This document shows, piece by piece, positions 1 to 64,000 of a stretch of 64,000 nt of DNA (position 1 is the stretch's first letter; the number at the start of each line of letters is the position of its first letter). The DNA comes from Bacteroidota bacterium (lineage in GTDB: Bacteria > Bacteroidota > Bacteroidia > Chitinophagales > Chitinophagaceae). Under the pieces are notes generated by a model, which worked only from the letters and a program-made list of their open reading frames with translations, did no database searches and had not been told where the DNA came from. The DNA lies in assembly GCA_016868455.1 (NCBI GenBank), contig VGGV01000008.1, forward strand, positions 1 to 64,000. Direction: 5' to 3'. The position numbers were made by a program, and so were the translations under genes.

Positions 1-175
1 CAGGTGCAATGCTGAGTAGCTATGTACGGACAGGATAAACGCTGAAAGCATCTAAGCGTGAAACCTTCCTCAAGATGAGTTTACTTTTAAGGGCCGTCAA
101 AGACTATGACGTTGATAGGCTACAGGTGTAAAGGTGGTAACATCAAAGCTGAGTAGTACTAATTGCCCGTACGCT
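1..175 (+). rRNA. 23S ribosomal RNA, 3' end (partial)
   Basis: The first about 175 nt match the conserved 3' terminal domain of bacterial 23S rRNA, including the segment around 28-75 (GGATAAACGCTGAAAGCATC, then AAGCGTGAAACC) and the closing GTACTAATTGCCCG near 155-170. The 5' part lies before the window. The exact 3' end is an estimate. A 5S gene follows about 125 nt later, so this is the tail of an rRNA operon on the plus strand. Confidence 0.95.
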
Positions 176-266
176 TTAATTTTTTTACTCTGCCTTAAAA
201 GGCTGAGCAAAACAAGAAAGATACTCTCTAACATTTTCCAATATGTAATTTTATTACCTCACCTAA

Positions 267-284
267 CCTCTCCTGAAGGAGAGG
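267..284. repeat. Short palindrome in the 23S-5S spacer (CTCTCC family)
   Basis: CCTCTCCT and AGGAGAGG form a perfect 8-bp inverted repeat with a 2-nt loop, preceded by ACCTCACCTAA. It belongs to the same family as palindromes at 3074-3092 and 20028-20060. The rest of the spacer (176-300) shows no tRNA gene or other feature. Confidence 0.7.
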
Positions 285-300
285 GAAATGAGAAACGTCT

Positions 301-411
301 TATGGTGGTTTTGCCGAGGGTGTTCACCTCTTCCCATACCGAACAGAGAAGTTAAGCCCCTCATGGCCGATGGTACTGCACCACAATGCGGGAGAGTAGG
401 TAGCTGCCATA
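301..411 (+). rRNA. 5S ribosomal RNA
   Basis: The stretch contains the conserved 5S core CCGAACAGAGAAGTTAAG at about 337-356 and GGGAGAGTAGG near 390-400. The two ends (TATGGTGG and CTGCCATA) pair with one mismatch to form helix I. The length of about 111 nt fits bacterial 5S. The ends are set from that helix and may be off by a few bases. Confidence 0.95.
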
Positions 412-420
412 TTTATTAAG

Positions 421-450
421 AGCCCTGACAATCTTGTCGGGGCTTTTTTA
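421..450 (+). terminator. Rho-independent terminator of the rRNA operon
   Basis: AGCCCTGAC (421-429) pairs with GTCGGGGCT (436-444), allowing one G-T pair, with a 6-nt loop and a run of T residues. It lies just after 5S and ends the rRNA operon. Confidence 0.9.
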
Positions 451-477
451 TTACCGGAAACTTTTTACCTTCAACTC

Positions 478-1695
478 ATGTCGAGGAAAGAAAAAATAAT
501 TATTACTCTTCTTGCTTCATTGAATTTTACCCATATCCTTGACTTTATGATCATGATGCCATTGGGAAATTACCTGATGCCACATTTTAATTATTTCTCC
601 CAAAGAATTCAGCCTGCTCGTTGCATCCTATCCCATTAGCGCCTGCTGTTCGGGTATTTTAATCTCACTTTTTGCGGACAGGTTTGAAAGGAAGAGGTTA
701 TTGCTTGTTACATACGCCGGATTTATTATCGGGACTGCTGCCTGCGGTTTTGCCAATTCGTATTATTTTCTGCTTTTTTCAAGGATCGTTGCCGGGATTT
801 TCGGCGGAATCATTGGCGGGCAGATTTTATCTATTATTGGCGATCTGTTTGTTTATGAAAGAAGGGGTGCAGCGATGGGTGCAGTCATGAGTGCCTTTGC
901 TATTGCATCATCAGTAGGCGTTACCTTCTCTCTATACCTTGTTGATATTTTTAAAGATGACTGGCATGTTCCTTTCTTACTTGTAGCGGGCATTGCACTG
1001 GCACTTTTACCTCTTTGCCTTACTTATCTTCCAGCTGTAAAGGGACATCTTAATAATAACCATGCAGAGAAAAAGCTGAAACAACTACAGGCAACAGTTA
1101 CAGACAGACAAACCGGTCTTGCATTGCTTTTTCGGGCCTGATAATGATGGGCCATTTTCTGATTATCCCTTTTATCAATCCCTACATGGAATTTAATAAG
1201 GGATATTCAAGATCAGTAATACCACTTGTTTACCTAGTTGGGGGCATAGCCTCCTTTGCAGCGGCAGTTTTTCTGGGAAGGCTTTCTGACAGGGTGGGTA
1301 AACTGACGGTATTCAGTTATTGCGTACCGCTTTCTTTCATAATGGTCATACTTCTTACTAATCTGCCTGCCCTTCCGTTTTCAGTAGTGCTTGCCTTTTT
1401 TGCTATCTGGTTTATTCTGGCTACAGGGCGGGCTGTGAGCTCTCAAATCATGGTGAGCAATGTGGTGGATTCTGATAAGCGGGGAAGCTTTATGAGCCTT
1501 AACAGCAGTGTACAGCATCTTGAAACAGGCGCTGCTTCTTTACTGGCAGGCTATATTATTTCAGAAGAGAAAAATGGCAAGCTGGTACGATATGAATGGG
1601 TGGGTTATATTTCGGTGCTTGTGTTACTGGCTGGTTTTTTTCTTGGGCGGTATTTATTTAATGCAACAGAAAGCCGCAAAGTAACTACAACCTGA
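478..1695 (+). pseudogene. MFS transporter, broken by two compensating 1-nt frameshifts
   Basis: This reads as one major facilitator superfamily transporter of about 405 residues split over three segments. The start is ATG 478 (MSRKEKIIITLLASLNFTHI). The frame shifts near 585-600, where removing one T from AATTATTTC restores FNISPKEFSLLVASYPISA. It then runs in another frame through the DRFERKR loop typical of the MFS A-motif region. Near 1128-1135 one T is missing from a T run (GCTTTTTCGG), after which the original frame resumes to the stop at 1695. The second half carries LGRLSDRVGK, another A-like motif. Expected location is the inner membrane; substrate unknown. Insertion plus deletion of single bases in A/T runs fits either pseudogenisation or sequencing error. 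Confidence 0.8.
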
Positions 1696-3441
1696 TTATT
1701 TCACCCTGTAAACAGGATAACGCATATAAGCCGGCTCAAACCAGGGGGAATTCTGGTAAACAAAATTCAATTGCGCCCTTCCGTTTTTTGCAAAAGCTGA
1801 GTCAGCCGCTTTTTGTTTTTCCAATTTCTCTTTCTGGGCAGGATTCTTTTTTAGATAATCTGCTGCAATATCCTCAAAGGCATACGCTGAGTAACCTTCT
1901 TTTTGTCCCAGGATGGCGTCAAAATAATTCCAGGCAAAGTAAGAATCTTCAGCCTGAGGCTCCAGTGTCTCTATAAGAAACCGGTTTGCAACTTGGTTCA
2001 TCGGAATATACCAGTCGCCTTTTCTGAAATTGATTGATTTAACACCGGCGCTGACCTTTACATCACTGTTAAGATGATGCATTTCATATTGCCGGGGCAT
2101 AGTTTTGTAATCTTCAATTTTGTACACTTCTACTTCAATGGTCGTGTCTCTCTTCAGTTGTATCATTTGAACTTTATTTAGACGCAGCAGTTCAATTATT
2201 TTCCACCAGCCCTGCGGTATGATATAACCTTTTGGCCTGCTGACGAACTCTTTCGCCGGGTAATAATTAAATATTTTTACAGGCTTTTCATAAGGTTTGT
2301 TTCTGTCGTAATACAATCTTGATAATCCGGACACTTCACTGGGTTTGTTTCCGGAGGCATAACCTTTATAGATCACCTCCTTAAATTTTGACTTATCAAG
2401 CGTCCATTTAACGGGGAATTGCGCCTGTGTTATTACTTCGAGTTTTGTTTGCTCCCGGAGTTGTTTTATTCTCTCACTGTTACGGGCTGTAAATTCAACA
2501 AAAGACTGCATTAATGCATAAGAAGCTTTTACCCTTTGATCATAGGGCTTCAGCATATGTGATTCAGGGACAAATGAAAACGTATGCCATAAAGCGGCGT
2601 AACCGCTGGCATAGCGGGGGCTGTCCCAGTATTCAGGCCAGCCATTGTCAGGCGAATCGCCCCATACATTTACATAAGGAACAAGATCAAATCCTTTTTC
2701 AGTCGTCAGATTAAAAAGCGCCGGCTCGAATTCATTTTTAAGGTATTCTCCCATTACTCCACCCAATTTTGTGTTTTGGGTGGTGAGTAAGGTTATCACA
2801 TGCTGGTAATCGGCCCCGTTGCTGACGTGGTTATCTACAAATACATCGGGGTCGAGCAAATGAAATATTTCGGTAAAAGCTCTTGCATCTTTTGAGTCAC
2901 ATTTTATCATGTCACGGTTCAAATCAAGATTTTGTGAATTGCCCCGGAAACCAAATTCTTCAGGGCCGTTCTGGTCAACCCGGTAATCAGCGCTGCGGTT
3001 TAAGCACCCGCCGATATTATAAACCGGTATGATGGCCAGCACAATGTTGTCTGGTAAGATAAGCCCACCCCTGCCCCTCCCTGGGGGAGGGGAAACGATA
3101 TCCCTTGCCAATAACATGCTGGCATCAATGCCATCAGGTTCGCCGGGATGAATACCATTGTTAATCAGAATGATTCTTTTGTTTTTCCTTTTTAATGAAG
3201 CGACATTAAAGTCTTTATCGGAAGAAACTAATATTACGTGCAGCGGGTAACCGGCATCCGTCATACCCATTGGCTGCATCTTAATATAGGGGGATTGGGC
3301 ATCCAGTTTTTTCCACCAGTCAATTATTTCAAAATAGGTTGGGGTTTGTGAGCCCCCGGAAAGCTCGAACCGGGTGAGAGGTCCCTGGGAAAATGAGGCA
3401 ATGCCAAAGCTGATGCAGGTTAATAGCAGGATATTTCTCAT
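1696..3441 (-). CDS. Secreted M14 family zinc carboxypeptidase
   Basis: A 581-residue protein with an N-terminal signal peptide (MRNILLLTCISFGIASFSQG). The M14 zinc motif HxxE is seen in NNGIHPGEPDG at about residues 95-105, and a third metal-binding histidine is probably in the DNHVSNGADYQH stretch near residue 205. M14 enzymes remove C-terminal residues from peptides in the periplasm or outside the cell. Residues 117-123 (PPPGRGR) are encoded by a palindromic repeat, apparently inserted in frame in a loop. The gene converges with the frameshifted MFS gene with no gap and lies downstream of rpsT, separated by a terminator. Family call is secure; substrate unknown. Confidence 0.85.
   Translation of the reverse strand: MRNILLLTCISFGIASFSQGPLTRFELSGGSQTPTYFEIIDWWKKLDAQSPYIKMQPMGMTDAGYPLHVILVSSDKDFNVASLKRKNKRIILINNGIHPGEPDGIDASMLLARDIVSPPPGRGRGGLILPDNIVLAIIPVYNIGGCLNRSADYRVDQNGPEEFGFRGNSQNLDLNRDMIKCDSKDARAFTEIFHLLDPDVFVDNHVSNGADYQHVITLLTTQNTKLGGVMGEYLKNEFEPALFNLTTEKGFDLVPYVNVWGDSPDNGWPEYWDSPRYASGYAALWHTFSFVPESHMLKPYDQRVKASYALMQSFVEFTARNSERIKQLREQTKLEVITQAQFPVKWTLDKSKFKEVIYKGYASGNKPSEVSGLSRLYYDRNKPYEKPVKIFNYYPAKEFVSRPKGYIIPQGWWKIIELLRLNKVQMIQLKRDTTIEVEVYKIEDYKTMPRQYEMHHLNSDVKVSAGVKSINFRKGDWYIPMNQVANRFLIETLEPQAEDSYFAWNYFDAILGQKEGYSAYAFEDIAADYLKKNPAQKEKLEKQKAADSAFAKNGRAQLNFVYQNSPWFEPAYMRYPVYRVK
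3074..3092. repeat. Palindrome inside the M14 peptidase gene
   Basis: CCCCTCCC (3074-3081) and GGGAGGGG (3085-3092) form a perfect 8-bp stem with a 3-nt loop inside the coding region. Read on the minus strand it gives a proline/glycine/arginine-rich segment that looks foreign between ARDIVS and LILPDNIVLAI. It is the same kind of element as at 267-284 and 20028-20060. Confidence 0.75.
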
Positions 3442-3467
3442 AAAAAACAGTTGGAGTATAAAAATAC

Positions 3468-3496
3468 AAAGGCATCCGCCAGAAGGGGATGCCTTT
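3468..3496 (-). terminator. Terminator after rpsT
   Basis: AAAGGCATCC (3468-3477) pairs with GGATGCCTTT (3487-3496), a 10-bp perfect stem. On the minus strand it is followed by GTATTTTTATAC. It lies between the rpsT stop (3517) and the start of the downstream peptidase (3441), so the two are probably separate transcripts. Confidence 0.85.
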
Positions 3497-3516
3497 GATA
3501 AAATTATTGAACAGTG

Positions 3517-3768
3517 TTATTTGGCAGCGTTCACTTTTCTGGCCAACTTACTTTTTAAGTTGGCAGCTTTGTTTTTATGGATAGTGCCTCTCTTGGCCAG
3601 TTTATCAATCATAGAAGCTACTTCCGGGAATTTTTCACCCATTTCCTTGCCTTTTAAGGCCCTCAGTTCACGGATAGCATTGCGGGTTGTTTTGCCATAG
3701 TATTTATTTCTTTCACGACGTTTGGCAGCCTGCCGTGCATCTTTTTTTGTAGCGCTGTGGTTAGCCAT
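3517..3768 (-). CDS. rpsT: 30S ribosomal protein bS20
   Basis: An 83-residue basic protein starting MANHSATKKDARQAAKRR and ending KSKLARKVNAAK, the classic bS20 pattern, binding the 5' domain of 16S rRNA during small-subunit assembly. An upstream ATG at 3795 would add nine residues (MPSLKFRLR), but bS20 proteins start at MANH and the predicted -7 promoter box (3793-3800) overlaps that upstream codon, so 3768 is chosen. It is a monocistronic unit with its own promoter and terminator. Confidence 0.95.
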   Translation of the reverse strand: MANHSATKKDARQAAKRRERNKYYGKTTRNAIRELRALKGKEMGEKFPEVASMIDKLAKRGTIHKNKAANLKSKLARKVNAAK

Positions 3769-3792
3769 TCTTAATCTGAATTTTAAGGACGG

Positions 3793-3824
3793 CAAAGGTA
3801 GGGTTGAGTGTGTAAACCGCCAAA
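3793..3824 (-). promoter_or_regulatory. Bacteroidota-type promoter of rpsT
   Basis: On the minus strand TTTG (3824-3821) is followed by exactly 20 nt and then TACCTTTG (3800-3793), a full match to the Bacteroidota sigma-ABfr consensus TTTG/TAnnTTTG. Transcription should begin about 4-7 nt after the box, leaving a leader of roughly 20 nt before ATG 3768. Confidence 0.85.
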
Positions 3825-3993
3825 TATCCAGCTATTTAATTCGATTTTTTATGGCAGTTCTTGTACACCAACAACATAATTGTGTGACGCCCTCAGGTAC
3901 TGCATAAATCACTCAAAATGAGCCTATATTTTCTGGTTTTTTAAACGATATTTGTGACCCCTAAGCGATAAAGTTTTCAAATAGCTCCTTTTC

Positions 3994-6816
3994 ATGAAGG
4001 ATTTTTCTTACATAACAAACTCTTCTCCGGCATTTATTGAAAACCTTTACCGGGATTTTGTAAAAAACCCGGAAAGTGTGGACCCGGAACTGCGGAAATT
4101 TTTTGAAGGATTTGATTTCGCCATAAGTCATGCCGTTGCGAATGGAAACGGTAAAAACACATCACCTGCTGTTACAGCTTCTCCCGCAGGAAGTAAGCCC
4201 ATAACTACGGATGCAGACCTGACGGATGCAGGGTGGATGAGAGAGCTTGGGGCTTACCGTCTGATTCTTGGCTACCGGAATAAAGGTCACCTGATTGCCA
4301 AAACCAATCCCATACGGGAAAGAAAAGACAGGGGCGCCAATATAGATCTTTCTTTTTACGGCTTTGGTCAGGAAGACCTGGATAGGGAATTCCGGGTCGG
4401 GAACTTAATTGGACTTGGCACCACCACACTCCGCAACATTTTAAGTCATCTTGAAAAGTGCTATGCACAGCATACCGGATTTGAGTTTAAATATATCAGC
4501 GATCAAAAGAAAGTGGACTGGCTTACACATGCCATTGAACATACCATGCAGAAGCCATTGCCCTTGGTCCAAAAAAGAAGGATCCTGGAAAAGCTGAACC
4601 AGAGCGTTATGTTTGAAAAATTCCTGCACACAAAGTATGTGGGACAAAAAAGATTTTCCCTGGAAGGAGGTGAAACAACGATTGCTGCACTGGACACCAT
4701 TATCAATACGGCTGCTGAAAATGAGGTACAGGAAGTGGTGATAGGCATGGCTCACCGGGGAAGACTGAATGTGCTGGCCAACATCATGGGTAAAACCTAT
4801 GAACAAATATTCAGCGAGTTTGAGGGTACGGCCAGGATGGACCAGACGATGGGGAGCGGCGATGTAAAATATCACATGAGCTATGGAAGCGAGGTACAGA
4901 CAATGGATAACAAAACTGTTCATCTGAAACTGATGCCGAATCCATCACATCTTGAAGCAGTAAACCCTGTGGTGGTGGGATTTTCAAGAGCCAAGGCTGA
5001 TGTAATGTATCACAGTGATTTTGATAAAATATTGCCTATACTCATTCATGGCGATGCTTCCATAGCCGGGCAGGGAATTGTGTATGAGGTGCTGCAGATG
5101 AGTTATCTGAAAGGTTATTACACCGGGGGAACCATTCATTTTGTCATCAACAACCAGATTGGATTTACTACCGATTTTGATGATGCCAGGAGTTCTGACT
5201 ACTGCACTTCACTTGCTGCAGCCATACAGGCACCGGTGTTTCATATAAATGGAGATGATCCGGAAGCTGTGGTAAAAGCGGCCGAAATCGCCACCCGGTA
5301 CAGGCAGGAGTTTAACTCAGATGTGTTTATTGACATGGTATGCTACCGCCGGCATGGTCACAATGAAGGCGATGACCCCAAATTCACTCAGCCGCATTTG
5401 TATGCACTGATTGACAAACATCCCAACCCGAGGGAAGTATATATAACATATTTGCTGGAAAACGGGGAACCGGACCTGCCTACCGGACAGGCAGGTGCAC
5501 AGGAACTGGCAAAGGAAATGGAGAAAAAATTCTGGGCTGATTTGCAGGAAAGACTGGATGAAGTAAAACAAAACCCTTTGCCTTATCATTATCAGCCGCC
5601 GGAACTGGAATGGAAAAAACTCCGGAAAGCAAACATCAGTGATTTCGACCAATCCCCGGTAACAGCAATCAGTACTGAAAATTTCCGGAAAGTATTTGAT
5701 GCATTGATGCTCCCGATAGCTATCGGGAGGCCGGCAGACTTCAAACCACTTGGTAAAGTGGAGAAGATATTGCAGGATAAAATAAAACTGTTTGAAACCG
5801 GGAAAAAAGTTGACTGGGCCACCGGCGAGTTACTGGCTTATGGAAGCCTGCTGCTGGACGGGAAAGATGTACGGATGAGCGGACAGGATGTGAGAAGGGG
5901 AACCTTTTCTCACAGGCACGCCATTTTGCGGGATGAAAATAATGAAAAACCTTATAACAGACTTTCCCATATTCCGGGTGCAACCGGTACATTCAGAATA
6001 TATAATTCGCTGCTAAGTGAGTACGGCATTCTTGGGTTTGAATATGGATATGCGCTGGCCAACCCCAACACTTTGGTGCTGTGGGAAGCACAGTTTGGCG
6101 ACTTTGCCAACGGCGCCCAAACGATGATTGACCAGTTTATAGCAGCCGGAGAACAGAAATGGAACCGGATGAACGGGGTGACCCTTTTATTGCCCCATGG
6201 TTATGAGGGGCAGGGGCCTGAGCACAGCAGCGGAAGAATTGAAAGATTTTTGCAGTTATGTGCTGAACTGAATATGATAGTGACGAATATAACCACTGCT
6301 GCCAACTTTTTTCATGCCCTGAGAAGACAACTGGCGTGGCCTTTTAGAAAGCCGCTGGTTAATTTTTCACCGAAGGCCAACCTGCGGCATCCGGGCAGTT
6401 ATTCTTCTATGGATGAATTTATATCCGGAGGGTTTAAAGAAGTACTTGATGATGAAATGGCCGATGCAGGCAAAATAAAAAAAGTGCTTCTCTGCAGCGG
6501 CAAAATGTATTTTGACCTTGCTGAAAAGCAGCATAAGGAAAAACGGGCAGATATCGCCATAATTCGTTTAGAACAGATCTATCCGCTGCCTTACAAACAA
6601 TTGGAGGCATTGTATAATAAATACAGGAAAGCCACCTGGTTCTGGGTACAGGAAGAGCCGCTAAATATGGGGGCTGCCTCATTTCTGCAGATGAATCTGA
6701 AGTCAATTAATTTTGGAATAATAGGCCGGCAGGCATCGGCATCAACCGCTACCGGGTACAATAAAGTGCATTTACAAGAACAGGCTGAGCTGATTGAAAC
6801 AGCATTTAGCATTTAA
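3994..6816 (+). CDS. sucA: 2-oxoglutarate dehydrogenase E1 component
   Basis: A 940-residue thiamine-diphosphate enzyme that decarboxylates 2-oxoglutarate in the TCA cycle and passes the succinyl group to the E2 lipoyl domain. The N-terminal helix ([27 protein letters not shown]) is the E1o signature, and [58 protein letters not shown] and [13 protein letters not shown] are conserved ThDP-fold segments. The C-terminal transketolase-like domain has [15 protein letters not shown]. Two short segments look like in-frame insertions of palindromic repeats: LPTGQAG at about residue 494 and LPIAIGR at about residue 573. Neither falls in a catalytic motif. sucB starts 17 nt downstream, forming an operon. 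Confidence 0.95.
5474..5496. repeat. In-frame palindrome in sucA (CCTGCCT family)
   Basis: ACCTGCCT (5474-5481) and AGGCAGGT (5489-5496) form an 8-bp perfect inverted repeat with a 7-nt loop. It encodes LPTGQAG between LLENGEPD and AQELAKEM, a variable linker region of E1. Related copies are at 37873-37897 and 63309-63329. Confidence 0.8.
5710..5729. repeat. In-frame perfect palindrome in sucA
   Basis: CTCCCGATAGCTATCGGGAG is a 20-nt perfect palindrome with no loop. It encodes LPIAIGR between FDALM and [15 protein letters not shown] second element of another sequence family sits 214 nt upstream in the same gene. Confidence 0.8.
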
Positions 6817-6833
6817 ACCTGAAACAGGAATCT

Positions 6834-8105
6834 ATGATTGATATAAAAGTCCCAGCAGTAGGCGAATCCATCAATGAAGTGACCCTGCTGAAATGGAATA
6901 AAAAGGACGGAGATTTTGTGGAAAGAGACGAGGTGATAGCTGAGCTGGAAAGCGAAAAAGCCACTTTTGAAGTAAATGCCGAACAGTCAGGCATTATTAA
7001 ACTTGGAAATATCAGCGAAGGGGATACGATTAAAATAGGCGACCTGCTGGCCAGTATTGATGAATCGGCTGCAAAACCTTCGGGGAACGGTAAAGAAAAA
7101 ACAGAAGAAAAACCAAAAGGGAAAAAAGAAGAATCCAAAAAGAAACAGGCAGCGAAAACTACCTCAGCCGCCCCCGTCGTTGCCCTGGCCAATGAACTGC
7201 CGGCCAGCGATTCCGGCATCAAGGCAAGCCCGGTTGCTTCTGCCATTATTGAGGATAAAAAGATTGACCCAAAGATTGTAACCCCTTCAGGCCCCGCAGG
7301 CAAAATTTTAAAAAATGATGTGCTGGCAGCTCTGTCCAATCCCGGTAAGAAGGCTTTTGAAGGCGCTGAACTCTTTAGCCGGAACGTACGGAGTGAGAAA
7401 ATGAGCAGCTTGCGGAAAACCATTTCCCAAAGACTGGTAGAAGCCAAAAATACCACGGCCATGCTCACTACTTTCAATGAAGCGGATATGAGCCGGATTA
7501 TGGATATAAGAAGCAAGTACAAGGATAAATTCAAAGAAATACATGGGGTGGGTCTTGGTTTTATGAGCTTTTTTACCAAAGCCTGTGCCCTGGCTCTTTC
7601 TGAGTGGCCTTCAGTAAATGCATATATAGACGGAGACAGTCTAGTTTACCATGATTATGCGGATATAAGCATTGCAGTAAGCACTCCAAGAGGATTAACC
7701 GTACCGGTAATCCGTAATGTGGAAAGCCTGGGCATGGCAGAAATTGAAAAGAAAGTGATTGAACTGGCCGCCAAAGCCCGGGACAGCAAATTGACGACAG
7801 AAGAACTTACCGGCGGAACCTTTACCATTACCAATGGCGGCGTATTTGGTTCGTTGATGAGTACGCCTATTATCAATATTCCGCAAAGTGCTATATTGGG
7901 CATGCATAAAATACAGGACAGACCAGTGGTGGTGAACGGACAGATAGTCGTAAGGCCGATGATGTATCTGGCGCTGAGTTACGACCACCGGATTATTGAC
8001 GGAAGGGAATCTGTAAGTTTCCTGGTTCGAGTGAAAGAATTGCTGGAAAACCCCGAACAGTTGCTGATGGGCAAGGACCCTGTAAAAACATTATTGGAGC
8101 TTTAA
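6834..8105 (+). CDS. sucB: Dihydrolipoyllysine succinyltransferase, E2 of the 2-oxoglutarate dehydrogenase complex
   Basis: A 423-residue three-part protein. An N-terminal lipoyl domain (residues 1-80) has the lipoyl-lysine motif [12 protein letters not shown] charged linker rich in Lys/Glu/Ala follows, then a peripheral-subunit-binding domain (about 125-165, [14 protein letters not shown]...[15 protein letters not shown]). The catalytic acyltransferase domain ends with [29 protein letters not shown], which contains the HxxxDG active site. It takes succinyl from SucA and gives it to CoA. Only one lipoyl domain is present and it directly follows sucA, which supports the succinyl assignment. 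No E3 (lpd) gene is in the window. Confidence 0.95.
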
Positions 8106-8115
8106 TTGCGTATTT

Positions 8116-8970
8116 ATGAGAAAGAACATCATTATTACCCTCGCTTTTCTGTTTGTACTGACGTTCATCGCCTGCCAAAAAGAGATTGACTGGGGCACCG
8201 GCGGCGGAGGCACTACTGAAAAACTGATCAGGATAAAATCACAAACCGGTACCGATACCACGCAGATTGATTATACCTATGATGCTTCCGGCAGGCTGGT
8301 AAGAGAAAAAACCACGGAAGTTGGGGCCGGTATAAATGACAATGACCTTATCATTAACAGGAATAGCGCCGGTATTATTACTACCACGGTTCAAAAAGCG
8401 GCAGCCCTGGTTTTACTGGGTATTGACAGTGTTGTTACCCGCTATAATTACAACACCGGCACATCAAAATATACTTCAGCAGTTTTTAATTTACCGGTGC
8501 CGGGCTTTCCGGTAACTGATAGTGCTGTTTATACCTATGATGCCAACGGAAGAATAACGGCAGATGAGCATTACCTGCAGATTGGAGGCTTACCTATCCC
8601 ACTACCCCCGATACTGGTTCTTAAAAACACTTATACCTATACTGCTGATGGCAAAAACCTGGTAACTGTGGCCCAGGATGCTGCTACCGCCCCGGGCGGA
8701 CCTTTATCGCCGGCAACCGCCCAGGCGTTTACTTTTGACAGCAAGATTAACCCGCTTATTATTTTGCAAGAAGCCATATTGTTAGGCCGCACAGGGCTAT
8801 TCAACGCCAACAATGCCACACGGACTGTTTTAACCAATACCATTGATCCGTCGCAGGATTTTACCATGGATTACACCTATAAATACCACACTAATAACAA
8901 ACCAGATTCTTCATACGGAACCCGGACCCCGGGAGGTGCAATTACAGCCACAAAATATTTTTACCAGTAA
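8116..8970 (+). CDS. Lipoprotein with YD-like repeats
   Basis: A 284-residue protein with a lipoprotein signal peptide (lipobox LTFIAC, cysteine at about residue 20). It contains repeated segments of the form YTYDASGRLVREKT, YTYDANGRITADEHY and YTYTADGKNLVTV, which resemble RHS/YD repeats found in Bacteroidota surface lipoproteins. The likely location is the outer membrane. It starts 10 nt after sucB but its function has no obvious link to it. Function unknown. Confidence 0.7.
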   Translation: MRKNIIITLAFLFVLTFIACQKEIDWGTGGGGTTEKLIRIKSQTGTDTTQIDYTYDASGRLVREKTTEVGAGINDNDLIINRNSAGIITTTVQKAAALVLLGIDSVVTRYNYNTGTSKYTSAVFNLPVPGFPVTDSAVYTYDANGRITADEHYLQIGGLPIPLPPILVLKNTYTYTADGKNLVTVAQDAATAPGGPLSPATAQAFTFDSKINPLIILQEAILLGRTGLFNANNATRTVLTNTIDPSQDFTMDYTYKYHTNNKPDSSYGTRTPGGAITATKYFYQ

Positions 8971-8982
8971 TCGTTTTTGTGG

Positions 8983-9014
8983 TTTACTGTATCGGCCTTT
9001 CGTTTCTTAATTTG
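8983..9014 (+). promoter_or_regulatory. Possible promoter of the rRNA methyltransferase gene (leaderless?)
   Basis: TTTA (8983-8986), 20 nt, then TTAATTTG (9007-9014), a near match to the Bacteroidota consensus. The ATG at 9019 begins only 4 nt after the box, about where transcription would start, so the message may be leaderless. Confidence 0.45.
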
Positions 9015-9018
9015 CAGA

Positions 9019-10215
9019 ATGAGTCGTTTTCATTCTTATTTGAATTCTGCTAAATCAATTCTTTTAGCCTATAATGGAACAGAACCATTTTCCTCTTATT
9101 TGAAAAAATGGTTTGCCGCAGAAAAGAAATTCGGTTCAAAGGACCGGAAGTATATTGAGCAGTTTTGTTATTCTTATTTCCGGACTGCTAAACTCAGATC
9201 CTGCAAACCAGATGAAAATTCAATACTGACCGGTTTATTCTTATGTGCAATTTCACCGGATGAAATTCTTACAGAACTAAAACCTGAATGGAGCCCACAC
9301 ACCGGGCTGACCCTGCATGAGAAACTTAAACTTTTAAATTATGACCTTGCGTCTGTTTTCCCGTGGCAGGAAGAATTAAGCGAAGGAACAGATTACGAAT
9401 CATTCTGTGCATCTTTTTTCGCCCGGCCCGATGTATTCTTGAGGCTCAGGGATGATGGTTGCGGGGCAATTGTGAAAGACAAACTTCAGCAAAAAAATAT
9501 TTTTTTCAAAGAAGTAACGGAAAATTGCCTTGCGCTTCCATCGGCATCAAAGATTAGTGAGGTATTGGCGCTGGATTATGAAGCCATGATACAGGACCTG
9601 AACTCTCAGCGAACCGGCGAGTTCATGCGGATTGCAGCGGAAAGCCTCCATCTGCCCTTTATTTCCGTATGGGATTGCTGTGCAGGCAGCGGCGGCAAGT
9701 CCCTGCTGATGTATGATATTTACCAGCAAATGGATCTGACGGTTTCAGACAGCAGGGAATCGATATTGCGAAATCTAAAGAAAAGGTTCAGTGCACATGG
9801 GATACCAAAGTATGAAATAGTATTGGCGGATCTGAGTAAGAGGCCTGCAAAATTCAGAGGCGATGCAAAATTCAACCTGATCATTTGTGATGCCCCATGT
9901 ACAGGAAGCGGAACCTGGGGCCGGACTCCCGAACAACTTTGCTATTTTAACAACGACAGTATTGAATACTATGCAAATCTTCAGAAAAAGGTTGTATCAA
10001 ATACTGTTACCTGCCTGACTCCCGGTGGGTTCTTCCTTTATATCACCTGTTCCGTTTTTAAAAAGGAGAACGAAGAAATTGTTTCGTTTATTAAAGAACA
10101 ATTCCATCTTCAGCTTGTAAAGATGGAATTGCTAAAAGGTTATGATAACCTGTCTGAAGGTAAGGCAGGAAAAGCTGATACAATGTTTGCTGCCTTGCTG
10201 AAAAAATCGTTATAG
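9019..10215 (+). CDS. RsmB-like 16S rRNA (cytosine-5)-methyltransferase (NOL1/NOP2/Sun family)
   Basis: A 398-residue SAM-dependent methyltransferase. The N-terminal region resembles an RNA-binding NusB-like helical domain. The SAM-binding motif is seen in VWDCCAGSGGKSLLMYD (motif I). CDAPCTGSGTWGRTPEQ holds the motif IV cysteine, and YITCSVFKKENEE holds the motif VI TCS cysteine, the two-cysteine signature of m5C methyltransferases. Start ATG 9019 (MSRFHSYLNSAKSILL) is preferred over one 42 nt upstream because of the promoter-like box before it. It converges with and overlaps the subtilase gene by 6 nt. Confidence 0.85.
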   Translation: MSRFHSYLNSAKSILLAYNGTEPFSSYLKKWFAAEKKFGSKDRKYIEQFCYSYFRTAKLRSCKPDENSILTGLFLCAISPDEILTELKPEWSPHTGLTLHEKLKLLNYDLASVFPWQEELSEGTDYESFCASFFARPDVFLRLRDDGCGAIVKDKLQQKNIFFKEVTENCLALPSASKISEVLALDYEAMIQDLNSQRTGEFMRIAAESLHLPFISVWDCCAGSGGKSLLMYDIYQQMDLTVSDSRESILRNLKKRFSAHGIPKYEIVLADLSKRPAKFRGDAKFNLIICDAPCTGSGTWGRTPEQLCYFNNDSIEYYANLQKKVVSNTVTCLTPGGFFLYITCSVFKKENEEIVSFIKEQFHLQLVKMELLKGYDNLSEGKAGKADTMFAALLKKSL

Positions 10216-12204
10216 CCGGAGCATTTCTGCAGTGCCTATGGTTTTATTTCCTTTCAGTACTTTAATATAGTACTTGCCTTTTGATAATTTTTCTACTGGC
10301 AGGCTGAATGTCTTTTTGCCTGTACCCTTTGATTCGTTGAAACGCATCATAGCACTTCCTTTACCGTCATAGATCACCACCGTCATATTGGGAATGGCGT
10401 CGGATGTTTCCACTACCAGGATTGCTGTATTGTCATTTACGGGATTGGGCTGCACCCAAACCTGTCTTTTAAAAGCATTCGGATCATTGGTTGCCGTAAC
10501 TGTACAGGTGGAAACAGTAACCTGGCTTGTATCTATGAACACAGCTGTAAAAGTGGCTGCAGCGGTATCAATGATCTGCCGGATGCGGTAAGAAAAATTT
10601 CCCGATGAACCTGCAGTAAGATCATTATTGAACTGGTAACTTCTGTTGGCCAGTATATCGCCGGTCTGTGCAGCAACATCACCAATTTTAGAATAATTGG
10701 TTTCTCCCGGAGCCTTTCTTTCTACTTCATATCGGATGGCGCTTACATCCTTGCTGTTCCAGCTGACGGTAACACGACAATTATTTACTGAAGAAGACGA
10801 TATGGCATAATCAACGAGCAGGTTGGAGAATGCCAGTTTCATATTGGGGATTCCAAATCCCACCCGGTCATCTGGGTTAGTTGCCCTGTGACCCGCCTGC
10901 CTCAGGGCATTAACGATCTTCATATTATTAAATTCCGGGAAACCCTGCCAAAGGCAGGTGCCAAGTCCTGCCATATTAGGGCAGGCGAAAGAAGTGCCAT
11001 TGCCGGTTCCAACCGTATTGGAAGTTGATTGTATTAATGCGGATACACCAACGGATGCCACATCGGGTTTTATCTGGCCGTCAGACGAGGGGCCATAGCT
11101 GGAAAACCCGCCAACAACACCAGCAGCATTTACGGCGCCTACAGCCACCACACTGTCCCCGTCAGAGGGTGTGATAAGAAAACGCCATGCATTGCCGCCT
11201 TCATTACCCACCGCATTAAAAACCATCATTCCTTTTTTGGCCGCCATATCGGCGCCGATTGCCGAAATGGTTGTATTGCCGTTCATATTGGCATAAACAT
11301 AATTAAAGGTTGCATTATCAAAGTCATAGTAGCCAAGTGATGAGGATATAATTTCGCATCCGAGACTATCTGCCCTTTCGGCCCCGCATACCCAGTTGTG
11401 TTCTTCAATGGGGTACTCAGTAGCTGCATCTTCTGTTCTGAACAGGTGAAAATCGGCTTTTGGTGCTTTACCTATAAACTGACCGGGAATATTTGCGGCA
11501 ATGGTAGAGAGGCACTGCATTCCATGCGGATGATCTTCAGTAACACTGGCATGGCGGGACACAAAGTCCCAGGTGCTTTTAATTTGCCCGTTAATCCGGG
11601 CGCTGTCAAAAGAACGAAGGCCCGTATAATTAAAAAAACCGGCGTCCAGCATGGCAATGGTCATACCCTGGCCCCTGAGACCGATATTATGCAGAAACTC
11701 GCCGTTGTGCAGGTGAATTTCATTATAAGAAGCAGTGCCATAGTTAAAATAGTCAGCAGCAGTCCCCTCCAGGCGATTGGGGGAAGGAATGAAGGGCTCC
11801 TCCTGTTCAAACTTATCTGTGTTTCCTCTTCCGCTGCTCCTGGCAGCAATACCGGATACAGATTGTACAAAGGGCAGCCCGTTAATGGTTGTTATGGCAT
11901 TGGCATCGGAGGTTTGAATGGTAACGGAGTTAAGCCATTTGGAAACGTTAAGTACGGTTACATTAGGTACATTTCTGATCTGGGTAACATAGGATGGGGT
12001 TACCGGCAGGTCCGTACTGTCAAGCGCAATGCCATAACGGGTTCTTTTGTCAATGGCCTTTTGTGTAAGGTAAGCCAGGGGATTACTGAGTGAAAAAGGA
12101 TTATTGCCTTTGTTTTTAAGCTTAACTATATACCGGGTAAACTGCGCCTGTGCTGAGTAAGCAGTTACTGATGTAATGGCAATCAGGAGTAAAAATCTTT
12201 TCAT
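10210..12204 (-). CDS. Secreted S8 subtilisin-like protease with type IX secretion sorting domain
   Basis: A 664-residue protein with a signal peptide (MKRFLLLIAITSVTAYSAQAQ). The catalytic triad of S8 peptidases is visible: Asp in MTIAMLDAGFFNY (about residue 188), His in DHPHGMQCLSTIAA (about 227), and Ser in GNGTSFACPNMAGLG (about 405). After a fibronectin-like region the C-terminal 80 residues (VWVQPNPVNDN to the end) match a type A T9SS sorting domain, so export through the type IX system to the cell surface is likely. It follows a small lipoprotein gene on the same strand after 38 nt. Confidence 0.88.
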   Translation of the reverse strand: MKRFLLLIAITSVTAYSAQAQFTRYIVKLKNKGNNPFSLSNPLAYLTQKAIDKRTRYGIALDSTDLPVTPSYVTQIRNVPNVTVLNVSKWLNSVTIQTSDANAITTINGLPFVQSVSGIAARSSGRGNTDKFEQEEPFIPSPNRLEGTAADYFNYGTASYNEIHLHNGEFLHNIGLRGQGMTIAMLDAGFFNYTGLRSFDSARINGQIKSTWDFVSRHASVTEDHPHGMQCLSTIAANIPGQFIGKAPKADFHLFRTEDAATEYPIEEHNWVCGAERADSLGCEIISSSLGYYDFDNATFNYVYANMNGNTTISAIGADMAAKKGMMVFNAVGNEGGNAWRFLITPSDGDSVVAVGAVNAAGVVGGFSSYGPSSDGQIKPDVASVGVSALIQSTSNTVGTGNGTSFACPNMAGLGTCLWQGFPEFNNMKIVNALRQAGHRATNPDDRVGFGIPNMKLAFSNLLVDYAISSSSVNNCRVTVSWNSKDVSAIRYEVERKAPGETNYSKIGDVAAQTGDILANRSYQFNNDLTAGSSGNFSYRIRQIIDTAAATFTAVFIDTSQVTVSTCTVTATNDPNAFKRQVWVQPNPVNDNTAILVVETSDAIPNMTVVIYDGKGSAMMRFNESKGTGKKTFSLPVEKLSKGKYYIKVLKGNKTIGTAEMLRL

Positions 12205-12242
12205 GTAAATGGTTATCCTTCAAAGTTACAATTATGCACTGA

Positions 12243-12716
12243 TTAATTATGATCAATCATCCACATGGTGATGCCGAACCCGGTTTTATAAGGGCCGCCG
12301 GAGCCGCCGGTATTGGGCTGGTATTCCCAGATTTCAAATTCACGGTACACCAATCCGATTCCTTTGCTGAATTTGTCCACTGACTTGGTTCTGGCGGCGT
12401 AGGATGTAGGGCTGGTAATAGGGACATTAAATGCTTCGTCAATATGTTCTACTGAGTAAACATTGCTGTAATTATTTCCCCGGTAGGTAAAAGAGGCGGG
12501 ACCTCCGTTGTAATAAAAATCCCAATCCCCCATGTTATCATCATTGCTGAAGTTGTAAAGCGGGCCATAAGGATCATTCGGCAGGTACCGGTTGCCTTTC
12601 CAGCTAAAACCATCTTTTATGGGAAGATGTGTAAATTCTTCTTTCTCGTCGCATGACGTCATTATAAGAGTAGTAATGGCCAGCACAAAAAAACAGGGAA
12701 CAGCCAGGATTTTCAT
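12243..12716 (-). CDS. Small lipoprotein of unknown function
   Basis: A 157-residue protein with a lipoprotein signal (lipobox LIMTSC, cysteine near residue 22). The mature part is rich in Gly, Tyr, Asn and Trp, with FSWKGNRYLPNDPYGPLYNF and TYRGNNYSNVYSVEHID, suggesting a small beta-rich surface protein. It lies upstream of the T9SS subtilase on the same strand and may be co-transcribed. I do not recognise the family. Confidence 0.6.
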   Translation of the reverse strand: MKILAVPCFFVLAITTLIMTSCDEKEEFTHLPIKDGFSWKGNRYLPNDPYGPLYNFSNDDNMGDWDFYYNGGPASFTYRGNNYSNVYSVEHIDEAFNVPITSPTSYAARTKSVDKFSKGIGLVYREFEIWEYQPNTGGSGGPYKTGFGITMWMIDHN

Positions 12717-12832
12717 CAGTGGTTTTTCTGCTTTCCCGGATAGATGTTTTTCCGGTTAAATATTGTTTGTCAGGGTATTCGGATTATTCCACCTTCGTTA
12801 AAACTCCGGTGGACAAGTAAAGCTACAAACAA

Positions 12833-12858
12833 AAACGGGGAACGAAAACTCCCCGTTT
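12833..12858 (-). terminator. Terminator after mnmA
   Basis: AAACGGGG (12833-12840) and CCCCGTTT (12851-12858) form an 8-bp stem with a 10-nt loop. On the minus strand the tail is TTTTTGTTTG. It lies 36 nt after the mnmA stop. Confidence 0.8.
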
Positions 12859-12893
12859 AAAAAACGCCTTTTCCTCTATTTTATTGCCTGATT

Positions 12894-13997
12894 TTAAACG
12901 AGTTCACTCCGCTGGATAAGGCCGCCGCCAACCACATCATCCCCTTCATAAAACACGGCGCTTTGACCGGGGGCAATGCCTTTGACATGCTCATAAAAAC
13001 GAACTCTTATGCTTCCGTTCTCATAGTAAATATTGGACAATGCCCCTTTATCCTTATACCTGATCTTCGTTACAGCCTCCATGCCCGGTGTGATGGTATC
13101 ATATTTAATCAGATTGATTTTACTCACCATCATTTCATTTTGCTCCAGGTCATCTTCATCGCCAAGCATCACGGTATTGGTAACAGGATCAATTTTTGTT
13201 ATAAATACCGGGCGACCCAGGGCAATATCCAGCCCTTTGCGCTGGCCGATGGTGTAGAAAGGATAGCCTTTGTGTTGCCCCAGGATATTTCCAATCTTGT
13301 CAACGAAATTTCCACCTGCCACTCTTTCTTCCAGCCCGTCCACTTTTCTTTTTAAGAAACCACGGTAATCATTATCAGGGACAAAACAGATTTCATAACT
13401 CTCATTTTTCTTTGCCAGTTCAGGATAGCCGTAGTCATGTGCCATTTGCCTGATTGCTGTTTTGCGATATGGGCCAAGCGGCAATAAAGTCCTGCTGAGT
13501 AAATCCTGCTGCAGGCCCCAAAGCACATAGCTTTGATCTTTGGTGTCGTCAACAGCTTTGCTGACAACATAGCGGCCGTTATCATGCTGACGGATTTTTG
13601 CATAATGACCGGTTGCGATATAATCGCAGTTCAGCGCATCAGCCCTTTTCAGCAATGCCCGCCATTTGATATGTGTGTTGCAAAGCACACAGGGGTTGGG
13701 GGTACGGCCGGCCAGGTATTCTTCCACAAAATTGTCAATCACAAAATCGCCGAATTCCTCTCTTATGTCGAGTATGTAATGGGCAAAGCCATGCTGTACG
13801 GCCGCCATCCGGGCATCGTTAAATGAATCGAGGTTGCAGCAGCCGGTTTCTTTTTTGCTTCCGCCGCTATGGGCGTAGTCCCAAGTTTTCATGGTAATGC
13901 CTACTACTTCATAACCCTGATCATGAAGCATCAAAGCGGTGACGGTACTGTCAATACCGCCGCTCATAGCCACTAATACTTTTCCTTTTTTACTCAT
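12894..13997 (-). CDS. mnmA: tRNA-specific 2-thiouridylase
   Basis: A 367-residue enzyme that thiolates U34 of the Lys, Glu and Gln tRNAs. The ATP pyrophosphatase P-loop is AMSGGIDSTVTALML at the N-terminus. The two catalytic cysteines are in NPCVLCN (about residue 103) and SYEICFVPDNDYRGFL (about residue 205). The C-terminal beta-barrel ends in AVFYEGDDVVGGGLI, typical of the family. It is probably a single-gene transcript. A tRNA-Gln(TTG), one of its expected substrates, is encoded at 48697-48767. Confidence 0.95.
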   Translation of the reverse strand: MSKKGKVLVAMSGGIDSTVTALMLHDQGYEVVGITMKTWDYAHSGGSKKETGCCNLDSFNDARMAAVQHGFAHYILDIREEFGDFVIDNFVEEYLAGRTPNPCVLCNTHIKWRALLKRADALNCDYIATGHYAKIRQHDNGRYVVSKAVDDTKDQSYVLWGLQQDLLSRTLLPLGPYRKTAIRQMAHDYGYPELAKKNESYEICFVPDNDYRGFLKRKVDGLEERVAGGNFVDKIGNILGQHKGYPFYTIGQRKGLDIALGRPVFITKIDPVTNTVMLGDEDDLEQNEMMVSKINLIKYDTITPGMEAVTKIRYKDKGALSNIYYENGSIRVRFYEHVKGIAPGQSAVFYEGDDVVGGGLIQRSELV

Positions 13998-14096
13998 AAA
14001 AAACTGAACGGCAAATATACAATCAATCTGCCTTTTTGCCGATTTCGAAATGAGGTAATTATTGTCTTATCTTCCCATATAAATCAACTTCTTGCT

Positions 14097-16655
14097 ATGA
14101 GAAAACTTCTTTTTGCTGGTGGTCTTTTTCTTATTTGCAATTATGCAATTACCCAGGATTTAAACTATTATCTGCCCAAAGATGTTTCTTATAATCCCGC
14201 CATCCCCAAACCCAAAGACATTATTTATCATGAAGTAGGGGAATGGCATGTTACGCATGACCGGCTGGTGAATTACATGAAAGCCATTGCGCAGGCAGCA
14301 CCAGAGAGGGTAAAATTCGAAACAATGGGCTATACTTATGAAGGCCGCCCTCAGGTTTTATTGATAATAACATCACCCGGTAATCACAAGAAACTGGAAG
14401 AAATAAGGCAACAGCATTTACTGCTGAGCGATCCGGCTAAATCTGCCTCAGTAAATATTGATAACATGCCGGTGGTGGTGTGGATCGGCCATTCCATTCA
14501 TGGCAATGAAGCCAGCGGCTCCAATGCTTCGCTGCTGAGCGCCTATTATCTCGCTGCCGCACAGGGCAGGCAAATTGAGGAAATGCTGGAAAATGTGGTT
14601 ATACTTTTTGATCCATCTTTTAATCCTGACGGCCTGCAACGCTTTTCCACTTGGGCTAATCAGCATAAAAGCAAAAACCTGGTCAGTGACCCTAATTCAA
14701 GAGAGTTTCATGAAGTATGGCCCGGCGGCCGGTTCAATCATTACTGGTTTGATTTAAACAGAGACTGGCTGCCTGCCGTGCATGTGGAAAGCCAGAACCG
14801 GCTGAAGTGGTACCACCTGTGGAAGCCGAATGTTTTAACCGATCATCATGAGCAGGGCAGTAATGCTACCTTTTTCTTTCAGCCGGGGGTGCCTTCAAGG
14901 GTAAATCCATTGACGCCGGAAAAAAACCAGGAACTAACGGCCAAACTCGGCAAATTTCATGCAAGATATCTGGACAGCATCGGCTCACTGTATTTCACCA
15001 AAGAGAATTATGATGATTTTTATTACGGCAAGGGTTCCACTTATCCTGACATTAACGGAGCTATCGGAATTTTATTTGAGCAGGCGAGTTCAAGAGGACA
15101 TTTGCAGCAAACCAATAACGGGCTGCTGAGTTTTCCCTTTACCATCCGCAACCAGTTTGTAACGGCTTTATCAACACTTGAAGGGGCGAAGGTATTGCGG
15201 AAGGAATTTTTGGAGTGGCAGCGGGAGTTTTATAAGAAAAGTGAAATACTTCTCTTGCCAAAGGGATATGTTTTTGGAGATAAGAATGACATTACGAAAA
15301 CACTTTTGTTTGTGGAAATGTTGCAGCGTCACCAGATAGAAGTGAGGGATTTATTCGAGACATGGAAAGATAAAGAGTTTGAAAGAGGCAGTGCTTTTAT
15401 AGTTTCTTTGAATCAGCCACAACAAACTCTTATTAAAACAATATTTGAAAGGCAGTCAGATTACAATGATAGTTTGTTTTATGACATAACAAGCTGGACT
15501 ATGCCGCTGGCTTTTGGAATTCCATTCAGGGAAATAAATAGTATTGGCCCCGGTATTTATGGCAAGATTATAGATAAAGTTTTATTTCCCCGTGGTGAAG
15601 CAACCGGCAAAAAATCATCTTATGGCTATTTGATGGAATGGGATGAGTTCAATGCCCCAGCAGCGCTATATGAGCTGAGTCATGCCGGCTTACTGGCAAA
15701 AGTGGCTGTCAATAGTTTTGAAATACCGATTGAAGGGGTTACAAAGAAATTTGATTATGGTACCATTCTTATCCCGGTTTCGATGCAGAAAGATGATGCA
15801 GAGATTATTGCTGAGAAAATAAATACTGTTGCAGAAAAATACCGGCTGAAAATATATGCAGTGAAGACTGGAGGTGCGACAGCAGGCATTGATCTTGGTT
15901 CTTCAAAATTTGCAGTAATTACCAAGCCCTCCATCGCCCTGATAACCGGTCCGGGAGTAAATGCCACCGATGCCGGCGAAGTATGGCACCTGTTGGATCA
16001 GCGGATGAATATTCCATCCACTCATTTGGAACCTTCTGTTTTCAACCGGGTGGAGCTGAATAAATATAACACCATTATTATGGTGGGGGGCAACTATCCC
16101 GATATCAATAAAGACAAACTGAAAACATGGGTGCAAAGCGGCGGCACACTGATACTAACCGAAGAAGCCGTCAGCTGGGCTTCGCAAAACGGTATTACCG
16201 ATGTAAAACTCAAAAGGGCCAGATTACCGGTTGACAGTACACAAAAACTTTCCTACACCGACCGGGAGCAGATTGACGGGGCACAGCAGATGAATGGCGC
16301 CATCTTCGGCGCTGATGCTGATCTGGCGCATCCGCTGGCGTATGGATACAATACCAAAACAGTGAGCCTTTTTAAAGCCAACAAAGTATTTATGGAGAAA
16401 AGTAAAAATCCATACGCTACACCATATTATTACGGCAGCAAACCATTGCAAAGCGGATGGGTGAGCAAAGAAAACCTTGATGCGATTAAAAACTCAGCAG
16501 CCGTAGTAGTGAACACGGTTGGAAACGGAAGGGTGATCAGTATTGCCGATAATCCGAACTTCAGGGCTTTCTGGCTGGGGGGCGCCAAGCTATTCATGAA
16601 TGCCATATTTTTCGGAAGAATCATTGATGCGGCTTCAGCCAGAACGGAAGAATAG
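14097..16655 (+). CDS. Secreted M14 family metallopeptidase, large form
   Basis: An 852-residue protein with a signal peptide (MRKLLFAGGLFLICNYAITQ). The N-terminal catalytic domain has the zinc motif in VWIGHSIHGNEASGSNAS (about residues 130-145), NPDGLQRFSTWAN, the DLNRDW motif and LTDHHEQGSNATFFFQPG (the third zinc ligand). The C-terminal half contains a glutamine-amidotransferase-like segment (IALITGPGVNATDAGEVWHLLDQ) seen in Bacteroidota M14 proteins. It probably degrades peptides in the periplasm. It is longer than and distinct from the M14 peptidase at 1696-3441. Confidence 0.85.
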   Translation: MRKLLFAGGLFLICNYAITQDLNYYLPKDVSYNPAIPKPKDIIYHEVGEWHVTHDRLVNYMKAIAQAAPERVKFETMGYTYEGRPQVLLIITSPGNHKKLEEIRQQHLLLSDPAKSASVNIDNMPVVVWIGHSIHGNEASGSNASLLSAYYLAAAQGRQIEEMLENVVILFDPSFNPDGLQRFSTWANQHKSKNLVSDPNSREFHEVWPGGRFNHYWFDLNRDWLPAVHVESQNRLKWYHLWKPNVLTDHHEQGSNATFFFQPGVPSRVNPLTPEKNQELTAKLGKFHARYLDSIGSLYFTKENYDDFYYGKGSTYPDINGAIGILFEQASSRGHLQQTNNGLLSFPFTIRNQFVTALSTLEGAKVLRKEFLEWQREFYKKSEILLLPKGYVFGDKNDITKTLLFVEMLQRHQIEVRDLFETWKDKEFERGSAFIVSLNQPQQTLIKTIFERQSDYNDSLFYDITSWTMPLAFGIPFREINSIGPGIYGKIIDKVLFPRGEATGKKSSYGYLMEWDEFNAPAALYELSHAGLLAKVAVNSFEIPIEGVTKKFDYGTILIPVSMQKDDAEIIAEKINTVAEKYRLKIYAVKTGGATAGIDLGSSKFAVITKPSIALITGPGVNATDAGEVWHLLDQRMNIPSTHLEPSVFNRVELNKYNTIIMVGGNYPDINKDKLKTWVQSGGTLILTEEAVSWASQNGITDVKLKRARLPVDSTQKLSYTDREQIDGAQQMNGAIFGADADLAHPLAYGYNTKTVSLFKANKVFMEKSKNPYATPYYYGSKPLQSGWVSKENLDAIKNSAAVVVNTVGNGRVISIADNPNFRAFWLGGAKLFMNAIFFGRIIDAASARTEE

Positions 16656-16766
16656 GATTATTTATTCACATTTAAGATTCCGGTGCTAAATGTCTTAGCA
16701 GGATTGGACAAATAATCCTAAATTGCCCGTCTTAATTCAATTACGTCAACTTAAAATTTGAGCACT

Positions 16767-17195
16767 ATGATTAAAATGCAGGTGATCGGAAATCTTGGGA
16801 AAGATTGCACGGTCAACACAGTCAACGGAAAAAATGTTATCAACTTCACTGTGGCCCACACCGAAAAGTACAAAGACAGCCAGGGCAACCAGCAGGAAAA
16901 AACCACCTGGGTGGATTGCGCCTACTGGACCGACCGCACCGCCGTGGCCCAGTACCTTACCAAAGGCAAACAGGTGTATGTGGAGGGTCAGCCCGAAGCA
17001 AGGTCTTTCCAGCGTAACGATGGCACACCCGGCGCTTCATTGTCACTTCGGGTAAGGGAAGTACAACTGCTGGGCGGCCGGGGTGAAGGCGGAAGCGGCT
17101 CTTATCAGCAAAACACAGCTGCAGCTTCTGCACCGAACAGTAATATCCCTTCGCCAAGTGATATTACGGAACCGGTGGATGATTTGCCATTCTGA
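16767..17195 (+). CDS. ssb: Single-stranded DNA-binding protein
   Basis: A 142-residue OB-fold protein beginning MIKMQVIGNLGKDC. It includes the SSB core (NFTVAHTEKYKDSQGNQQEKTTWVDC, GKQVYVEGQPEARSF) and the acidic C-terminal tip DDLPF that recruits DNA repair and replication partners. ATG 16767 is chosen; a TTG at 16758 would add three residues. A strong terminator follows. Confidence 0.93.
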   Translation: MIKMQVIGNLGKDCTVNTVNGKNVINFTVAHTEKYKDSQGNQQEKTTWVDCAYWTDRTAVAQYLTKGKQVYVEGQPEARSFQRNDGTPGASLSLRVREVQLLGGRGEGGSGSYQQNTAAASAPNSNIPSPSDITEPVDDLPF

Positions 17196-17217
17196 GTATG
17201 TAAAACAATTCAGATAA

Positions 17218-17248
17218 ATGTCCCGTAAACAACGGGACATTTTTATTT
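17218..17248 (+). terminator. Terminator after ssb
   Basis: ATGTCCCG (17218-17225) pairs with CGGGACAT (17233-17240), loop TAAACAA, followed by a T-rich tail. It lies 23 nt after the ssb stop. Confidence 0.9.
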
Positions 17249-17276
17249 TATAGCGTGAAAGCTGTAAATTGAACGG

Positions 17277-19184
17277 GTGACAAAAATCTGTCTATTCCCT
17301 CTTTTTCTTTTGGCATCTGTTGCATTTTCCCAGCGAAAAGTTATAACAACCGAAACGGAAGTTCTTGTGATTGGGGGCGGGGTAGGTGGTACGGCTGCTG
17401 CAATACAATCAGCAAGATTGGGGGTAAAAACAATACTGGTGGAGCCAACGAACATGCTGGGCGGAATGCTCACCGCTGCAGGAGTAAGTTGCACAGACGG
17501 AAATGACCAGTTACCAAGTGGTATGTGGGAAGAGTTCCGGCAGGCCTTGTACAAACATTACGGAAGAAAACGCCTTAATACTGGCTGGGTTAGCAATACC
17601 AACTTTGAGCCAAAAGTAGGTGACAGCATTTTTAAGGCTTGGGCAGCCAAGGAAAAGAATTTAAAGGTCTATTTCGGGTATGATTTTGAATCGGTAGGGA
17701 AAGAGGGGAACAAAGTAACCGGCGCCACGCTCAGAAAAAAAGATAATACCGAGGCTATAAAAATAAAAGCCGGAGTAGTGATTGACGGAACAGAGCTCGG
17801 CGATGTATTTGCTGCTACCGGCGCTGCTTATGACCTGGGAATGGATGACCCGGCCATATGCGGAGAAAAAGAAGCAAGAGAGAAAAATAATATCATACAG
17901 GACCTTACATGGGCAGCCGTATTGAAGGATAATGGTCCCGGCGCTGATAAAACCATTGCAAAGCCGGATGGCTACGATGCAAAAAAATATTATTGCACCT
18001 GTACTGATGCCCCTTGCGAAGGGAAGCCATGGAATGGTGACAAAATGAAAATGCTGCACTATGGAAAACTGCCCCGAAGTCCCGGCGCACAGCAGGATAA
18101 GTATATGCTCAACTGGCCGCCGTTTGGCAATGATATTTACCTGAATGTGGTGGAAGAGAGTTCAGAGTCGAGGGTTAAGAGTTATGAGCTGACGAAGAAT
18201 CATACACTCGGGTTTATTTATTTTATGCAAACGGAATTAGGAATGAAAAATATTGGCCTTGCCGATGATGAACTGGACGGCGGCATGGCTTTAATACCAT
18301 ATAACCGGGAGGGAAGAAGAGTGAAAGGAGTGGTGCGGATGAATATCAACCATATTAAGCATCCGTATGACTATACTTTGTACAGAACCGGCATAGCAGT
18401 GGGTGATTACCCGGTGGATCATCACCATGCCCGCTACCCGGGCAAAGTGCCGGAGATAGAATTTCCACCGATACCTGCATACAATGTGCCGATGGGAACA
18501 TTGATACCGGAGAAAACTGACGGGTTGATTGTTTGTGAAAAAGGAATATCGGTGACCAATATAGTAAACGGAACAACAAGATTGCAACCGGTTGTCTTGC
18601 TGACAGGGCAAGCGGCCGGTGTTTTGGCGGCAAAGGCGGTACAACTGAAAAAGAAAATAAGAGAAGTGCCGGTGAGAACGGTACAGGAAGAACTGCTGAA
18701 AGCAAAGACTTACCTGATGCCTTTTGCGGATGTGAAGCCGGATGACCCGCATTGGGAAGCGATACAGAAAGTGAGTGCTACAGGTATTTTAAAAGGAGAG
18801 GGAAAAGCGGAAGGCTGGGCGAATAAGATGTTTTTTTATCCGGATAGTTTGGTGATGGGGCAAGAATTCAGATATGGATTATTTCAATACACCAGAAAAA
18901 GTTATGGATGGCTTCCTCCTGGAAATGAACAAAAGATTTCTATGATATTTGGTAAACTTAAGGGATTAAATTATTGGCGAAAAAAAGAATTTGCTTTAAC
19001 AAAATCAGTTGAGGATTTGAAACCTTACTGGGAAAGTTGGGGGCTAAAAGATTTTAACCCGGATAGGTTTATTACAAGAAAAGAGCTATGTGTCATGCTG
19101 GACAATTGTATTTTACTTTTCGGCAGTAAGAACCTGCCGATGGACATAAACGGCAAAATGGGATTTAAATACAGTGAATTTTAA
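17277..19184 (+). CDS. Secreted FAD-dependent oxidoreductase (FAD_oxidored family)
   Basis: A 635-residue protein starting at GTG 17277 with a signal-like N-terminus (TKICLFPLFLLASVAFSQ). The Rossmann FAD-binding motif is VLVIGGGVGGTAAAIQSARLG, followed by ML GGMLTAAG and VVIDGTELGDVFAATGA. This family (Pfam FAD_oxidored) is common in Bacteroidota gene sets for sugar or polyol degradation. The substrate cannot be read from sequence. It is followed 2 nt later by a xylose-isomerase-like gene, then a Gfo/Idh/MocA oxidoreductase and an Ldh-family dehydrogenase, suggesting one catabolic unit. Export to the periplasm is inferred. Confidence 0.75.
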   Translation: MTKICLFPLFLLASVAFSQRKVITTETEVLVIGGGVGGTAAAIQSARLGVKTILVEPTNMLGGMLTAAGVSCTDGNDQLPSGMWEEFRQALYKHYGRKRLNTGWVSNTNFEPKVGDSIFKAWAAKEKNLKVYFGYDFESVGKEGNKVTGATLRKKDNTEAIKIKAGVVIDGTELGDVFAATGAAYDLGMDDPAICGEKEAREKNNIIQDLTWAAVLKDNGPGADKTIAKPDGYDAKKYYCTCTDAPCEGKPWNGDKMKMLHYGKLPRSPGAQQDKYMLNWPPFGNDIYLNVVEESSESRVKSYELTKNHTLGFIYFMQTELGMKNIGLADDELDGGMALIPYNREGRRVKGVVRMNINHIKHPYDYTLYRTGIAVGDYPVDHHHARYPGKVPEIEFPPIPAYNVPMGTLIPEKTDGLIVCEKGISVTNIVNGTTRLQPVVLLTGQAAGVLAAKAVQLKKKIREVPVRTVQEELLKAKTYLMPFADVKPDDPHWEAIQKVSATGILKGEGKAEGWANKMFFYPDSLVMGQEFRYGLFQYTRKSYGWLPPGNEQKISMIFGKLKGLNYWRKKEFALTKSVEDLKPYWESWGLKDFNPDRFITRKELCVMLDNCILLFGSKNLPMDINGKMGFKYSEF

Positions 19185-19186
19185 TT

Positions 19187-20017
19187 ATGAGAAAACATTT
19201 TTTGATTTTTTACTTTTTGCTTTCCGCTTTTTGTGTAACTGCTCAAAAAGACTGGCAATTGGCTATTCAGACATGGACATTTCATAAATTTCCATTGTAC
19301 CAGGCAATCAATAAAGCCGATAGTCTTGGAGTTAAGTATCTGGAAGTATATCCGTGGCAACCCTGGGGAATAGAAAATGCAGTTTACCCCTTTGGCCCGG
19401 ATATGCCCGATCCTACCCCAAAAATGATACTGGGATATCTGAAGAAAAGAAACATAAAAATTGTGGCGATGGGTGTATTGGTCAAAGAACATTATAAAAC
19501 AAGAGAGGGTATTGAAAAATGGTTTGTATTTGCTCAAAAGATGAAGATTCCGTTCATCACAGCCGAACCCGAATGGGAAGACCTGGACGAATTCAACAGG
19601 CTGGCAGAAAAGTATAAAGTGAAAGTAGCGCTGCATTGTCATCCCAAACCCGCCAGCCATTACTGGCATCCTGACTCCACACTTAAAGCCATGCAGGGAA
19701 GAAAATATATCGGCGCCTGGCCGGATATCGGACACTGGGCAAGAAATGGAGTGAGTATTATGGAGGGGTTGCAAAAATTAGAAGGGAGAATATGGGGGCT
19801 GCATTTTAAAGATGTAAAAGAGTTTGATAATGTAAAAACAGAAGATACTTTATTTGGCAAGGGAGTTTGTGATCTGCCCACTGTGCTGAAAGAACTGAAG
19901 CGTCAAAATTTTAAAGGTGTTGTTTCCATGGAATATGAAGCCAATGAATATAATAATATGGAAGACATGCGGAACAATATTGAATTTTATAAAAGCAAAA
20001 TCAGAAAGTTGGATTAA
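19187..20017 (+). CDS. Secreted sugar phosphate isomerase/epimerase-like TIM barrel protein
   Basis: A 276-residue protein with a signal peptide (MRKHFLIFYFLLSAFCVTAQ). The AP_endonuc_2 / xylose-isomerase-like TIM barrel is recognised from IQTWTFHKFPLYQAINKADSLGVKYLEVYPW, VALHCHPKPASHYW, GAWPDIGHWARNG, GLHFKDVKEF and GVVSMEYEA, which supply the usual His/Glu/Asp metal ligands. It is probably translationally coupled to the FAD enzyme (2-nt gap). Reaction unknown; the family includes inosose, tagatose and hydroxypyruvate isomerases. Confidence 0.75.
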   Translation: MRKHFLIFYFLLSAFCVTAQKDWQLAIQTWTFHKFPLYQAINKADSLGVKYLEVYPWQPWGIENAVYPFGPDMPDPTPKMILGYLKKRNIKIVAMGVLVKEHYKTREGIEKWFVFAQKMKIPFITAEPEWEDLDEFNRLAEKYKVKVALHCHPKPASHYWHPDSTLKAMQGRKYIGAWPDIGHWARNGVSIMEGLQKLEGRIWGLHFKDVKEFDNVKTEDTLFGKGVCDLPTVLKELKRQNFKGVVSMEYEANEYNNMEDMRNNIEFYKSKIRKLD

Positions 20018-20027
20018 ACATTGCAAC

Positions 20028-20060
20028 CTCTGCGTCCCCTCCTTGGAGGGGAAGCAGAGG
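20028..20060. repeat. Nested palindrome between the isomerase and oxidoreductase genes
   Basis: Outer arms CCTCTGC (20028-20034) and GCAGAGG (20054-20060) enclose inner arms TCCCCTCC and GGAGGGGA with loop TT. It belongs to the CTCTCC/CCCTCC family seen at 267-284 and 3074-3092. It could also slow transcription between the two genes. Confidence 0.75.
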
Positions 20061-20115
20061 TTTCATGTATAGAATTTTACGAGAGGGGTGGGATAGCCCG
20101 CCACAACATAAGATT

Positions 20116-21495
20116 ATGTCAACAAGAAGAAAATTCATCCACCAGTTAAGCGCCGCATCGGCGGCACTACCATTATCATCCCTGGCAGGCCAGGGCCCGG
20201 AAAAAGTTATTCTGGCTTATGAAAGAAAAATTTCGGCCAATGATAGAATCCGTGTGGGCATTATCGGCTTCGGCATCATGGGCAGCCGCAATGCAAAAAC
20301 GGTTTTGCAAATTCCCGGAGCTGAATTAGCAGCTGTTTGTGATTTATACAAAGGAAGACTGGAAAGAGCTAAAGAATTACACGGTCAATCATTGTTCACT
20401 ACACAATTCTATGAAGAGGTTCTGATTAAAAAAGATATGGATGCTGTCATCATCTGCACCAGCGACCAATGGCATGATAAAATTTCTATTGACGCCATGA
20501 AAGCCAGTAAGGCTGTTTATTGTGAAAAGCCAATGGTGCATCAGTTGTCGCAGGGATGGGAAGTGATAAAGGTTCAGCAAGCGACCAAAGCAATATTCCA
20601 GGTAGGCAGCCAGCGGGTCAGCAGTATTGCGTATGCTAAGGCAAAAGAATTATACAAAGCAGGTGAGATTGGCCAGTTGAATTGTATTGAAGCATCATTT
20701 GACAGGCATACTGCTTTGGGTGCATGGAAATACACCATGCCGTTGGATGCGAATAAAAATAACATCGCATGGAAAAATTACCTGAAAGAAAATCCCGGTA
20801 CTCCGTTTGATGCAAAAAGATTCTTCTGGTGGCGTAATTATAAAGAATATGGAACCGGTGTGGCAGGCGACCTGTTTGTTCATTTATTGTCCGGCATTCA
20901 TTTTCTTACAGATTCAAAAGGCCCTTCAAGAATATTTGCCACAGGCGATCTGAGTTACTGGAAGGACGGACGTAATGTGCCCGATGTAATGACGGGAGTG
21001 ATGGAATACAAGGCCACAAAAGAACATCCCGCTTTCCAGGTATTACTAAAGGTAAACCTGGCCAGTGGCGCTGAAAAAGTGGAAAGCGGCAAAGTGAAAT
21101 TTTATGGAACCGAAGGTGTTATTGATTTTGGCTGGAATGATTTTACCATCCGGCGCAATAAGTTTTCCAAAGCGCCAAATATCGGCGGATGGGATGCGCT
21201 GGATACGTATCCTGCTGCCATGCAAAAAGAAATCCTGGAACAATACAATAAAAAATTTACTGCCGGAGAAAAAATAGTGCCGGATTTACCCGCCATTACC
21301 TATGCTCCGCCGGAAAGTTATGATGACCGCTATGACCATTTCATCAATTTCTTTGAATCACTAAGAACCAGAAAGCCGGTGGTGGAAGATGCGGTCTTTG
21401 GTTTTCGGGCCGCAGCTCCATGTCTGGCCTGTAATGAAAGTTATTTTCAAAAGAAAGTGATTAAATGGGATGCGGATGCAATGAAATTGAAGTGA
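20116..21495 (+). CDS. Gfo/Idh/MocA family oxidoreductase with Tat-type leader
   Basis: A 459-residue NAD(P)-dependent oxidoreductase. Start ATG 20116 gives MSTRRKFIHQLSAASAALPLSSLAG, a twin-arginine leader common in periplasmic Bacteroidota members. An upstream start at 20065 would put 17 implausible residues in front. The Rossmann motif is VGIIGFGIMGSRNAKTV, the family motif is VYCEKPMVHQL with the conserved Lys-Pro, and the C-terminal domain includes GVAGDLFVHLLSGIHF. The periplasmic substrate is probably a sugar or polyol; exact substrate unknown. Confidence 0.82.
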   Translation: MSTRRKFIHQLSAASAALPLSSLAGQGPEKVILAYERKISANDRIRVGIIGFGIMGSRNAKTVLQIPGAELAAVCDLYKGRLERAKELHGQSLFTTQFYEEVLIKKDMDAVIICTSDQWHDKISIDAMKASKAVYCEKPMVHQLSQGWEVIKVQQATKAIFQVGSQRVSSIAYAKAKELYKAGEIGQLNCIEASFDRHTALGAWKYTMPLDANKNNIAWKNYLKENPGTPFDAKRFFWWRNYKEYGTGVAGDLFVHLLSGIHFLTDSKGPSRIFATGDLSYWKDGRNVPDVMTGVMEYKATKEHPAFQVLLKVNLASGAEKVESGKVKFYGTEGVIDFGWNDFTIRRNKFSKAPNIGGWDALDTYPAAMQKEILEQYNKKFTAGEKIVPDLPAITYAPPESYDDRYDHFINFFESLRTRKPVVEDAVFGFRAAAPCLACNESYFQKKVIKWDADAMKLK

Positions 21496-21512
21496 GGGCT
21501 TATATTTGTTGC

Positions 21513-22595
21513 ATGCCAGAACAACTGTTTTCCTATCAGCAATTATTTGATTTTACTTTTTTGATTATTAAAAAAATCGGTAGCAGTGATGAACATGCTG
21601 AAACTGCTGCCAGGGCATTATTATCTGCCGATCTGCGGGGAATAGATTCACATGGTATAGCCAGATTAGGGGGTTATGTACGTCTTTGGGAAGTGAAACG
21701 GGTAAATGCAACACCTGATATAAAAGTAATTCATGAAACCCCGTCAACAGCCGTTGTAGATGGCGACAGCGGGCTGGGATTGGTGGTGGCGCCTTTTGCC
21801 ATGAAGATTGCTATTGAAAAAGCAAAACAGGCGGGCACCGGTTGGGTAAGTGTGCAAAACAGTAATCACTTCGGCATTGCAGCGCATCATGCCATGATGG
21901 CGCTGGAATATGATATGATCGGAATGGCGATGACGAATGCAAGTCCTTTAGTTGCTCCAACCTTTTCCGTAGATAAAATGCTGGGCACAAATCCGATCTG
22001 TGTTGCAGTGCCGGCGGGTAAAGAACCGCCTTTTGTGGCTGATTTTGCCACCACGACTGCTGCGAATGGCAAACTGGAAATATTGCAGCGGAAAAATGCG
22101 GATACACCATTGGGCTGGGTGCAGGATGCAGACGGAAACCACAGCACCGATGCCAATATTTTAAAGAAAGGAGGCGCCTTATTGCCGTTGGGTGGTGACA
22201 GGGAACATGGTTCACACAAAGGGTATGCACTCGGCGCCATTGTGGATGTTTTTTCTGCTTTGTTAAGTGGCGCCAATTATGCGCCATGGGTGCCGCCATT
22301 CCCTGCCTATGTACCCATACCTGCACAGCAACCGGGAAAAGGAATTGGTCATTTTTTAGGCGCAATGAGGGTGGATGCATTTCGTCCGGCAAAAGAATTC
22401 AAGGATGCAATGGATCACTGGATTCAGGGCTTTCGTAATTGCAAAACCATCCCCGGCGAAGAAAAAGTGCTGGTTCCCGGTGATCCGGAAAGGGAGTTTG
22501 AAGAAGAAAGAATGATAAACGGCATACCGTTATTAGATGTTGTAGTTGATGATCTAAAGAGATTAGCTCAAAAATTTAACATACCCCTCCACTAA
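21513..22595 (+). CDS. Ldh family (type 2 malate/L-lactate dehydrogenase-like) oxidoreductase
   Basis: A 360-residue protein starting MPEQLFSYQQLFDFTFLIIKKIG. Family motifs include LRGIDSHGIARLGGYVRLW, VVDGDSGLGLVVAPFAMKIA, VQNSNHFGIAAHHAMMAL, MTNASPLVAPTF, GTNPICVAVPAGKEPPFVADFATTTAANGKLEI and HKGYALGAIVDVFSALLSGA. These NAD(P)H enzymes reduce 2-oxoacids or ureidoglycolate-like substrates. Start ATG 21513 lies 4 nt after TATATTTG (21501-21508), a possible -7 box implying leaderless transcription. It ends the catabolic run of four genes. Confidence 0.85.
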   Translation: MPEQLFSYQQLFDFTFLIIKKIGSSDEHAETAARALLSADLRGIDSHGIARLGGYVRLWEVKRVNATPDIKVIHETPSTAVVDGDSGLGLVVAPFAMKIAIEKAKQAGTGWVSVQNSNHFGIAAHHAMMALEYDMIGMAMTNASPLVAPTFSVDKMLGTNPICVAVPAGKEPPFVADFATTTAANGKLEILQRKNADTPLGWVQDADGNHSTDANILKKGGALLPLGGDREHGSHKGYALGAIVDVFSALLSGANYAPWVPPFPAYVPIPAQQPGKGIGHFLGAMRVDAFRPAKEFKDAMDHWIQGFRNCKTIPGEEKVLVPGDPEREFEEERMINGIPLLDVVVDDLKRLAQKFNIPLH

Positions 22596-22596
22596 T

Positions 22597-22629
22597 TTTA
22601 TAAAGGCAAACTACTGAATCTTATCTTTG
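22597..22629 (+). promoter_or_regulatory. Bacteroidota-type promoter of lysC
   Basis: TTTA (22597-22600), 21 nt, TATCTTTG (22622-22629). It matches the TTTG/TAnnTTTG pattern with one change and leaves a leader of about 35 nt before ATG 22671. Confidence 0.7.
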
Positions 22630-22670
22630 ACTCGCTTGCCGGTTTATATATCCATTAAATTATCAAAATA

Positions 22671-23993
22671 ATGAAAGTAATGAAATTCGGCGGCACCAGT
22701 GTGGGTAAGCCGGAAGGTATGCACCATATTGTATCACTGGTGACCAGGCAGGATGAACCGGTGATTGTTGTATTATCTGCTTTGTCGGGTACCACCAATG
22801 TGCTGGTGGAAATCGGGGATTACATTGCAAAAGGCGACAGGCAATCGGCAAAAAAATCAATTGATAAACTGGAAGCCCATTACCGGGCATTTATAAATGA
22901 TCTGGTGAAAAAAGAAGAAGCAGTTGCAAAAGCAAAGGCAATAGTAGCAGAGCATTTTGAATTCCTGAATATCATTTTGAAGATTTCTTTCAGCGAAGCG
23001 CTGAGCAAGGATATACTGGCACAGGGTGAACTGCTTTCAACCAGGTTATTTTGTACTTACCTTGAGGAGCAGAGGACACCGCACCAGTTGCTTCCGGCAC
23101 TGGAGTTTATGTCCATCGACCAGTATGATGAGCCGCAGATCGGCAGCATCAGGGTCAAACTTACCCAGTTACTGAAAAAACAAAAGGATAAAAAACTTTT
23201 TGTTACACAGGGCTATATCTGCCGGAATGCAAAGGGAGAAGTGGATAACCTGAAAAGGGGAGGAAGCGACTATTCTGCATCCCTGATTGCAGCAGCAATC
23301 AATGCGTCTGTTTGCGAAATATGGACGGATATTGACGGTATGCACAACAATGATCCCCGGGGTGTAAAGAGAACTGTTCCGGTTGAACAGATGAGTTTTG
23401 ATGAGGCGGCGGAACTGGCTTATTTCGGCGCCAAAGTTTTACACCCGGCCTCTATCTGGCCGGCACAGCAGTATAATATCCCCGTAAAACTGCTGAATAC
23501 CATGCTGCCGGAAGCAAAAGGCACTACGATAACCGAAGAAGCAGGTTCAGTGGGAGTGAAAGCTGTGGCAGCAAAGGATAATATAATTGCCATCCGCATC
23601 AAGAGCAGCCGGATGTTATTAGCTTATGGGTTTCTTAGAAAAATATTTGAGGTGTTTGAAAAATACAGAACACCGATTGATATGATTACTACATCCGAAG
23701 TAGCTGTTTCAATAACAATTGATAATGCAGATAGCCTCGATAGTATTTTGAAAGAACTGGAACCTTTTGGTACAGTAGAAGTAGATAAGAATCAAACCAT
23801 CATATCCGTAGTAGGTAATCAGATCGCACAAACAGAGGATATGGTAAAAAAGCTGTTTGGCTCCATTATGAACATACCGGTAAGAATGGTATCTTATGGC
23901 GGCAGCCCGCATAATATATCGCTGCTGGTTCCTGCTGCATACAAAGCACAAATACTGCAGCAACTGAACCGGGGAATGTTTGGGCTGGAGTGA
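22671..23993 (+). CDS. lysC: Aspartate kinase (monofunctional)
   Basis: A 440-residue enzyme that phosphorylates aspartate, the first step towards lysine, threonine and methionine. The N-terminal kinase motif is KFGGTSVGKPEGM. RGGSDYSASLIAAAI and EIWTDIDGMHNNDPR are the nucleotide/aspartate site, and FDEAAELAYFGAKVLHP is strongly conserved. Two ACT domains follow from about residue 300 and probably sense an amino acid end product. There is no fused homoserine dehydrogenase. ATG 22680 is an alternative start. Confidence 0.92.
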   Translation: MKVMKFGGTSVGKPEGMHHIVSLVTRQDEPVIVVLSALSGTTNVLVEIGDYIAKGDRQSAKKSIDKLEAHYRAFINDLVKKEEAVAKAKAIVAEHFEFLNIILKISFSEALSKDILAQGELLSTRLFCTYLEEQRTPHQLLPALEFMSIDQYDEPQIGSIRVKLTQLLKKQKDKKLFVTQGYICRNAKGEVDNLKRGGSDYSASLIAAAINASVCEIWTDIDGMHNNDPRGVKRTVPVEQMSFDEAAELAYFGAKVLHPASIWPAQQYNIPVKLLNTMLPEAKGTTITEEAGSVGVKAVAAKDNIIAIRIKSSRMLLAYGFLRKIFEVFEKYRTPIDMITTSEVAVSITIDNADSLDSILKELEPFGTVEVDKNQTIISVVGNQIAQTEDMVKKLFGSIMNIPVRMVSYGGSPHNISLLVPAAYKAQILQQLNRGMFGLE

Positions 23994-24079
23994 TAATGAG
24001 ATCAATGTGAAGATTCACGCCGGAATTGAGGAATTGACAGCTTCGAAACTTTTAATCTTAACCTTAGGTTTTTCCATCT

Positions 24080-25129
24080 TTAAATTATCAGCAGCGCATC
24101 ACCGTAGCTAAAAAACCTGTACTTTTCTTTTATGGCTCTTTTATAAGCTTCCATGGCCAGATCGTACCCCGCAAAGGCGCAGGTCATAATCAGTAAACTG
24201 GTTTTAGGTAAATGGAAATTGGTGACAAGTGAATCGGCGATATTAAAATCATAAGGCGGGTGAATAAAAATATTTGTCCATCCCTCCGAAGGTTTCAGCA
24301 ACTTCTGCGCAGTAAAAGATGATTCCATGGCCCGCATGGTAGTAGTGCCTACGGAGCAGATGCGGTGCCCGTATTCTTTTGCCCGGTTTACAATTTTGCA
24401 GCAGGGGTCATCAATGTGGTAATACTCTGCATCCATTTTATGTTTACTCAGGTCTTCCACTTCAATGGGGCGGAAGGTTCCCAAACCGGTATGCAGCGTA
24501 AGTTCTGCAAAACGGATGCCCTTTATTTCAAGTCGCTTGATAAGCTCTTTGCTGAAATGCAGACCGGCCGTAGGGGCTGCCACGGCCCCTTCATGCTTGG
24601 CATAAACGGTCTGGTACCTTTCTTTATCCTCTTCATCAGGTTTTCTCTTAATGTATTTGGGTAAAGGGGTTTCTCCCAGCCTTTCCAGCACCGCCCTGAA
24701 TTCTTCTTCGGTTCCTTCCCAAAGGAAGCGGATGGTGCGGCCCCGGCTGGTAGTATTGTCAATCACCTCTGCCACCAGGTCTTCCTGATCGCCGAAATAC
24801 AGTTTATTGCCCACCCTGATTTTCCGGGCAGGGTCAACAATCACATCCCATAGGCGGTTGGGTCTGTTCAGTTCACGGAGCAGGAATACTTCAATCTTGG
24901 CCCCGGTCTTTTCCTTGCGACCGTACATACGGGCAGGGAACACCTTGGTGTTATTCACCACAAACACATCCTTGTCGTTAAAATAATCGATGATGTCCCA
25001 GAAGTGTTTGTTCTCAATCTCACCGGTATGGCGGTGCACTACCATCATACGGGCATCTTCTCTTCTTCTGGCCGGATTTTGTGCAATAAGATTGAGGGGA
25101 AGATCGAAACGGAATTGTGATAGCTTCAT
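24080..25129 (-). CDS. queA: S-adenosylmethionine:tRNA ribosyltransferase-isomerase
   Basis: A 349-residue QueA, which transfers the ribosyl group of SAM to preQ1 at position 34 of GUN-anticodon tRNAs to make epoxyqueuosine. Family motifs are [79 protein letters not shown] and [18 protein letters not shown]. No other queuosine genes are in the window. The leader upstream (25130-25477) is long and GC-rich. Confidence 0.95.
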
Positions 25130-25477
25130 GAGTGTTTAGGGTTTAACGCAAAGCCTCATGACACAAACCGGGTACTACCGGGTGATTCTGATTCCGGCTA
25201 CACTCAAAATCCGCCGGTCAACCACGGCCTTACGGCGCCGGGTTTGGTCAGGGTGACTGTAATTTTAGCGGGCAAAGGTATATTATTCGAAAGCAAAATC
25301 CCGTTTAATTTTTCACAGCTTGTCAATACCCAATATGCCCCTGTTATCATCCGGTAAAATTCAAGGAGGCTTGTTTTGCCAACACATTGGTTCTCAAAAT
25401 AATTTTATGCTTTTTATAGGTAAGCATCATCTTACTTTTGGTATTGTAACCACAGTACAGGTCAACCAGTATACTGT
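25130..25477. other. 348-nt intergenic region between divergent queA and the TraB-like gene
   Basis: No convincing gene. The half next to queA (25160-25270) is much more GC-rich than the rest, with short inverted motifs such as CCGGGTACTACCGGG near 25168, suggesting a structured RNA leader on queA. It does not match the compact preQ1-I pattern I know. On the other side TACTTTTG (25433-25440) is a plausible -7 box for the TraB-like gene, with TTTA about 16 nt upstream. Confidence 0.4.
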
Positions 25478-28400
25478 ATGAAGCGAAACCTTCTTTTGTT
25501 CTTCATTTTATTAAATACTTGCTGGACCGGGGCCCAGCCGGATATGAAGAATAAAAAATACCCAAGCCTTTTGTGGGAAATAACCGGCAGGGGAATGAAG
25601 AAACCCTCATACCTCATCGGCACCATGCATGTCAGCAGCAAAATTGCTTTTAACCTTCCCGATTCATTTTACTATGCCATCAGGAATGCACAGGTGGTGG
25701 CGCTGGAAACCAACCCTGAAACCTGGCAGGAAGACATGAGCAAATATGATGTCGGCGGAAGCGGGTATGGCGACTATACCAGTTTATACGGCAGTTATTC
25801 ATCTGTGCCGTCTGATTATATGAGCATCAATACCCTTAAATTTTATAAATACGGCAAGAAGATAGAAAAGGCTCTTTACAGCAATCCTTCCGCAATCAAT
25901 AATCTTTTGTACCGCACTTATGGCAATGAGTCAAGCGATTTTGAAGAAGACACTTACCTGGATATGTACATCTTTCAATGCGGAAAAAAATGGGGGAAGA
26001 AAATAGCAGGGGTGGAAGATTATGGGGAAAGCATGCGGCTGATGGCTGAGGCATATAAAGATGCTGCAAAAGATAAAAACAAGAAAGAAAGAAAGAAGCT
26101 ATGGCGACTGGGATGAAGCCTATTCAACCGATCAACTGCAGGAAGCTTACCGCCGCGGTAATCTTGACCTGCTGGACTCCATCAATAAGTACAATAGTTT
26201 TTCGGCAGCGTTTGATGAAAAATTCCTGTACCGCCGTAATGAAATACAGGCCGGTTCCATTGACTCCATTTTGCGAAGCGGCACTTTTTTATTTGCAGGT
26301 GTGGGCGCTGCCCACCTGCCGGGCGACAGGGGGGGTGATTGAGATACTGCGAAGGAAGGGCTATAAACTTCGCCCGGTGAAAATGGGAGAAAGGGCCAGC
26401 CGGGAAAAAGACCTGGTGGAAAAAATAAGGGTGCCGGTTGTTTTCACAGCAGATTCAGCCGATGACGGATTATTCAAGGTGGATATACCCGGCAGGTTTT
26501 ACAAGTTTGGTGATGACGCCGCACTGAACCAGCAACAGTGCGCCGATATGGCCAACGGCAGTTATTATCTCGTAACCCGCATTATGACCAATGCCTGGAT
26601 GTGGAACCACAGTGAGGATGATGTTTACCGGGTGGTGGACAGTTTGCTGTATGAAAATGTTCCCGGTAAGATCATTTCAAAAACCACTATCAGCCGGAAC
26701 GGCTATAAAGGATTTAATGTGGTGAACCGCACCCGCCGGGGTGATATGCAACGCTACAATATTTTCATCACTCCTTTTGAAGTTATCTTTTTCAAGATGA
26801 GCGGTAATGGTGATTATGTGAAGAATGGCCCTGAAGCGGAAAAATTTTTCGGAAGCATTCGCATCCGGGAGTATAAGAACGGCAACGGTTCTTATTTAAA
26901 AAAGTTTTCACCGGCTTACGGCGGGTTTGTGGTTGAACTGCCGCATGAGCCTTATGTTGGCAACGACGGAAGCTGGATTTATGATGCAGCGGACAAAACA
27001 AACGGCATTCATTACCGGGTTATCCGTACCGATATTCACAATTTTCATTTTGCCGGTGAAGATACTTTTGATCTCAGCCTCATGGAAGGGAGCTTTATGA
27101 CATCTGAGTTTGTGGATACTGCCCTATTCCGCCGGCAGCATATTTACAAAAGTTATCCTGCACTTGATGGAAAATACCGGGACAAATCAGGAGCTCTTTA
27201 TTTTACCCGTTTCCTGATACAGGGCCCTCATTACTATACATTGGTTGCCCGCAGCCGGCAGGAAACGCCTGCTGCGCAGCGATTCCTGAATTCTTTTGAA
27301 ATTAAACCTTTTATTTATGGTACTAATAAGCTGCAAAAAGACACTTCGTTCTATTATGCCGTAAATACTCCATGGTACCCTGAGGGGAAAAAAATAAAAT
27401 TGAACATACCTCAATACAGCTGGGTCCGAACGGATGATGAGGAGGGTGAAAAAACAGAAAAAGACCAGCTGGAATCCGGCATTTACCGGAATAAAATCAT
27501 CCGGAATGACAGTACAGGTGAGAGGATATTTGTTTCTTTCTTCCGTTCTTCCCGCTACGCTTACCTGAAGGACAGCGCAGGGTTTGAAAAAGACAGCCGG
27601 TTGTCTTTTTTTACCGACAGCACCTATACATTCCGCCTTAAGAAAAAATCAGAACTTCCTGATAAAACGAAAGTTTGGGAATCTGTAATTACGGATACAG
27701 CCAGCAGCCGCATCTTATGGACAAAAATGTATTACAAGGACGGATATGGCTATACGCTGGCCACGCAGTCAGACTCGCTGACACCACCCGGTTCCTTCAT
27801 AAAACAATTCTTTGAATCGTTTACTCCTGCTGATACGATGAAAGGGATAAATCCCTTTGTAAAGAAATCAAATTTGTTCTTTGAGGATTTTGGCAGCAAA
27901 GACACTGTGCTGCATAACCGGGCAGTTGATCATATTGCGGATATTTATCTTGACTCATCTGACCTGCCAATGCTGAAAAATGCCATCACATCACTCGGGT
28001 GGGAGCACAAAAAATACCTGGAAACCAAAAGGGAATTCATCAATAAACTGGCTGATATAAAATCAAAGGAAACCGCTGATTATTTGAAACAACTCTACTA
28101 TGCACTTAATGACACCGTACAGCTTCAATACGCTGTTCTTGAAAATTTATTACAGCATAAAACAACTTATGCTTATTCTGTTTTCCGGGATATAATCAAT
28201 ACAGGGGCCCCCGTACTTGATTTTAGCGGCAGCGACTATATACCTTACGGTAACTATGGCCTGCTGAAAAAATATCTTTCATCATACGGGATTAAGAACG
28301 GTAAATTCCTCGATGAACTTTCCGATTCATTAAAGCTGACGCTTGCCATTTTGCCGGATCTTTTGCCGCTGCTGAACCTTGAAGATTATAAGCCCGGCAT

Positions 28401-29301
28401 TATGGAATTGATAGGCCAGATGGTGGACAGCAACCTGGTGCAGCCCAGGGACTATGAAGCTTGGTTCAGTAAATTTCTCATTGAGGCAAAACAGGAATTG
28501 AAGAAACAGGCCATAGCGGAAAAAAAGAAAGCCATAGCTAAGGCCGAAGAAAGCAAGAACGATAAGAAAAAGCCGTCTTATCTCAGCGATGATGACAATG
28601 ACGACGGCAATGCCGACCTGGGCTTATACGCCAAATTACTGCTGCCATTTACGGAAAGCAATACGGCAGTGAAGCCGGTTATTGAACAAATGCTTAAATC
28701 AGCCGACAAGCGGTTAAAGTATAACACCTTTATGCTGTTATTGCAAAAGGGTAAATCATTCCCGGATACGCTTTTAAATTATTTTGCCGGACTGGATGAA
28801 TACAGGTATGAATTGTACAGGGATTTAAAAGAAAACAAAAAGATTGGCCTGTTTCCCGCAAAGTATAATAATCACTTCGATCTCGGCCGAAGCACTTTGT
28901 ATAGCATAATCGCTTATGAGAAACCGGATTCCCTGGTATTTATACAACGGCTGTCTGCAGTGCACAAAAATAAAAGGGGCTATGTTTATTTTTATAAGTA
29001 TAAGACAAAGAAAGACGATCTTACGTGGCGGCTGGCCACCGTGGGCTTAACGCCAGAAGACCCCGAAGTTTTTGAACTTGAAGAAAACAAGAAAACCAGA
29101 CCGGAATTTTATTCGGTCTACCTCCGGGACATGAACCGGGGTGATTATGAATTTACCCGCTTTTCAGAAATTAAACTGAAAGAAGAAGAGCCGCTGGAAA
29201 AACAACTGCAGAAGGAACTGAAAAGGTTGCTGTATTCTGCAAGGGAAAGCGCCAAAGAATTTTACAAAGATGAAGATACCGGTACGGGAGCTGAATATTA
29301 A
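25478..29301 (+). pseudogene. Large TraB/GumN-domain protein, split by two +1 frameshifts
   Basis: This reads as one secreted protein of about 1,270 residues. ATG 25478 starts a signal peptide, then a TraB/GumN domain (LLWEITGRGMKKPSYLIGTMHVSSKIAFNLP). Near 26085-26100 an AAGA tandem tract (AAGAAAGAAAGAAAG) shifts the frame; the next frame reads SYGDWDEAYSTDQLQEAYRRGNLD. Near 26325-26333 a run of seven G, where six would keep GDRGVIEILRRKGYKL in frame, shifts again. The remaining about 990 residues run intact to 29301 and contain helical, HEAT-like parts near the middle and an EKKKAIAKAEESKNDKKKP charged stretch. TraB/GumN proteins are putative metalloproteases or chelatase-like. Either slippage mutation or sequencing error. 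Confidence 0.75.
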
Positions 29302-29307
29302 AGCGGT

Positions 29308-31080
29308 TCATGCTGTAACCATGCCTTTCGGTACCGAGGCAATAAGTTGTTTCGTATAATCCGATTGCGGATTGAAATACACTTCATCTGCCGGCCCGGT
29401 TTCAATGACCTTACCTTTGTTCATTACCATAATGCGGTCACTGATGTAGCGGACAACAGAAAGGTCATGTGAAATAAATATCACGGTAAAGCCAAATTCT
29501 TTTTTCAAATCGTTCAGCAGGTTAAGCACCTGGGCCTGCACACTTACATCCAGCGCCGATACTGATTCATCGCAGACAATAAAAGAAGGGTTCAGTGCCA
29601 GAGCCCTTGCAATAACAATTCGCTGCCGCTGACCGCCGCTGAACTCATGCGGATACCGGTTAAAATGATCAGCCTGCAGATTTACTTTTTCCAGCAGCTC
29701 AACCACTTTGTTCTTTCTCTGCGCGGCAGTTGTATAAAGGCCATGCACTTTCATGGGTTCGGCAATGGCGGAACCGATCGTAATGCGGGGGTTTAATGAA
29801 GAATAGGGGTCCTGAAAAACGATTTGAATTTCCTTACGAAGCGGCAGCAGATCTTCTCTTTTTTTATGTGTCAGGTCAATACCGTTGTAAATTATCTTTC
29901 CTCTGGTGGGTTCAATCAGCCTGAGCAATGTTCTTCCCAATGTGGTTTTGCCGCATCCGCTTTCACCCACAAGGCCAAGCGTTTCACCTTTGTACACATC
30001 AAAACTTATATCATCAACTGCTTTGGTAAAAGAAACGGCTTTACCGAACATTGGTTTTTTGACTGGAAACCAAACCGAGAGATGTTGTACACAGAGGAGG
30101 ACAGAGGGCTGAGGTTTTAGATCAGAAGTCTGAGGGCTGAGGTCTGATGCCAGATGGGCTTTTTCTGACCCGGTAGCTAACGGGTTCTGACTTCCGGCTT
30201 CTGACTTCGGCTTTTCTGCTTCCGGCTTCATTTCTTCCAAAAAGTCACTCACCACCGGCAACCGTTTTCCTCTTTGGTGATTTACCGGCCGGCAGGCAAG
30301 TAATGCTTTTGTATAGGGATGCTGCGAGCTGCTGAAGATAATTTTTACCATACCCTGCTCCACTATTTCACCTTTGTACATCACTATGGCACGGTCAGCG
30401 ATTTCAGCCACTACGCCAAGATCATGAGTAATGAAAATTACACCCATACCGGTTTGCTGCTGCAGTTCTTTTATCAGTTGAAGGATTGTTTTCTGCACCG
30501 TTACGTCAAGGGCCGTGGTGGGTTCATCGCAGATGAGTAAAGAGGGCTCACAGCACATGGCCATGGCGATCATTACCCGTTGCTTTTGTCCGCCGCTTAA
30601 CTGGTGCGGATAGCGGCTGAAAACTGCAGCAGGGTCTGGCAGTTTTACTTTTTCAAACCAGGTGATGGTTTGTTTTTGTGCTTCGGCAAATGAAATCTTT
30701 TTATGCTGCAGGATGGCTTCGGTAACCTGTTCGCCGCTGGTAAGCACCGGGTTCAGTGATGTCATCGGTTCCTGGAAGATCATCGCTATACGGTTTCCGC
30801 GGATATGCTGCATTTCCTGCTGCTTTAGCCGCAATAAGTCGGTAACTGTATTTCCGCCGGCGGAAAATAAAATTTCACCTGACGCATATTTTGCAGGAGG
30901 GGAGGGTAGCAGTTGTAAAACGGAGAAGGCTGTGACTGATTTACCAGAACCCGATTCACCCACCAGCGCCACAATTTCATTACGGGTTACGGAAAATGAG
31001 ATATTTTTCAGCGCCGTGACTGTTGATGACTCTGTAATAAAATCAACCGACAGATTTTTTATGGTCAGCAGGGGATCCAT
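29308..31080 (-). CDS. ABC transporter, two fused ATPase domains (oligopeptide/nickel type)
   Basis: A 590-residue protein with two DppD/DppF-type nucleotide-binding domains. NBD1 has Walker [13 protein letters not shown] (about residue 41), signature LSGGQKQR and Walker [18 protein letters not shown]2 has Walker [13 protein letters not shown] (about 374), FSGGQRQR and [14 protein letters not shown]. It powers uptake of peptides or similar solutes; permease and binding-protein genes are not in the window. Residues about 284-325, between the domains, are encoded by a 7-nt-period repeat tract (30106-30231) and read as an unstructured Ser/Glu/Lys/Pro linker. Confidence 0.9.
30106..30231. repeat. 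Heptad-period tract encoding the ABC ATPase linker
   Basis: About 18 imperfect 7-nt units: GGGCTGA, GGTTTTA, GATCAGA, AGTCTGA, GGGCTGA, GGTCTGA and so on, later ACTTCCG, GCTTCTG, ACTTCGG, GCTTCCG. The first half is TGA-ended units and the second is their approximate reverse complement, so the tract is also partly palindromic. It is 126 nt long, a multiple of both 7 and 3, so it stays in frame. Confidence 0.8.
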
Positions 31081-31081
31081 C

Positions 31082-31453
31082 TCATTTCACCACTTTTATG
31101 GGTAGTGATTTGGAAGGAGTGGGGTAATAGGCCATGCATACTGCACATTCTTTTCCCTTTGATGTATCAATCACAAAGTAAAATTCATCACCCTGTTTAA
31201 GGGAAGAAGGAAAATCACAGGGATTGCCCAGCCGGAATACATTGGTATATTGTTTATTGGTCACCTCATCGGTCCAGTTGGCGACTATAACGTCAGTTCC
31301 GGGATTACCTTCAATGACGCTGATAGTATAGTTCATACAGATGCCGGCCACTTCAAGCCGGCCTTTGAATTTTTGCCCGGTTGATTTATTATTGCATTCG
31401 CCGGCCGGCAGCAGCATGCCTGCTATAGCGGTTAAAAAAATATAGAGTCGCAT
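31082..31453 (-). CDS. Small lipoprotein of unknown function
   Basis: A 123-residue protein with signal peptide and lipobox (LLPAGEC, cysteine near residue 20). The mature part has a cysteine pair in KECAVCMAY and single cysteines elsewhere, with a beta-rich pattern (GRLEVAGICMNYTISVIEG). It ends 1 nt before the double ABC ATPase gene and 9 nt after AMP nucleosidase, so all three may be one operon. Family not recognised. Confidence 0.6.
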   Translation of the reverse strand: MRLYIFLTAIAGMLLPAGECNNKSTGQKFKGRLEVAGICMNYTISVIEGNPGTDVIVANWTDEVTNKQYTNVFRLGNPCDFPSSLKQGDEFYFVIDTSKGKECAVCMAYYPTPSKSLPIKVVK

Positions 31454-31462
31454 GAGGGGTGT

Positions 31463-32233
31463 TTAAAATTTCAGGTGTCGTACGGTCATTCCATCGTTCA
31501 TCAGTTGTTTCAGTGAGTCAATGCCAATTTTCAGGTGGTTCTCCACGTACTGAGCTGTTACGGCTTTATCACTTTCTTCTGTTTTCACTCCTTCGGGTAT
31601 CATCGGCTGGTCGCTTACCAGCAGTAAAGCGCCGGTGGGTATCCTGTTATAAAACCCGACGGTGAAAATGGTGGCTGTTTCCATATCAATGGCATAGGCC
31701 CTTATTTTCTGCAGGTATTCTTTAAAGGGTTCATCATGCTCCCAAACCCGGCGGTTGGTGGTGTACACAGTGCCGGTCCAGTAATCCACACCATAATCCC
31801 GGATGGTGGTGGACACTGCTTTTTGCAAAGCAAAGGCCGGGAGCGCCGGTACTTCGGCCGGAAAATAATCATTGGAAGTACCCTCGCCCCGGATGGCAGC
31901 GATAGGAAGTATCAGATCGCCGATCTTGTTTCTTTTCTTCAGTCCGCCGCACTTGCCAAGAAACAGCACTGCTTTGGGCATAGTGGCCGAGAGCAGGTCC
32001 ATTATCGTGGCGGCAGTGGGGCTGCCCATTCCGAAATTGATGATGGTGATATTATCGGCGGTGGCGCATTGCATCGGTTTGCCTTCACCGGTAACAATGG
32101 TTTTGTTCCATTCGGCAAACAGTTTTACATAGTTGCTGAAGTTGGTCAGCAGGATATATTCCCCGAAACTTTCCAGCGGGGCGCCGGTATAGCGGGGCAG
32201 CCAGTTTTGTACAATCTCTTCTTTGGTCTTCAT
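31463..32233 (-). CDS. amn: AMP nucleosidase (Bacteroidota short type)
   Basis: A 256-residue PNP/UDP-phosphorylase-fold enzyme that splits AMP into adenine and ribose 5-phosphate. Recognised from MKTKEEIVQNWLPRYTGAPLESFGEYILLTNF, LFLGKCGGLKKRNKIGDLILP, RGEGTSNDYFP, YAIDMETATIFTVGF and LVSDQPMIPEGVKTEESD. Start ATG 32233 is chosen over 32251 because it gives the usual N-terminus. It is divergent from the HSDR_N gene with only 31 nt between starts. Confidence 0.88.
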   Translation of the reverse strand: MKTKEEIVQNWLPRYTGAPLESFGEYILLTNFSNYVKLFAEWNKTIVTGEGKPMQCATADNITIINFGMGSPTAATIMDLLSATMPKAVLFLGKCGGLKKRNKIGDLILPIAAIRGEGTSNDYFPAEVPALPAFALQKAVSTTIRDYGVDYWTGTVYTTNRRVWEHDEPFKEYLQKIRAYAIDMETATIFTVGFYNRIPTGALLLVSDQPMIPEGVKTEESDKAVTAQYVENHLKIGIDSLKQLMNDGMTVRHLKF

Positions 32234-32264
32234 GCCTGCGAATTTAATCATTTACTTTTGAAGC

Positions 32265-32705
32265 ATGGTGATTATCAGATATCCCGAACCGTCTTTCCGG
32301 ATCAAAAAAGAAACAAACCGGGAACTGATCTTTGATGTTGTAAGGAAGAAATGGGTAGCGCTGACTCCCGAAGAATGGGTGCGCCAGAATTTCATCAGTT
32401 ACCTTATTGCAGTGAAAAAGTATCCCTCATCACTGATTGCTGTGGAAAAAGAAATACAACTGGGTGAATTAAAAAAGCGATTTGATATACTGGTGTATGA
32501 TACCGGCCATCATCCCTGGATGATGGTGGAATGTAAATCCATTGAAGTGGGGCTGGATGAACGGGTATTACAGCAACTGTTGCGCTATAACATCAGCGTT
32601 CCGGTTCAGTATATGGTCATCACTAACGGCAAACAATGTTTTGCATGGGAGCGAAGGGAGAGCAGGCTTGAAGCTATTTTCGAACTTCCGCTCCTTATAA
32701 AATAA
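32265..32705 (+). CDS. Solo HSDR_N-domain protein (type I restriction subunit N-terminus-like)
   Basis: A 146-residue protein equal to the N-terminal nuclease domain of type I restriction HsdR. The PD-(D/E)XK core is visible as RFDILVYD followed by WMMVECKS, with VITNGKQCFAWER downstream. No helicase, HsdS or HsdM gene is near, so this is a standalone family known widely in Bacteroidota; its job is not established. TACTTTTG (32253-32260) lies 4 nt before the ATG, hinting at leaderless expression. Confidence 0.75.
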   Translation: MVIIRYPEPSFRIKKETNRELIFDVVRKKWVALTPEEWVRQNFISYLIAVKKYPSSLIAVEKEIQLGELKKRFDILVYDTGHHPWMMVECKSIEVGLDERVLQQLLRYNISVPVQYMVITNGKQCFAWERRESRLEAIFELPLLIK

Positions 32706-32707
32706 AA

Positions 32708-32724
32708 GGCAGCCAGGAGCTGCC
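32708..32724. terminator. Bidirectional terminator between convergent genes
   Basis: GGCAGC (32708-32713) pairs with GCTGCC (32719-32724), loop CAGGA. On the minus strand the tail is TTTTATTT; on the plus strand T-rich sequence lies a little farther away. It separates the HSDR_N gene from the minus-strand LolA-like gene. Confidence 0.75.
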
Positions 32725-32743
32725 GTTTGAATAAATGGTTTTT

Positions 32744-33451
32744 TTACTTATCAAAAATTTTTTCATCAACAGGTACATTCAGTTCTACATTGCTGTATGC
32801 AATGGTCTGCAAAGTTTGACCGCCCGTTTTTTGCGTTCTTGTCATGTAGAATTTTAAACCCGCAAATTCTTTCAGATCGCTGAACCAGGTCTCCACTTCC
32901 GTTTCCTGCCCCTGTATTTCTCGGGTATTTGTTACTTTAATCAGATAGTTATCCGCATTACTTATGTAGTAAAAAACGATGCGGCCGTCCTCTTTGGTGG
33001 TTAGTTTTATTTTCCATGTCGTTATACCTTCTACAGCTTCCTGCCCCTGCAGTTCCACTGTATGTCCCTGGCTTTTATTATCCATCAGGGCATTGACCAG
33101 GCTGGCCTGTGCTTTCAGGTTAAGTAATTCAGCGCCTTCTACATCCGTAGCTGTTTCCATGCCGTTAAAAGGGTTAACAGCCCATCCTTTTCCGTCTTTG
33201 TAAACATTTATTACTGCTTGCCCCATAGCATCCACATCCGAACGCATGGCCCTGCCATTGATAATTTGTATGGTCATCGGCAGATCATACCCCCGAACGC
33301 TGACAGTGCCGGTAAATTTTGCGGTTTGCACTTTTTTAAATGCATCAAGGCCTCCCATAGCAGCCGTATATTTCTGAATTACTTCATCAGCGGTTTGGGC
33401 ATTGGTTAAAAGCGAAACAAGAGGGAAGAGGGCTAGAAAAAGTTTTTTCAT
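32744..33451 (-). CDS. Secreted LolA/outer-membrane lipoprotein-sorting-like protein
   Basis: A 235-residue protein with a signal peptide (MKKLFLALFPLVSLLTNAQT), followed by ADEVIQKYTAAMGGLDAFKKVQTAKFTGTVSVRGYDLPM. This fits the LolA/LolB-like half-barrel proteins of Bacteroidota, often annotated as outer-membrane lipoprotein-sorting proteins. It has no lipobox, so a periplasmic location is likely. It appears monocistronic. Confidence 0.65.
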   Translation of the reverse strand: MKKLFLALFPLVSLLTNAQTADEVIQKYTAAMGGLDAFKKVQTAKFTGTVSVRGYDLPMTIQIINGRAMRSDVDAMGQAVINVYKDGKGWAVNPFNGMETATDVEGAELLNLKAQASLVNALMDNKSQGHTVELQGQEAVEGITTWKIKLTTKEDGRIVFYYISNADNYLIKVTNTREIQGQETEVETWFSDLKEFAGLKFYMTRTQKTGGQTLQTIAYSNVELNVPVDEKIFDK

Positions 33452-33561
33452 GAGCGTAATTATATTTCAGGAATTACAAGGTTGAATGTTTTAAAGCGAA
33501 ATTACGCTTTTATACCCCAATGATTGAAACAAAGGGCAATCGGTTGCTTTGATACGATAAA

Positions 33562-34389
33562 TTACTTATGGAGGTAAGCATTTGGCACATTGCCGGGTAA
33601 ATAGCGGATGCCAGAAGCATGCTGCAGCAACAATGATACAGTCTCTGCAACCGCTTTTTCATCCCGGTGCATTTGCGGAAGCAGTCCCATCATGGCATAG
33701 CTTACCGGGTTCACAGCCGGAATAAATGTTTCCCACTCATATCCCTTGCCCCATATTAAACCCGGAACAGTGCTATGCAGGTCAGCTTTTTGTTCCAAAA
33801 GAAACTGCAGCATATCTGCCGACCGGTTATTGTTCTGGTTCACTGTATGAAAAATTGGAGTTTCCCCGCCAAATCCATGTTCATCGGTTCCTGCTTTTGC
33901 ATTGATGTCAGCGCCATGTTTAACTAGTATGCCGGCACAGACCGCATGATTGAATTCCGCACAGATATGCAGCAATGATACTTTGTATAGCGGCGTATAG
34001 GCACAGCGAAGAGTATACTGCTGCTTCGGTGCACCGGGTTTTTTCTTCAGTTGTTCATCCAATGAACCTGCATCATCCAGCAGTACGGCCAATAACACTT
34101 TATCTTCCATTTGCAGGCCTGCATCCGCAAAAGCCCTTACACAATCCTTAAACTGCTGCGACCGGGTGTATTCACTGGTCAGTTCATAAATAAGCGGTTC
34201 GCCTTTGTACGTATCATTAGGATCAATACCATTGGCAAAAGATTCCTTTATCCCCTTCACGTTGTGAAGCTCGATGTCAAGGATTAATTTGTTCAGATAG
34301 TTCACTTGGTTTACAAAAAGGGAAGTTAGGATTCTTTTGAAGATGCCTTGATTCCGCAGCGCAAAAACCCGGCTGTGAGACTCCGGCAT
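33562..34389 (-). CDS. Ankyrin-repeat protein
   Basis: A 275-residue protein. ATG 34389 is chosen because it follows the upstream gene's stop by 7 nt; the longer frame to 34593 only overlaps that gene. Ankyrin-type units are seen at YTPLYKVSLLHICAEFNHAVCAGILVKHGADINAKAG (about residues 145-180) and the next unit GGETPIFHTVNQNNNRSADMLQFLLEQKADLHS. Earlier helices (NKLILDIELHNVKGIKESFANGIDPND) look like a degenerate first repeat. Likely a protein-binding scaffold; partner unknown. Confidence 0.75.
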   Translation of the reverse strand: MPESHSRVFALRNQGIFKRILTSLFVNQVNYLNKLILDIELHNVKGIKESFANGIDPNDTYKGEPLIYELTSEYTRSQQFKDCVRAFADAGLQMEDKVLLAVLLDDAGSLDEQLKKKPGAPKQQYTLRCAYTPLYKVSLLHICAEFNHAVCAGILVKHGADINAKAGTDEHGFGGETPIFHTVNQNNNRSADMLQFLLEQKADLHSTVPGLIWGKGYEWETFIPAVNPVSYAMMGLLPQMHRDEKAVAETVSLLLQHASGIRYLPGNVPNAYLHK

Positions 34390-34396
34390 AAGGCGG

Positions 34397-34893
34397 TTAT
34401 TCAATCCGGTAGTGGTAGTGATAGATAATATAACCGGGTGTACCATAAGTTCCCAAATCCCGTCCAAAGTTTCCGTTTGCCGGAACTGTATTACCGTACT
34501 CCATTTCATCGTAGTAACTTTTTCCCATGGGAAAAAACTGCGATCCTCTTTTCTTAAGATAGTCCCAGTTCCAGGAATAAAACTTTTTGTCATATTCCTG
34601 ATTTTTCGTAATGAATATTTTTATGTACAGGCTGTCATTAATTTTCAGGTAGTCACTCTCAAATCCTATTATAATCGTCTTATTAAAACTTGTTTTGATA
34701 GTTTTATCTGAAAATTCAACACTGTCAATTGTCAACGTCAATTTGAGTTTACTCTTATGAGCGGGGACGATGCATTTAGGACAAGGCATATAAGTGGATG
34801 CTCACTATATGCGTCATATTCTTCTGTTGTTTGTGCTTTTAGTTCGTTGGTTATTAAAAGAAAGAAAATGCTGCTTATTAATAATTGTTTCAT
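34397..34893 (-). pseudogene. Secreted protein of unknown function, apparently frameshifted near its N-terminus
   Basis: ATG 34893 begins a clear signal peptide (MKQLLISSIFFLLITNELKAQ, then TTEEYDAYSEHP). That frame stops at 34738. Another frame opens near 34789 (MPCPKCIVPAHKSKLKLTLTIDSVEFSDK) and runs to 34397, just before the ankyrin gene. The two are joined by a single missing base near 34790, giving a secreted protein of about 165 residues. As a separate gene, the 34789 start would be an odd cytosolic protein. Family not recognised. Confidence 0.5.
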
Positions 34894-35027
34894 TGTCTGG
34901 ATTGTATGAGAAAGACTAAGAAATTCTGGTATGTGCAAAATAATTGCCGGCAACACCGGCATTGCTCCCGGCTCTTCTTCAAATTTAATTTATTTTCTAT
35001 CCAAAACCGAACAATATGACAAATCAA

Positions 35028-35054
35028 AACCCCATCTCTTTTGAAGATGGGGTT
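35028..35054 (-). terminator. Terminator after gdhA
   Basis: AACCCCATCT (35028-35037) pairs with AGATGGGGTT (35045-35054), a 10-bp stem. It follows the gdhA stop by about 60 nt on the minus strand. Between them, CTCTCT (35080-35085) and AGAGAG (35094-35099) form a further small palindrome of the CTCTCC family. Confidence 0.8.
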
Positions 35055-35111
35055 GATTTAAAAAGCAATTGGTTTTGCTCTCTCTCCATTTATAGAGAGG
35101 CTGAGGTGGTG

Positions 35112-36530
35112 CTATGGGAATATCCCCAGTTCCGCATAACTCGTTCCCACTTTATTGATAGCAACAACATAAGCGGCGGTACGCATATCCGGTATTTCGG
35201 GGTTGGCCTTCCATACATTCATAATCTCATGGGTGGCATTGATCATGGTTTCTTCCAGCCCGCTGTACACCAGGTCCACCTCATCCGGGCCATGCAGGAT
35301 GAATTCCCTTTCCGTATCACTTACTTTTTTACCGGTAAGTTCTTCAATCTGGCTCAGAATATGGGCATTCAGGTTTTCAGTAAAGCGTTTTTCCAGACGG
35401 CCGTAACGGACATGGCTCAGGTTCTTCAGCCATTCAAAATAAGAAACGGTAACACCTCCGGCATTCAGGTACATATCCGGCACCACCAGGATCCCTCTTT
35501 GTGCAAATATTTCATCAGCTTCCGGCGTAAGCGGCCCGTTGGCTGCTTCGCCAATGATTTTTGCCTTTACATTGGGTGCATTGTCGCCGTCAACCACATT
35601 TTCAAGCGCTGCGGGTATCAGTATATCACATTCCAGTTCCAGCGCATCGGTGTTATTGGCCAGATCTGTGGCGCCGGGAAAGCCCAGGATCGAACCTGTC
35701 TTTTTGCGGTGCTCAAACACAGCATCCACATCCAGCCCCTTATTATTGCTGATAGCCCCTTCGTATTCCGCAAGACCGGTCACTTTGGCCCCTGCATCCT
35801 GGAAGAATTTAGCCGAGTGATAACCCACATTGCCCAATCCCTGTACTACAACTCTTTTGCCTTCTACTCCGGTAGTGAGCCCAAGTCTTTTCATGATGTC
35901 AGGCATATTACATACTTCCCTTAAACCGAAAAACACTCCCAACCCGGTAGCTTCGCGGCGACCGCGGACACCACCCTGTGTAATTGGTTTGCCGGTCACA
36001 CAACCGGCCGCATCTATTTCTCCCGGGTGCATGGCTCCGTAGGTATCCAGTATCCAGGCCATTTCTCTTTCACCGGTTCCGTAATCAGGCGCCGGAACAT
36101 CGGTGCCGGGGCCGATAAAATTCTTCTTGATCAATTCCGCGGTATAACGGCGGGTAATTTTTTCCAGTTCATAAGGAGAATATTTTCTCGGGTTAATCTT
36201 GATACCCCCTTTGGCGCCGCCAAACGGCACATTCACAATGGCGCATTTGTAGGTCATCAGTGCGGCGAGGGCCATCACTTCATCCTGGTTCACTTCTGCG
36301 GCAAAGCGGATACCCCCTTTGCAGGGAGTTTTGTGATGGGAGTGCTGCACCCGGTAGGCTTCTATCACTTCTATGTCGCCGTTATCTCTTTTAAGCGGAA
36401 AACGTATCTGGTACACGGCATTGCATTCCTTAATTTGTTCGAGCACCCCTTTGTCCCATTTGGTGTATTTGGCAGCTTTGTCAAAACTTTTTTCAACAGC
36501 GCCAAAAAAACTGTAATTCTTTTCTGACAT
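35112..36530 (-). CDS. gdhA: Glutamate dehydrogenase (Glu/Leu/Phe/Val family)
   Basis: A 472-residue enzyme interconverting glutamate and 2-oxoglutarate plus ammonia. HHKTPCKGGIRFAAEVNQDEVMALAALMTYKCAIVNVPFGGAKGGIKINP contains the glycine-rich substrate site with the catalytic lysine. GPGTDVPAPDYGTGEREMAWILDTYG and the Rossmann motif VVQGLGNVGYHSAKFFQDAGAKV follow. The upstream region holds a 22-copy heptanucleotide array (36617-36770) that may affect expression. The gene links nitrogen assimilation with the TCA cycle. Confidence 0.93.
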   Translation of the reverse strand: MSEKNYSFFGAVEKSFDKAAKYTKWDKGVLEQIKECNAVYQIRFPLKRDNGDIEVIEAYRVQHSHHKTPCKGGIRFAAEVNQDEVMALAALMTYKCAIVNVPFGGAKGGIKINPRKYSPYELEKITRRYTAELIKKNFIGPGTDVPAPDYGTGEREMAWILDTYGAMHPGEIDAAGCVTGKPITQGGVRGRREATGLGVFFGLREVCNMPDIMKRLGLTTGVEGKRVVVQGLGNVGYHSAKFFQDAGAKVTGLAEYEGAISNNKGLDVDAVFEHRKKTGSILGFPGATDLANNTDALELECDILIPAALENVVDGDNAPNVKAKIIGEAANGPLTPEADEIFAQRGILVVPDMYLNAGGVTVSYFEWLKNLSHVRYGRLEKRFTENLNAHILSQIEELTGKKVSDTEREFILHGPDEVDLVYSGLEETMINATHEIMNVWKANPEIPDMRTAAYVVAINKVGTSYAELGIFP

Positions 36531-36564
36531 GATTTGAGATTTTATTTAAGTAATCGTTGTTTTC

Positions 36565-36592
36565 GTGAATGGTGAATAGTGAAAACTGAATT
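36565..36592. repeat. Four imperfect heptads upstream of gdhA
   Basis: GTGAATG, GTGAATA, GTGAAAA, CTGAATT, four successive 7-nt units. They are separate in sequence from the large array beginning 25 nt later but share its period. Confidence 0.6.
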
Positions 36593-36616
36593 ATTTCTTA
36601 TGTCTTTTACCTTCCT

Positions 36617-36770
36617 CCTTGTACCTTGTACCTTGTACCTTGTACCTTGTACCTTGTACCTTGTACCTTGTACCTTGTACCTTGTACCTTGTACCTTGTG
36701 CCTTGTGCCTTGTACCTTGTACCTTGTACCTTGTACCTTGTACCTTGTACCTTGTACCTTGTACCTTGTA
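36617..36770. repeat. 22-copy heptanucleotide tandem repeat (CCTTGTA)n
   Basis: Exactly 154 nt made of 22 units of CCTTGTA with no indels; units 12 and 13 are CCTTGTG. Because 7 is not a multiple of 3, the plus strand is open in several frames and would encode Leu-Val-Pro-Cys-Thr-Leu-Tyr repeats, which I treat as a by-product. It lies between ccmD (ends 36779) and the gdhA start (36530), both on the minus strand, so it sits in the gdhA upstream region. Copy number is likely to vary by slippage. Confidence 0.97.
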
Positions 36771-36778
36771 CCTTCCTC

Positions 36779-36997
36779 TTATTTGTTTTCTTTCTCCAGT
36801 TTACCTATTTTCCTGTCCAGCCTCACCACATACAGCACCAACCCGATGAGGATCGTCAGCATCACGGCCACCACCACATATATCCTTCCGTTGCTGCGCA
36901 TAAGGTCGGCCATCTCTGTTTGTTTTTGTTGCGCAAAAAGAAGCGAAGCAAACAGCAGCATCAGCATCAGCGCCGGTATTTTTTTGTTCAGTTTCAT
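36779..36997 (-). CDS. ccmD: CcmD-like small membrane protein
   Basis: A 72-residue protein with a signal/anchor segment, one transmembrane helix (IYVVVAVMLTILIGLVLYVV) and a charged tail (RLDRKIGKLEKENK), the layout of CcmD proteins that help release holo-CcmE from the heme exporter. It follows ccmC by 1 nt. Assignment relies on position, size and topology. Confidence 0.7.
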   Translation of the reverse strand: MKLNKKIPALMLMLLFASLLFAQQKQTEMADLMRSNGRIYVVVAVMLTILIGLVLYVVRLDRKIGKLEKENK

Positions 36998-36998
36998 T

Positions 36999-37694
36999 TT
37001 ATGAAAGCATTGATTTTTCTTTCAGCAGGGTTGTCCTTATTTTTAATGTTGTAATCCATACACCCAGCAGTGTCCAGCCAATTACAGCCGGATAAAACAC
37101 CATTCGCATAGAGCCGCTGATATCATTTTTTACATCGAGGGCCGGATTGTCTTCGTTGCCGGGGTGCAGGCTGGGGAGAATCCGGGGCAGAATCCAGATT
37201 GATGGAAACAACAGTGCATAGGCGAATATGTTATAGACAGAACTTACCCGTGCTTTTTTGTCAGTATCCTGAACAGAATCTCTTAAAATTAAATAAGCAA
37301 AATAAACCAGCAGGGCGATGGCAGCCCCGATCAGTTTCGGATCCCGGGCAATCGTTTTAAAATTGTCGATGATTGAATTATTGGGGTCGGCCCAGGTAAA
37401 GGATGCCCAAATGGCGCCGGTGCCGTAGCCCAACAGACCAAACACAATTCCAACAACGGCATACTGCCGGGCATAAATATCATACTTCAGCTTAAAACTG
37501 CGCAGGTAGCGTATGGCATTCACCACTGAAATGGTGAACAGTATCATCATGGCAAACCACATGCATACATGAAAGTAAAGGTTACGGATGGTTTCCTGCA
37601 AGGCCGGCAGCTGGGGCACATTCAGCAATAGTCCGGCACTAAATGTGTAAACAAGCAGCCCTACGCCGAGTATCTTCCACCAGGACCTATGCAT
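36999..37694 (-). CDS. ccmC: Cytochrome c biogenesis protein CcmC (heme handling)
   Basis: A 231-residue membrane protein with six predicted helices. ATG 37694 (MHRSWWKILGVGLLVYTFSAGLLL) is chosen; the upstream extension to 37847 is compositionally odd. The tryptophan-rich heme-binding loop is GAIWASFTWADPNN, and conserved histidines are in NLYFHVCMWFAMM and LPSLHPG. CcmC loads heme on CcmE for covalent attachment to cytochrome c. It follows ccmB across a 224-nt gap with a palindromic repeat. Confidence 0.85.
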   Translation of the reverse strand: MHRSWWKILGVGLLVYTFSAGLLLNVPQLPALQETIRNLYFHVCMWFAMMILFTISVVNAIRYLRSFKLKYDIYARQYAVVGIVFGLLGYGTGAIWASFTWADPNNSIIDNFKTIARDPKLIGAAIALLVYFAYLILRDSVQDTDKKARVSSVYNIFAYALLFPSIWILPRILPSLHPGNEDNPALDVKNDISGSMRMVFYPAVIGWTLLGVWITTLKIRTTLLKEKSMLS

Positions 37695-37872
37695 ATAGTT
37701 TTTTTCAACTGTCAATGGAGACCATTGAAAACCCGCAGGAAGCGGGTTGAGTGGGGCAAAATTAAGGGGAAAGGAGAATATCGGACAGAAGAATGTCGGG
37801 CAGGGAATGAAGAAATAAAACCGGCTGTTTATTCTCTGTATCAACAATCATAAACTTCATTATTCTGCATTG

Positions 37873-37897
37873 CCTGCCTGAATAACGGACAGGCAGG
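37873..37897. repeat. Palindrome between ccmB and ccmC (CCTGCCT family)
   Basis: CCTGCCT (37873-37879) and AGGCAGG (37891-37897) pair around an 11-nt loop. It is the same family as the in-frame copy in sucA at 5474-5496. Nothing else is visible in the 37695-37918 gap. Confidence 0.75.
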
Positions 37898-37918
37898 TCT
37901 ATCTGTTCAATTATTCTA

Positions 37919-38533
37919 TTAATCCTTCCATAAGAAAGGAAAAAGAATAACAGCCAGAAGTACAACCAGTATGTCAAGTGCAATTAACAACAGTACTGTG
38001 GTTACTGGTATGGTTAGCAATGGGGCAAAAGCTGCATTGGACAGACGCATCAGTAATAATAGCTGCGGGATAATGATGGGAAACCCCAGCACCGCCATGA
38101 TGGCTGCATTCTGCTGTGCCCGGGCAGCAATAGCAGCAAGAAATGTGAACACCAGGCTCAGGCTCCAGCCGCCCAGCAATACCAGCCCGATAAATGGACC
38201 GGCTTTTTGCATAGGGTTACCGAGAAAAAGAGTGAATAATAACAGGCTTAGCATACTCATCAACAGCATAAGCAGGGAATTAAACAGCAGTTTGGCCAGT
38301 ACAAAACTGGCAGGGCTTACGATGGAATAGAAGTAAAGCATGCGGCCCCGGCTCTCTTGTAAAAAACTCTTGGCTACTGCATTAATACAAACAAAAAGCT
38401 GGATAACCCAGAATAATCCGTTCCACACATTGCTGTCGGTTTCATCCATGGCATTAAACAGCACAAAAATGGTGGCGCCGATGTAAAGCAGCACACCATA
38501 AAAACTGTATTGCTGACGCAATTCCAGCAGCAT
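37919..38533 (-). CDS. ccmB: Heme exporter membrane protein CcmB
   Basis: A 204-residue protein with about six transmembrane helices. The start MLLELRQQYSFYGVLLYIGATIFVLFN and internal NGLFWVIQLFVCINAVAKSFLQESRGRMLYFYSIVSP match CcmB, the permease part of the CcmAB heme-export ABC transporter. The ATPase gene ccmA is not adjacent. It is the first gene of ccmB-C-D on the minus strand. Confidence 0.85.
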   Translation of the reverse strand: MLLELRQQYSFYGVLLYIGATIFVLFNAMDETDSNVWNGLFWVIQLFVCINAVAKSFLQESRGRMLYFYSIVSPASFVLAKLLFNSLLMLLMSMLSLLLFTLFLGNPMQKAGPFIGLVLLGGWSLSLVFTFLAAIAARAQQNAAIMAVLGFPIIIPQLLLLMRLSNAAFAPLLTIPVTTVLLLIALDILVVLLAVILFPFLWKD

Positions 38534-38645
38534 ATCTTTCTTAAAGAGGGTAAATATGTGGTTTACAGAATTGATAACAAATGATTCTCTGCGAAATTAC
38601 TTATTCATGTAACTTCGACCCCTGTTTTTTATTAAATCAGTTTAA

Positions 38646-39557
38646 ATGAAAAAGATAACCTGTTTGATTGCCGCTGCTGTTGTCCTTTTTGCAGCAGTAA
38701 GTTTTGAAGCCTGCCAGACCACCAAAACCAGCACGGCCACCAAAATGCTGAAGTTTGACCTGGAAAAAGGAAAGGGGTATGATTATGAAATGACCGTAAG
38801 CATGGACCAGGAAATCATGGGCCAGGAGATAAAAATGGATATGACCACCTATTATTCCATGGACGTAAATGGGGATGACAGCGGTACCAAAACCATTGTT
38901 TCATCATTTGAAAGATTTAAACTGAAAACAGAAGTAGCGGGTTTCAATATTGATGTGGACACAGATAAACCGGTGAGTTCCGACACGGCTGAACTTAAAA
39001 AAGACCCCATGCAGATATTCAACAGGATATTCGGTTCCATCAAGGGGCAAAAATTCACTATGAAGGTGAACCCCGAAGGAAAAATAACGGAGGTAACCGG
39101 GTTTGAGAACATGGCAGAGAACATAGCCGGATCGCTGGGTCTTGATGAAGATGAAAAGCAGGAAATGATGAAGGAGTTCAATGGCCAGTTCAATGCAGAT
39201 GAGATCAAACAAAACCTGGAACGGTTCTGGTATATTTTTCCAAATAAGGAAATTAAAGTAGGCGATACCTGGGATAAAGTTTCAGAAGTTGGCGGCAAGT
39301 TGCCTGCCCGGTATAAATCAACGTACAAGGTAACGGATATTGAAGGGGATATGGTAACCCTTGAGGAGGTGAGTAAAATTGAATCGAAGGGAGATGAAAA
39401 ACTCAGCCTCAGCGGAGAAGTGACCGGCACCATTGTGGTGGACAGCCGCAGCGGGCTGGTAGTAACTGCCGACCAGGACATGGATATAAAAGCTTCCGGC
39501 GGAGGAATGAGCTTTGACATAAAGGGCAAATCAAAAATAAAAGGCAAAGCGAGGTAG
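38646..39557 (+). CDS. DUF6263-like lipoprotein
   Basis: A 303-residue protein with signal peptide and lipobox (VSFEAC, cysteine at about residue 23). The mature part is beta-rich and charged (KGKGYDYEMTVSMDQEIMGQEIKMDMTTYYSMDV; FWYIFPNKEIKVGDTWDKVSEVGGKLPARYKSTYKV). This matches the Bacteroidota DUF6263 type as I remember it. Function unknown, probably outer-membrane associated. Confidence 0.65.
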   Translation: MKKITCLIAAAVVLFAAVSFEACQTTKTSTATKMLKFDLEKGKGYDYEMTVSMDQEIMGQEIKMDMTTYYSMDVNGDDSGTKTIVSSFERFKLKTEVAGFNIDVDTDKPVSSDTAELKKDPMQIFNRIFGSIKGQKFTMKVNPEGKITEVTGFENMAENIAGSLGLDEDEKQEMMKEFNGQFNADEIKQNLERFWYIFPNKEIKVGDTWDKVSEVGGKLPARYKSTYKVTDIEGDMVTLEEVSKIESKGDEKLSLSGEVTGTIVVDSRSGLVVTADQDMDIKASGGGMSFDIKGKSKIKGKAR

Positions 39558-39670
39558 ATGGTTAATTAGTTAATTGGTTATTAGGGATACTTCGTTAGCA
39601 GCGGGGGTCGTTCTGCTTTAAAGCCTGTTTCCGAATTCCCCCTCCCCCAATCACTAATTAACTAATCTAC
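39555..39670. repeat. Imperfect inverted repeat with heptad-like arms between DUF6263 gene and tdk
   Basis: GTAGATGGTTAATTAGT near 39555-39571 is matched in inverse orientation by ACTAATTAACTAATCTAC near 39653-39670, with about 80 nt between. The left arm continues as GTTAATT/AGTTAATT/GGTTATT, a 7-8-nt period. It lies between convergent genes and overlaps the tdk stop. Confidence 0.6.
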
Positions 39671-40230
39671 TTCGAATAACACTTTCTGCACCGCGGTTCA
39701 TACACATCGGTGGCGCCCAGCATTACCTGCTCGTCGTTGGACACTTTACGGTAGGAGTAATTGGCGATACTGCCGCATTGCTGGCAGATGGCGTGCAGTT
39801 TTGTTACGTAATCAGCCTTGGCCATGATATATGGCATTTGCCCGAAGGGATTGCCGAGATAATCCATATCCAGCCCGGCCACAATTACCCGGATGCCGCG
39901 GAAGGCCAGTTCATCACACACATTGGCAATCTGGTCGTCAAAAAACTGGGCCTCATCAATACCCACCACATCCACATCCTGTGCCATCAGCAATATCTTC
40001 TGCGAATTATCAACGGGGGTTGACAGAATGGCTGTGGCATCATGCGATACGATCTTTACTTCATCATACCGCACATCAATGGCCGGCTTGAAAATTTCGG
40101 CCTTCTGGTTGGCTATTTTCACTCTTTTCAGGCGGCGGATAAGTTCCTCTGTCTTCCCGCTGAACATGGAGCCGCAGATCACCTCGATACTTCCCCGGCG
40201 TTCGCCGCTGGTATTGGGTTCAATAAACAT
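39667..40230 (-). CDS. tdk: Thymidine kinase
   Basis: A 187-residue type II thymidine kinase that phosphorylates thymidine for salvage. The P-loop is [19 protein letters not shown], the Walker B-like motif is [12 protein letters not shown], and the C-terminal zinc site is supplied by CQQCGS and CRKCYSK. It is convergent with the DUF6263 gene. Confidence 0.93.
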
Positions 40231-40339
40231 TGTTAAGATTTATTTACCGGCCAATGTTAGGAAATTTATTGGCAGGTTGTTTGTAATTTTAGAACACCTG
40301 TAACGTTGAGTTATTTTATCAAGCTTCAAAATTACCGGA

Positions 40340-41056
40340 ATGGAACGACTGGAATCCCTCATACTTAAACTGAAACAGCAATTTGAACAAAAAGCCGACC
40401 CCGCCCTGATGCTGGGTACGGTGCAGTTGCTGGAGTTTGAACTTTCCAAAATGAACGCCACCGTCAGGCAGAGCCTGGGCACCGCAAAAGTGGCGGTGGT
40501 ACTTCCGCTTAACCAGGCGGTTGCCTCGGCCGTGGGCGCCGAATACGAAAGGTATGCCCCCAGACCGGCCGATCAGCCTGTTATAAAAGAACCTGAAAGC
40601 CACCGGGTGAAAGAGACCTTACTGGTGGATGAAGGCTCCGTTTCACTGCTGCAGAAGAACGGCCAGCTGGATATGGTGTTTGACCCGATGACAGAAATAC
40701 CCACCCTTTCTCACCAGGGAAAAGAAAAGGAAGTGAACGATAACGCTGCACAGGGCGAATCGCTGAACGATAAATTGCGGCAGGGAAAAACGGAGCTGGT
40801 GGAAGTGCTGAAAGAAACCCCGGTGAAAGACCTGCGCAAGGCCATCGGCATCAACGACCGGTTTCTTTTCATCAACGAGCTTTTCCGGGGCGATGAAGCC
40901 ATGTATGAGCGCTGCATCAAAACCATCAACAGTTTTAATATTTATGCGGAAGCGGAGTACTGGATCACAAGGGAACTGAAAGTGAAACTGGGCTGGAACA
41001 GCGACAGCAACACCGTGCTGCATTTTGATCAGCTGGTCAAAAGACGGTTTTCCTGA
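40340..41056 (+). CDS. Conserved Bacteroidota protein of unknown function
   Basis: A 238-residue soluble protein. The N-terminal 60 residues are predicted coiled/helical (MERLESLILKLKQQFEQKADPALML), the middle is acidic and low complexity, and the C-terminal 70 residues are strongly patterned (KDLRKAIGINDRFLFINELFRGDEAMYERCIKTINSFNIYAEAEYWI). I have seen this C-terminal pattern in many Bacteroidota hypothetical proteins but know no function. Its 3' end overlaps the end of waaA on the other strand by 28 nt. Confidence 0.7.
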   Translation: MERLESLILKLKQQFEQKADPALMLGTVQLLEFELSKMNATVRQSLGTAKVAVVLPLNQAVASAVGAEYERYAPRPADQPVIKEPESHRVKETLLVDEGSVSLLQKNGQLDMVFDPMTEIPTLSHQGKEKEVNDNAAQGESLNDKLRQGKTELVEVLKETPVKDLRKAIGINDRFLFINELFRGDEAMYERCIKTINSFNIYAEAEYWITRELKVKLGWNSDSNTVLHFDQLVKRRFS

Positions 41057-42291
41057 ATAAAGTTCAGAATCTTTTGCGTGGCCCCCGCATTTTTTCTTAC
41101 AAATTCACCGGCAGCCCCGGCTGAAAGGCTGTACCGGCTGCTGTCATGAAGCAATTTCCCGATCACCTGCGCCATTGCTTTTTCATTTTCCACCACAATG
41201 CCTCCATTGCTGTTTACGAGGCCTGCCGCTTCAATATACTTATGGTAATAAGGCCCCATGAGGACGGGTTTTGAATAAACAGCCGCTTCCAGCACATTAT
41301 GCACTCCCATTTTTTTAAGACCGCCTCCCACATAGGTTATATACCCGTACCTGTACAGGCGGGACAGCATCCCGAAATTGTCTATAATGAGACAGTCAGA
41401 AGAATGAGCCAGTTCCTTTTTTTCTTTCAGCTCAGAAAAAAGTATGGCTGATGGAAAAAGCTGCCTGAGCGCAGCCAGTTTGTTATTGTACAGTTCATGC
41501 GGTGCCATGATGAGTTTGATGGAGCCGGCCGGTAATTGCTGAAAAGTTTTTTGCAGCATTACCTCATCTTCAGGCCAGGTGCTGCCCGCAACCAGTGTTT
41601 TGGATGTGCCGGTAAATTCTTCAAGGAGTGGAATGGGTTCAAATTGCCCGGCAATTTCAATTACCCTGTCGTATCGGGTATCACCGGATATACCAGCAAT
41701 GTTGCCCAGCCCGATTTCATTTAACAAACGTAAAGAATTTTCATCCTGCACAAACAGGTGATCAAAGCGGGAAAGGATTTTGCGCTGCAGCCCGCCATAC
41801 CATTTAAAGAAGGACATATCTTTTCTGAAAAGAGCGGAAATAAGCAGCAGCGGGATATTGCGGTATTTTATTTTTTTCAGGTAATAATACCAGAACTCAT
41901 ACTTTACAAAAATCACCAGCGATGGATGAACGATTTCCAGAATTTTTTTTGCATTGCGGGGCCCATCCGCCGGCAGGTAAAAAACCCAGTCCGCGCCTTC
42001 ATAATCTTTCCGTACCTCATAGCCCGAAGGGGAGAAGAATGTGAGCAGTATTTTGGCATTTGGGATTTGAAATTTGAGTTTTTCTATCACTGGCCTGCCC
42101 TGTTCAAACTCGCCCAGCGAAGCACAGTGCACCCAGATGATTTTTTCCTTTTTTGGTATGGCCTGTTCCAGTTTTTTGAATATTCCTTTTCGCCCCTGCA
42201 CCCAATTTTTTGCCTTTGGGTTAAATAAAGCGGCAATGCGGGTACCCGCCCGAAACAGGAGTAAGAATATATTGTAAAGAAATACTGACAA
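41029..42291 (-). CDS. waaA: 3-deoxy-D-manno-octulosonic acid (Kdo) transferase
   Basis: A 420-residue GT-B glycosyltransferase that adds Kdo to lipid A at the inner membrane. It has an N-terminal membrane anchor, then IIWVHCASLGEFEQGRPVIEKL with the catalytic glutamate in the family's SLGE motif, LLTFFSPSGYEVRK, and in the second domain YVGGGLKKMGVHNVLEAAVYSKPVLMGPYYHKYIEAAGLV. A short DNA stretch at 42050-42080 (AAACTCA, AATTTCA, AATCCCA, AATGCCA on the coding strand) has a 7-nt period and encodes LKFQIPNAK. Confidence 0.92.
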   Translation of the reverse strand: MSVFLYNIFLLLFRAGTRIAALFNPKAKNWVQGRKGIFKKLEQAIPKKEKIIWVHCASLGEFEQGRPVIEKLKFQIPNAKILLTFFSPSGYEVRKDYEGADWVFYLPADGPRNAKKILEIVHPSLVIFVKYEFWYYYLKKIKYRNIPLLLISALFRKDMSFFKWYGGLQRKILSRFDHLFVQDENSLRLLNEIGLGNIAGISGDTRYDRVIEIAGQFEPIPLLEEFTGTSKTLVAGSTWPEDEVMLQKTFQQLPAGSIKLIMAPHELYNNKLAALRQLFPSAILFSELKEKKELAHSSDCLIIDNFGMLSRLYRYGYITYVGGGLKKMGVHNVLEAAVYSKPVLMGPYYHKYIEAAGLVNSNGGIVVENEKAMAQVIGKLLHDSSRYSLSAGAAGEFVRKNAGATQKILNFIQENRLLTS

Positions 42292-42352
42292 CCTGTTGGT
42301 AATTAATAAGCAGCAAATGTAAAAGCAATCGGGTAAACTACCCTTATTTTGC

Positions 42353-42360
42353 TATTTTTG
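42353..42360 (+). promoter_or_regulatory. Possible -7 box for the sugar aminotransferase cluster
   Basis: TATTTTTG matches TAnnTTTG and lies 24 nt before ATG 42385. No clear TTTG at -33 is seen. On the opposite strand TACATTTG (42321-42314) may serve waaA, so the divergent promoters share this gap. Confidence 0.45.
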
Positions 42361-42384
42361 CGCCGCTTTTACAGCAAATTGCCG

Positions 42385-43518
42385 ATGCGACCCATCCAGA
42401 TGGTAGATACCAAAACCCAGTATCATAAGATAAAACCCGAAGTGGACAAAGCAGTCATTGAAGTGATGGAGAGTACAGCCTTTATCAATGGTAAACCTGT
42501 TCATGATTTTGCAGCCCATCTTTCCTCTTACCTGGGTGTGAAGCATACTATTCCCTGCGCCAATGGTACTGATGCACTCCAGATAGCCATGATGGCACTT
42601 GGCCTGCAGCCGGGCGATGAAGTGATCACCCCTTCCTTTACCTATATCGCCACTACAGAAGTGATCGCATTATTGAAGTTAACGCCTGTGTTTGTGGAAG
42701 TGGATGCCAGAACATTTTGTATGGATCCGGGTTCGCTGGAGAAGGCAATCACTCCCAAAACAAAAGCAATAGTTCCGGTTCATCTATACGGACAGTCTGC
42801 ACCGATGGAGGAAATCATGGCTATTGCCCGAAAGTATAGCCTGTATGTGATTGAAGATAATGCCCAGGCCATTGGATGTGCCTATACCTTTTCTGATGGT
42901 ACAAAAAAGAAAACAGGCACAATCGGCCAAATAGGCACTACCTCTTTTTATCCTTCCAAGAACCTTGGTGCATTTGGTGACGGAGGGGCCATTTTTACCA
43001 ATGATGAGCAACTGGACGCAAAATTGAAAATGATCGCCAACCACGGCCAGAGCCGGCAGTATTATCATGATGTGGTGGGTTGCAACAGCCGGTTGGATTC
43101 GATACAGGCGGCAATACTCAACATCAAGCTAAAGCACCTGGATGCGTATGCTGCGGCAAGGAGAAAAGCGGCTGACTACTATGACGCAGCCTTTACAGGT
43201 CATCCAAAAATCACCACCCCTTTCCGGGCTGCTTACAGCGACCATGTTTTTCATCAATACACCATTTTGCTTGAAGGGGTTGACCGGGAAGGTCTGAAAA
43301 AATTTCTTGCGGAGAACGGCATTCCTTCCATGATCTATTACCCGGTGCCGGGACACAGGCAAAAAATGTTTGAGCAGTTTAATCCGGCTGCAAAAGATTT
43401 GCCGGTTACAGACTGGCTTACAGAAAGGGTGATTTCTCTGCCCGTTCACACAGAACTGGATGAGGAGCAACTGGCCTTTATCACTACAAATGTTTTATCA
43501 TTCATAAATAAATTCTGA
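42385..43518 (+). CDS. DegT/DnrJ/EryC1/StrS family sugar aminotransferase
   Basis: A 377-residue PLP enzyme that typically aminates nucleotide-linked keto sugars. ATG 42385 (MRPIQMVDTKTQYHKIKPEVDKAV) is chosen over 42349, which overlaps the -7 box. The PLP-binding lysine is in TTSFYPSKNLGAFGDGGAIFT. Other motifs are PCANGTDALQIAMMALGLQPGDEVITPSFTY and VIEDNAQAIGC. It leads the nucleotide-sugar cluster, suggesting a role in an O-antigen or exopolysaccharide amino sugar. Confidence 0.88.
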   Translation: MRPIQMVDTKTQYHKIKPEVDKAVIEVMESTAFINGKPVHDFAAHLSSYLGVKHTIPCANGTDALQIAMMALGLQPGDEVITPSFTYIATTEVIALLKLTPVFVEVDARTFCMDPGSLEKAITPKTKAIVPVHLYGQSAPMEEIMAIARKYSLYVIEDNAQAIGCAYTFSDGTKKKTGTIGQIGTTSFYPSKNLGAFGDGGAIFTNDEQLDAKLKMIANHGQSRQYYHDVVGCNSRLDSIQAAILNIKLKHLDAYAAARRKAADYYDAAFTGHPKITTPFRAAYSDHVFHQYTILLEGVDREGLKKFLAENGIPSMIYYPVPGHRQKMFEQFNPAAKDLPVTDWLTERVISLPVHTELDEEQLAFITTNVLSFINKF

Positions 43519-43519
43519 T

Positions 43520-44839
43520 ATGAAAATTGCAGTCGTTGGAACCGGCTATGTTGGTTTGGTAACAGGTACTTGTTTTGCCGAAACAGGCAATGATGTGACC
43601 TGCGTGGATATTGACGTCAGCAAAGTAAATAAGCTCAGTAAAGGGGAAGTCACCATTTACGAACCCGGGCTGGAGCACTTATTTCTTCGTAACCTGAAAG
43701 AACACCGGCTGCACTTCACTACCAGCCTTGCGGAGGGTATAAGGGATGCCGTAATTATTCTTCTGGCACTGCCAACACCGCCGGGAGAAAATGGTTCAGC
43801 TGACCTTAACTATATTTTGGATGTGGCAGATGATCTTGGAAAACTGATGACGGGCTATAAAGTAGTTGTTGATAAAAGTACAGTGCCGGTGGGTACTGCT
43901 GAAAAAGTGCATACAGCTATCGCTAAAAATTATAAAGGTGAATTTGATGTGGTAAGCAATCCGGAGTTTTTAAGGGAGGGCGTAGCCGTGGAAGATTGTA
44001 TGAAGCCGAACCGTGTGGTGATTGGCACCAGTTCTGAAAAGGCAAAGAAACTGATGGGTGATTTGTATGCGCCTTTTGTGCGACAGGGCAACCCGGTTAT
44101 TTTTATGGACGAACGTTCTGCCGAACTGACAAAATATGCCGCTAACTCATTTCTTGCCACCAAGATCTCTTTTATGAACGAGATAGCAAGACTTTGTGAA
44201 AGGCTTGGCGCCGATGTGGACATGGTGCGCCGGGGTATCGGCAGCGATGAACGGATCGGAAAAAGATTTTTGTTCCCCGGTATTGGTTATGGCGGAAGCT
44301 GTTTTCCGAAAGATGTGCAGGCCCTGGTAAAATCATCCCATGAAGCGGACTATGATTTTAAGATCCTGAATGCAGTAATGGAGGTAAATGAATTGCAGAA
44401 ACTGCACCTGCTGGCGGGCATAAAAAAATATTTTAACGGGAACCTGAAAGGGAAACATTTTGCCTTATGGGGCCTTGCTTTCAAGCCCAATACGGATGAT
44501 ATACGGGAAGCGCCGGCGCTTTATATGATCAAAGAATTACTGAAAGAAGGCGCCACCGTTGCCGCTTTTGACCCGGAGGCCATGAAGAATGTGAGAAACG
44601 AACTGGGCGATATTATTACCTATACCGAAAGCCAGTATGATACGCTGAACGGCGCCGAAGCACTGATCATTGCTACGGAGTGGAATGAGTTCAGAACCCC
44701 TGATTTTTCAAAGATTGCCGCAACGCTGAAAAACAAAGCTATCTTCGATGGCCGCAACCTTTTTGACCTTGCTGCGATGAGAGAACTTGGTTTCTATTAT
44801 CAAAGTGTGGGAAGGGAGGTGGTAACCCCCGACCCCTAA
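43520..44839 (+). CDS. ugd: UDP-glucose 6-dehydrogenase
   Basis: A 439-residue enzyme oxidising UDP-glucose to UDP-glucuronate with two NAD+. N-terminal Rossmann motif VVGTGYVGLVTGTCFAETG, substrate site NPEFLREGVAVEDCMKPNRVVIG, catalytic cysteine in GIGYGGSCFPKDVQAL, and C-terminal FALWGLAFKPNTDDIREAP. The last residues (REVVTPDP) are encoded by a palindromic repeat next to the stop. It follows the aminotransferase by 1 nt; its product is the substrate of the next gene. Confidence 0.93.
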   Translation: MKIAVVGTGYVGLVTGTCFAETGNDVTCVDIDVSKVNKLSKGEVTIYEPGLEHLFLRNLKEHRLHFTTSLAEGIRDAVIILLALPTPPGENGSADLNYILDVADDLGKLMTGYKVVVDKSTVPVGTAEKVHTAIAKNYKGEFDVVSNPEFLREGVAVEDCMKPNRVVIGTSSEKAKKLMGDLYAPFVRQGNPVIFMDERSAELTKYAANSFLATKISFMNEIARLCERLGADVDMVRRGIGSDERIGKRFLFPGIGYGGSCFPKDVQALVKSSHEADYDFKILNAVMEVNELQKLHLLAGIKKYFNGNLKGKHFALWGLAFKPNTDDIREAPALYMIKELLKEGATVAAFDPEAMKNVRNELGDIITYTESQYDTLNGAEALIIATEWNEFRTPDFSKIAATLKNKAIFDGRNLFDLAAMRELGFYYQSVGREVVTPDP

Positions 44840-44844
44840 AGGGG
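44833..44844. repeat. Palindrome at the ugd stop
   Basis: CCCCTAAAGGGG spans the ugd stop codon. A related copy (CCCCCTTTAGGGGG) lies 86 nt later at the start of the next gene. Confidence 0.75.
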
Positions 44845-44902
44845 AGTAAGGGAAATTTATAATATTGAAATATCTTTTGTTAACTGAAAACAAAAAATCA
44901 AG

Positions 44903-45928
44903 TTGAGTAAAGAAATTAAAAATGCTGATTCCCCCTTTAGGGGGCTTGGGGGCAAACGGGTATTAATAACCGGCGCTGCCGGATTTCTCGGTTCGCATTT
45001 GTGCGACAGGTTTATCAAAGAAGAATATCAGGTGATTGGCATGGATAATCTCATCACCGGGGATTTAAACAATATTCGGCATTTGTTTAAACTGCAGCAG
45101 TTTGAGTTTTATCATCATGATGTTACCAAGTTTATACATATACCCGGTCATCTCGATTATATTCTTCACTTTGCCTCGCCGGCCAGCCCGATTGATTATC
45201 TGAAAATACCTATCCAGACGCTGAAAGTGGGTGCAATGGGTACACACAATTGCCTGGGCCTTGCCAAGGCGAAGGAAGCCCGGATACTGGTGGCCAGCAC
45301 CAGCGAAGTGTATGGCGATCCGCTGGTGCATCCGCAAACAGAAGAATACTGGGGCAATGTAAATCCGGTTGGTCCGAGAGGCGTTTATGATGAAGCCAAG
45401 CGATATATGGAATCCATCACCATGGCGTACCATACCTTTCATGGAGTGGACACCAGGATTGTAAGAATATTCAACACCTACGGCCCAAGGATGCGGCTCA
45501 ATGACGGGAGGGCATTGCCGGCATTTATCGGTCAGGCATTAAGGGGCGAAGACCTTACTGTTTTTGGCGACGGTTCGCAAACAAGGAGTTTTTGTTATGT
45601 GGATGACCTGGTTGAAGGAATTTACCGGTTGCTGCTCAGTGATTATATTATGCCGGTTAATATTGGCAACCCTAACGAAGTATCATTAAAAGAATTTGCG
45701 GAGGAAGTGCTGGCGCTTACCGGTAATAAAGTAAAAATCACTTACAAGCCTTTACCCGTTGATGACCCCAAACAAAGGCAACCGGATATAACAAAGGCAA
45801 AAGCCATACTGGGATGGGAGCCTAAGGTAAGCCGGAGCGATGGGTTGAAGATTACCTATGAATATTTTAAATCGTTGCCCGAAGAAGAATGGAACAAACA
45901 GCCCAAAGAATTTGTAAGCATGAAATGA
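44903..45928 (+). CDS. uxs: UDP-glucuronate decarboxylase (UDP-xylose synthase type)
   Basis: A 341-residue short-chain dehydrogenase fold enzyme. It starts at TTG 44903, as no suitable ATG lies before the Rossmann motif [18 protein letters not shown]. Catalytic residues are the serine-tyrosine pair in [17 protein letters not shown] and [13 protein letters not shown] (YxxxK). [26 protein letters not shown] is typical of UDP-xylose synthases. Residues 10-17 (SPFRGLGG) are encoded by a palindromic repeat between start and fold, extending the N-terminus. It converts UDP-glucuronate from ugd to UDP-xylose. Confidence 0.88.
44931..44944. repeat. In-frame palindrome at the start of the UDP-glucuronate decarboxylase gene
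   Basis: CCCCCTTTAGGGGG, a perfect 14-nt palindrome followed by CTTGGGGG, encodes SPFRGLGG in the leader of the enzyme. With the copy at 44833-44844 it brackets the 63-nt intergenic gap. Confidence 0.8.
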
Positions 45929-45937
45929 ATTAATGGC

Positions 45938-47227
45938 ATGTACCAGGAATTAGTTGATAAAAAAGCAAAGCTGGCCGTTATCGGCCTTGGATATGTCGGG
46001 CTTCCCATTGCACTTGAGTTTGCAAAAAAAATACCGGTAATCGGGTTTGACATCAGTTCCAGGCGGATTGGGCTGATGAAACAGGGGATTGATCCCAGCA
46101 ATGAACTGGCAAAAGAAGATTTTGAAGGTTGTGATATGGTGTTTACAGATTCATTGGATGTTTTGCGGGAAGCCAGGTTTTTCATTGTAGCTGTGCCAAC
46201 GCCGGTGGATGAGCACAATGTGCCGGACCTCGGGCCGGTGAAAAAAGCATCCGAAACGGTGGGGAAGGTAATTAAGATGGGAGATTATGTGGTGTTTGAA
46301 TCCACGGTATACCCCGGCTGTACCGAAGAAGATTGCCTGCCGGTTATCGAGAAATTGTCGGGTTTAAAAAATATTGCTGATTTCAAACTTGGTTATTCAC
46401 CTGAGCGCATCAACCCCGGTGATAAGGATCATACGCTGGCTACTATTGTAAAAGTGGTATCGGGCTGTGATTCGGAATCGCTGGAAGAAATTGCCAAAAC
46501 CTATGAGCTGGTGGTGAAGGCAGGAGTGCACAGGGCTTCCTCCATCAAAGTGGCCGAGGCTGCCAAGATCATTGAAAACACCCAGCGGGACCTGAACATT
46601 GCCCTGATGAACGAGCTGTCCATCATCTTTAACATGATGAACATAAATACGTACGAAGTGCTGGAGGCAGCGGGTACCAAATGGAATTTTTTAAAGTTCC
46701 AGCCGGGACTGGTAGGAGGGCACTGTATCGGTGTGGACCCCTACTATCTTACATACAAGGCCAATGAACTGGGGTATGATGCGGAAGTGATACTGGCCGG
46801 CCGGAATATCAACGACAATATGGCCAAGTATGTGGCCAAAACAGTGGTACAGCATATCATAAAAAATACAGATGATGCAAAAAAGGCCAAAGTGCTGGTA
46901 AAAGGCGCTACTTTTAAAGAGAATGTAAGTGATATCCGGAATTCCAAAGTGGCTGATGTAGTAAAGGCGCTGCAATCCTATGATGTAAATGTTGATGTGG
47001 AAGACCCGCATGCCGATTCAAAAGAGCTGAAGCATGAGTATGGATTTGAACTGGCAGCTAAAACAGACGGAATGTATGATGCAGTGATTGTTGCGGTACC
47101 ACATAATGAATACAGGGAACTGGACGATGCTTATTTTACCCGCATCACCAAACCTCATGGCCTGGTGGCTGATTTGAAAGGCATCTTCCGGGATAAAATT
47201 AAAAACAGACCCTACTGGACTTTATAA
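45938..47227 (+). CDS. Nucleotide-sugar dehydrogenase (WbpO/TviB-type, UDP-HexNAc)
   Basis: A 429-residue enzyme of the UDP-glucose/GDP-mannose dehydrogenase superfamily. Rossmann motif LAVIGLGYVGLPIALEFAKK, YSPERINPGDKDHTLATIVKVVSG, AAKIIENTQRDLNIALMNELSIIF and the catalytic cysteine in LVGGHCIGVDPYYLTYKA mark the TviB/WbpO/WecC-type branch acting on UDP-N-acetylhexosamines. It follows the decarboxylase by 9 nt and probably supplies a uronic acid for a surface polysaccharide. Confidence 0.88.
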   Translation: MYQELVDKKAKLAVIGLGYVGLPIALEFAKKIPVIGFDISSRRIGLMKQGIDPSNELAKEDFEGCDMVFTDSLDVLREARFFIVAVPTPVDEHNVPDLGPVKKASETVGKVIKMGDYVVFESTVYPGCTEEDCLPVIEKLSGLKNIADFKLGYSPERINPGDKDHTLATIVKVVSGCDSESLEEIAKTYELVVKAGVHRASSIKVAEAAKIIENTQRDLNIALMNELSIIFNMMNINTYEVLEAAGTKWNFLKFQPGLVGGHCIGVDPYYLTYKANELGYDAEVILAGRNINDNMAKYVAKTVVQHIIKNTDDAKKAKVLVKGATFKENVSDIRNSKVADVVKALQSYDVNVDVEDPHADSKELKHEYGFELAAKTDGMYDAVIVAVPHNEYRELDDAYFTRITKPHGLVADLKGIFRDKIKNRPYWTL

Positions 47228-47230
47228 TAT

Positions 47231-47791
47231 ATGCTGTTGACCACAACTGATTTACCCGGTGTCCTGCTTTTTGAACCGCAGGTGTTTGAAGACAGCCGTG
47301 GCTGTTTTTTTGAATCCTACAACGAAAATGTGTTCAAGGAGCAGGGCATTGATGTACGCTGGGTGCAGGATAACCAGTCGGTTTCTTATTATGGCGTTAT
47401 CCGCGGCCTTCATTACCAGTTGCCGCCCTTTGCACAAAACAAGCTGGTAAGGGTAAACAGGGGAAAGATACTGGATGTGGCGGTGGACCTGCGGAAAGGG
47501 TCGCCCACTTTTGGACAAACATACTGCAAGGTTCTTTCGGCAAAAAACAGGAGGGCCATTTTTATTCCCAAAGGGTTTGCCCATGGGTTTTCCGTGCTAA
47601 GCAAGCAGGCCGATGTGATTTACAAGTGTGACGCATTCTACAATAAAGAAAGTGAAGCCGGTATTATTTACAATGATGCAGAACTGAATATTGACTGGAG
47701 GATACCCCCGGAAAATATCATCATCTCTGACAAGGATAAAGGGCTCCCCACCTTCGCACAATGTAATAACAGCTTTGTTTTTGATGGCTGA
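47231..47791 (+). CDS. rfbC: dTDP-4-dehydrorhamnose 3,5-epimerase
   Basis: A 186-residue cupin-fold enzyme. FEDSRGCFFESYNENVF, RWVQDNQSVSYYGVIRGLHYQLPPFAQNKLVRVNRGKILDVAVDLRKGSPTFG (His-containing active site) and FIPKGFAHGFSVLS are typical. It is the third step of dTDP-L-rhamnose synthesis. It overlaps rfbD by one base; rfbA and rfbB are not in the window. Confidence 0.93.
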   Translation: MLLTTTDLPGVLLFEPQVFEDSRGCFFESYNENVFKEQGIDVRWVQDNQSVSYYGVIRGLHYQLPPFAQNKLVRVNRGKILDVAVDLRKGSPTFGQTYCKVLSAKNRRAIFIPKGFAHGFSVLSKQADVIYKCDAFYNKESEAGIIYNDAELNIDWRIPPENIIISDKDKGLPTFAQCNNSFVFDG

Positions 47792-48669
47792 TGGCAACCA
47801 TTCAAAAAATATTGGTAACTGGGGCCAATGGCCAGTTGGGTAAAGAGCTGCAGCAACTGGCTCCCGGGTTTCCGGATTATGAATTTATTTTCCTTTCAAA
47901 AGAAGACCTGCCCATTCATCATTTTGAAATGGTGCGGCATTACTTCAGCGTTTACCACCCCGCTTATGTGATTAACTGCGCCGCTTACACGGCAGTTGAC
48001 AGGGCCGAGACGGAAAAAGAACGGTCCTGCCAGATAAATGGCGAAGCAGTGGGTGTGCTGGCTGCTATCTGTAAAGAAAATAACTGCCGGCTTATTCATA
48101 TTTCCACCGATTATGTTTTTGACGGCACGGCAACTGTTCCGTATAAAGAGGAGGATACAACAAACCCTCAGTCCGCTTACGGGGCCAGCAAACTGGAAGG
48201 GGAGCAGCAGGCGATGCAATTCAATCCTGACTGTATTATCATCCGTACTTCATGGGTTTATAGCGAATACGGAAAAAATTTTGTAAAGACCATGGTGAAG
48301 CTGATGGGTGAAAAGAAAGAGATCCATGTAGTAAATGACCAGGTTGGTTCGCCTACGTATGCAGCGGATCTGGCGGAAGCGATTTTGCAGATTATTGCCA
48401 ATTGTCAATCGTCAATCGTCAATTGCCAGGGAGGCATTTATCATTTTTCAAATACCGGTATTATCAACTGGTACGATTTTGCTTTGGCAATCAAAGAACT
48501 CACCGGCAGTACATGTAAAATCAATCCCATTCCCACATCGCAATATCCCACACCGGCAAAAAGACCGGCGTATTCTGTGCTGGATACAGCAAAAATTCAA
48601 AAGGTGTTTGGCATTAGGCTGAAAGAATGGAAAGACAGTCTGAAGGCTTGTATTAGCAAGCTTAAATAA
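47791..48669 (+). CDS. rfbD: dTDP-4-dehydrorhamnose reductase
   Basis: A 292-residue SDR enzyme, last step of dTDP-L-rhamnose synthesis. Rossmann motif ILVTGANGQLGKELQQL, YVINCAAYTAVDRAETE, STDYVFDG and the YxxxK site in PQSAYGASKLEGEQ. Residues 203-211 (ANCQSSIVN) come from a 7-nt-period tract and replace the short variable loop normally found before IYHFSN. The protein remains in frame and full length. Confidence 0.92.
   Translation: MATIQKILVTGANGQLGKELQQLAPGFPDYEFIFLSKEDLPIHHFEMVRHYFSVYHPAYVINCAAYTAVDRAETEKERSCQINGEAVGVLAAICKENNCRLIHISTDYVFDGTATVPYKEEDTTNPQSAYGASKLEGEQQAMQFNPDCIIIRTSWVYSEYGKNFVKTMVKLMGEKKEIHVVNDQVGSPTYAADLAEAILQIIANCQSSIVNCQGGIYHFSNTGIINWYDFALAIKELTGSTCKINPIPTSQYPTPAKRPAYSVLDTAKIQKVFGIRLKEWKDSLKACISKLK
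48397..48424. repeat. Heptad tract inside rfbD
   Basis: GCCAATT, GTCAATC, GTCAATC, GTCAATT, four 7-nt units followed by GCCAGGG. It is fully coding in rfbD. The unit differs from the arrays near gdhA and in the ABC gene but has the same period. Confidence 0.8.
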
Positions 48670-48673
48670 AAAA

Positions 48674-48690
48674 TCCCGCCGGTGGCGGGA
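48674..48690. terminator. Terminator between rfbD and tRNA-Gln
   Basis: TCCCGCC (48674-48680) pairs with GGCGGGA (48684-48690). On the minus strand the tail is TTTTTTATTTAAG, strong for the tRNA-Gln transcript; on the plus strand it may weakly end the polysaccharide operon. Confidence 0.8.
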
Positions 48691-48696
48691 CTTCTG

Positions 48697-48767
48697 TTGA
48701 CCCGTAAGGATTCGAACCTTAACAGACAGAACCAAAATCTGTAGTGCTACCGTTACACCACGGGTCA
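48697..48767 (-). tRNA. tRNA-Gln (anticodon TTG)
   Basis: On the minus strand the acceptor arms TGACCCG and CGGGTCA pair. The anticodon loop TTTTGGT (anticodon TTG) is closed by ACAGA/TCTGT, and the T arm is GGTTCGAATCC with flanks. CCA is not encoded. About 71 nt. Confidence 0.95.
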
Positions 48768-48840
48768 ATCACACCATTTGGAAATGGGAGTGCAAAAATA
48801 GGCCTAAACAGCGTTCTTCCCAAATGGTTTTAAAAGAAAA

Positions 48841-49756
48841 TCAGGCCGGATGAGAGGCCACAGCGCCTTCTCTTTCCTCCCTCTCTTTGAGCTCCCTTAT
48901 CTTATCCGGCGCCCTTGCCACCACGTCGCACATTATGGTATATAGGGTCCCCTGTTTTGGATTTTCATAAATATAATCCAGGGCCTGGTCTTCTTTGGGA
49001 ATGGTCATTACCGGTATGTTCGGGTTTATCCTGTCAATACCTTCTCTCAATAAGCCGATAATTTCATCAGCAGTTCTTCCCCGCAGATTTTTATCACACC
49101 GGATAATTATTTCATCAAAGTATTGCGCTGAAATTTCTCCCAGCTCCCGGATGTCTTCATCCCTTCTGTCGCCCGTTCCGCTGATAACCCCGACACGCAG
49201 CGGATAATCCAGCTTACTCACAAAATCGCAAAGCAGTTTCAGCCCATGCGGGTTATGGGCACAGTCGGCCCAGCCTTGTATCTTCCCGTATTTCCCTCAA
49301 CTGCTGAATATCGTTGGCGAGATCATATTCCTTGCCATCAACCAATGCCTGTGCAATATTCACAGATGCTTGGGCGGCATGCACTCCTGCATCCTCTTCC
49401 ATATAGCTGAACACCACATAATACACCCCTTCTATTTCTCCTTCCGGAGTTCTTGTTCTTCCAAAACCCACATCCATTCCTGCCAGTGTTTGTAATTCCA
49501 GGGCGATGTGTTCAATTACATGACCCATCCAGGTGCCTTCGTCCACCCGCTTGAAAAAACCGCCCCGCATGGCTTCGCTGCACCGGTGCTCAATCATGGT
49601 TGGAAACAGTTTTTCCAGCCTTTCCCCGAAACCAGGTATTTTGTTGGTCGGACTTTGCTCCAATTCTTCCAGGTCAAGCTTCATCTGTATCAGTTTGGGC
49701 CGGCGCACACTCCAGTAGTTGGGGCCCTTCAGCACTTTTATCTCCAGTATTTTCAT
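48841..49756 (-). pseudogene. cphA: Cyanophycin synthetase with its central part deleted
   Basis: Two pieces of one gene. 49756-49253 encodes the N-terminal domain (MKILEIKVLKGPNYWSVRRPKLIQ ... GTWMGHVIEHIALELQTLAGMDVGFGRTR ... REDTRLG). Directly after, in another frame, come the last about 150 residues of the C-terminal ligase domain (ADCAHNPHGLKLLCDFVSKLDYPLRVGVISGTGDRRDEDIRELG ... APDKIRELKEREE). The ATP-grasp and most of the Mur-ligase-like domain, roughly 550 residues by my memory of the family length, are missing. The join is at 49261-49273 with shared GGC(C), and is out of frame, so no active enzyme can be made from this sequence. It is divergent from the cyanophycinase gene set. Confidence 0.85.
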
Positions 49757-49903
49757 ATACAAAAGTTGAATTAGCCTGTTACAGCAGGCGAATGGGGAAG
49801 TTGGGCGTTTTTATGTATGTAGCCAATAGTGCGCCAGAGATGCTTATGGATAACCACATATAGGTACATTTTAAATTTCAGTACATTTAGAAAAATCTTT
49901 TTT

Positions 49904-51199
49904 ATGGGGATTACCAACCGCCGTCGTTTTTTGCAAAATGCAGGGATGTTTTCAGCCACTGCTTTTTTATCCTCGCTGTCAAAACCGGCATGGGCAAGAA
50001 ACCTGGAAGCAGCCCTGCGGGATGCAAAAGGCCTGTCTCCGGAAGAACTGGCAACGGAAGAGGATTTTTGGTATTATATCCAGCAGTCATTTACAGCTTC
50101 ACCCGGGCTGATCAATCTGAACAACGGCGGGGTTTCGCCGGCCCCCAAAACGGTTCAGGATGCCATGAAGCGCTATTATGATTACTGCAACGAAGCGCCG
50201 AGTTATTATATGTGGCGGATACTGGATCAGGGAAGGGAACCACTCAGGAAGAACCTCGCCAAACCTGCCGGATGTTCACCCGAAGAAATTGCCATCAACA
50301 GAAATTCAAGCGAAGGATTGGAGACTGTGATATTTGGGTTGCAACTAAAGGCAGGCGATGAAGTGGTGGCTGCCAGACAGGATTATCCCAATATGGTGAA
50401 TGCTTACAAACAAAGAGAGATAAGAGATGGAATAAAGATGGTATGGATAAATCTCGAACTGCCCAGTGAAGACGAGGAATACCTGGTAAAGCAGTATGTA
50501 AATGCATTTACAGCTAAAACAAAAGCCGTTCACATTACCCATATCATCAACTGGAACGGCCAGATACTGCCGGTGAGGAAGATTGCACGGGAGGCACACA
50601 AACGGGGCATCGAAGTGGTGGTGGACGGGGCGCACAGTTTTGCCCATTTTGATTTTAAGATACCGGACCTGGATGCTGATTATTTCGCAGCAAGCCTGCA
50701 CAAGTGGCTGTATGCGCCTATAGGCAGCGGTATGCTGTATGTGCGGAAAGAAAAAATAAAGGACCTGTACCCGTTATTTGCCACCGATAATCCGCTGAAG
50801 GATGATATAAGAAAATTTGAGGCGCTGGGAACGAGGCCTTTTTTTATTGAACAGGCCATTGGCAAGGCCATTGAATTTCATGAAATGATCGGCATTGAAA
50901 GGAAAGAGAAGAGATTGCATTACCTGAAGAATTACTGGATGGAAAAAGTAAAAGACATTCCCAAAGTAAAACTGCACACTTCGCTTCTTCCCAAATGGGG
51001 CTGCGCCATTGGCAATGTATCAGTTGAAGGCAAGAAGCCTGGTGAACTGGATGCATTCCTGCTGGAAAAATACAAAGTGCATACGGTAGGTATTGAGTGG
51101 GAAAACATTAAAGGAGTGAGGGTGACGCCGAATGTTTATACCACTGCAAAAAATCTGGATGTGCTGGTGGAAGGGATTACGGCATTTGCCCAAGGTTAA
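49904..51199 (+). CDS. Class V aminotransferase with Tat-like leader
   Basis: A 431-residue PLP enzyme. ATG 49904 gives MGITNRRRFLQNAGMFSATAFLSSLSKPAWA, a twin-arginine leader. The fold is that of isopenicillin-N-epimerase/cysteine-desulfurase-like class V enzymes: LINLNNGGVSPAPKTVQDAM, INRNSSEGLETVIFGL, VVVDGAHSFAHFDFKIPDLDADYFAASLHKWLYAPIGSGMLYV with the PLP lysine in SLHKW. Lying between cphA and an amino-acid permease and cphB, it may process cyanophycin-derived amino acids, but this is inference from position. Confidence 0.82.
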   Translation: MGITNRRRFLQNAGMFSATAFLSSLSKPAWARNLEAALRDAKGLSPEELATEEDFWYYIQQSFTASPGLINLNNGGVSPAPKTVQDAMKRYYDYCNEAPSYYMWRILDQGREPLRKNLAKPAGCSPEEIAINRNSSEGLETVIFGLQLKAGDEVVAARQDYPNMVNAYKQREIRDGIKMVWINLELPSEDEEYLVKQYVNAFTAKTKAVHITHIINWNGQILPVRKIAREAHKRGIEVVVDGAHSFAHFDFKIPDLDADYFAASLHKWLYAPIGSGMLYVRKEKIKDLYPLFATDNPLKDDIRKFEALGTRPFFIEQAIGKAIEFHEMIGIERKEKRLHYLKNYWMEKVKDIPKVKLHTSLLPKWGCAIGNVSVEGKKPGELDAFLLEKYKVHTVGIEWENIKGVRVTPNVYTTAKNLDVLVEGITAFAQG

Positions 51200-51203
51200 A
51201 AAA

Positions 51204-51275
51204 TGTTTATGGTTTATTATTTTTTGTTTATCGTTGTTTGAATTCAGAAAGGCAAAACAATAAACCATAAACTCA
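51204..51275. repeat. Heptad-period inverted repeat between aminotransferase and permease
   Basis: GTTTATGGTTTATT (51205-51218) is the exact inverse of AATAAACCATAAAC (51259-51272) with a 40-nt spacer. Both arms and the spacer show 7-nt units (TGTTTAT, GGTTTAT, TATTTTT, TGTTTAT; AATAAAC, CATAAAC). It could act as a terminator or as a hairpin before the permease start. Confidence 0.75.
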
Positions 51276-51289
51276 AAATAATAAACTTA

Positions 51290-52633
51290 TTGTCCACTCC
51301 GCTCACCAACCGCAAGATCAACCTGGTTCAGGCCACGGCTATCAACATGATAGATATGGTAGGAATCGGGCCTTTTGTGGTAATGCCCTTTGTAGTGGCA
51401 CAATTTAATAACGGCCTCTTTATCTGGGCATGGATATTTGGCGCTTTTACTGCTTTTGTGGATGCAATGATCTGGAGTGAGCTTGGCGCTAAATACCCGC
51501 TGGCCGGCGGCACTTATAATTTTCATCGTATTGCTTTTGGCGAAAAAGGCGGAAAGCTGATGGGCTTTCTGTTTGTATGGCAAACCTCCATACAGGCGCC
51601 GCTGGTAATGGCATCGGCTGCTATCGGGTTTGCACAATACCTTACATATATAGTTCCGCTGGACTGGTGGCAGCAAAAAATCGTTTCGGGCGGGCTGGTT
51701 ATACTGGTTTTTATCCTGCTATACCGGAAGATAGAAACCATTGGCAGGATATCGGTGGTGATGGGGAGTATCGTTATTCTCACCATTGTATGGATCATCG
51801 CCAGCGGATTAATGAACCAGCAGCATACTGTAAAATTTTTACCATCGGGCAATGAATCCTTTTTTAGTTATGCTTTATGGGCTGCGGTCGGCCAGGCATC
51901 GGTAAAAACGGTATATGCTTATCTTGGTTATTACAATGTTTGTCATCTTGGCGGTGAAATAGTGAATCCTGAAAAGAATATTCCCCGCAGCATTTTCATT
52001 TCCATTTTTGGTATTGCCGCTTTGTACCTGCTGATGAATATCAGTGTGATGGGAGTAATACCGTGGCAATCGGTAAAAGCTGATGACAAATATCTGGTAA
52101 GTTCTTTTATGCAACAATTATATGGAACCGGAGTTGGCACCATTATAACTGTACTCATCCTTTGTGTGGCCTTTTCTTCTCTTTTTGCCGTGGTGCTGGG
52201 CTATTCCCGTATTCCCTATGCTGCGGCAGTGAATGGAAACTTTTTCAAAATCTTTGGCAAATTGCACCCGGCCAAAAAATTTCCGCATATATCACTTATC
52301 ATTTTATGCGGGCTGGGCTTTGTTTTTAGTTTGTTGATGAAACTGAAAGATGTGATTGATTCTATCCTGGCCATGCGAATCGTTGTGCAGTTTATGGCGC
52401 AGGCAGTGGGGATTGTTTTGTTGAGAAGGAGAAAGGGTACAAACAAACTCCCTTTTAGAATGTGGTTATATCCTGCCCCTGTTGTTTTATCCCTGCTCAT
52501 CTGGGCCTTTCTGTTTTACCATACCAACTGGTTTGCTTTATGGGGAAGTTTGATTGCATTAGCCGGAGTGTGTATTTATTTTATAAAAGAAAAATACTGG
52601 GATAAACGGGGGGTGTCTGACGATGATGGATAA
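51290..52633 (+). CDS. APC family amino-acid permease
   Basis: A 447-residue inner-membrane protein with 12 predicted helices, starting at TTG 51290 (STPLTNRKINLVQATAINMIDMVGIGPFVVMPFVV), the typical APC first helix with the unwound IGIG-like motif. WSELGAKYPLAGGTYNFHRIAFG and YLGYYNVCHLGGEIVNPEKNIPRSIFIS match the family. It sits between the aminotransferase and cphB, so aspartate/arginine or dipeptide uptake is possible, unproven. Confidence 0.85.
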   Translation: MSTPLTNRKINLVQATAINMIDMVGIGPFVVMPFVVAQFNNGLFIWAWIFGAFTAFVDAMIWSELGAKYPLAGGTYNFHRIAFGEKGGKLMGFLFVWQTSIQAPLVMASAAIGFAQYLTYIVPLDWWQQKIVSGGLVILVFILLYRKIETIGRISVVMGSIVILTIVWIIASGLMNQQHTVKFLPSGNESFFSYALWAAVGQASVKTVYAYLGYYNVCHLGGEIVNPEKNIPRSIFISIFGIAALYLLMNISVMGVIPWQSVKADDKYLVSSFMQQLYGTGVGTIITVLILCVAFSSLFAVVLGYSRIPYAAAVNGNFFKIFGKLHPAKKFPHISLIILCGLGFVFSLLMKLKDVIDSILAMRIVVQFMAQAVGIVLLRRRKGTNKLPFRMWLYPAPVVLSLLIWAFLFYHTNWFALWGSLIALAGVCIYFIKEKYWDKRGVSDDDG

Positions 52634-52732
52634 TGAGCAATCCATATTTTCCACATATCCACATACTGTGCAATGTCGTGTTACCGTTAGAGTATTATTC
52701 TTTTATATTTGTCCGTAATCAAACCCTTTTGA

Positions 52733-53626
52733 ATGAACCATCCCAGGGGAAAACTGATAGCCATCGGCGGCGCAGAAGATAAAGGAACAGATTTAGAAAC
52801 CGGGGAGATACACCGCAATAACCTTATTTTTTTTGAATTGGGTATTCTTCGCCGGGTGGTGGAAGAAGCGGGCGGTCTGCTGGCCCGCATCGAGGTTATC
52901 ACTACAGCTTCCACCATTCCTTATGAAGTGGGAGAGAATTATCTGAATGCATTTGGCAAAATCGGCTGCACCAATGCCGGGGTAATGCATATCCGTACCC
53001 GCCAGGATGCTATGGATGATGAATACATCGAACGTATCCGCCATTGCGATGCGGTGATGTTTATCGGCGGCAACCAGCTACGTCTGAGTGTGACGGATGG
53101 CGGAACCGAGTTTTTAGCCATACTCAAAAGAAGATACCAGGAAGAAGATTTCCTGATTGCCGGAACTTCAGCAGGGGCCATGGCCATGGGTCAAACCATG
53201 ATCTATGAAGGCAATGCCACAAGGGCGCATCTCAAAGGAGAAGTAAAGATTACAACAGGTCTTGGTTTTATCAGTTCCGTAATCATTGATTCGCATTTTG
53301 AAAAAAGAGGAAGGTTTGGAAGGCTTGCCCAGGCTGTAGCCACCAATCCTTCTGCCATAGGGATTGGTTTGGGTGAAGATACCGGCATGCTCATTACCGG
53401 AGGAAATAAAATGGAAGCCATCGGCAGCGGGCTGGTAGTAATTATTGACGGGCATGATATCCTGCACTCTAACATTGCAGATATTCCTGATGGTAACCCC
53501 GTCAGCATTGAAAACCTGAAAGTACATTTCTGCGAAAAAGGCAATGGGTATCTAATCCGGGAACGCAAATACCTGCCCGAGGCCAGTGATGGCTCTGTGA
53601 TAAAAAAACAGGTTGATGTGGAATAA
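52733..53626 (+). CDS. cphB: Cyanophycinase
   Basis: A 297-residue S51 family serine exopeptidase that cuts cyanophycin (aspartate-arginine polymer) into beta-Asp-Arg dipeptides. Motifs: GKLIAIGGAEDKGTDLETGEIH, VMFIGGNQLRLSVTDGGTE, the nucleophile elbow AGTSAGAMAMGQTMIYEGN, and IDSHFEKRGRFGRLAQAV. TATATTTG (52704-52711) 21 nt before the ATG may be its -7 box. With an intact cphB but a broken cphA this strain could use but not make cyanophycin. Confidence 0.93.
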   Translation: MNHPRGKLIAIGGAEDKGTDLETGEIHRNNLIFFELGILRRVVEEAGGLLARIEVITTASTIPYEVGENYLNAFGKIGCTNAGVMHIRTRQDAMDDEYIERIRHCDAVMFIGGNQLRLSVTDGGTEFLAILKRRYQEEDFLIAGTSAGAMAMGQTMIYEGNATRAHLKGEVKITTGLGFISSVIIDSHFEKRGRFGRLAQAVATNPSAIGIGLGEDTGMLITGGNKMEAIGSGLVVIIDGHDILHSNIADIPDGNPVSIENLKVHFCEKGNGYLIRERKYLPEASDGSVIKKQVDVE

Positions 53627-53755
53627 GGCAGTAGTTAATAAGTTAATTGGTTGAGAAGTTGATCGGGGTTTGAGAATTTCTCAGGGAATTTTACTGAAGT
53701 ACTCCCGTCATTCCAATTGTCTTCAGTTTGTATTTTTACCTGCTAAAGAATTAAA

Positions 53756-54427
53756 ATGAAAAAAACCGTATTCATTGCGGCAGCGATCATTTGTTCACTG
53801 GCATTTACCATACAGAAGAAAACAAAGGTGGTTTTCTTTGGCGATTCCATCACCGAACTGGGTGCAAAACCCGGCGGTTATGTCTCCCGGGTTGACAGCA
53901 TGAGCAAACAGGAAGGTAAAGCTCAGCAATATGAGTTTACCGGCGCAGGCATCAGCGGCAATAAAGTGTACGACCTTTATTTACGGCTGGAAGAGGATGT
54001 GCTGGCGAAGGATCCGGGTATCGTTGTAATTTACGTTGGAGTAAATGATGTATGGCATAAAACTTTAACAGGCACCGGTACTGACCCTGATAAATTTGAA
54101 AAATTTTACCAGGGTATTTTAAACAAACTGAAAGCCAGGAATATCATAGCTGTTCTTTGTACACCTGCCGTGATAGGAGAGAAGAACGACATGAGCAATC
54201 CGCAGGACGGCGATCTGAACCGCTACAGCAATATCATACGTTCCATCGCAGCCCGTAATGGTCTTCCGCTGGTGGATCTGCGGAAAAAATTTCTGGACTA
54301 TCTAAGGGAAAACAACCCGCAGAATAAAGAGAAAAATATTCTGACTTACGACAGGGTACACATGAATGAAAAGGGGAATCAGTTGATTGCTGATGCCATG
54401 TGGGGAGTAATCAAAGAAATCAAATAG
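53756..54427 (+). CDS. Secreted SGNH/GDSL hydrolase
   Basis: A 223-residue esterase/lipase-like protein with an N-terminal signal segment ([20 protein letters not shown]). Block [13 protein letters not shown] holds the nucleophile serine, [13 protein letters not shown] is block III (GxND), and [17 protein letters not shown] is block V with the catalytic Asp/His. Substrate may be an acyl ester on a lipid or polysaccharide. Convergent with tyrS, overlapping by 8 nt. Confidence 0.85.
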
Positions 54428-55697
54428 CTGTTATCAGGTAATAATTCTTTTTTCCTTTTTGCACCAAAATGTATTTGTGATGCAACAATAATGACGCATC
54501 AATTTTTACAGCAATACCTTCCGCTTTTTTTCTGTTAATGCTGATGCCGCCTCCCTGTACCAGTTTTCTGGCTTCGCCTTTGCTGGGAACAATTCCGGCT
54601 TCTGCCAGAAAAGAAACGATATCTATACCACCGGTAATCTTATCTCTTGAGAATTCAATTTTCACCAGGCCTTCTATGCTTTCCAGGTCATCCGCACTAA
54701 AATTTTCCGCGGGTGCATGCTGATTGGAAAAAAGTTTTTCAGTGGTGGCAATGGCTTCAGCCAGATGTTCATCGCCATGAACAAAGCGGGTTACTTCCTG
54801 TGCCAGTGTTTTTTGCAGTACTCTTGCAGAGGGATTCATCCGGTGCTCATGGGTAAGCATCTCAACAGCATCCCTGGTGAGAAAAGTGAAAATTTTAATC
54901 CACTTCTCGGCATCTTCGTCACTGGCATTAAGCCAGAATTGGTAAAATTGGTACGATGATGTCCTCTTTGGGTCCAGCCATACATTCCCGCTTTCGGTTT
55001 TACCGAATTTTCCACCATCTGCTTTTGTAATCAAAGGGCAGGTAAATGCAAATGCTTCGCCCTTACATTTTTTACGTATCAGCTCCGTACCTGCAGTTAT
55101 ATTCCCCCATTGATCGGATCCGCCCATTTGCAGTTTACAGTTCTGATGTTCGTACAACCACAAAAAATCGTAGCCCTGCATTACCTGGTAAGCAAATTCG
55201 GTGTAACTCAGCCCGGCATCACTCTCAATTCTTTTCTTCACACTGTCTTTGGCCATCATGTAGCTAACTGTGAGGTGTTTTCCTGCATCCCGTAAAAAAT
55301 CAATGAATAAAATGTTTTTAAACCAGTCATAATTATTGGCCATTTCCGCTGCATTGGGCAAAGTAGGGTTAAAATCCAGAAATCTTTCCAGTTGTGCTTT
55401 TACGCCTGCAATGTTTTTCTGCAAAACTTCTTCGCTCAATAAATTTCTCTCCTCGCTTTTTTCGCTGGGGTCACCTATCATACCTGTAGCTCCGCCCACC
55501 AATGCAATGGGTTTATGCCCGGCTTTTTGAAGGTGTACCAGCAATAAAATGGGAACAAGGCTGCCGATATGCAGACTGTCGGCTGTGGGGTCAAAGCCGA
55601 TATAGCCCGTGGTCATCTCTTTTTTCAGTTGTTCCTCCGTTTCGGGCATGATGTCCTGTATCATCCCCCTCCATCGTAGCTCTTCTATCAAATTCAT
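54420..55697 (-). CDS. tyrS: Tyrosyl-tRNA synthetase
   Basis: A 425-residue class I synthetase. The HIGH-like motif is [19 protein letters not shown], the tyrosine-binding region includes [30 protein letters not shown], and the KMSKS equivalent is [13 protein letters not shown]. The C-terminal S4-like domain ([26 protein letters not shown]) binds tRNA. It serves the tRNA-Tyr at 63153-63236. Confidence 0.95.
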
Positions 55698-55787
55698 TTC
55701 TAAACCAGTGATTTAGCACAAAAGTAAGCCAGAATAAGGTTGTCACTCCGGAGAAGCAATATTTTTCTAATTAATTCGGTTTCAAAC

Positions 55788-55839
55788 ATTAGTCTTTTGC
55801 CTCTGTAAGCCCTATGTATTTCCGCAGCTAAAGACTAAT
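55788..55839. repeat. Inverted repeat in the tyrS-porV-like gap
   Basis: ATTAGTCTTT (55788-55797) and AAAGACTAAT (55830-55839) form a 10-bp perfect stem with a 32-nt spacer. The gap between tyrS and the PorV-like gene (about 240 nt) has no other feature; the hairpin may lie in either leader. Confidence 0.55.
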
Positions 55840-55938
55840 TTTACTGGGTACTTTGTATTTTTCTGAAAGCTAAACTGTACAAGCAGCCCGTACGTATGAA
55901 AGCGAGTCTTAATCAAACGCTTATCGAAAATTGTCCGA

Positions 55939-57051
55939 ATGAAACCAACCACCCTTATTTTGTCCCTGTTGACAACTGTTTTTTCTGTAACCGCAACTGC
56001 ACAATTCAGAAAATATTCCAATGAATTTTTGAATATTGGCGCCGGCGCCCGGGGCTTGGCCATGGGCGGCTCACAGGTAGCGTCTGTACAGGACGGTACT
56101 GCCGGATACTGGAACCCTGCGGGACTGGTGGGAGTTAAAAACAACCCCCAGGTGAACCTGATGCATGCTGAATACTTTGCTGGAATCGGCAAATACGATT
56201 ATGCCGGCGTGGCTTTTCCCACTTCCAATAATAAAAGAACCCTCGGTGTAACCGGGTTACGGTTTGCCGTAGACGATATCATGAATACACTGTTCCTGGT
56301 AGAACCCGACGGGTCCATTAACTATAACAACATCCAGGCATTTTCTTCGGCAGACTATGCATTCCTATTTTCCTTTGCACAAAAATTGCGGGAAAGTGAA
56401 AAAAAGAATATCCATTTTGGCCTGAATGCAAAAGTCATTCACCGCAGTGTGGGCAAGTTTGCCAAAGCATGGGGTTTTGGCCTTGATGCAGGGTTGCAGA
56501 TATACAGTAACAAATGGAAATTTGGTATTGCCGGCCGGGATATTACCAGCACATTCAATGCCTGGTCATTCAGTTTTACAGAAAGGGAAAAAGAAGTTTT
56601 ATACCTGACAAAAAATGAAATACCCGTAAAATCAACTGAGCTTACAGCTCCACGCCTGGTGCTGGGAGTAGCCCGGGATTTTAAACTGGGCAAAAAACTA
56701 AACCTGCTGGCCGAAGCCAATATAGATGTGACATTTGATGGCCAGCGCAATACACTGCTCAGCGCAGACCCGGTAAGTGCCGATCCCAAACTGGGATTCG
56801 AACTGAACATCAGCCATGTGTTTTTCCTGCGGGGCGGCATCAATAATTTTCAGCGGGCTTTGTCAGATGGCGACACACTTAATCAAAAGAAAGTTTGGAT
56901 TTATCAGCCCGGAGGAGGCGCCGGCTTCAGAATAGGAGGCGTAACTATCGACTATGCCTTTACCAATCTCGCCAATCAGTCTAACCCTTTGTTTACCCAT
57001 GTCTTTTCATTGAGACTGGATATGGTGAAACCTAAAAAAGAAAACGATTAA
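55939..57051 (+). CDS. PorV/PorQ family outer-membrane protein
   Basis: A 370-residue beta-barrel protein with a signal peptide (MKPTTLILSLLTTVFSVTATAQ). The N-terminus RKYSNEFLNIGAGARGLAMGGSQVASVQDGTAGYWNPAGLVGV is the PorV/PorQ (UPF0164-like) signature, and the rest alternates polar and hydrophobic residues. PorV carries type IX cargo to the PorU sortase at the cell surface. It is followed 31 nt later by the remnant of a PorU2-like gene, which supports a T9SS role. Confidence 0.8.
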   Translation: MKPTTLILSLLTTVFSVTATAQFRKYSNEFLNIGAGARGLAMGGSQVASVQDGTAGYWNPAGLVGVKNNPQVNLMHAEYFAGIGKYDYAGVAFPTSNNKRTLGVTGLRFAVDDIMNTLFLVEPDGSINYNNIQAFSSADYAFLFSFAQKLRESEKKNIHFGLNAKVIHRSVGKFAKAWGFGLDAGLQIYSNKWKFGIAGRDITSTFNAWSFSFTEREKEVLYLTKNEIPVKSTELTAPRLVLGVARDFKLGKKLNLLAEANIDVTFDGQRNTLLSADPVSADPKLGFELNISHVFFLRGGINNFQRALSDGDTLNQKKVWIYQPGGGAGFRIGGVTIDYAFTNLANQSNPLFTHVFSLRLDMVKPKKEND

Positions 57052-57082
57052 TAAATCCGAACCTGCTTAAAAACTGAATCTG

Positions 57083-57390
57083 ATGAAAAGAATTTTACTT
57101 CCATTTTTACTGTTTACCGGACTCTTTGCCGGTGCACAGCCCTATAATTACAATAACGAATGGATAGATTACAGTAAAACGTATTATAAGTTCAAGCTGC
57201 CGGCCGCAATATCACCGAATTTAAATGGGATGGCACCGATCAGTATGGCCAAAAGCTGGCAAACGGTGTTTATCTGTACCGGGTGGTTACCAACCTGAAT
57301 GGCAAGTCGCTTGACAAATACAGACCCGAAGGAGATGAAACGGATAAATTCTTCAATAAGGGATATGGAAAAATGTACCTGATGACATAG
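57083..57390 (+). pseudogene. Remnant of a large PorU2-like T9SS sortase gene (two ends, middle lost)
   Basis: From ATG 57083 there is a signal peptide (MKRILLPFLLFTGLFAGAQ) and about 18 more residues (NNEWIDYSKTYYKFKLP). At 57199-57205 (GCCGGCC) the meaningful frame changes. The other frame then reads AGRNITEFKWDGTDQYGQKLANGVYLYRVV ... DKFFNKGYGKMYLMT to a stop at 57390, which resembles the FlgD-like C-terminal end of large PorU2/C25-type proteins. Over a thousand codons would be missing. Identification rests on the two ends and the PorV neighbour, so the family is tentative; the internal loss is clear. Confidence 0.55.
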
Positions 57391-57397
57391 GGATGAA

Positions 57398-57425
57398 ATA
57401 ACAAAAAACAAATCGCAAATAACAA
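57398..57425. repeat. Four A-rich heptads after the PorU2-like remnant
   Basis: ATAACAA, AAAACAA, ATCGCAA, ATAACAA, 7-nt period. A T-rich tract of the same period (TTTGGAA, TTTGTGA, TTTTTCA, TCTTGTA) lies at about 57504-57531 just before hscA. Confidence 0.6.
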
Positions 57426-57455
57426 AAGGTTTCCGGAATCGGAGACCTTTTTTGT
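57425..57455 (+). terminator. Terminator before hscA
   Basis: An 11-bp stem (57425-57435 with 57440-57450, one G-T pair), loop GAAT, then TTTTTG. It would end the PorV/PorU2-like transcript. Confidence 0.8.
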
Positions 57456-57490
57456 TTCTGCCTTCGTAAATACAAGCCGCATTCCTTTGC

Positions 57491-57498
57491 TACATTTG
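57491..57498 (+). promoter_or_regulatory. -7 box of hscA
   Basis: TACATTTG matches TAnnTTTG and lies 45 nt before the GTG start at 57544. A partial -33 (TTCG) lies 24 nt upstream. Confidence 0.5.
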
Positions 57499-57543
57499 CC
57501 CTGTTTGGAATTTGTGATTTTTCATCTTGTAATTTTTTCAGTT

Positions 57544-59430
57544 GTGGCAAAGATTGGCATTAACATATCAACCGGCAGCCTTCAGCAGCCCGAAATGATC
57601 GTGGGGATTGACCTGGGTACCACCAACAGCCTGGTGGCCATCATTCATCCGGAAAGCAGAAAGCCGGTTGTGCTGAAGGAACATGACGGGAATGCCCTTG
57701 TACCATCCGTTATTCATTTTGGGGAGGGAGGATTTATTACTGTAGGCGATGAGGCTAAGAAATATCTTATCAGCGAACCCCACAACACTATTTTTTCTGT
57801 AAAACGGCTGATGGGTAAGTCGTACAATGATGTAAGGGAGTACTCATCTTTTTTCACCTACAAAATAATTGATGATAACACAGAAACCCTGGTGAAAGTA
57901 CAGGCGAGAGAAAAATTTTATTCGCCCATTGAACTGTCATCTTTCATATTAAAAGAACTGAAAACAAGGGCCGGGCATATCCTGAAAACTCCTGTTACCA
58001 AAGCAGTCATTACTGTCCCCGCTTATTTTAATGATGCGCAGCGGCAGGCCACCCGTGATGCAGGAAAGCTGGCAGGGCTGGATGTTTTGCGGATCGTAAA
58101 TGAACCAACTGCAGCAAGCCTGGCGTATGGCCTGGGATTAAAAAAAGATGAAACCCTGCCCTCCGGAGCTTTAGCGAAGGAGGGAAAAACAATAGCGGTG
58201 TATGACCTGGGCGGCGGTACATTTGATATTTCCATACTCAGGATTACAGGAGGTATTGTTGAGGTGCTTTCAACTAATGGTGACACTTACCTTGGGGGCG
58301 ATGATTTTGACCGGGTTATTGTCTCTCATTGGGTAAAACAGACTGGTTTGACCGGTGAAGAACTGCAGCAAAATAAAAATGTTGCGCAGGAACTGAGACT
58401 TGTTGCGGAACAGGCAAAAATATACCTCAGTTCACAGGATGTATTTCATGCGGAAGTGGCAGGACAGAAACTGCATCTTTCAAGAAATGAATTTGAGAGG
58501 TTGATAAACTCATTCATTGAAAAAACCATTCAATGCTGCAAAAATGCATTGCAGGATGCAAAATTGGGTAATGACGAAATTGATGAAGTAGTGATGGTGG
58601 GGGGTTCTACCAGGGTTCCCCTTGTGAAAGAAAACGTAAGAAAATTTTTCTCAAGAGAATTACATGATACATTAAACCCTGATGAAGTAGTGGCGTTGGG
58701 CGCTGCTGTGCAGGCCGATATTCTGGCAGGAAACAACCGGGATTTCCTGCTGCTTGATATCACTCCGCTTTCGCTGGGAATTGAAACCATGGGCGGACTG
58801 ATGGATGTGCTTATACCCCGAAATTCAAAAGTCCCTTCAAAGGCCGCAAGACAATACACCACACAGAAAGACGGGCAAAGCGGAATTAAAATAGCCGTTT
58901 ATCAGGGGGAAAGGGATCTTGTAAAAGATAACCGCAGGCTGGCAGAATTCATTCTTTCAGGAATTCCTGCTATGCCGGCCGGCCTGCCCAAAGTGGAAAT
59001 TTCTTTCCTGGTAAATGCAGACGGCATATTAATGGTAAAAGCAAAAGAACTGCGAAGCGGGGTGGAACAAAGTGTGGAAGTAAAACCGCAATACGGTCTT
59101 ACAGATGAGGAAGTGGAAAGAATGCTGCTTGATTCGGTGACACATGCCAAAGCGGATATGCATACAAGGGTCCTGGTGGAAGCCCGGACGGAGGCACAAC
59201 AGTTATTGTCAGCCACAGAACAGTTTCTGGCAAAGAATAAAAATATACTTACTCCTGAAGAGCTGGAGCATACAAATGCAGCCATGGAGGAATTGCAGCA
59301 TGTTCTTTCATCGGGTAACAAAGATCTGGTTCATGCGGCAATCGAAAAACTGAACGAAATTTCACGACCATACGCAGAGCGGCTGATGGATCAGGCCATC
59401 AGTGCGGCGATGAAAGGGAAGAAGATTTGA
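57544..59430 (+). CDS. hscA: Hsp70-type chaperone for Fe-S cluster assembly
   Basis: A 628-residue Hsp70. Start GTG 57544 ([31 protein letters not shown]) matches the usual HscA N-terminus; the longer frame starts before the -7 box. ATPase motifs are [43 protein letters not shown] and [11 protein letters not shown]. The substrate-binding domain starts near [17 protein letters not shown]. HscA helps move Fe-S clusters from IscU; no iscU or hscB is in the window. Residues about 206-214 (PSGALAKEG) come from a palindromic repeat in a loop of the ATPase domain just before the phosphate-2 motif. Confidence 0.9.
58159..58184. repeat. In-frame palindrome in hscA
   Basis: CCCTCC (58159-58164) pairs with GGAGGG (58179-58184), with CTCCGGAG nested at 58161-58168 and TTTAGCGAAGG between. 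It encodes PSGALAKEG in the chaperone. A relative lies at 63239-63266 between tRNA genes. Confidence 0.75.
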
Positions 59431-59950
59431 TAAGCATTTGTTTTATTATTTCCCGCAACTTTAATATCCCGAAACCTATCACTAAAAGATGAACAAGTAA
59501 TGCGGAAAGCCAGACTGCTTTTCGCTGGTAGCGGAAGTCGATAACCAATTCACCTGCCGGGATGTTAACAGTAATTCCCGGCCTTCCTTTTTCAATGATT
59601 GGTTTTTCCTTATTATTAATATATACTTTCCAGCCGGGATAATGATTTTGCAGCAAAGTGATTTGCCCGGCTGCCCCTGTTTTTACTTCTGTACGGATAT
59701 AACCGGGCCGCTGCCGGGTGACCCTGGCAGTGCGATTAACTGAGTCGCTTCCCGAATAAAATACCAGCGAATGATTACCGGCAGCTAATTTTTCGTCAGC
59801 AACTGTTCTTTTCAGCACAAGTGGCCCGGGATATGATTCATCTGCCGCAACTTGTTTCGAAAAAACATTTACGTTATGCCAGGCATTGCCTTTTTCGTCA
59901 GTATACACTACAGGCACATCACCGGGCTTTTGCTCCTGTACCGCCTTGAT
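59399..59950 (-). pseudogene. C-terminal fragment of a large membrane protein (YfhO-like), truncated at an IS3 junction
   Basis: About 180 residues without a proper start. It begins near AVQEQKPGDVPVVYTDEKGNAWHNVNVFSKQVAADE, continues through a beta-rich domain (ITLLQNHYPGWKVYINNKEKPIIEKGRPGITVNIPAGELVIDFRYQ) and ends with a hydrophobic helix (LSALLVHLLVIGFGILKL). This layout matches the end of YfhO-type membrane glycosylation-related proteins. Upstream sequence turns into IS3 transposase code at about 59945-59952, so the long multi-helix N-terminus is missing. It converges with hscA, overlapping by about 30 nt. Confidence 0.6.
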
Positions 59951-60321
59951 CACGTACCAGTTCTTCTGCTAAATGCCTTTTAGTGGCAGGGCCCAGCCTT
60001 TTTTTGTGAACAGATCCTTGAGAATTTGATTGTCGATTGCAAGATCTGCGTACATTTTTTGAGTCGGGCATTCTCTTCTTCAAGAGTCTTCATTTTTTTA
60101 ACATCGGAAATCTCCATACCTCCATATTTGACCTTCCAGTTATAAAACGTAGCCTCGCTGACGCCCAGTTCACGACAAACCTCACGGGTGGAGATGCCTG
60201 CTTCTTGCTTTTTTAGGGCGGAGACAATCTGGGCCTCCGTAAATCGGGATTTTTTTATGACAGTTTAAATTTAAGATTAATACTCAAGTTTTAAACCGTC
60301 TGCTTTTTAGGGATACTTACA
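59945..60321 (-). mobile_element. IS3-family insertion sequence remnant (orfA and start of orfB)
   Basis: On the minus strand the element begins with TGTAAGTATCCC (60321-60310), a plausible terminal inverted repeat. It then encodes an IS3 OrfA helix-turn-helix (KKSRFTEAQIVSALKKQE, AGISTREVCRELGVSEATFYNWK, VKYGGMEISDVKKMKTLEEENARL). The start is ATA at 60258-60256, apparently a mutated ATG. One A is missing in the A run at 60055-60060, breaking OrfA in its leucine zipper. OrfB-like KRHLAEELVRDQG begins and is cut off at about 59950. No DDE domain or right end is present, so it is immobile. Confidence 0.85.
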
Positions 60322-60459
60322 TTATCAGTAAATCAGTATAATTTGCCAGGTTGTGAAGAAAGAAAAACAATACTGGAAACAAGGGAAGTAAAAGCAGTTT
60401 TCTTTGATTTGGTATGTTTGGTATTGCTTTTAAACTATTCATTTGGAGGTTCAAATGCA

Positions 60460-61059
60460 TCAAAAGTTATTCTTTTTTGTTTGAAAGGTTCTGAGCAGAT
60501 ACTTTCCGATAACATCAAACTCAATGTTCACGGGAGTGTCTTTCATCACCCGGCTGATATTGGTGTGTTCAAAAGTGTAGGGAATGATGGCAACCCTGAA
60601 ACTTTTCTTTTTTACATTAAAAGCGGTCAGGCTGATACCATTAATGGTTACAGATCCTTTTTCTATCAGCAATGGTGCAAACTTCCCCGGCAATTCAAAG
60701 TCAAATTCCCAACTCCCTTTTTTTTCTTTACGTTTCAGACATATAACGGAGGCATCCGCATGTCCCTGCACCATATGGCCATCCAACCGGTCGCCCAATT
60801 GAAGGCATCTTTCAAGATTAATCAGGCTGCCGGGCTGCCATAAACCAAGAGTGGTTTTTTTAAGCGTTTCGGCAACGGCAGTAACCCTGTGGCTGTTACC
60901 GGCAATTTCTTCCACGGTCAGGCACACACCATCGTGGCAGAGGCTTTGATCGGGCTGCAATTTGGATGAGATGGGTGATTCCACCCAAAAGCTTTTGCCG
61001 GAACCCGCGGGACTGACAGCAGTGATTTTGCCCGTTGTTTCAATAATGCCGGTAAACAT
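60460..61059 (-). CDS. ribE: Riboflavin synthase, alpha chain
   Basis: A 199-residue two-barrel enzyme that dismutates 6,7-dimethyl-8-ribityllumazine to riboflavin. It starts MFTGIIETTGKI; the first lumazine-binding barrel has CHDGVCLTVEEI and the second begins DGHMVQGHADA with GSVTINGISLTAF. The trimerisation helix ends VIGKYLLR. Its start is 155 nt from rpsU, divergent. A TTAATTTG box lies 5 nt upstream of the ATG (61072-61065). The 60322-60459 gap towards the IS remnant holds nothing I recognise. Confidence 0.93.
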   Translation of the reverse strand: MFTGIIETTGKITAVSPAGSGKSFWVESPISSKLQPDQSLCHDGVCLTVEEIAGNSHRVTAVAETLKKTTLGLWQPGSLINLERCLQLGDRLDGHMVQGHADASVICLKRKEKKGSWEFDFELPGKFAPLLIEKGSVTINGISLTAFNVKKKSFRVAIIPYTFEHTNISRVMKDTPVNIEFDVIGKYLLRTFQTKKNNF

Positions 61060-61129
61060 CCGTGCAAATTAAGCAGTTATTCCAACTATTGACTGAACCG
61101 GATACCCGAAAACTTTACCTGACCCTGGC

Positions 61130-61160
61130 TTTACACTCTGAATATTTCACCATATCTTTG
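61130..61160 (+). promoter_or_regulatory. Bacteroidota-type promoter of rpsU
   Basis: TTTA (61130-61133), 19 nt, TATCTTTG (61153-61160). The predicted transcript starts near 61165, giving a leader of about 50 nt that contains a strong Shine-Dalgarno. This excludes the longer reading frame from 61062 as a protein start. Confidence 0.75.
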
Positions 61161-61192
61161 CCTCCCGAAAAAAAAGGGACTAAAAAAATACC

Positions 61193-61202
61193 AAAGGAGG
61201 TA
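61193..61202 (+). promoter_or_regulatory. Strong Shine-Dalgarno of rpsU
   Basis: AAAGGAGGTA is nearly complementary to the 16S anti-SD end, with the ATG 12 nt after its last base. Bacteroidota mRNAs rarely have SD sequences; in this phylum bS21 helps hide the anti-SD in the ribosome, and rpsU itself is the known exception with a strong SD, consistent with autoregulation of bS21. Confidence 0.85.
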
Positions 61203-61214
61203 TACAAAATTATT

Positions 61215-61412
61215 ATGCTGATCATAGATTCAAAAGATTGCGAGAATATCGACAAAGCACTGAAGAAGTACAAAAAGAAATTTGAGAAATCAAAGATCCT
61301 GCTTCAGCTGCGGGAACGTCAGTCCTTCACCAAGCCCTCGGTGAAACGGAGGGGAGAGGTGTTGAAAGCGATCTACAAACAGAAAATAGCCAGCGGAAAG
61401 ATCGAAGGTTGA
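61215..61412 (+). CDS. rpsU: 30S ribosomal protein bS21
   Basis: A 65-residue basic protein (MLIIDSKDCENIDKALKKYKKKFEKSK ... RQSFTKPSVKRRGEVLKAIYKQK), typical of Bacteroidota bS21. ATG 61215 is chosen because of the strong SD at 61193-61202 and the promoter at 61130-61160; an upstream GTG (61062) precedes the promoter. In this phylum bS21 with bS6 and bS18 occludes the anti-SD of 16S rRNA. Its own message has a full SD, so low bS21 would free the anti-SD and raise its translation. Confidence 0.93.
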   Translation: MLIIDSKDCENIDKALKKYKKKFEKSKILLQLRERQSFTKPSVKRRGEVLKAIYKQKIASGKIEG

Positions 61413-61520
61413 TTCATTCGGTTTTCAGTATAATTGATTAAGCTGCCCGGTGTAAAAAGCCGGCAGCTATTTTTTTGCGCCGCCGGATTATGTAGTTTTG
61501 ATTCTGATATCCCGGTTCCT

Positions 61521-62417
61521 TTGTTAACCCATTTATCCATACAGCCTTTTATTGAATACCTCAGGTACGAGAAAAGGTATTCAGTCAACACTGTTACTTC
61601 ATATTATAACGATCTCCGCGACTTTATTGGGTTTAGTGAAAAGCAATTTGGGCCTGCTACAGTTAAAGATATTACCCACCAGCACATCAGAAGCTGGCTG
61701 GCTTTCTTAAAAGACAAAGGGCTGAGTTCCGCTTCGGTTAACCGTAAGATTTCCGCATTAAAATCATTTTTCAGGTATTGTTTGAAAACAGGAACTATTG
61801 AAACCACCCCCATGGCCAAAATAATCAGCCCCAAAAAAGGGAGCAAGCTTCCTTCGTTTATGAAGGAAGAGGAAACGGAAAAACTGGTTACTGCCCTTCA
61901 TCAATCTGCAGATGACTGGAAAAGCCTGAATGCTAAAATGGTCATCACTATGTTTTATACAACCGGGATGAGGTTAAGTGAATTGCTGAACCTGCGGGAA
62001 AAGCAGGTTGATTCTGACAGGAAACAGGTAAAGGTGCTTGGCAAGGGGAACAAGGAAAGAATAATACCCCTCAGCGATGCCCTTATAGAGCTAATACTGT
62101 ATTACCAGGAGCAAAAAAAAGAGCATTTTGACCAGGCTGATGACGTACTGCTGGTAACAGAAAAAGGGAAAAAGCTTTATCCCAGATATGCCTGGTTACT
62201 GGTTAATACTTATCTGGGATTGGCCAGTACGCTGGATAAAAAAAGCCCCCATGTGCTTCGCCATACCTTTGCCACCCACCTGATGAACAACGGGGCGGGG
62301 CTGAATGCGGTAAAGGAGTTGCTGGGGCACAGCAGCCTGGCCGCCACCCAGGTGTACACCCATACAACCATTGAAAAACTGAAAGATATTCACAAAAAAT
62401 CCCACCCAAAAGCTTAA
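61521..62417 (+). CDS. Tyrosine recombinase XerC/XerD family
   Basis: A 298-residue recombinase. The N-terminal SAM-like core-binding domain is IQPFIEYLRYEKRYSVNTVTSYYNDLRDF ... SASVNRKISALKSFFRYC. Catalytic residues are Arg in TTGMRLSELLNL, Lys in VLGKGNKERIIPL, His/Arg in PHVLRHTFATHLMNNG, His in LLGHSSLAATQVYTH and the nucleophile Tyr in that same segment. It probably resolves chromosome dimers at dif. The start is uncertain: TTG 61521 gives a normal N-terminus, while 61434 would add about 29 atypical residues. Confidence 0.85.
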   Translation: MLTHLSIQPFIEYLRYEKRYSVNTVTSYYNDLRDFIGFSEKQFGPATVKDITHQHIRSWLAFLKDKGLSSASVNRKISALKSFFRYCLKTGTIETTPMAKIISPKKGSKLPSFMKEEETEKLVTALHQSADDWKSLNAKMVITMFYTTGMRLSELLNLREKQVDSDRKQVKVLGKGNKERIIPLSDALIELILYYQEQKKEHFDQADDVLLVTEKGKKLYPRYAWLLVNTYLGLASTLDKKSPHVLRHTFATHLMNNGAGLNAVKELLGHSSLAATQVYTHTTIEKLKDIHKKSHPKA

Positions 62418-62562
62418 AATAACAGGAAACACAATAAAAAAATAAGAAATCTTTGCCGGAATAAACCCGGTTTTGCAGTAATTTACTGCTGACAAAAAAA
62501 CCACCTTCTGAAAACACCAGACAGTTCTTTATTTATTGTTTCACTGATTAAAATTGATGACT

Positions 62563-62862
62563 ATGAAGGTAAACATTCAATCTGTTCACTTCGAAGCAGA
62601 CAAAAAATTGATTGAGTATGTGAACCGGAAGCTGGGAAAACTTTCCAGTTTTACAGACAGGATTATCCAGGTGAATGTGTTTTTAAAATTGGACAATGTA
62701 GTGCATGCTATCAAGGACAAAATTGCCGAGATAAGGGTGCATATTCCCAGGCACAGTTTTTTTGTAAAATCAATCAGTAAATCATTTGAGGAATCCTTTG
62801 ACGATGCATTCGATTCCCTGTTGGTGCAAATCAAAAGAAATAAGGAAAAAAAAGCCGCCTGA
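62563..62862 (+). CDS. hpf: Ribosome hibernation promoting factor (HPF/RaiA family, short)
   Basis: A 99-residue protein, MKVNIQSVHFEADKKLIEYVNRKLGKLSSF, with KIAEIRVHIPRHSFFVKSISKSFEESFDDAFDSLLVQIKRNKEKKAA. This is the beta-alpha-beta fold that binds the 30S decoding centre under slow growth. ATG 62563 is chosen; ATG 62557 and TTG 62554 also exist. A strong terminator follows. Confidence 0.88.
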   Translation: MKVNIQSVHFEADKKLIEYVNRKLGKLSSFTDRIIQVNVFLKLDNVVHAIKDKIAEIRVHIPRHSFFVKSISKSFEESFDDAFDSLLVQIKRNKEKKAA

Positions 62863-62870
62863 AACTTAAG

Positions 62871-62903
62871 AAGGCCCCGGCGATCAAAAGACGCCGGGGC
62901 CTT
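62871..62903 (+). terminator. Terminator after hpf
   Basis: AAGGCCCCGGCG (62871-62882) pairs with CGCCGGGGCCTT (62892-62903), a 12-bp perfect stem with a 9-nt loop, then TTCTATTTA. Confidence 0.92.
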
Positions 62904-62946
62904 TTCTATTTACTGATTTTCAGGATAAAATTCCCTTTTCAAAATT

Positions 62947-62975
62947 TTTGCAATATTCAAATTCCCTTACCTTTG
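62947..62975 (+). promoter_or_regulatory. Promoter of the tRNA-tuf operon
   Basis: TTTG (62947-62950), 17 nt, TACCTTTG (62968-62975). Spacing is a little short of the usual 19-21, but both boxes match the Bacteroidota consensus. It precedes the first tRNA by about 87 nt. Confidence 0.6.
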
Positions 62976-63061
62976 CCTCCCCAAATAAAATGGGGGTAGC
63001 TCTTTATTGCGCTGACCGCCGTACATCCTGAGCTTTTTGAGGGAAGGCGGATATTTATAAC

Positions 63062-63134
63062 GCCACTTTAGCTCAGCCGGTAGAGCAACTGATTTGTAAT
63101 CAGTAGGTCGTTGGTTCGATTCCGACAAGTGGCT
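63062..63134 (+). tRNA. tRNA-Thr (anticodon TGT)
   Basis: GCCACTT and AAGTGGC form the acceptor stem. D arm AGCTCAGCCGGTAGAGCA, anticodon loop TTTGTAA (TGT), T arm GGTTCGATTCC. 73 nt; CCA not encoded. Confidence 0.95.
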
Positions 63135-63152
63135 CTTGTAAATAAAAATACC

Positions 63153-63236
63153 GGGCAAGTAGCCAAGTGGCCAACGGCAACAGACTGTAAATCTGTCCTC
63201 TTCGGAGTTCGGTGGTTCGAATCCATCCTTGCCCAC
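63153..63236 (+). tRNA. tRNA-Tyr (anticodon GTA)
   Basis: GGGCAAG and CTTGCCC form the acceptor stem. Anticodon loop CTGTAAA (GTA) and a long variable arm give 84 nt, as expected for the class II tRNA-Tyr. CCA not encoded. Confidence 0.95.
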
Positions 63237-63238
63237 TT

Positions 63239-63266
63239 GCCCTCAAAAGTTTTAACGAAGGAGGGC
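63239..63266. repeat. Palindrome between tRNA-Tyr and tRNA-Gly
   Basis: GCCCTC (63239-63244) pairs with GAGGGC (63261-63266) around AAAAGTTTTAACGAAG. The GCGAAGGAGG-like side resembles the element inside hscA (58159-58184). Confidence 0.65.
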
Positions 63267-63293
63267 TTTACAATAAGAGTTCTTTTAATACAT

Positions 63294-63339
63294 CCCACCT
63301 TCGCTAAACCTGCCTGTCGGCAGACAGGGCTACGGTGGG
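63294..63339. repeat. Nested palindrome between tRNA-Tyr and tRNA-Gly
   Basis: Outer arms CCCACC (63294-63299) and GGTGGG (63334-63339); inner arms CCTGTC (63313-63318) and GACAGG (63323-63328) with loop GGCA. It combines the CTTCGCTAA motif and the CCTGCCTG family in one element and would be transcribed in the tRNA precursor. Confidence 0.75.
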
Positions 63340-63344
63340 TAAAA

Positions 63345-63420
63345 GCGGGAGTAGCTCATTTGGTAGAGCGGTAGCCTTCCAAGCTTCAGGTGGCCGGTTC
63401 GAGCCCGGTCTCCCGCTCCA
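63345..63420 (+). tRNA. tRNA-Gly (anticodon TCC)
   Basis: GCGGGAG and CTCCCGC form the acceptor stem, anticodon loop CTTCCAA (TCC), T arm GGTTCGAGCCC. Mature body 63345-63417; CCA follows in the DNA (63418-63420), unlike the other tRNAs here. Confidence 0.95.
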
Positions 63421-63459
63421 AACCGCCATGGCTCAGCGGAGGCGGATCTGGCAAGACCG

Positions 63460-63531
<72 letters not shown>

Positions 63532-63603
63532 CATAAACAAAGTATTTTCTGCGAAAGCAGGTTTTGATAAAAAAGTAAACACAACCTAAAAAAACAGATA
63601 ACA

Positions 63604-64000
63604 ATGGCAACTAAAGAGACCTTCAAAAGGGACAAACCCCATGTTAATGTTGGTACTATCGGTCATATTGACCACGGTAAAACCACATTAACTGCGGCCA
63701 TCACCACCATTCTTGCCAAGAAAGGCATGGCGGAAGCAAAAAAATATGATGAAATTGATGCTGCTCCTGAAGAAAAAGAAAGGGGTATCACCATTAACAC
63801 AGCCCACGTAGAGTACCAGACGGCTAACCGCCACTATGCCCATGTGGACTGTCCCGGTCACGCCGACTACATTAAGAACATGATTACCGGCGCTGCCCAG
63901 ATGGATGGTGCTATCCTGGTTGTGGCTGCAACTGATGGTCCTATGCCGCAAACAAAAGAACACATCCTGCTGGCCCGCCAGGTAGGCGTACCCCGCATGG
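63604..64000 (+). CDS. tuf: Elongation factor Tu (5' part)
   Basis: ATG 63604 starts [37 protein letters not shown], with the G1 P-loop GHIDHGKT, effector region [14 protein letters not shown] and G3 [12 protein letters not shown]. It delivers aminoacyl-tRNA to the ribosome. The gene runs past the window end; about 132 codons are seen. It is placed behind four tRNAs and probably co-transcribed with them. Confidence 0.97.

What the first reader, a model, noticed from the sequence alone, without database searches (positions are those of the whole stretch)
30106..60000. A family of strictly 7-nt-period tracts with unrelated unit sequences
Besides the gdhA array, tracts with 7-nt period occur at 30106-30231, 36565-36592, 48397-48424, 51204-51275, 57398-57425 and about 57504-57531, more loosely at 39555-39580 and 53630-53660, and inside waaA at about 42050-42080. 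Unit sequences differ (GTCAATC, TGTTTAT, GGTCTGA, ATAACAA, GTGAATA) but the period is shared. This suggests a common generating process, not descent from one repeat.
Basis: seen in the sequence. Interest (0 to 1): 0.75.

Follow-up and report, generated by a model that had tools for sequence, protein, structure and literature searches.

The report
Seven-base repeat hairpins between bacterial genes
Stretches of DNA repeating every seven bases turn up again and again between genes in this family of bacteria, often as mirror-image pairs that can fold into hairpins; a preference for seven was already known in other bacteria, and its cause is still unexplained.

Summary
The period-7 signal is real. 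Of nine listed tracts (gdhA array aside) seven show it; 39555-39580 and 53630-53660 have period 8. In 1.264 Mb of the genome, lag-7 arrays (score >=12) number 26, against 8 at lag 8 and 2 at lag 9; 80 relatives' loci peak alike. One orthologous slot (gdhA-ccmC) holds lag-7 arrays in 10 of 84 cases (0.4 in shuffles), in several unlike words. Two corrections: arrays often have an inverted partner (8 of 40 own, 23 of 63 relatives; control 2.5%), and words are not unrelated. Sampled stretches of one relative, G135, hold large composite heptad hairpins. Heptamer excess and inverted word pairs are in print for other bacteria. Best reading, inferred: DNA-level slippage plus template switching across hairpins, tolerated mostly between genes. 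Against it: shared loop cores in G135 and similar words kept at one slot. Y1 transposase, Ku and reverse transcriptase do not track one word's load. Why seven remains open.

The parts
36617..36774 (.). CCTTGTA array, 22.6 copies, between gdhA and a small ccmD-like ORF (both - strand)
   Evidence: TRF 98% matches; absent from the syntenic slot of G022; the word x3 in 2 of 294 family genomes, the own included
36565..36589 (.). GTGAATG/A tract upstream of gdhA
   Evidence: lag 7 0.76 over 36565-36592; same word widespread in the order
30104..30147 (.). left arm, GAGGTCT/GAAGTCTG-like heptads inside the linker of a 590-aa fused ABC ATPase gene (gene on - strand)
   Evidence: TRF period 14; folds with the right arm; linker longer than in the eight closest relatives. 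My strict inverted-repeat scan did not list it
30181..30229 (.). right arm, TTCTGAC/CTTCTGA-like heptads, inverted relative to the left arm
   Evidence: TRF period 14, fold
48394..48424 (.). GTCAATC/T heptads inside an rmlD-like gene (+ strand), read in frame as ANCQSSIVNCQ
   Evidence: lag 7 0.86; five residues longer than all 19 same-genus orthologues and without the W of their W-x-x-G loop
51205..51223 (.). left arm of heptad hairpin, GTTTATG words, just after the stop of the upstream gene (51199)
   Evidence: inverted repeat score 16, loop 30
51254..51272 (.). right arm of the same hairpin
39565..39586 (.). left arm of hairpin between convergent genes, GTTAATTA-type words of period 8
   Evidence: inverted repeat score 13, lag 8 0.78, fold
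39645..39666 (.). right arm, ends one base before the next gene's stop codon (39667)
42052..42076 (.).
   Evidence: lag 7 0.71; score 10; no lag-7 array in the G022 orthologue
53630..53660 (.). AGTTAATA-type tract, period 8 not 7
   Evidence: lag 8 0.65, lag 7 0.33; similar words at this slot in G001, G021, G022 by eye
57396..57426 (.). AAATAAC heptads, left of a terminator-like hairpin
   Evidence: TRF; fold pairs part of it with 57504-57531 around that hairpin
57504..57531 (.). weak heptad tract, partner of the tract above in the fold
   Evidence: lag 7 0.67, p=0.001; fold

Best explanation
The tracts belong to a known bacterial class: short tandem-word arrays with a preferred step of 7 nt (less often 8 or 9) that arise again and again, locally, mostly between genes. 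Inferred mechanism: (1) strand slippage during replication or repair copies a 7-nt step and, repeated, makes an array of near-identical words; (2) where the strand can fold back, template switching across the hairpin copies the array onto the other side in mirror image, so that two inverted arms grow together; (3) purifying selection removes arrays from genes and, in the burst genome, they are scarce between divergent genes, so they persist behind stop codons and in a few permissive protein linkers; (4) some lineages have bursts in which one word series fills many sites. Shown: the 7-nt peak, occurrence at one slot with unlike words, inverted pairing, depletion from genes, no excess of G-U over A-C mismatches. 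Inferred: slippage, template switching and the reason for seven.
For: Lag-7 peak in the own genome, in 80 relatives' gdhA loci and in G022. Several unlike words at one orthologous slot, 10 of 84, and at the ABC linker; two own hairpin slots in G022 are empty or hold another word. Inverted partner within 150 bp in 8 of 40 and 23 of 63 arrays against 2.5% of 515 control draws. Arms of inverted repeats (score >=14) show lag 7 in 5 of 15 own and 18 of 82 relatives' cases, other lags at most 1 and 7. G135: composite mirrored arms (CGTGAGR)n(GTGAATR)n, loop, mirror image. Unit order mirrored a little beyond word identity: 28 blocks, 0.923 against 0.899, sd 0.007. Arm mismatches on the transcribed strand between tandem genes: 30 G-U, 32 A-C. 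Only 17 of 50 own arrays lie in genes although 87% is called coding.
Against: No slippage or template-switch event was seen; no strains close enough were compared. Words recur more than a sequence-blind process predicts. Loops of G135 hairpins share a core (AACTTAYAA: 6 in or near 21 loops, 2.2 kb; 5 elsewhere in 555 kb of both strands), which speaks for copying between loci. At the cphB slot AGTTAATT/AGTTGATT-like words appear by eye in the window, G001, G021 and G022 and not in G018, which looks like descent. Only a minority of arrays have a detected inverted partner, and direct partners are also in excess in relatives (9 of 63 against 2.7%; own 1 of 40). The net gain in the rmlD-like gene is 15 nt, not a multiple of 7. 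Nothing found explains why lags 5 and 6 are nearly empty at score >=12.
Confidence: 0.5

Rival explanations
1. Dispersed mobile palindromes (REP- or MITE-like): whole hairpins with repeat-built arms are copied from site to site by an enzyme acting in trans, and the arms then change length.
For: Many sites in the sampled G135 stretches (43 of 130 intergenic regions of 60 bp or more; stretches partly chosen for matches); shared loop core and two nearly identical loops 24 kb apart (L300 7466, L301 11502); word recurrence between genomes; favoured between convergent genes (13 of 20 convergent, 26 of 83 tandem, 4 of 27 divergent).
Against: Unlike words at the same orthologous slot; Y1 transposase family PF01797 does not track the load: none in G318 (24 GTGAATN matches), one weak in G243 (235 matches), four in G123 (no matches). 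Other transposases not tested.
Confidence: 0.22
2. Selected binding arrays: each word is a site for a DNA- or RNA-binding protein that reads 7-nt steps, and arrays regulate neighbouring genes.
For: Non-random vocabulary; a varied seventh position in GTGAATN places (the pattern itself fixes the other six); the Geobacter metallireducens authors call similar paired word sites predicted global regulator binding sites; CspB binding to heptamer repeats is discussed in PMC4679880.
Against: In G135 arrays are scarce between divergent genes and lie near stops; words differ at orthologous slots; no lag-7 array at the gdhA-ccmC slot in 74 of 84 cases. In the own genome 13 of 31 intergenic arrays are start-proximal against 8.9 expected, which would fit this rival.
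Confidence: 0.14
3. RNA hairpins kept by selection as terminators or 3' stabilisers of mRNA.
For: Very stable predicted folds (to -219 kcal/mol); position within 20 bp of stop codons (G135 32 of 43 against 22.9 expected; relatives 20 of 41 against 10.0, own 14 of 31 against 8.8); terminator-like cores inside some loops.
Against: G-U and A-C mismatches equal on the transcribed strand (30 and 32); own genome also has start-proximal arrays.
Confidence: 0.08
4. Assembly artefact or chance.
For: The own genome is a 64-contig assembly, and most relatives searched by name are MAGs.
Against: Lag-7 arrays also occur in records of named strains (Lacibacter cauensis L033, Niastella soli L041, Sediminibacterium goheungense L043, Ferruginibacter sp. 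HRS2-29 L057); shuffles give no lag-7 segment at score >=12.
Confidence: 0.02

Closest known systems
Heptanucleotide long simple sequence repeats of prokaryotes (Mrazek and co-workers 2007; paper not held; seen only as described in passages of PMC4679880 and PMC4692102)
   Same: Heptamers the most abundant class in most genomes rich in long repeats; a polymerase contact of about 7 nt proposed as cause
   Different: Here many arrays are imperfect and some are paired in mirror image; the data are from Chitinophagaceae
Paired tandem word sites of Geobacter metallireducens (PMC2700814; passages, including legends of supplements)
   Same: Tandem 7- or 8-nt words (MTYCTGA, GTTGCTYN, TWGTTGAY); classes mostly found in pairs on opposite strands at variable distance; CTTCTGA also occurs in the window at 30181-30229
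   Different: There small families matched by BLAST and read as regulator binding sites; here also composite arms to about 110 nt and different words at one slot
GGGAATC repeats of Xanthomonas (PMC4692102, passages)
   Same: Heptamers, mostly intergenic, close inverted pairs in 70 and 75 cases in two species, variable length between species
   [quoted passage not shown] here many words
TAACTGA repeats of Beggiatoaceae, cyanobacteria and some Bacteroidetes (PMC4679880, passages)
   Same: Intergenic heptamer direct repeats with patchy distribution; other heptamer repeats noted in intergenic regions of two Bacteroidetes
   Different: One word, mostly just upstream of start codons, one inverted case in the main genome; here often inverted and, in G135, near stop codons
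REP elements and RAYT transposases (PMC3733652; listing and passages)
   Same: Extragenic palindromes in many copies, near the 3' ends of upstream ORFs
   Different: Palindromes of 20-40 bp with a tag; no 7-nt periodic arms in the passages seen; Y1 transposase does not track here

Membership tests
bacterial heptanucleotide SSR class | tandem 7-nt repeats in excess over other unit lengths | tested here: met
   imperfect repeats counted too
bacterial heptanucleotide SSR class | mainly intergenic | tested here: met
   33 of 50 own arrays outside called genes with 13% non-coding (a simple gene caller of my own, which missed the ORF at 41029-42291)
Geobacter-type paired word sites | tandem words in pairs on opposite strands at variable distance | tested here: met
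   met for a minority of arrays: 8 of 40 own, 23 of 63 relatives
Geobacter-type paired word sites | same consensus word MTYCTGA | tested here: inconclusive
   CTTCTGA at window 30181-30229 fits by eye; AGTCAGA x3 in only 5 of 298 genomes, control none; Geobacter DNA itself was not searched
REP/RAYT | association with a Y1 (RAYT-like) transposase | tested here: not met
   PF01797 in 20 of 26 genomes, counts do not follow GTGAATN counts
REP/RAYT | GTAG or CGTC tag at one end of a short palindrome | not tested
   feature from the title of PMC3733652
MITE | target-site duplication and empty sites in relatives | tested here: inconclusive
   slots without arrays exist; target duplications were not looked for, intergenic DNA being diverged
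intrinsic terminator | GC-rich stem followed by a T run | not tested
   arms shown do not look so, by eye; inner cores >=7 bp in 6 of 34 loops, control rate 0.11
cyanobacterial STRR | heptamer families of cyanobacteria | not tested
   no cyanobacterial genome was searched

The most novel reading that the evidence does not exclude
A so far unrecognised DNA synthesis or repair activity with a fixed step of about 7 nt and a preferred vocabulary writes tandem words in mirror image around hairpins; similar words and layout recur in distant phyla (MTYCTGA pairs printed for Geobacter, CTTCTGA arms here) because the activity, not the repeat, is shared.
Probability: 0.15. Interest if true: 0.85.

Novelty: new variant of a known kind. 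Interest (0 to 1): 0.5.

Why it matters
In the papers seen, the bacterial preference for seven-base repeat units has a proposed cause (polymerase contact) but no test. The gdhA-ccmC slot gives replicate cases at one place, and G135 beside its same-genus neighbour G157 (200 and 0 GTGAATN matches) gives a pair in which a burst could be compared directly for the enzyme responsible. It also warns that long mirror-image stretches between genes, and some inserts in protein linkers, may be products of this process and not regulatory sites.

Tried and rejected
Word class: I first thought all words share a GT..A core; 49 of 71 own and 59 of 93 relatives' arrays hold GT or AC, which by my own rough reckoning, not a call, is little above composition, and I dropped it. 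RNA selection: expected more G-U than A-C mismatches; 30 against 32, so rejected as the main force. End joining: Ku (PF02735) is absent from the own genome, G135 and G301 and present in 10 of 26 genomes, six of them with no GTGAATN match: not required. Reverse transcriptase (PF00078, 9 of 26): absent from the own genome, G135 and G243: not required. RAYT-type transposase: not tracking. These tests use one word as measure of load, so they are weak for genomes with other words. Terminator cores as seeds: 6 of 34 loops against a control rate of 0.11, not convincing (loops under 13 nt counted as without core). Stop-codon bias in the own genome is weak and start-proximal arrays are also in slight excess (14 against 8.8, 13 against 8.9). 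Word control: the reversed GTGAATN word equals the word itself in G286 (34 against 36) and is alone in G275 (20 against 0). An early inverted-repeat scan counted masked N runs as repeats and was redone; one script failed on a file name and one timed out, redone. The register comparison (0.868 against 0.777 and 0.757) is biased because the best register was chosen; one search allows for this and leaves a small effect. My words that the Chitinophagaceae hairpins were not found in print rest on searches of an open-access library. After it I mended: the word list of the slot and its GTGA members, the cphB slot result, the rmlD loop motif, three membership rows, and lowered the best explanation from 0.55 to 0.50, raising the mobile rival from 0.20 to 0.22, the binding rival from 0.13 to 0.14 and the RNA rival from 0.07 to 0.08.
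Full report
Setting. The window is G000:C8:1-64000 of a 2.64-Mb, 64-contig genome.

The observation. I scored runs of lag-p identity (+1 match, -2 mismatch), left out tracts explained by units of 1-3 bases, and compared lags. In the window, score >=10 gives 5 segments at lag 7 (0.3 in shuffles), none at lag 8 and 0-3 at the other lags from 4 to 21. Tract by tract, seven of the nine listed (besides the gdhA array) carry lag 7, two of them weakly; two have period 8. Without the gdhA array the pooled intergenic match rate of the window shows no lag-7 peak, so the window alone would not carry the claim. A larger sample does: in 1.264 Mb of the own genome, score >=12 gives 26 at lag 7, 15 at lag 14, 8 at lag 8, 5 each at lags 16, 21 and 27, 4 each at 18 and 28, 2 at lag 9 and 0-1 at lags 4-6 and 10-11. 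Eighty gdhA loci of relatives (1.45 Mb, all around one gene, so not a random sample) give 37 at lag 7, 23 at 14, 16 at 21, 9 each at 8 and 18, 6 at 9 and 2 at 6. In sampled stretches of the same-genus genome G022 (365,243 bases, 32,000 of them masked) the figures are 8 at lag 7, 4 at 14, 3 each at 9 and 24, and 1 at 8.

One slot, many genomes. gdhA and ccmC are near neighbours in most of the loci examined, with a small ORF between them in the window, so the DNA between them is one orthologous slot. Lag-7 arrays (score >=9) occur in 10, against 0.4 in shuffles; lag 8 in 4, lag 9 in none, lags 4, 6 and 12 in 4-5, lag 14 in 7, lag 21 in 8. The ten hold several unlike words; four also hold a GTGA-type word (window, L045, L064, L074) and two an AAGTAGT word (L061, L074), for which common descent is not excluded. 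In syntenic G022 the own gdhA array and the hairpin between the convergent genes at 39565-39666 are absent, and the slot behind 51199 holds an ACACGGATT-type inverted pair where the own genome has GTTTATG words. The cphB slot tells otherwise: AGTTAATT/AGTTGATT-like words of period about 8 appear by eye in the window, G001, G021 and G022 and not in G018. At the convergent slot, G010 has its own lag-7 and lag-8 arrays, L053 a lag-8 array, and G020, L025 and G022 none. On balance this supports a recurring process with some descent.

Inside genes. Of 50 own arrays, 17 lie in genes by my simple caller, which% of the DNA coding; it missed the ORF at 41029-42291. So genes are strongly avoided. In the rmlD-like gene the tract 48394-48424 makes the protein five residues longer than all 19 same-genus orthologues, which share a W-x-x-G loop whose W is lost here (29 orthologues shown). 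In the fused ABC ATPase the linker is 171 nt in the window and 102-147 nt in the eight closest relatives; the script called a heptad array there in G001 (score 15) and a short one in the window (score 8), and none in the other 25 loci shown; AATAATG-like heptads in G022 are seen by eye.

Mirror pairs. Arrays tend to have an inverted partner within 150 bp (8 of 40 own, 23 of 63 relatives, against 2.5% in 515 control draws); direct partners are 1 of 40 and 9 of 63 against 2.7%; arrays within 200 bp of the end of a locus were left out. Conversely, among inverted repeats of score >=14, 5 of 15 in the own genome and 18 of 82 in relatives have lag-7 arms, other lags at most 1 and 7. In the window the pairs are 51205-51223/51254-51272, 39565-39586/39645-39666 (period 8) and, by fold only, 30104-30147/30181-30229 and weakly 57396-57426/57504-57531 around a terminator-like hairpin.

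A burst. G135, same family, holds 96+104 matches of GTGAATNGTGAATNGTGAAT and 131+136 of CGTGAGNCGTGAGNCGTGAG with none of the reversed controls (overlapping matches of one array count separately). In 277,552 bases of it (stretches partly chosen because they hold matches, so densities are not genome averages) lag 7 gives 79 segments at score >=12, lag 8 none and lag 9 one; lags 16 and 23 (12 and 10) fit 7+9 spacings. Many are arms of large hairpins, outer (CGTGAGR)n, inner (GTGAATR)n, loop, mirror image; others use GATGACR/GATGTTG or AGCTAWY words. Heptad segments lie in 43 of 130 intergenic regions of 60 bp or more: 13 of 20 convergent, 26 of 83 tandem, 4 of 27 divergent; within 20 bp of a stop codon in 32 of 43 (22.9 expected), of a start codon in 7 (12.4 expected). 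G157, of the same genus as G135, has no match to either pattern.

DNA or RNA level. In 32 heptad hairpins of G135, arm mismatches on the transcribed strand between tandem genes are 30 G-U and 32 A-C; convergent 23 and 23, divergent 5 and 5. Selection for RNA pairing would favour G-U. The order of variant units is mirrored slightly beyond word identity (28 blocks, 0.923 against 0.899, sd 0.007), as template switching would give. Against a purely local origin, G135 loops share a core (6 AACTTAYAA in or near 21 loops, 5 elsewhere).

Vocabulary. Among 81 independent arrays, identical word pairs number 19 against 4.4 +- 1.9 in letter shuffles, pairs within one mismatch 166 against 85.6 +- 9.4. GTGAATN x3 occurs in 48 of 298 genomes of the order and 31 of 140 genera, the reversed word in 7 of 298 by my count of the table; in G286 word and control are alike and in G275 only the control occurs. 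AGTCAGA x3 occurs in 5 of 298, control none; CCTTGTA x3 in 2 of 294 family genomes, the own included. So words are many but not random.

Enzymes. In 26 genomes with high, low or no GTGAATN load, Y1 transposase (20 of 26), Ku (10 of 26) and reverse transcriptase (9 of 26) do not follow the load. Replicative and translesion polymerases were not tested.

Prior work. Heptamers as the most abundant long repeats, with a polymerase explanation, are reported by Mrazek and co-workers as described in PMC4679880 and PMC4692102 (passages; the paper itself is not held). Inverted heptamer pairs are reported in Xanthomonas (PMC4692102, passages), and 7- and 8-nt word sites, mostly paired on opposite strands, in Geobacter metallireducens, with consensus MTYCTGA, GTTGCTYN and TWGTTGAY (PMC2700814, passages). 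A survey finds inverted repeats over-represented between genes, tandem repeats of longer units normally or only weakly over-represented in general, and suggests that mismatch repair is poor on longer loops (PMC4060949, passages). I found no description of composite heptad hairpins in Chitinophagaceae in the searches named under Tried and rejected, which cover open-access papers only.

Verdict. The finding is real, wider than stated and partly known. New here, as far as my searches reach, are the slot with replicate cases, the mirror pairing in this family and the burst genome. The cause of the 7-nt step remains open.

Noticed in passing
L026 1145-1274, 4846-4953, 7612-7733, 16719-16802: One MAG (ES-bin-252) carries several long hairpins whose arms are built of 8- or 9-nt words (CGCAAAG, TTGGTTGC, GTTTAAGA, GTTGATTA types), so the phenomenon is not limited to seven.
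   Followed up: partly
L085: Record titled Beijerinckiaceae bacterium encodes a gdhA 80% identical to the window's with ccmC nearby; perhaps a mislabelled or mixed bin.
   Followed up: no
L087 11720-11861: Perfect 69-bp palindrome with a 4-nt loop at the very end of the record, perhaps an assembly fold-back.
   Followed up: no
L294 16333-16432 and L296 2919-2997: Two G135 hairpin loops, in different stretches, hold the same core AAAAAGGCCTCAAATGAGGCCTTTTT.
   Followed up: partly
L276 1-147: In G243 a CGCAAAG-type word pair sits inside the loop of an AAAAGTC-like heptad hairpin: nested words.
   Followed up: no
window 20025-20062: Compact inverted repeat AACCTCTGCGTCCCCTC with a loop of 4, outside the finding's range.
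   Followed up: no
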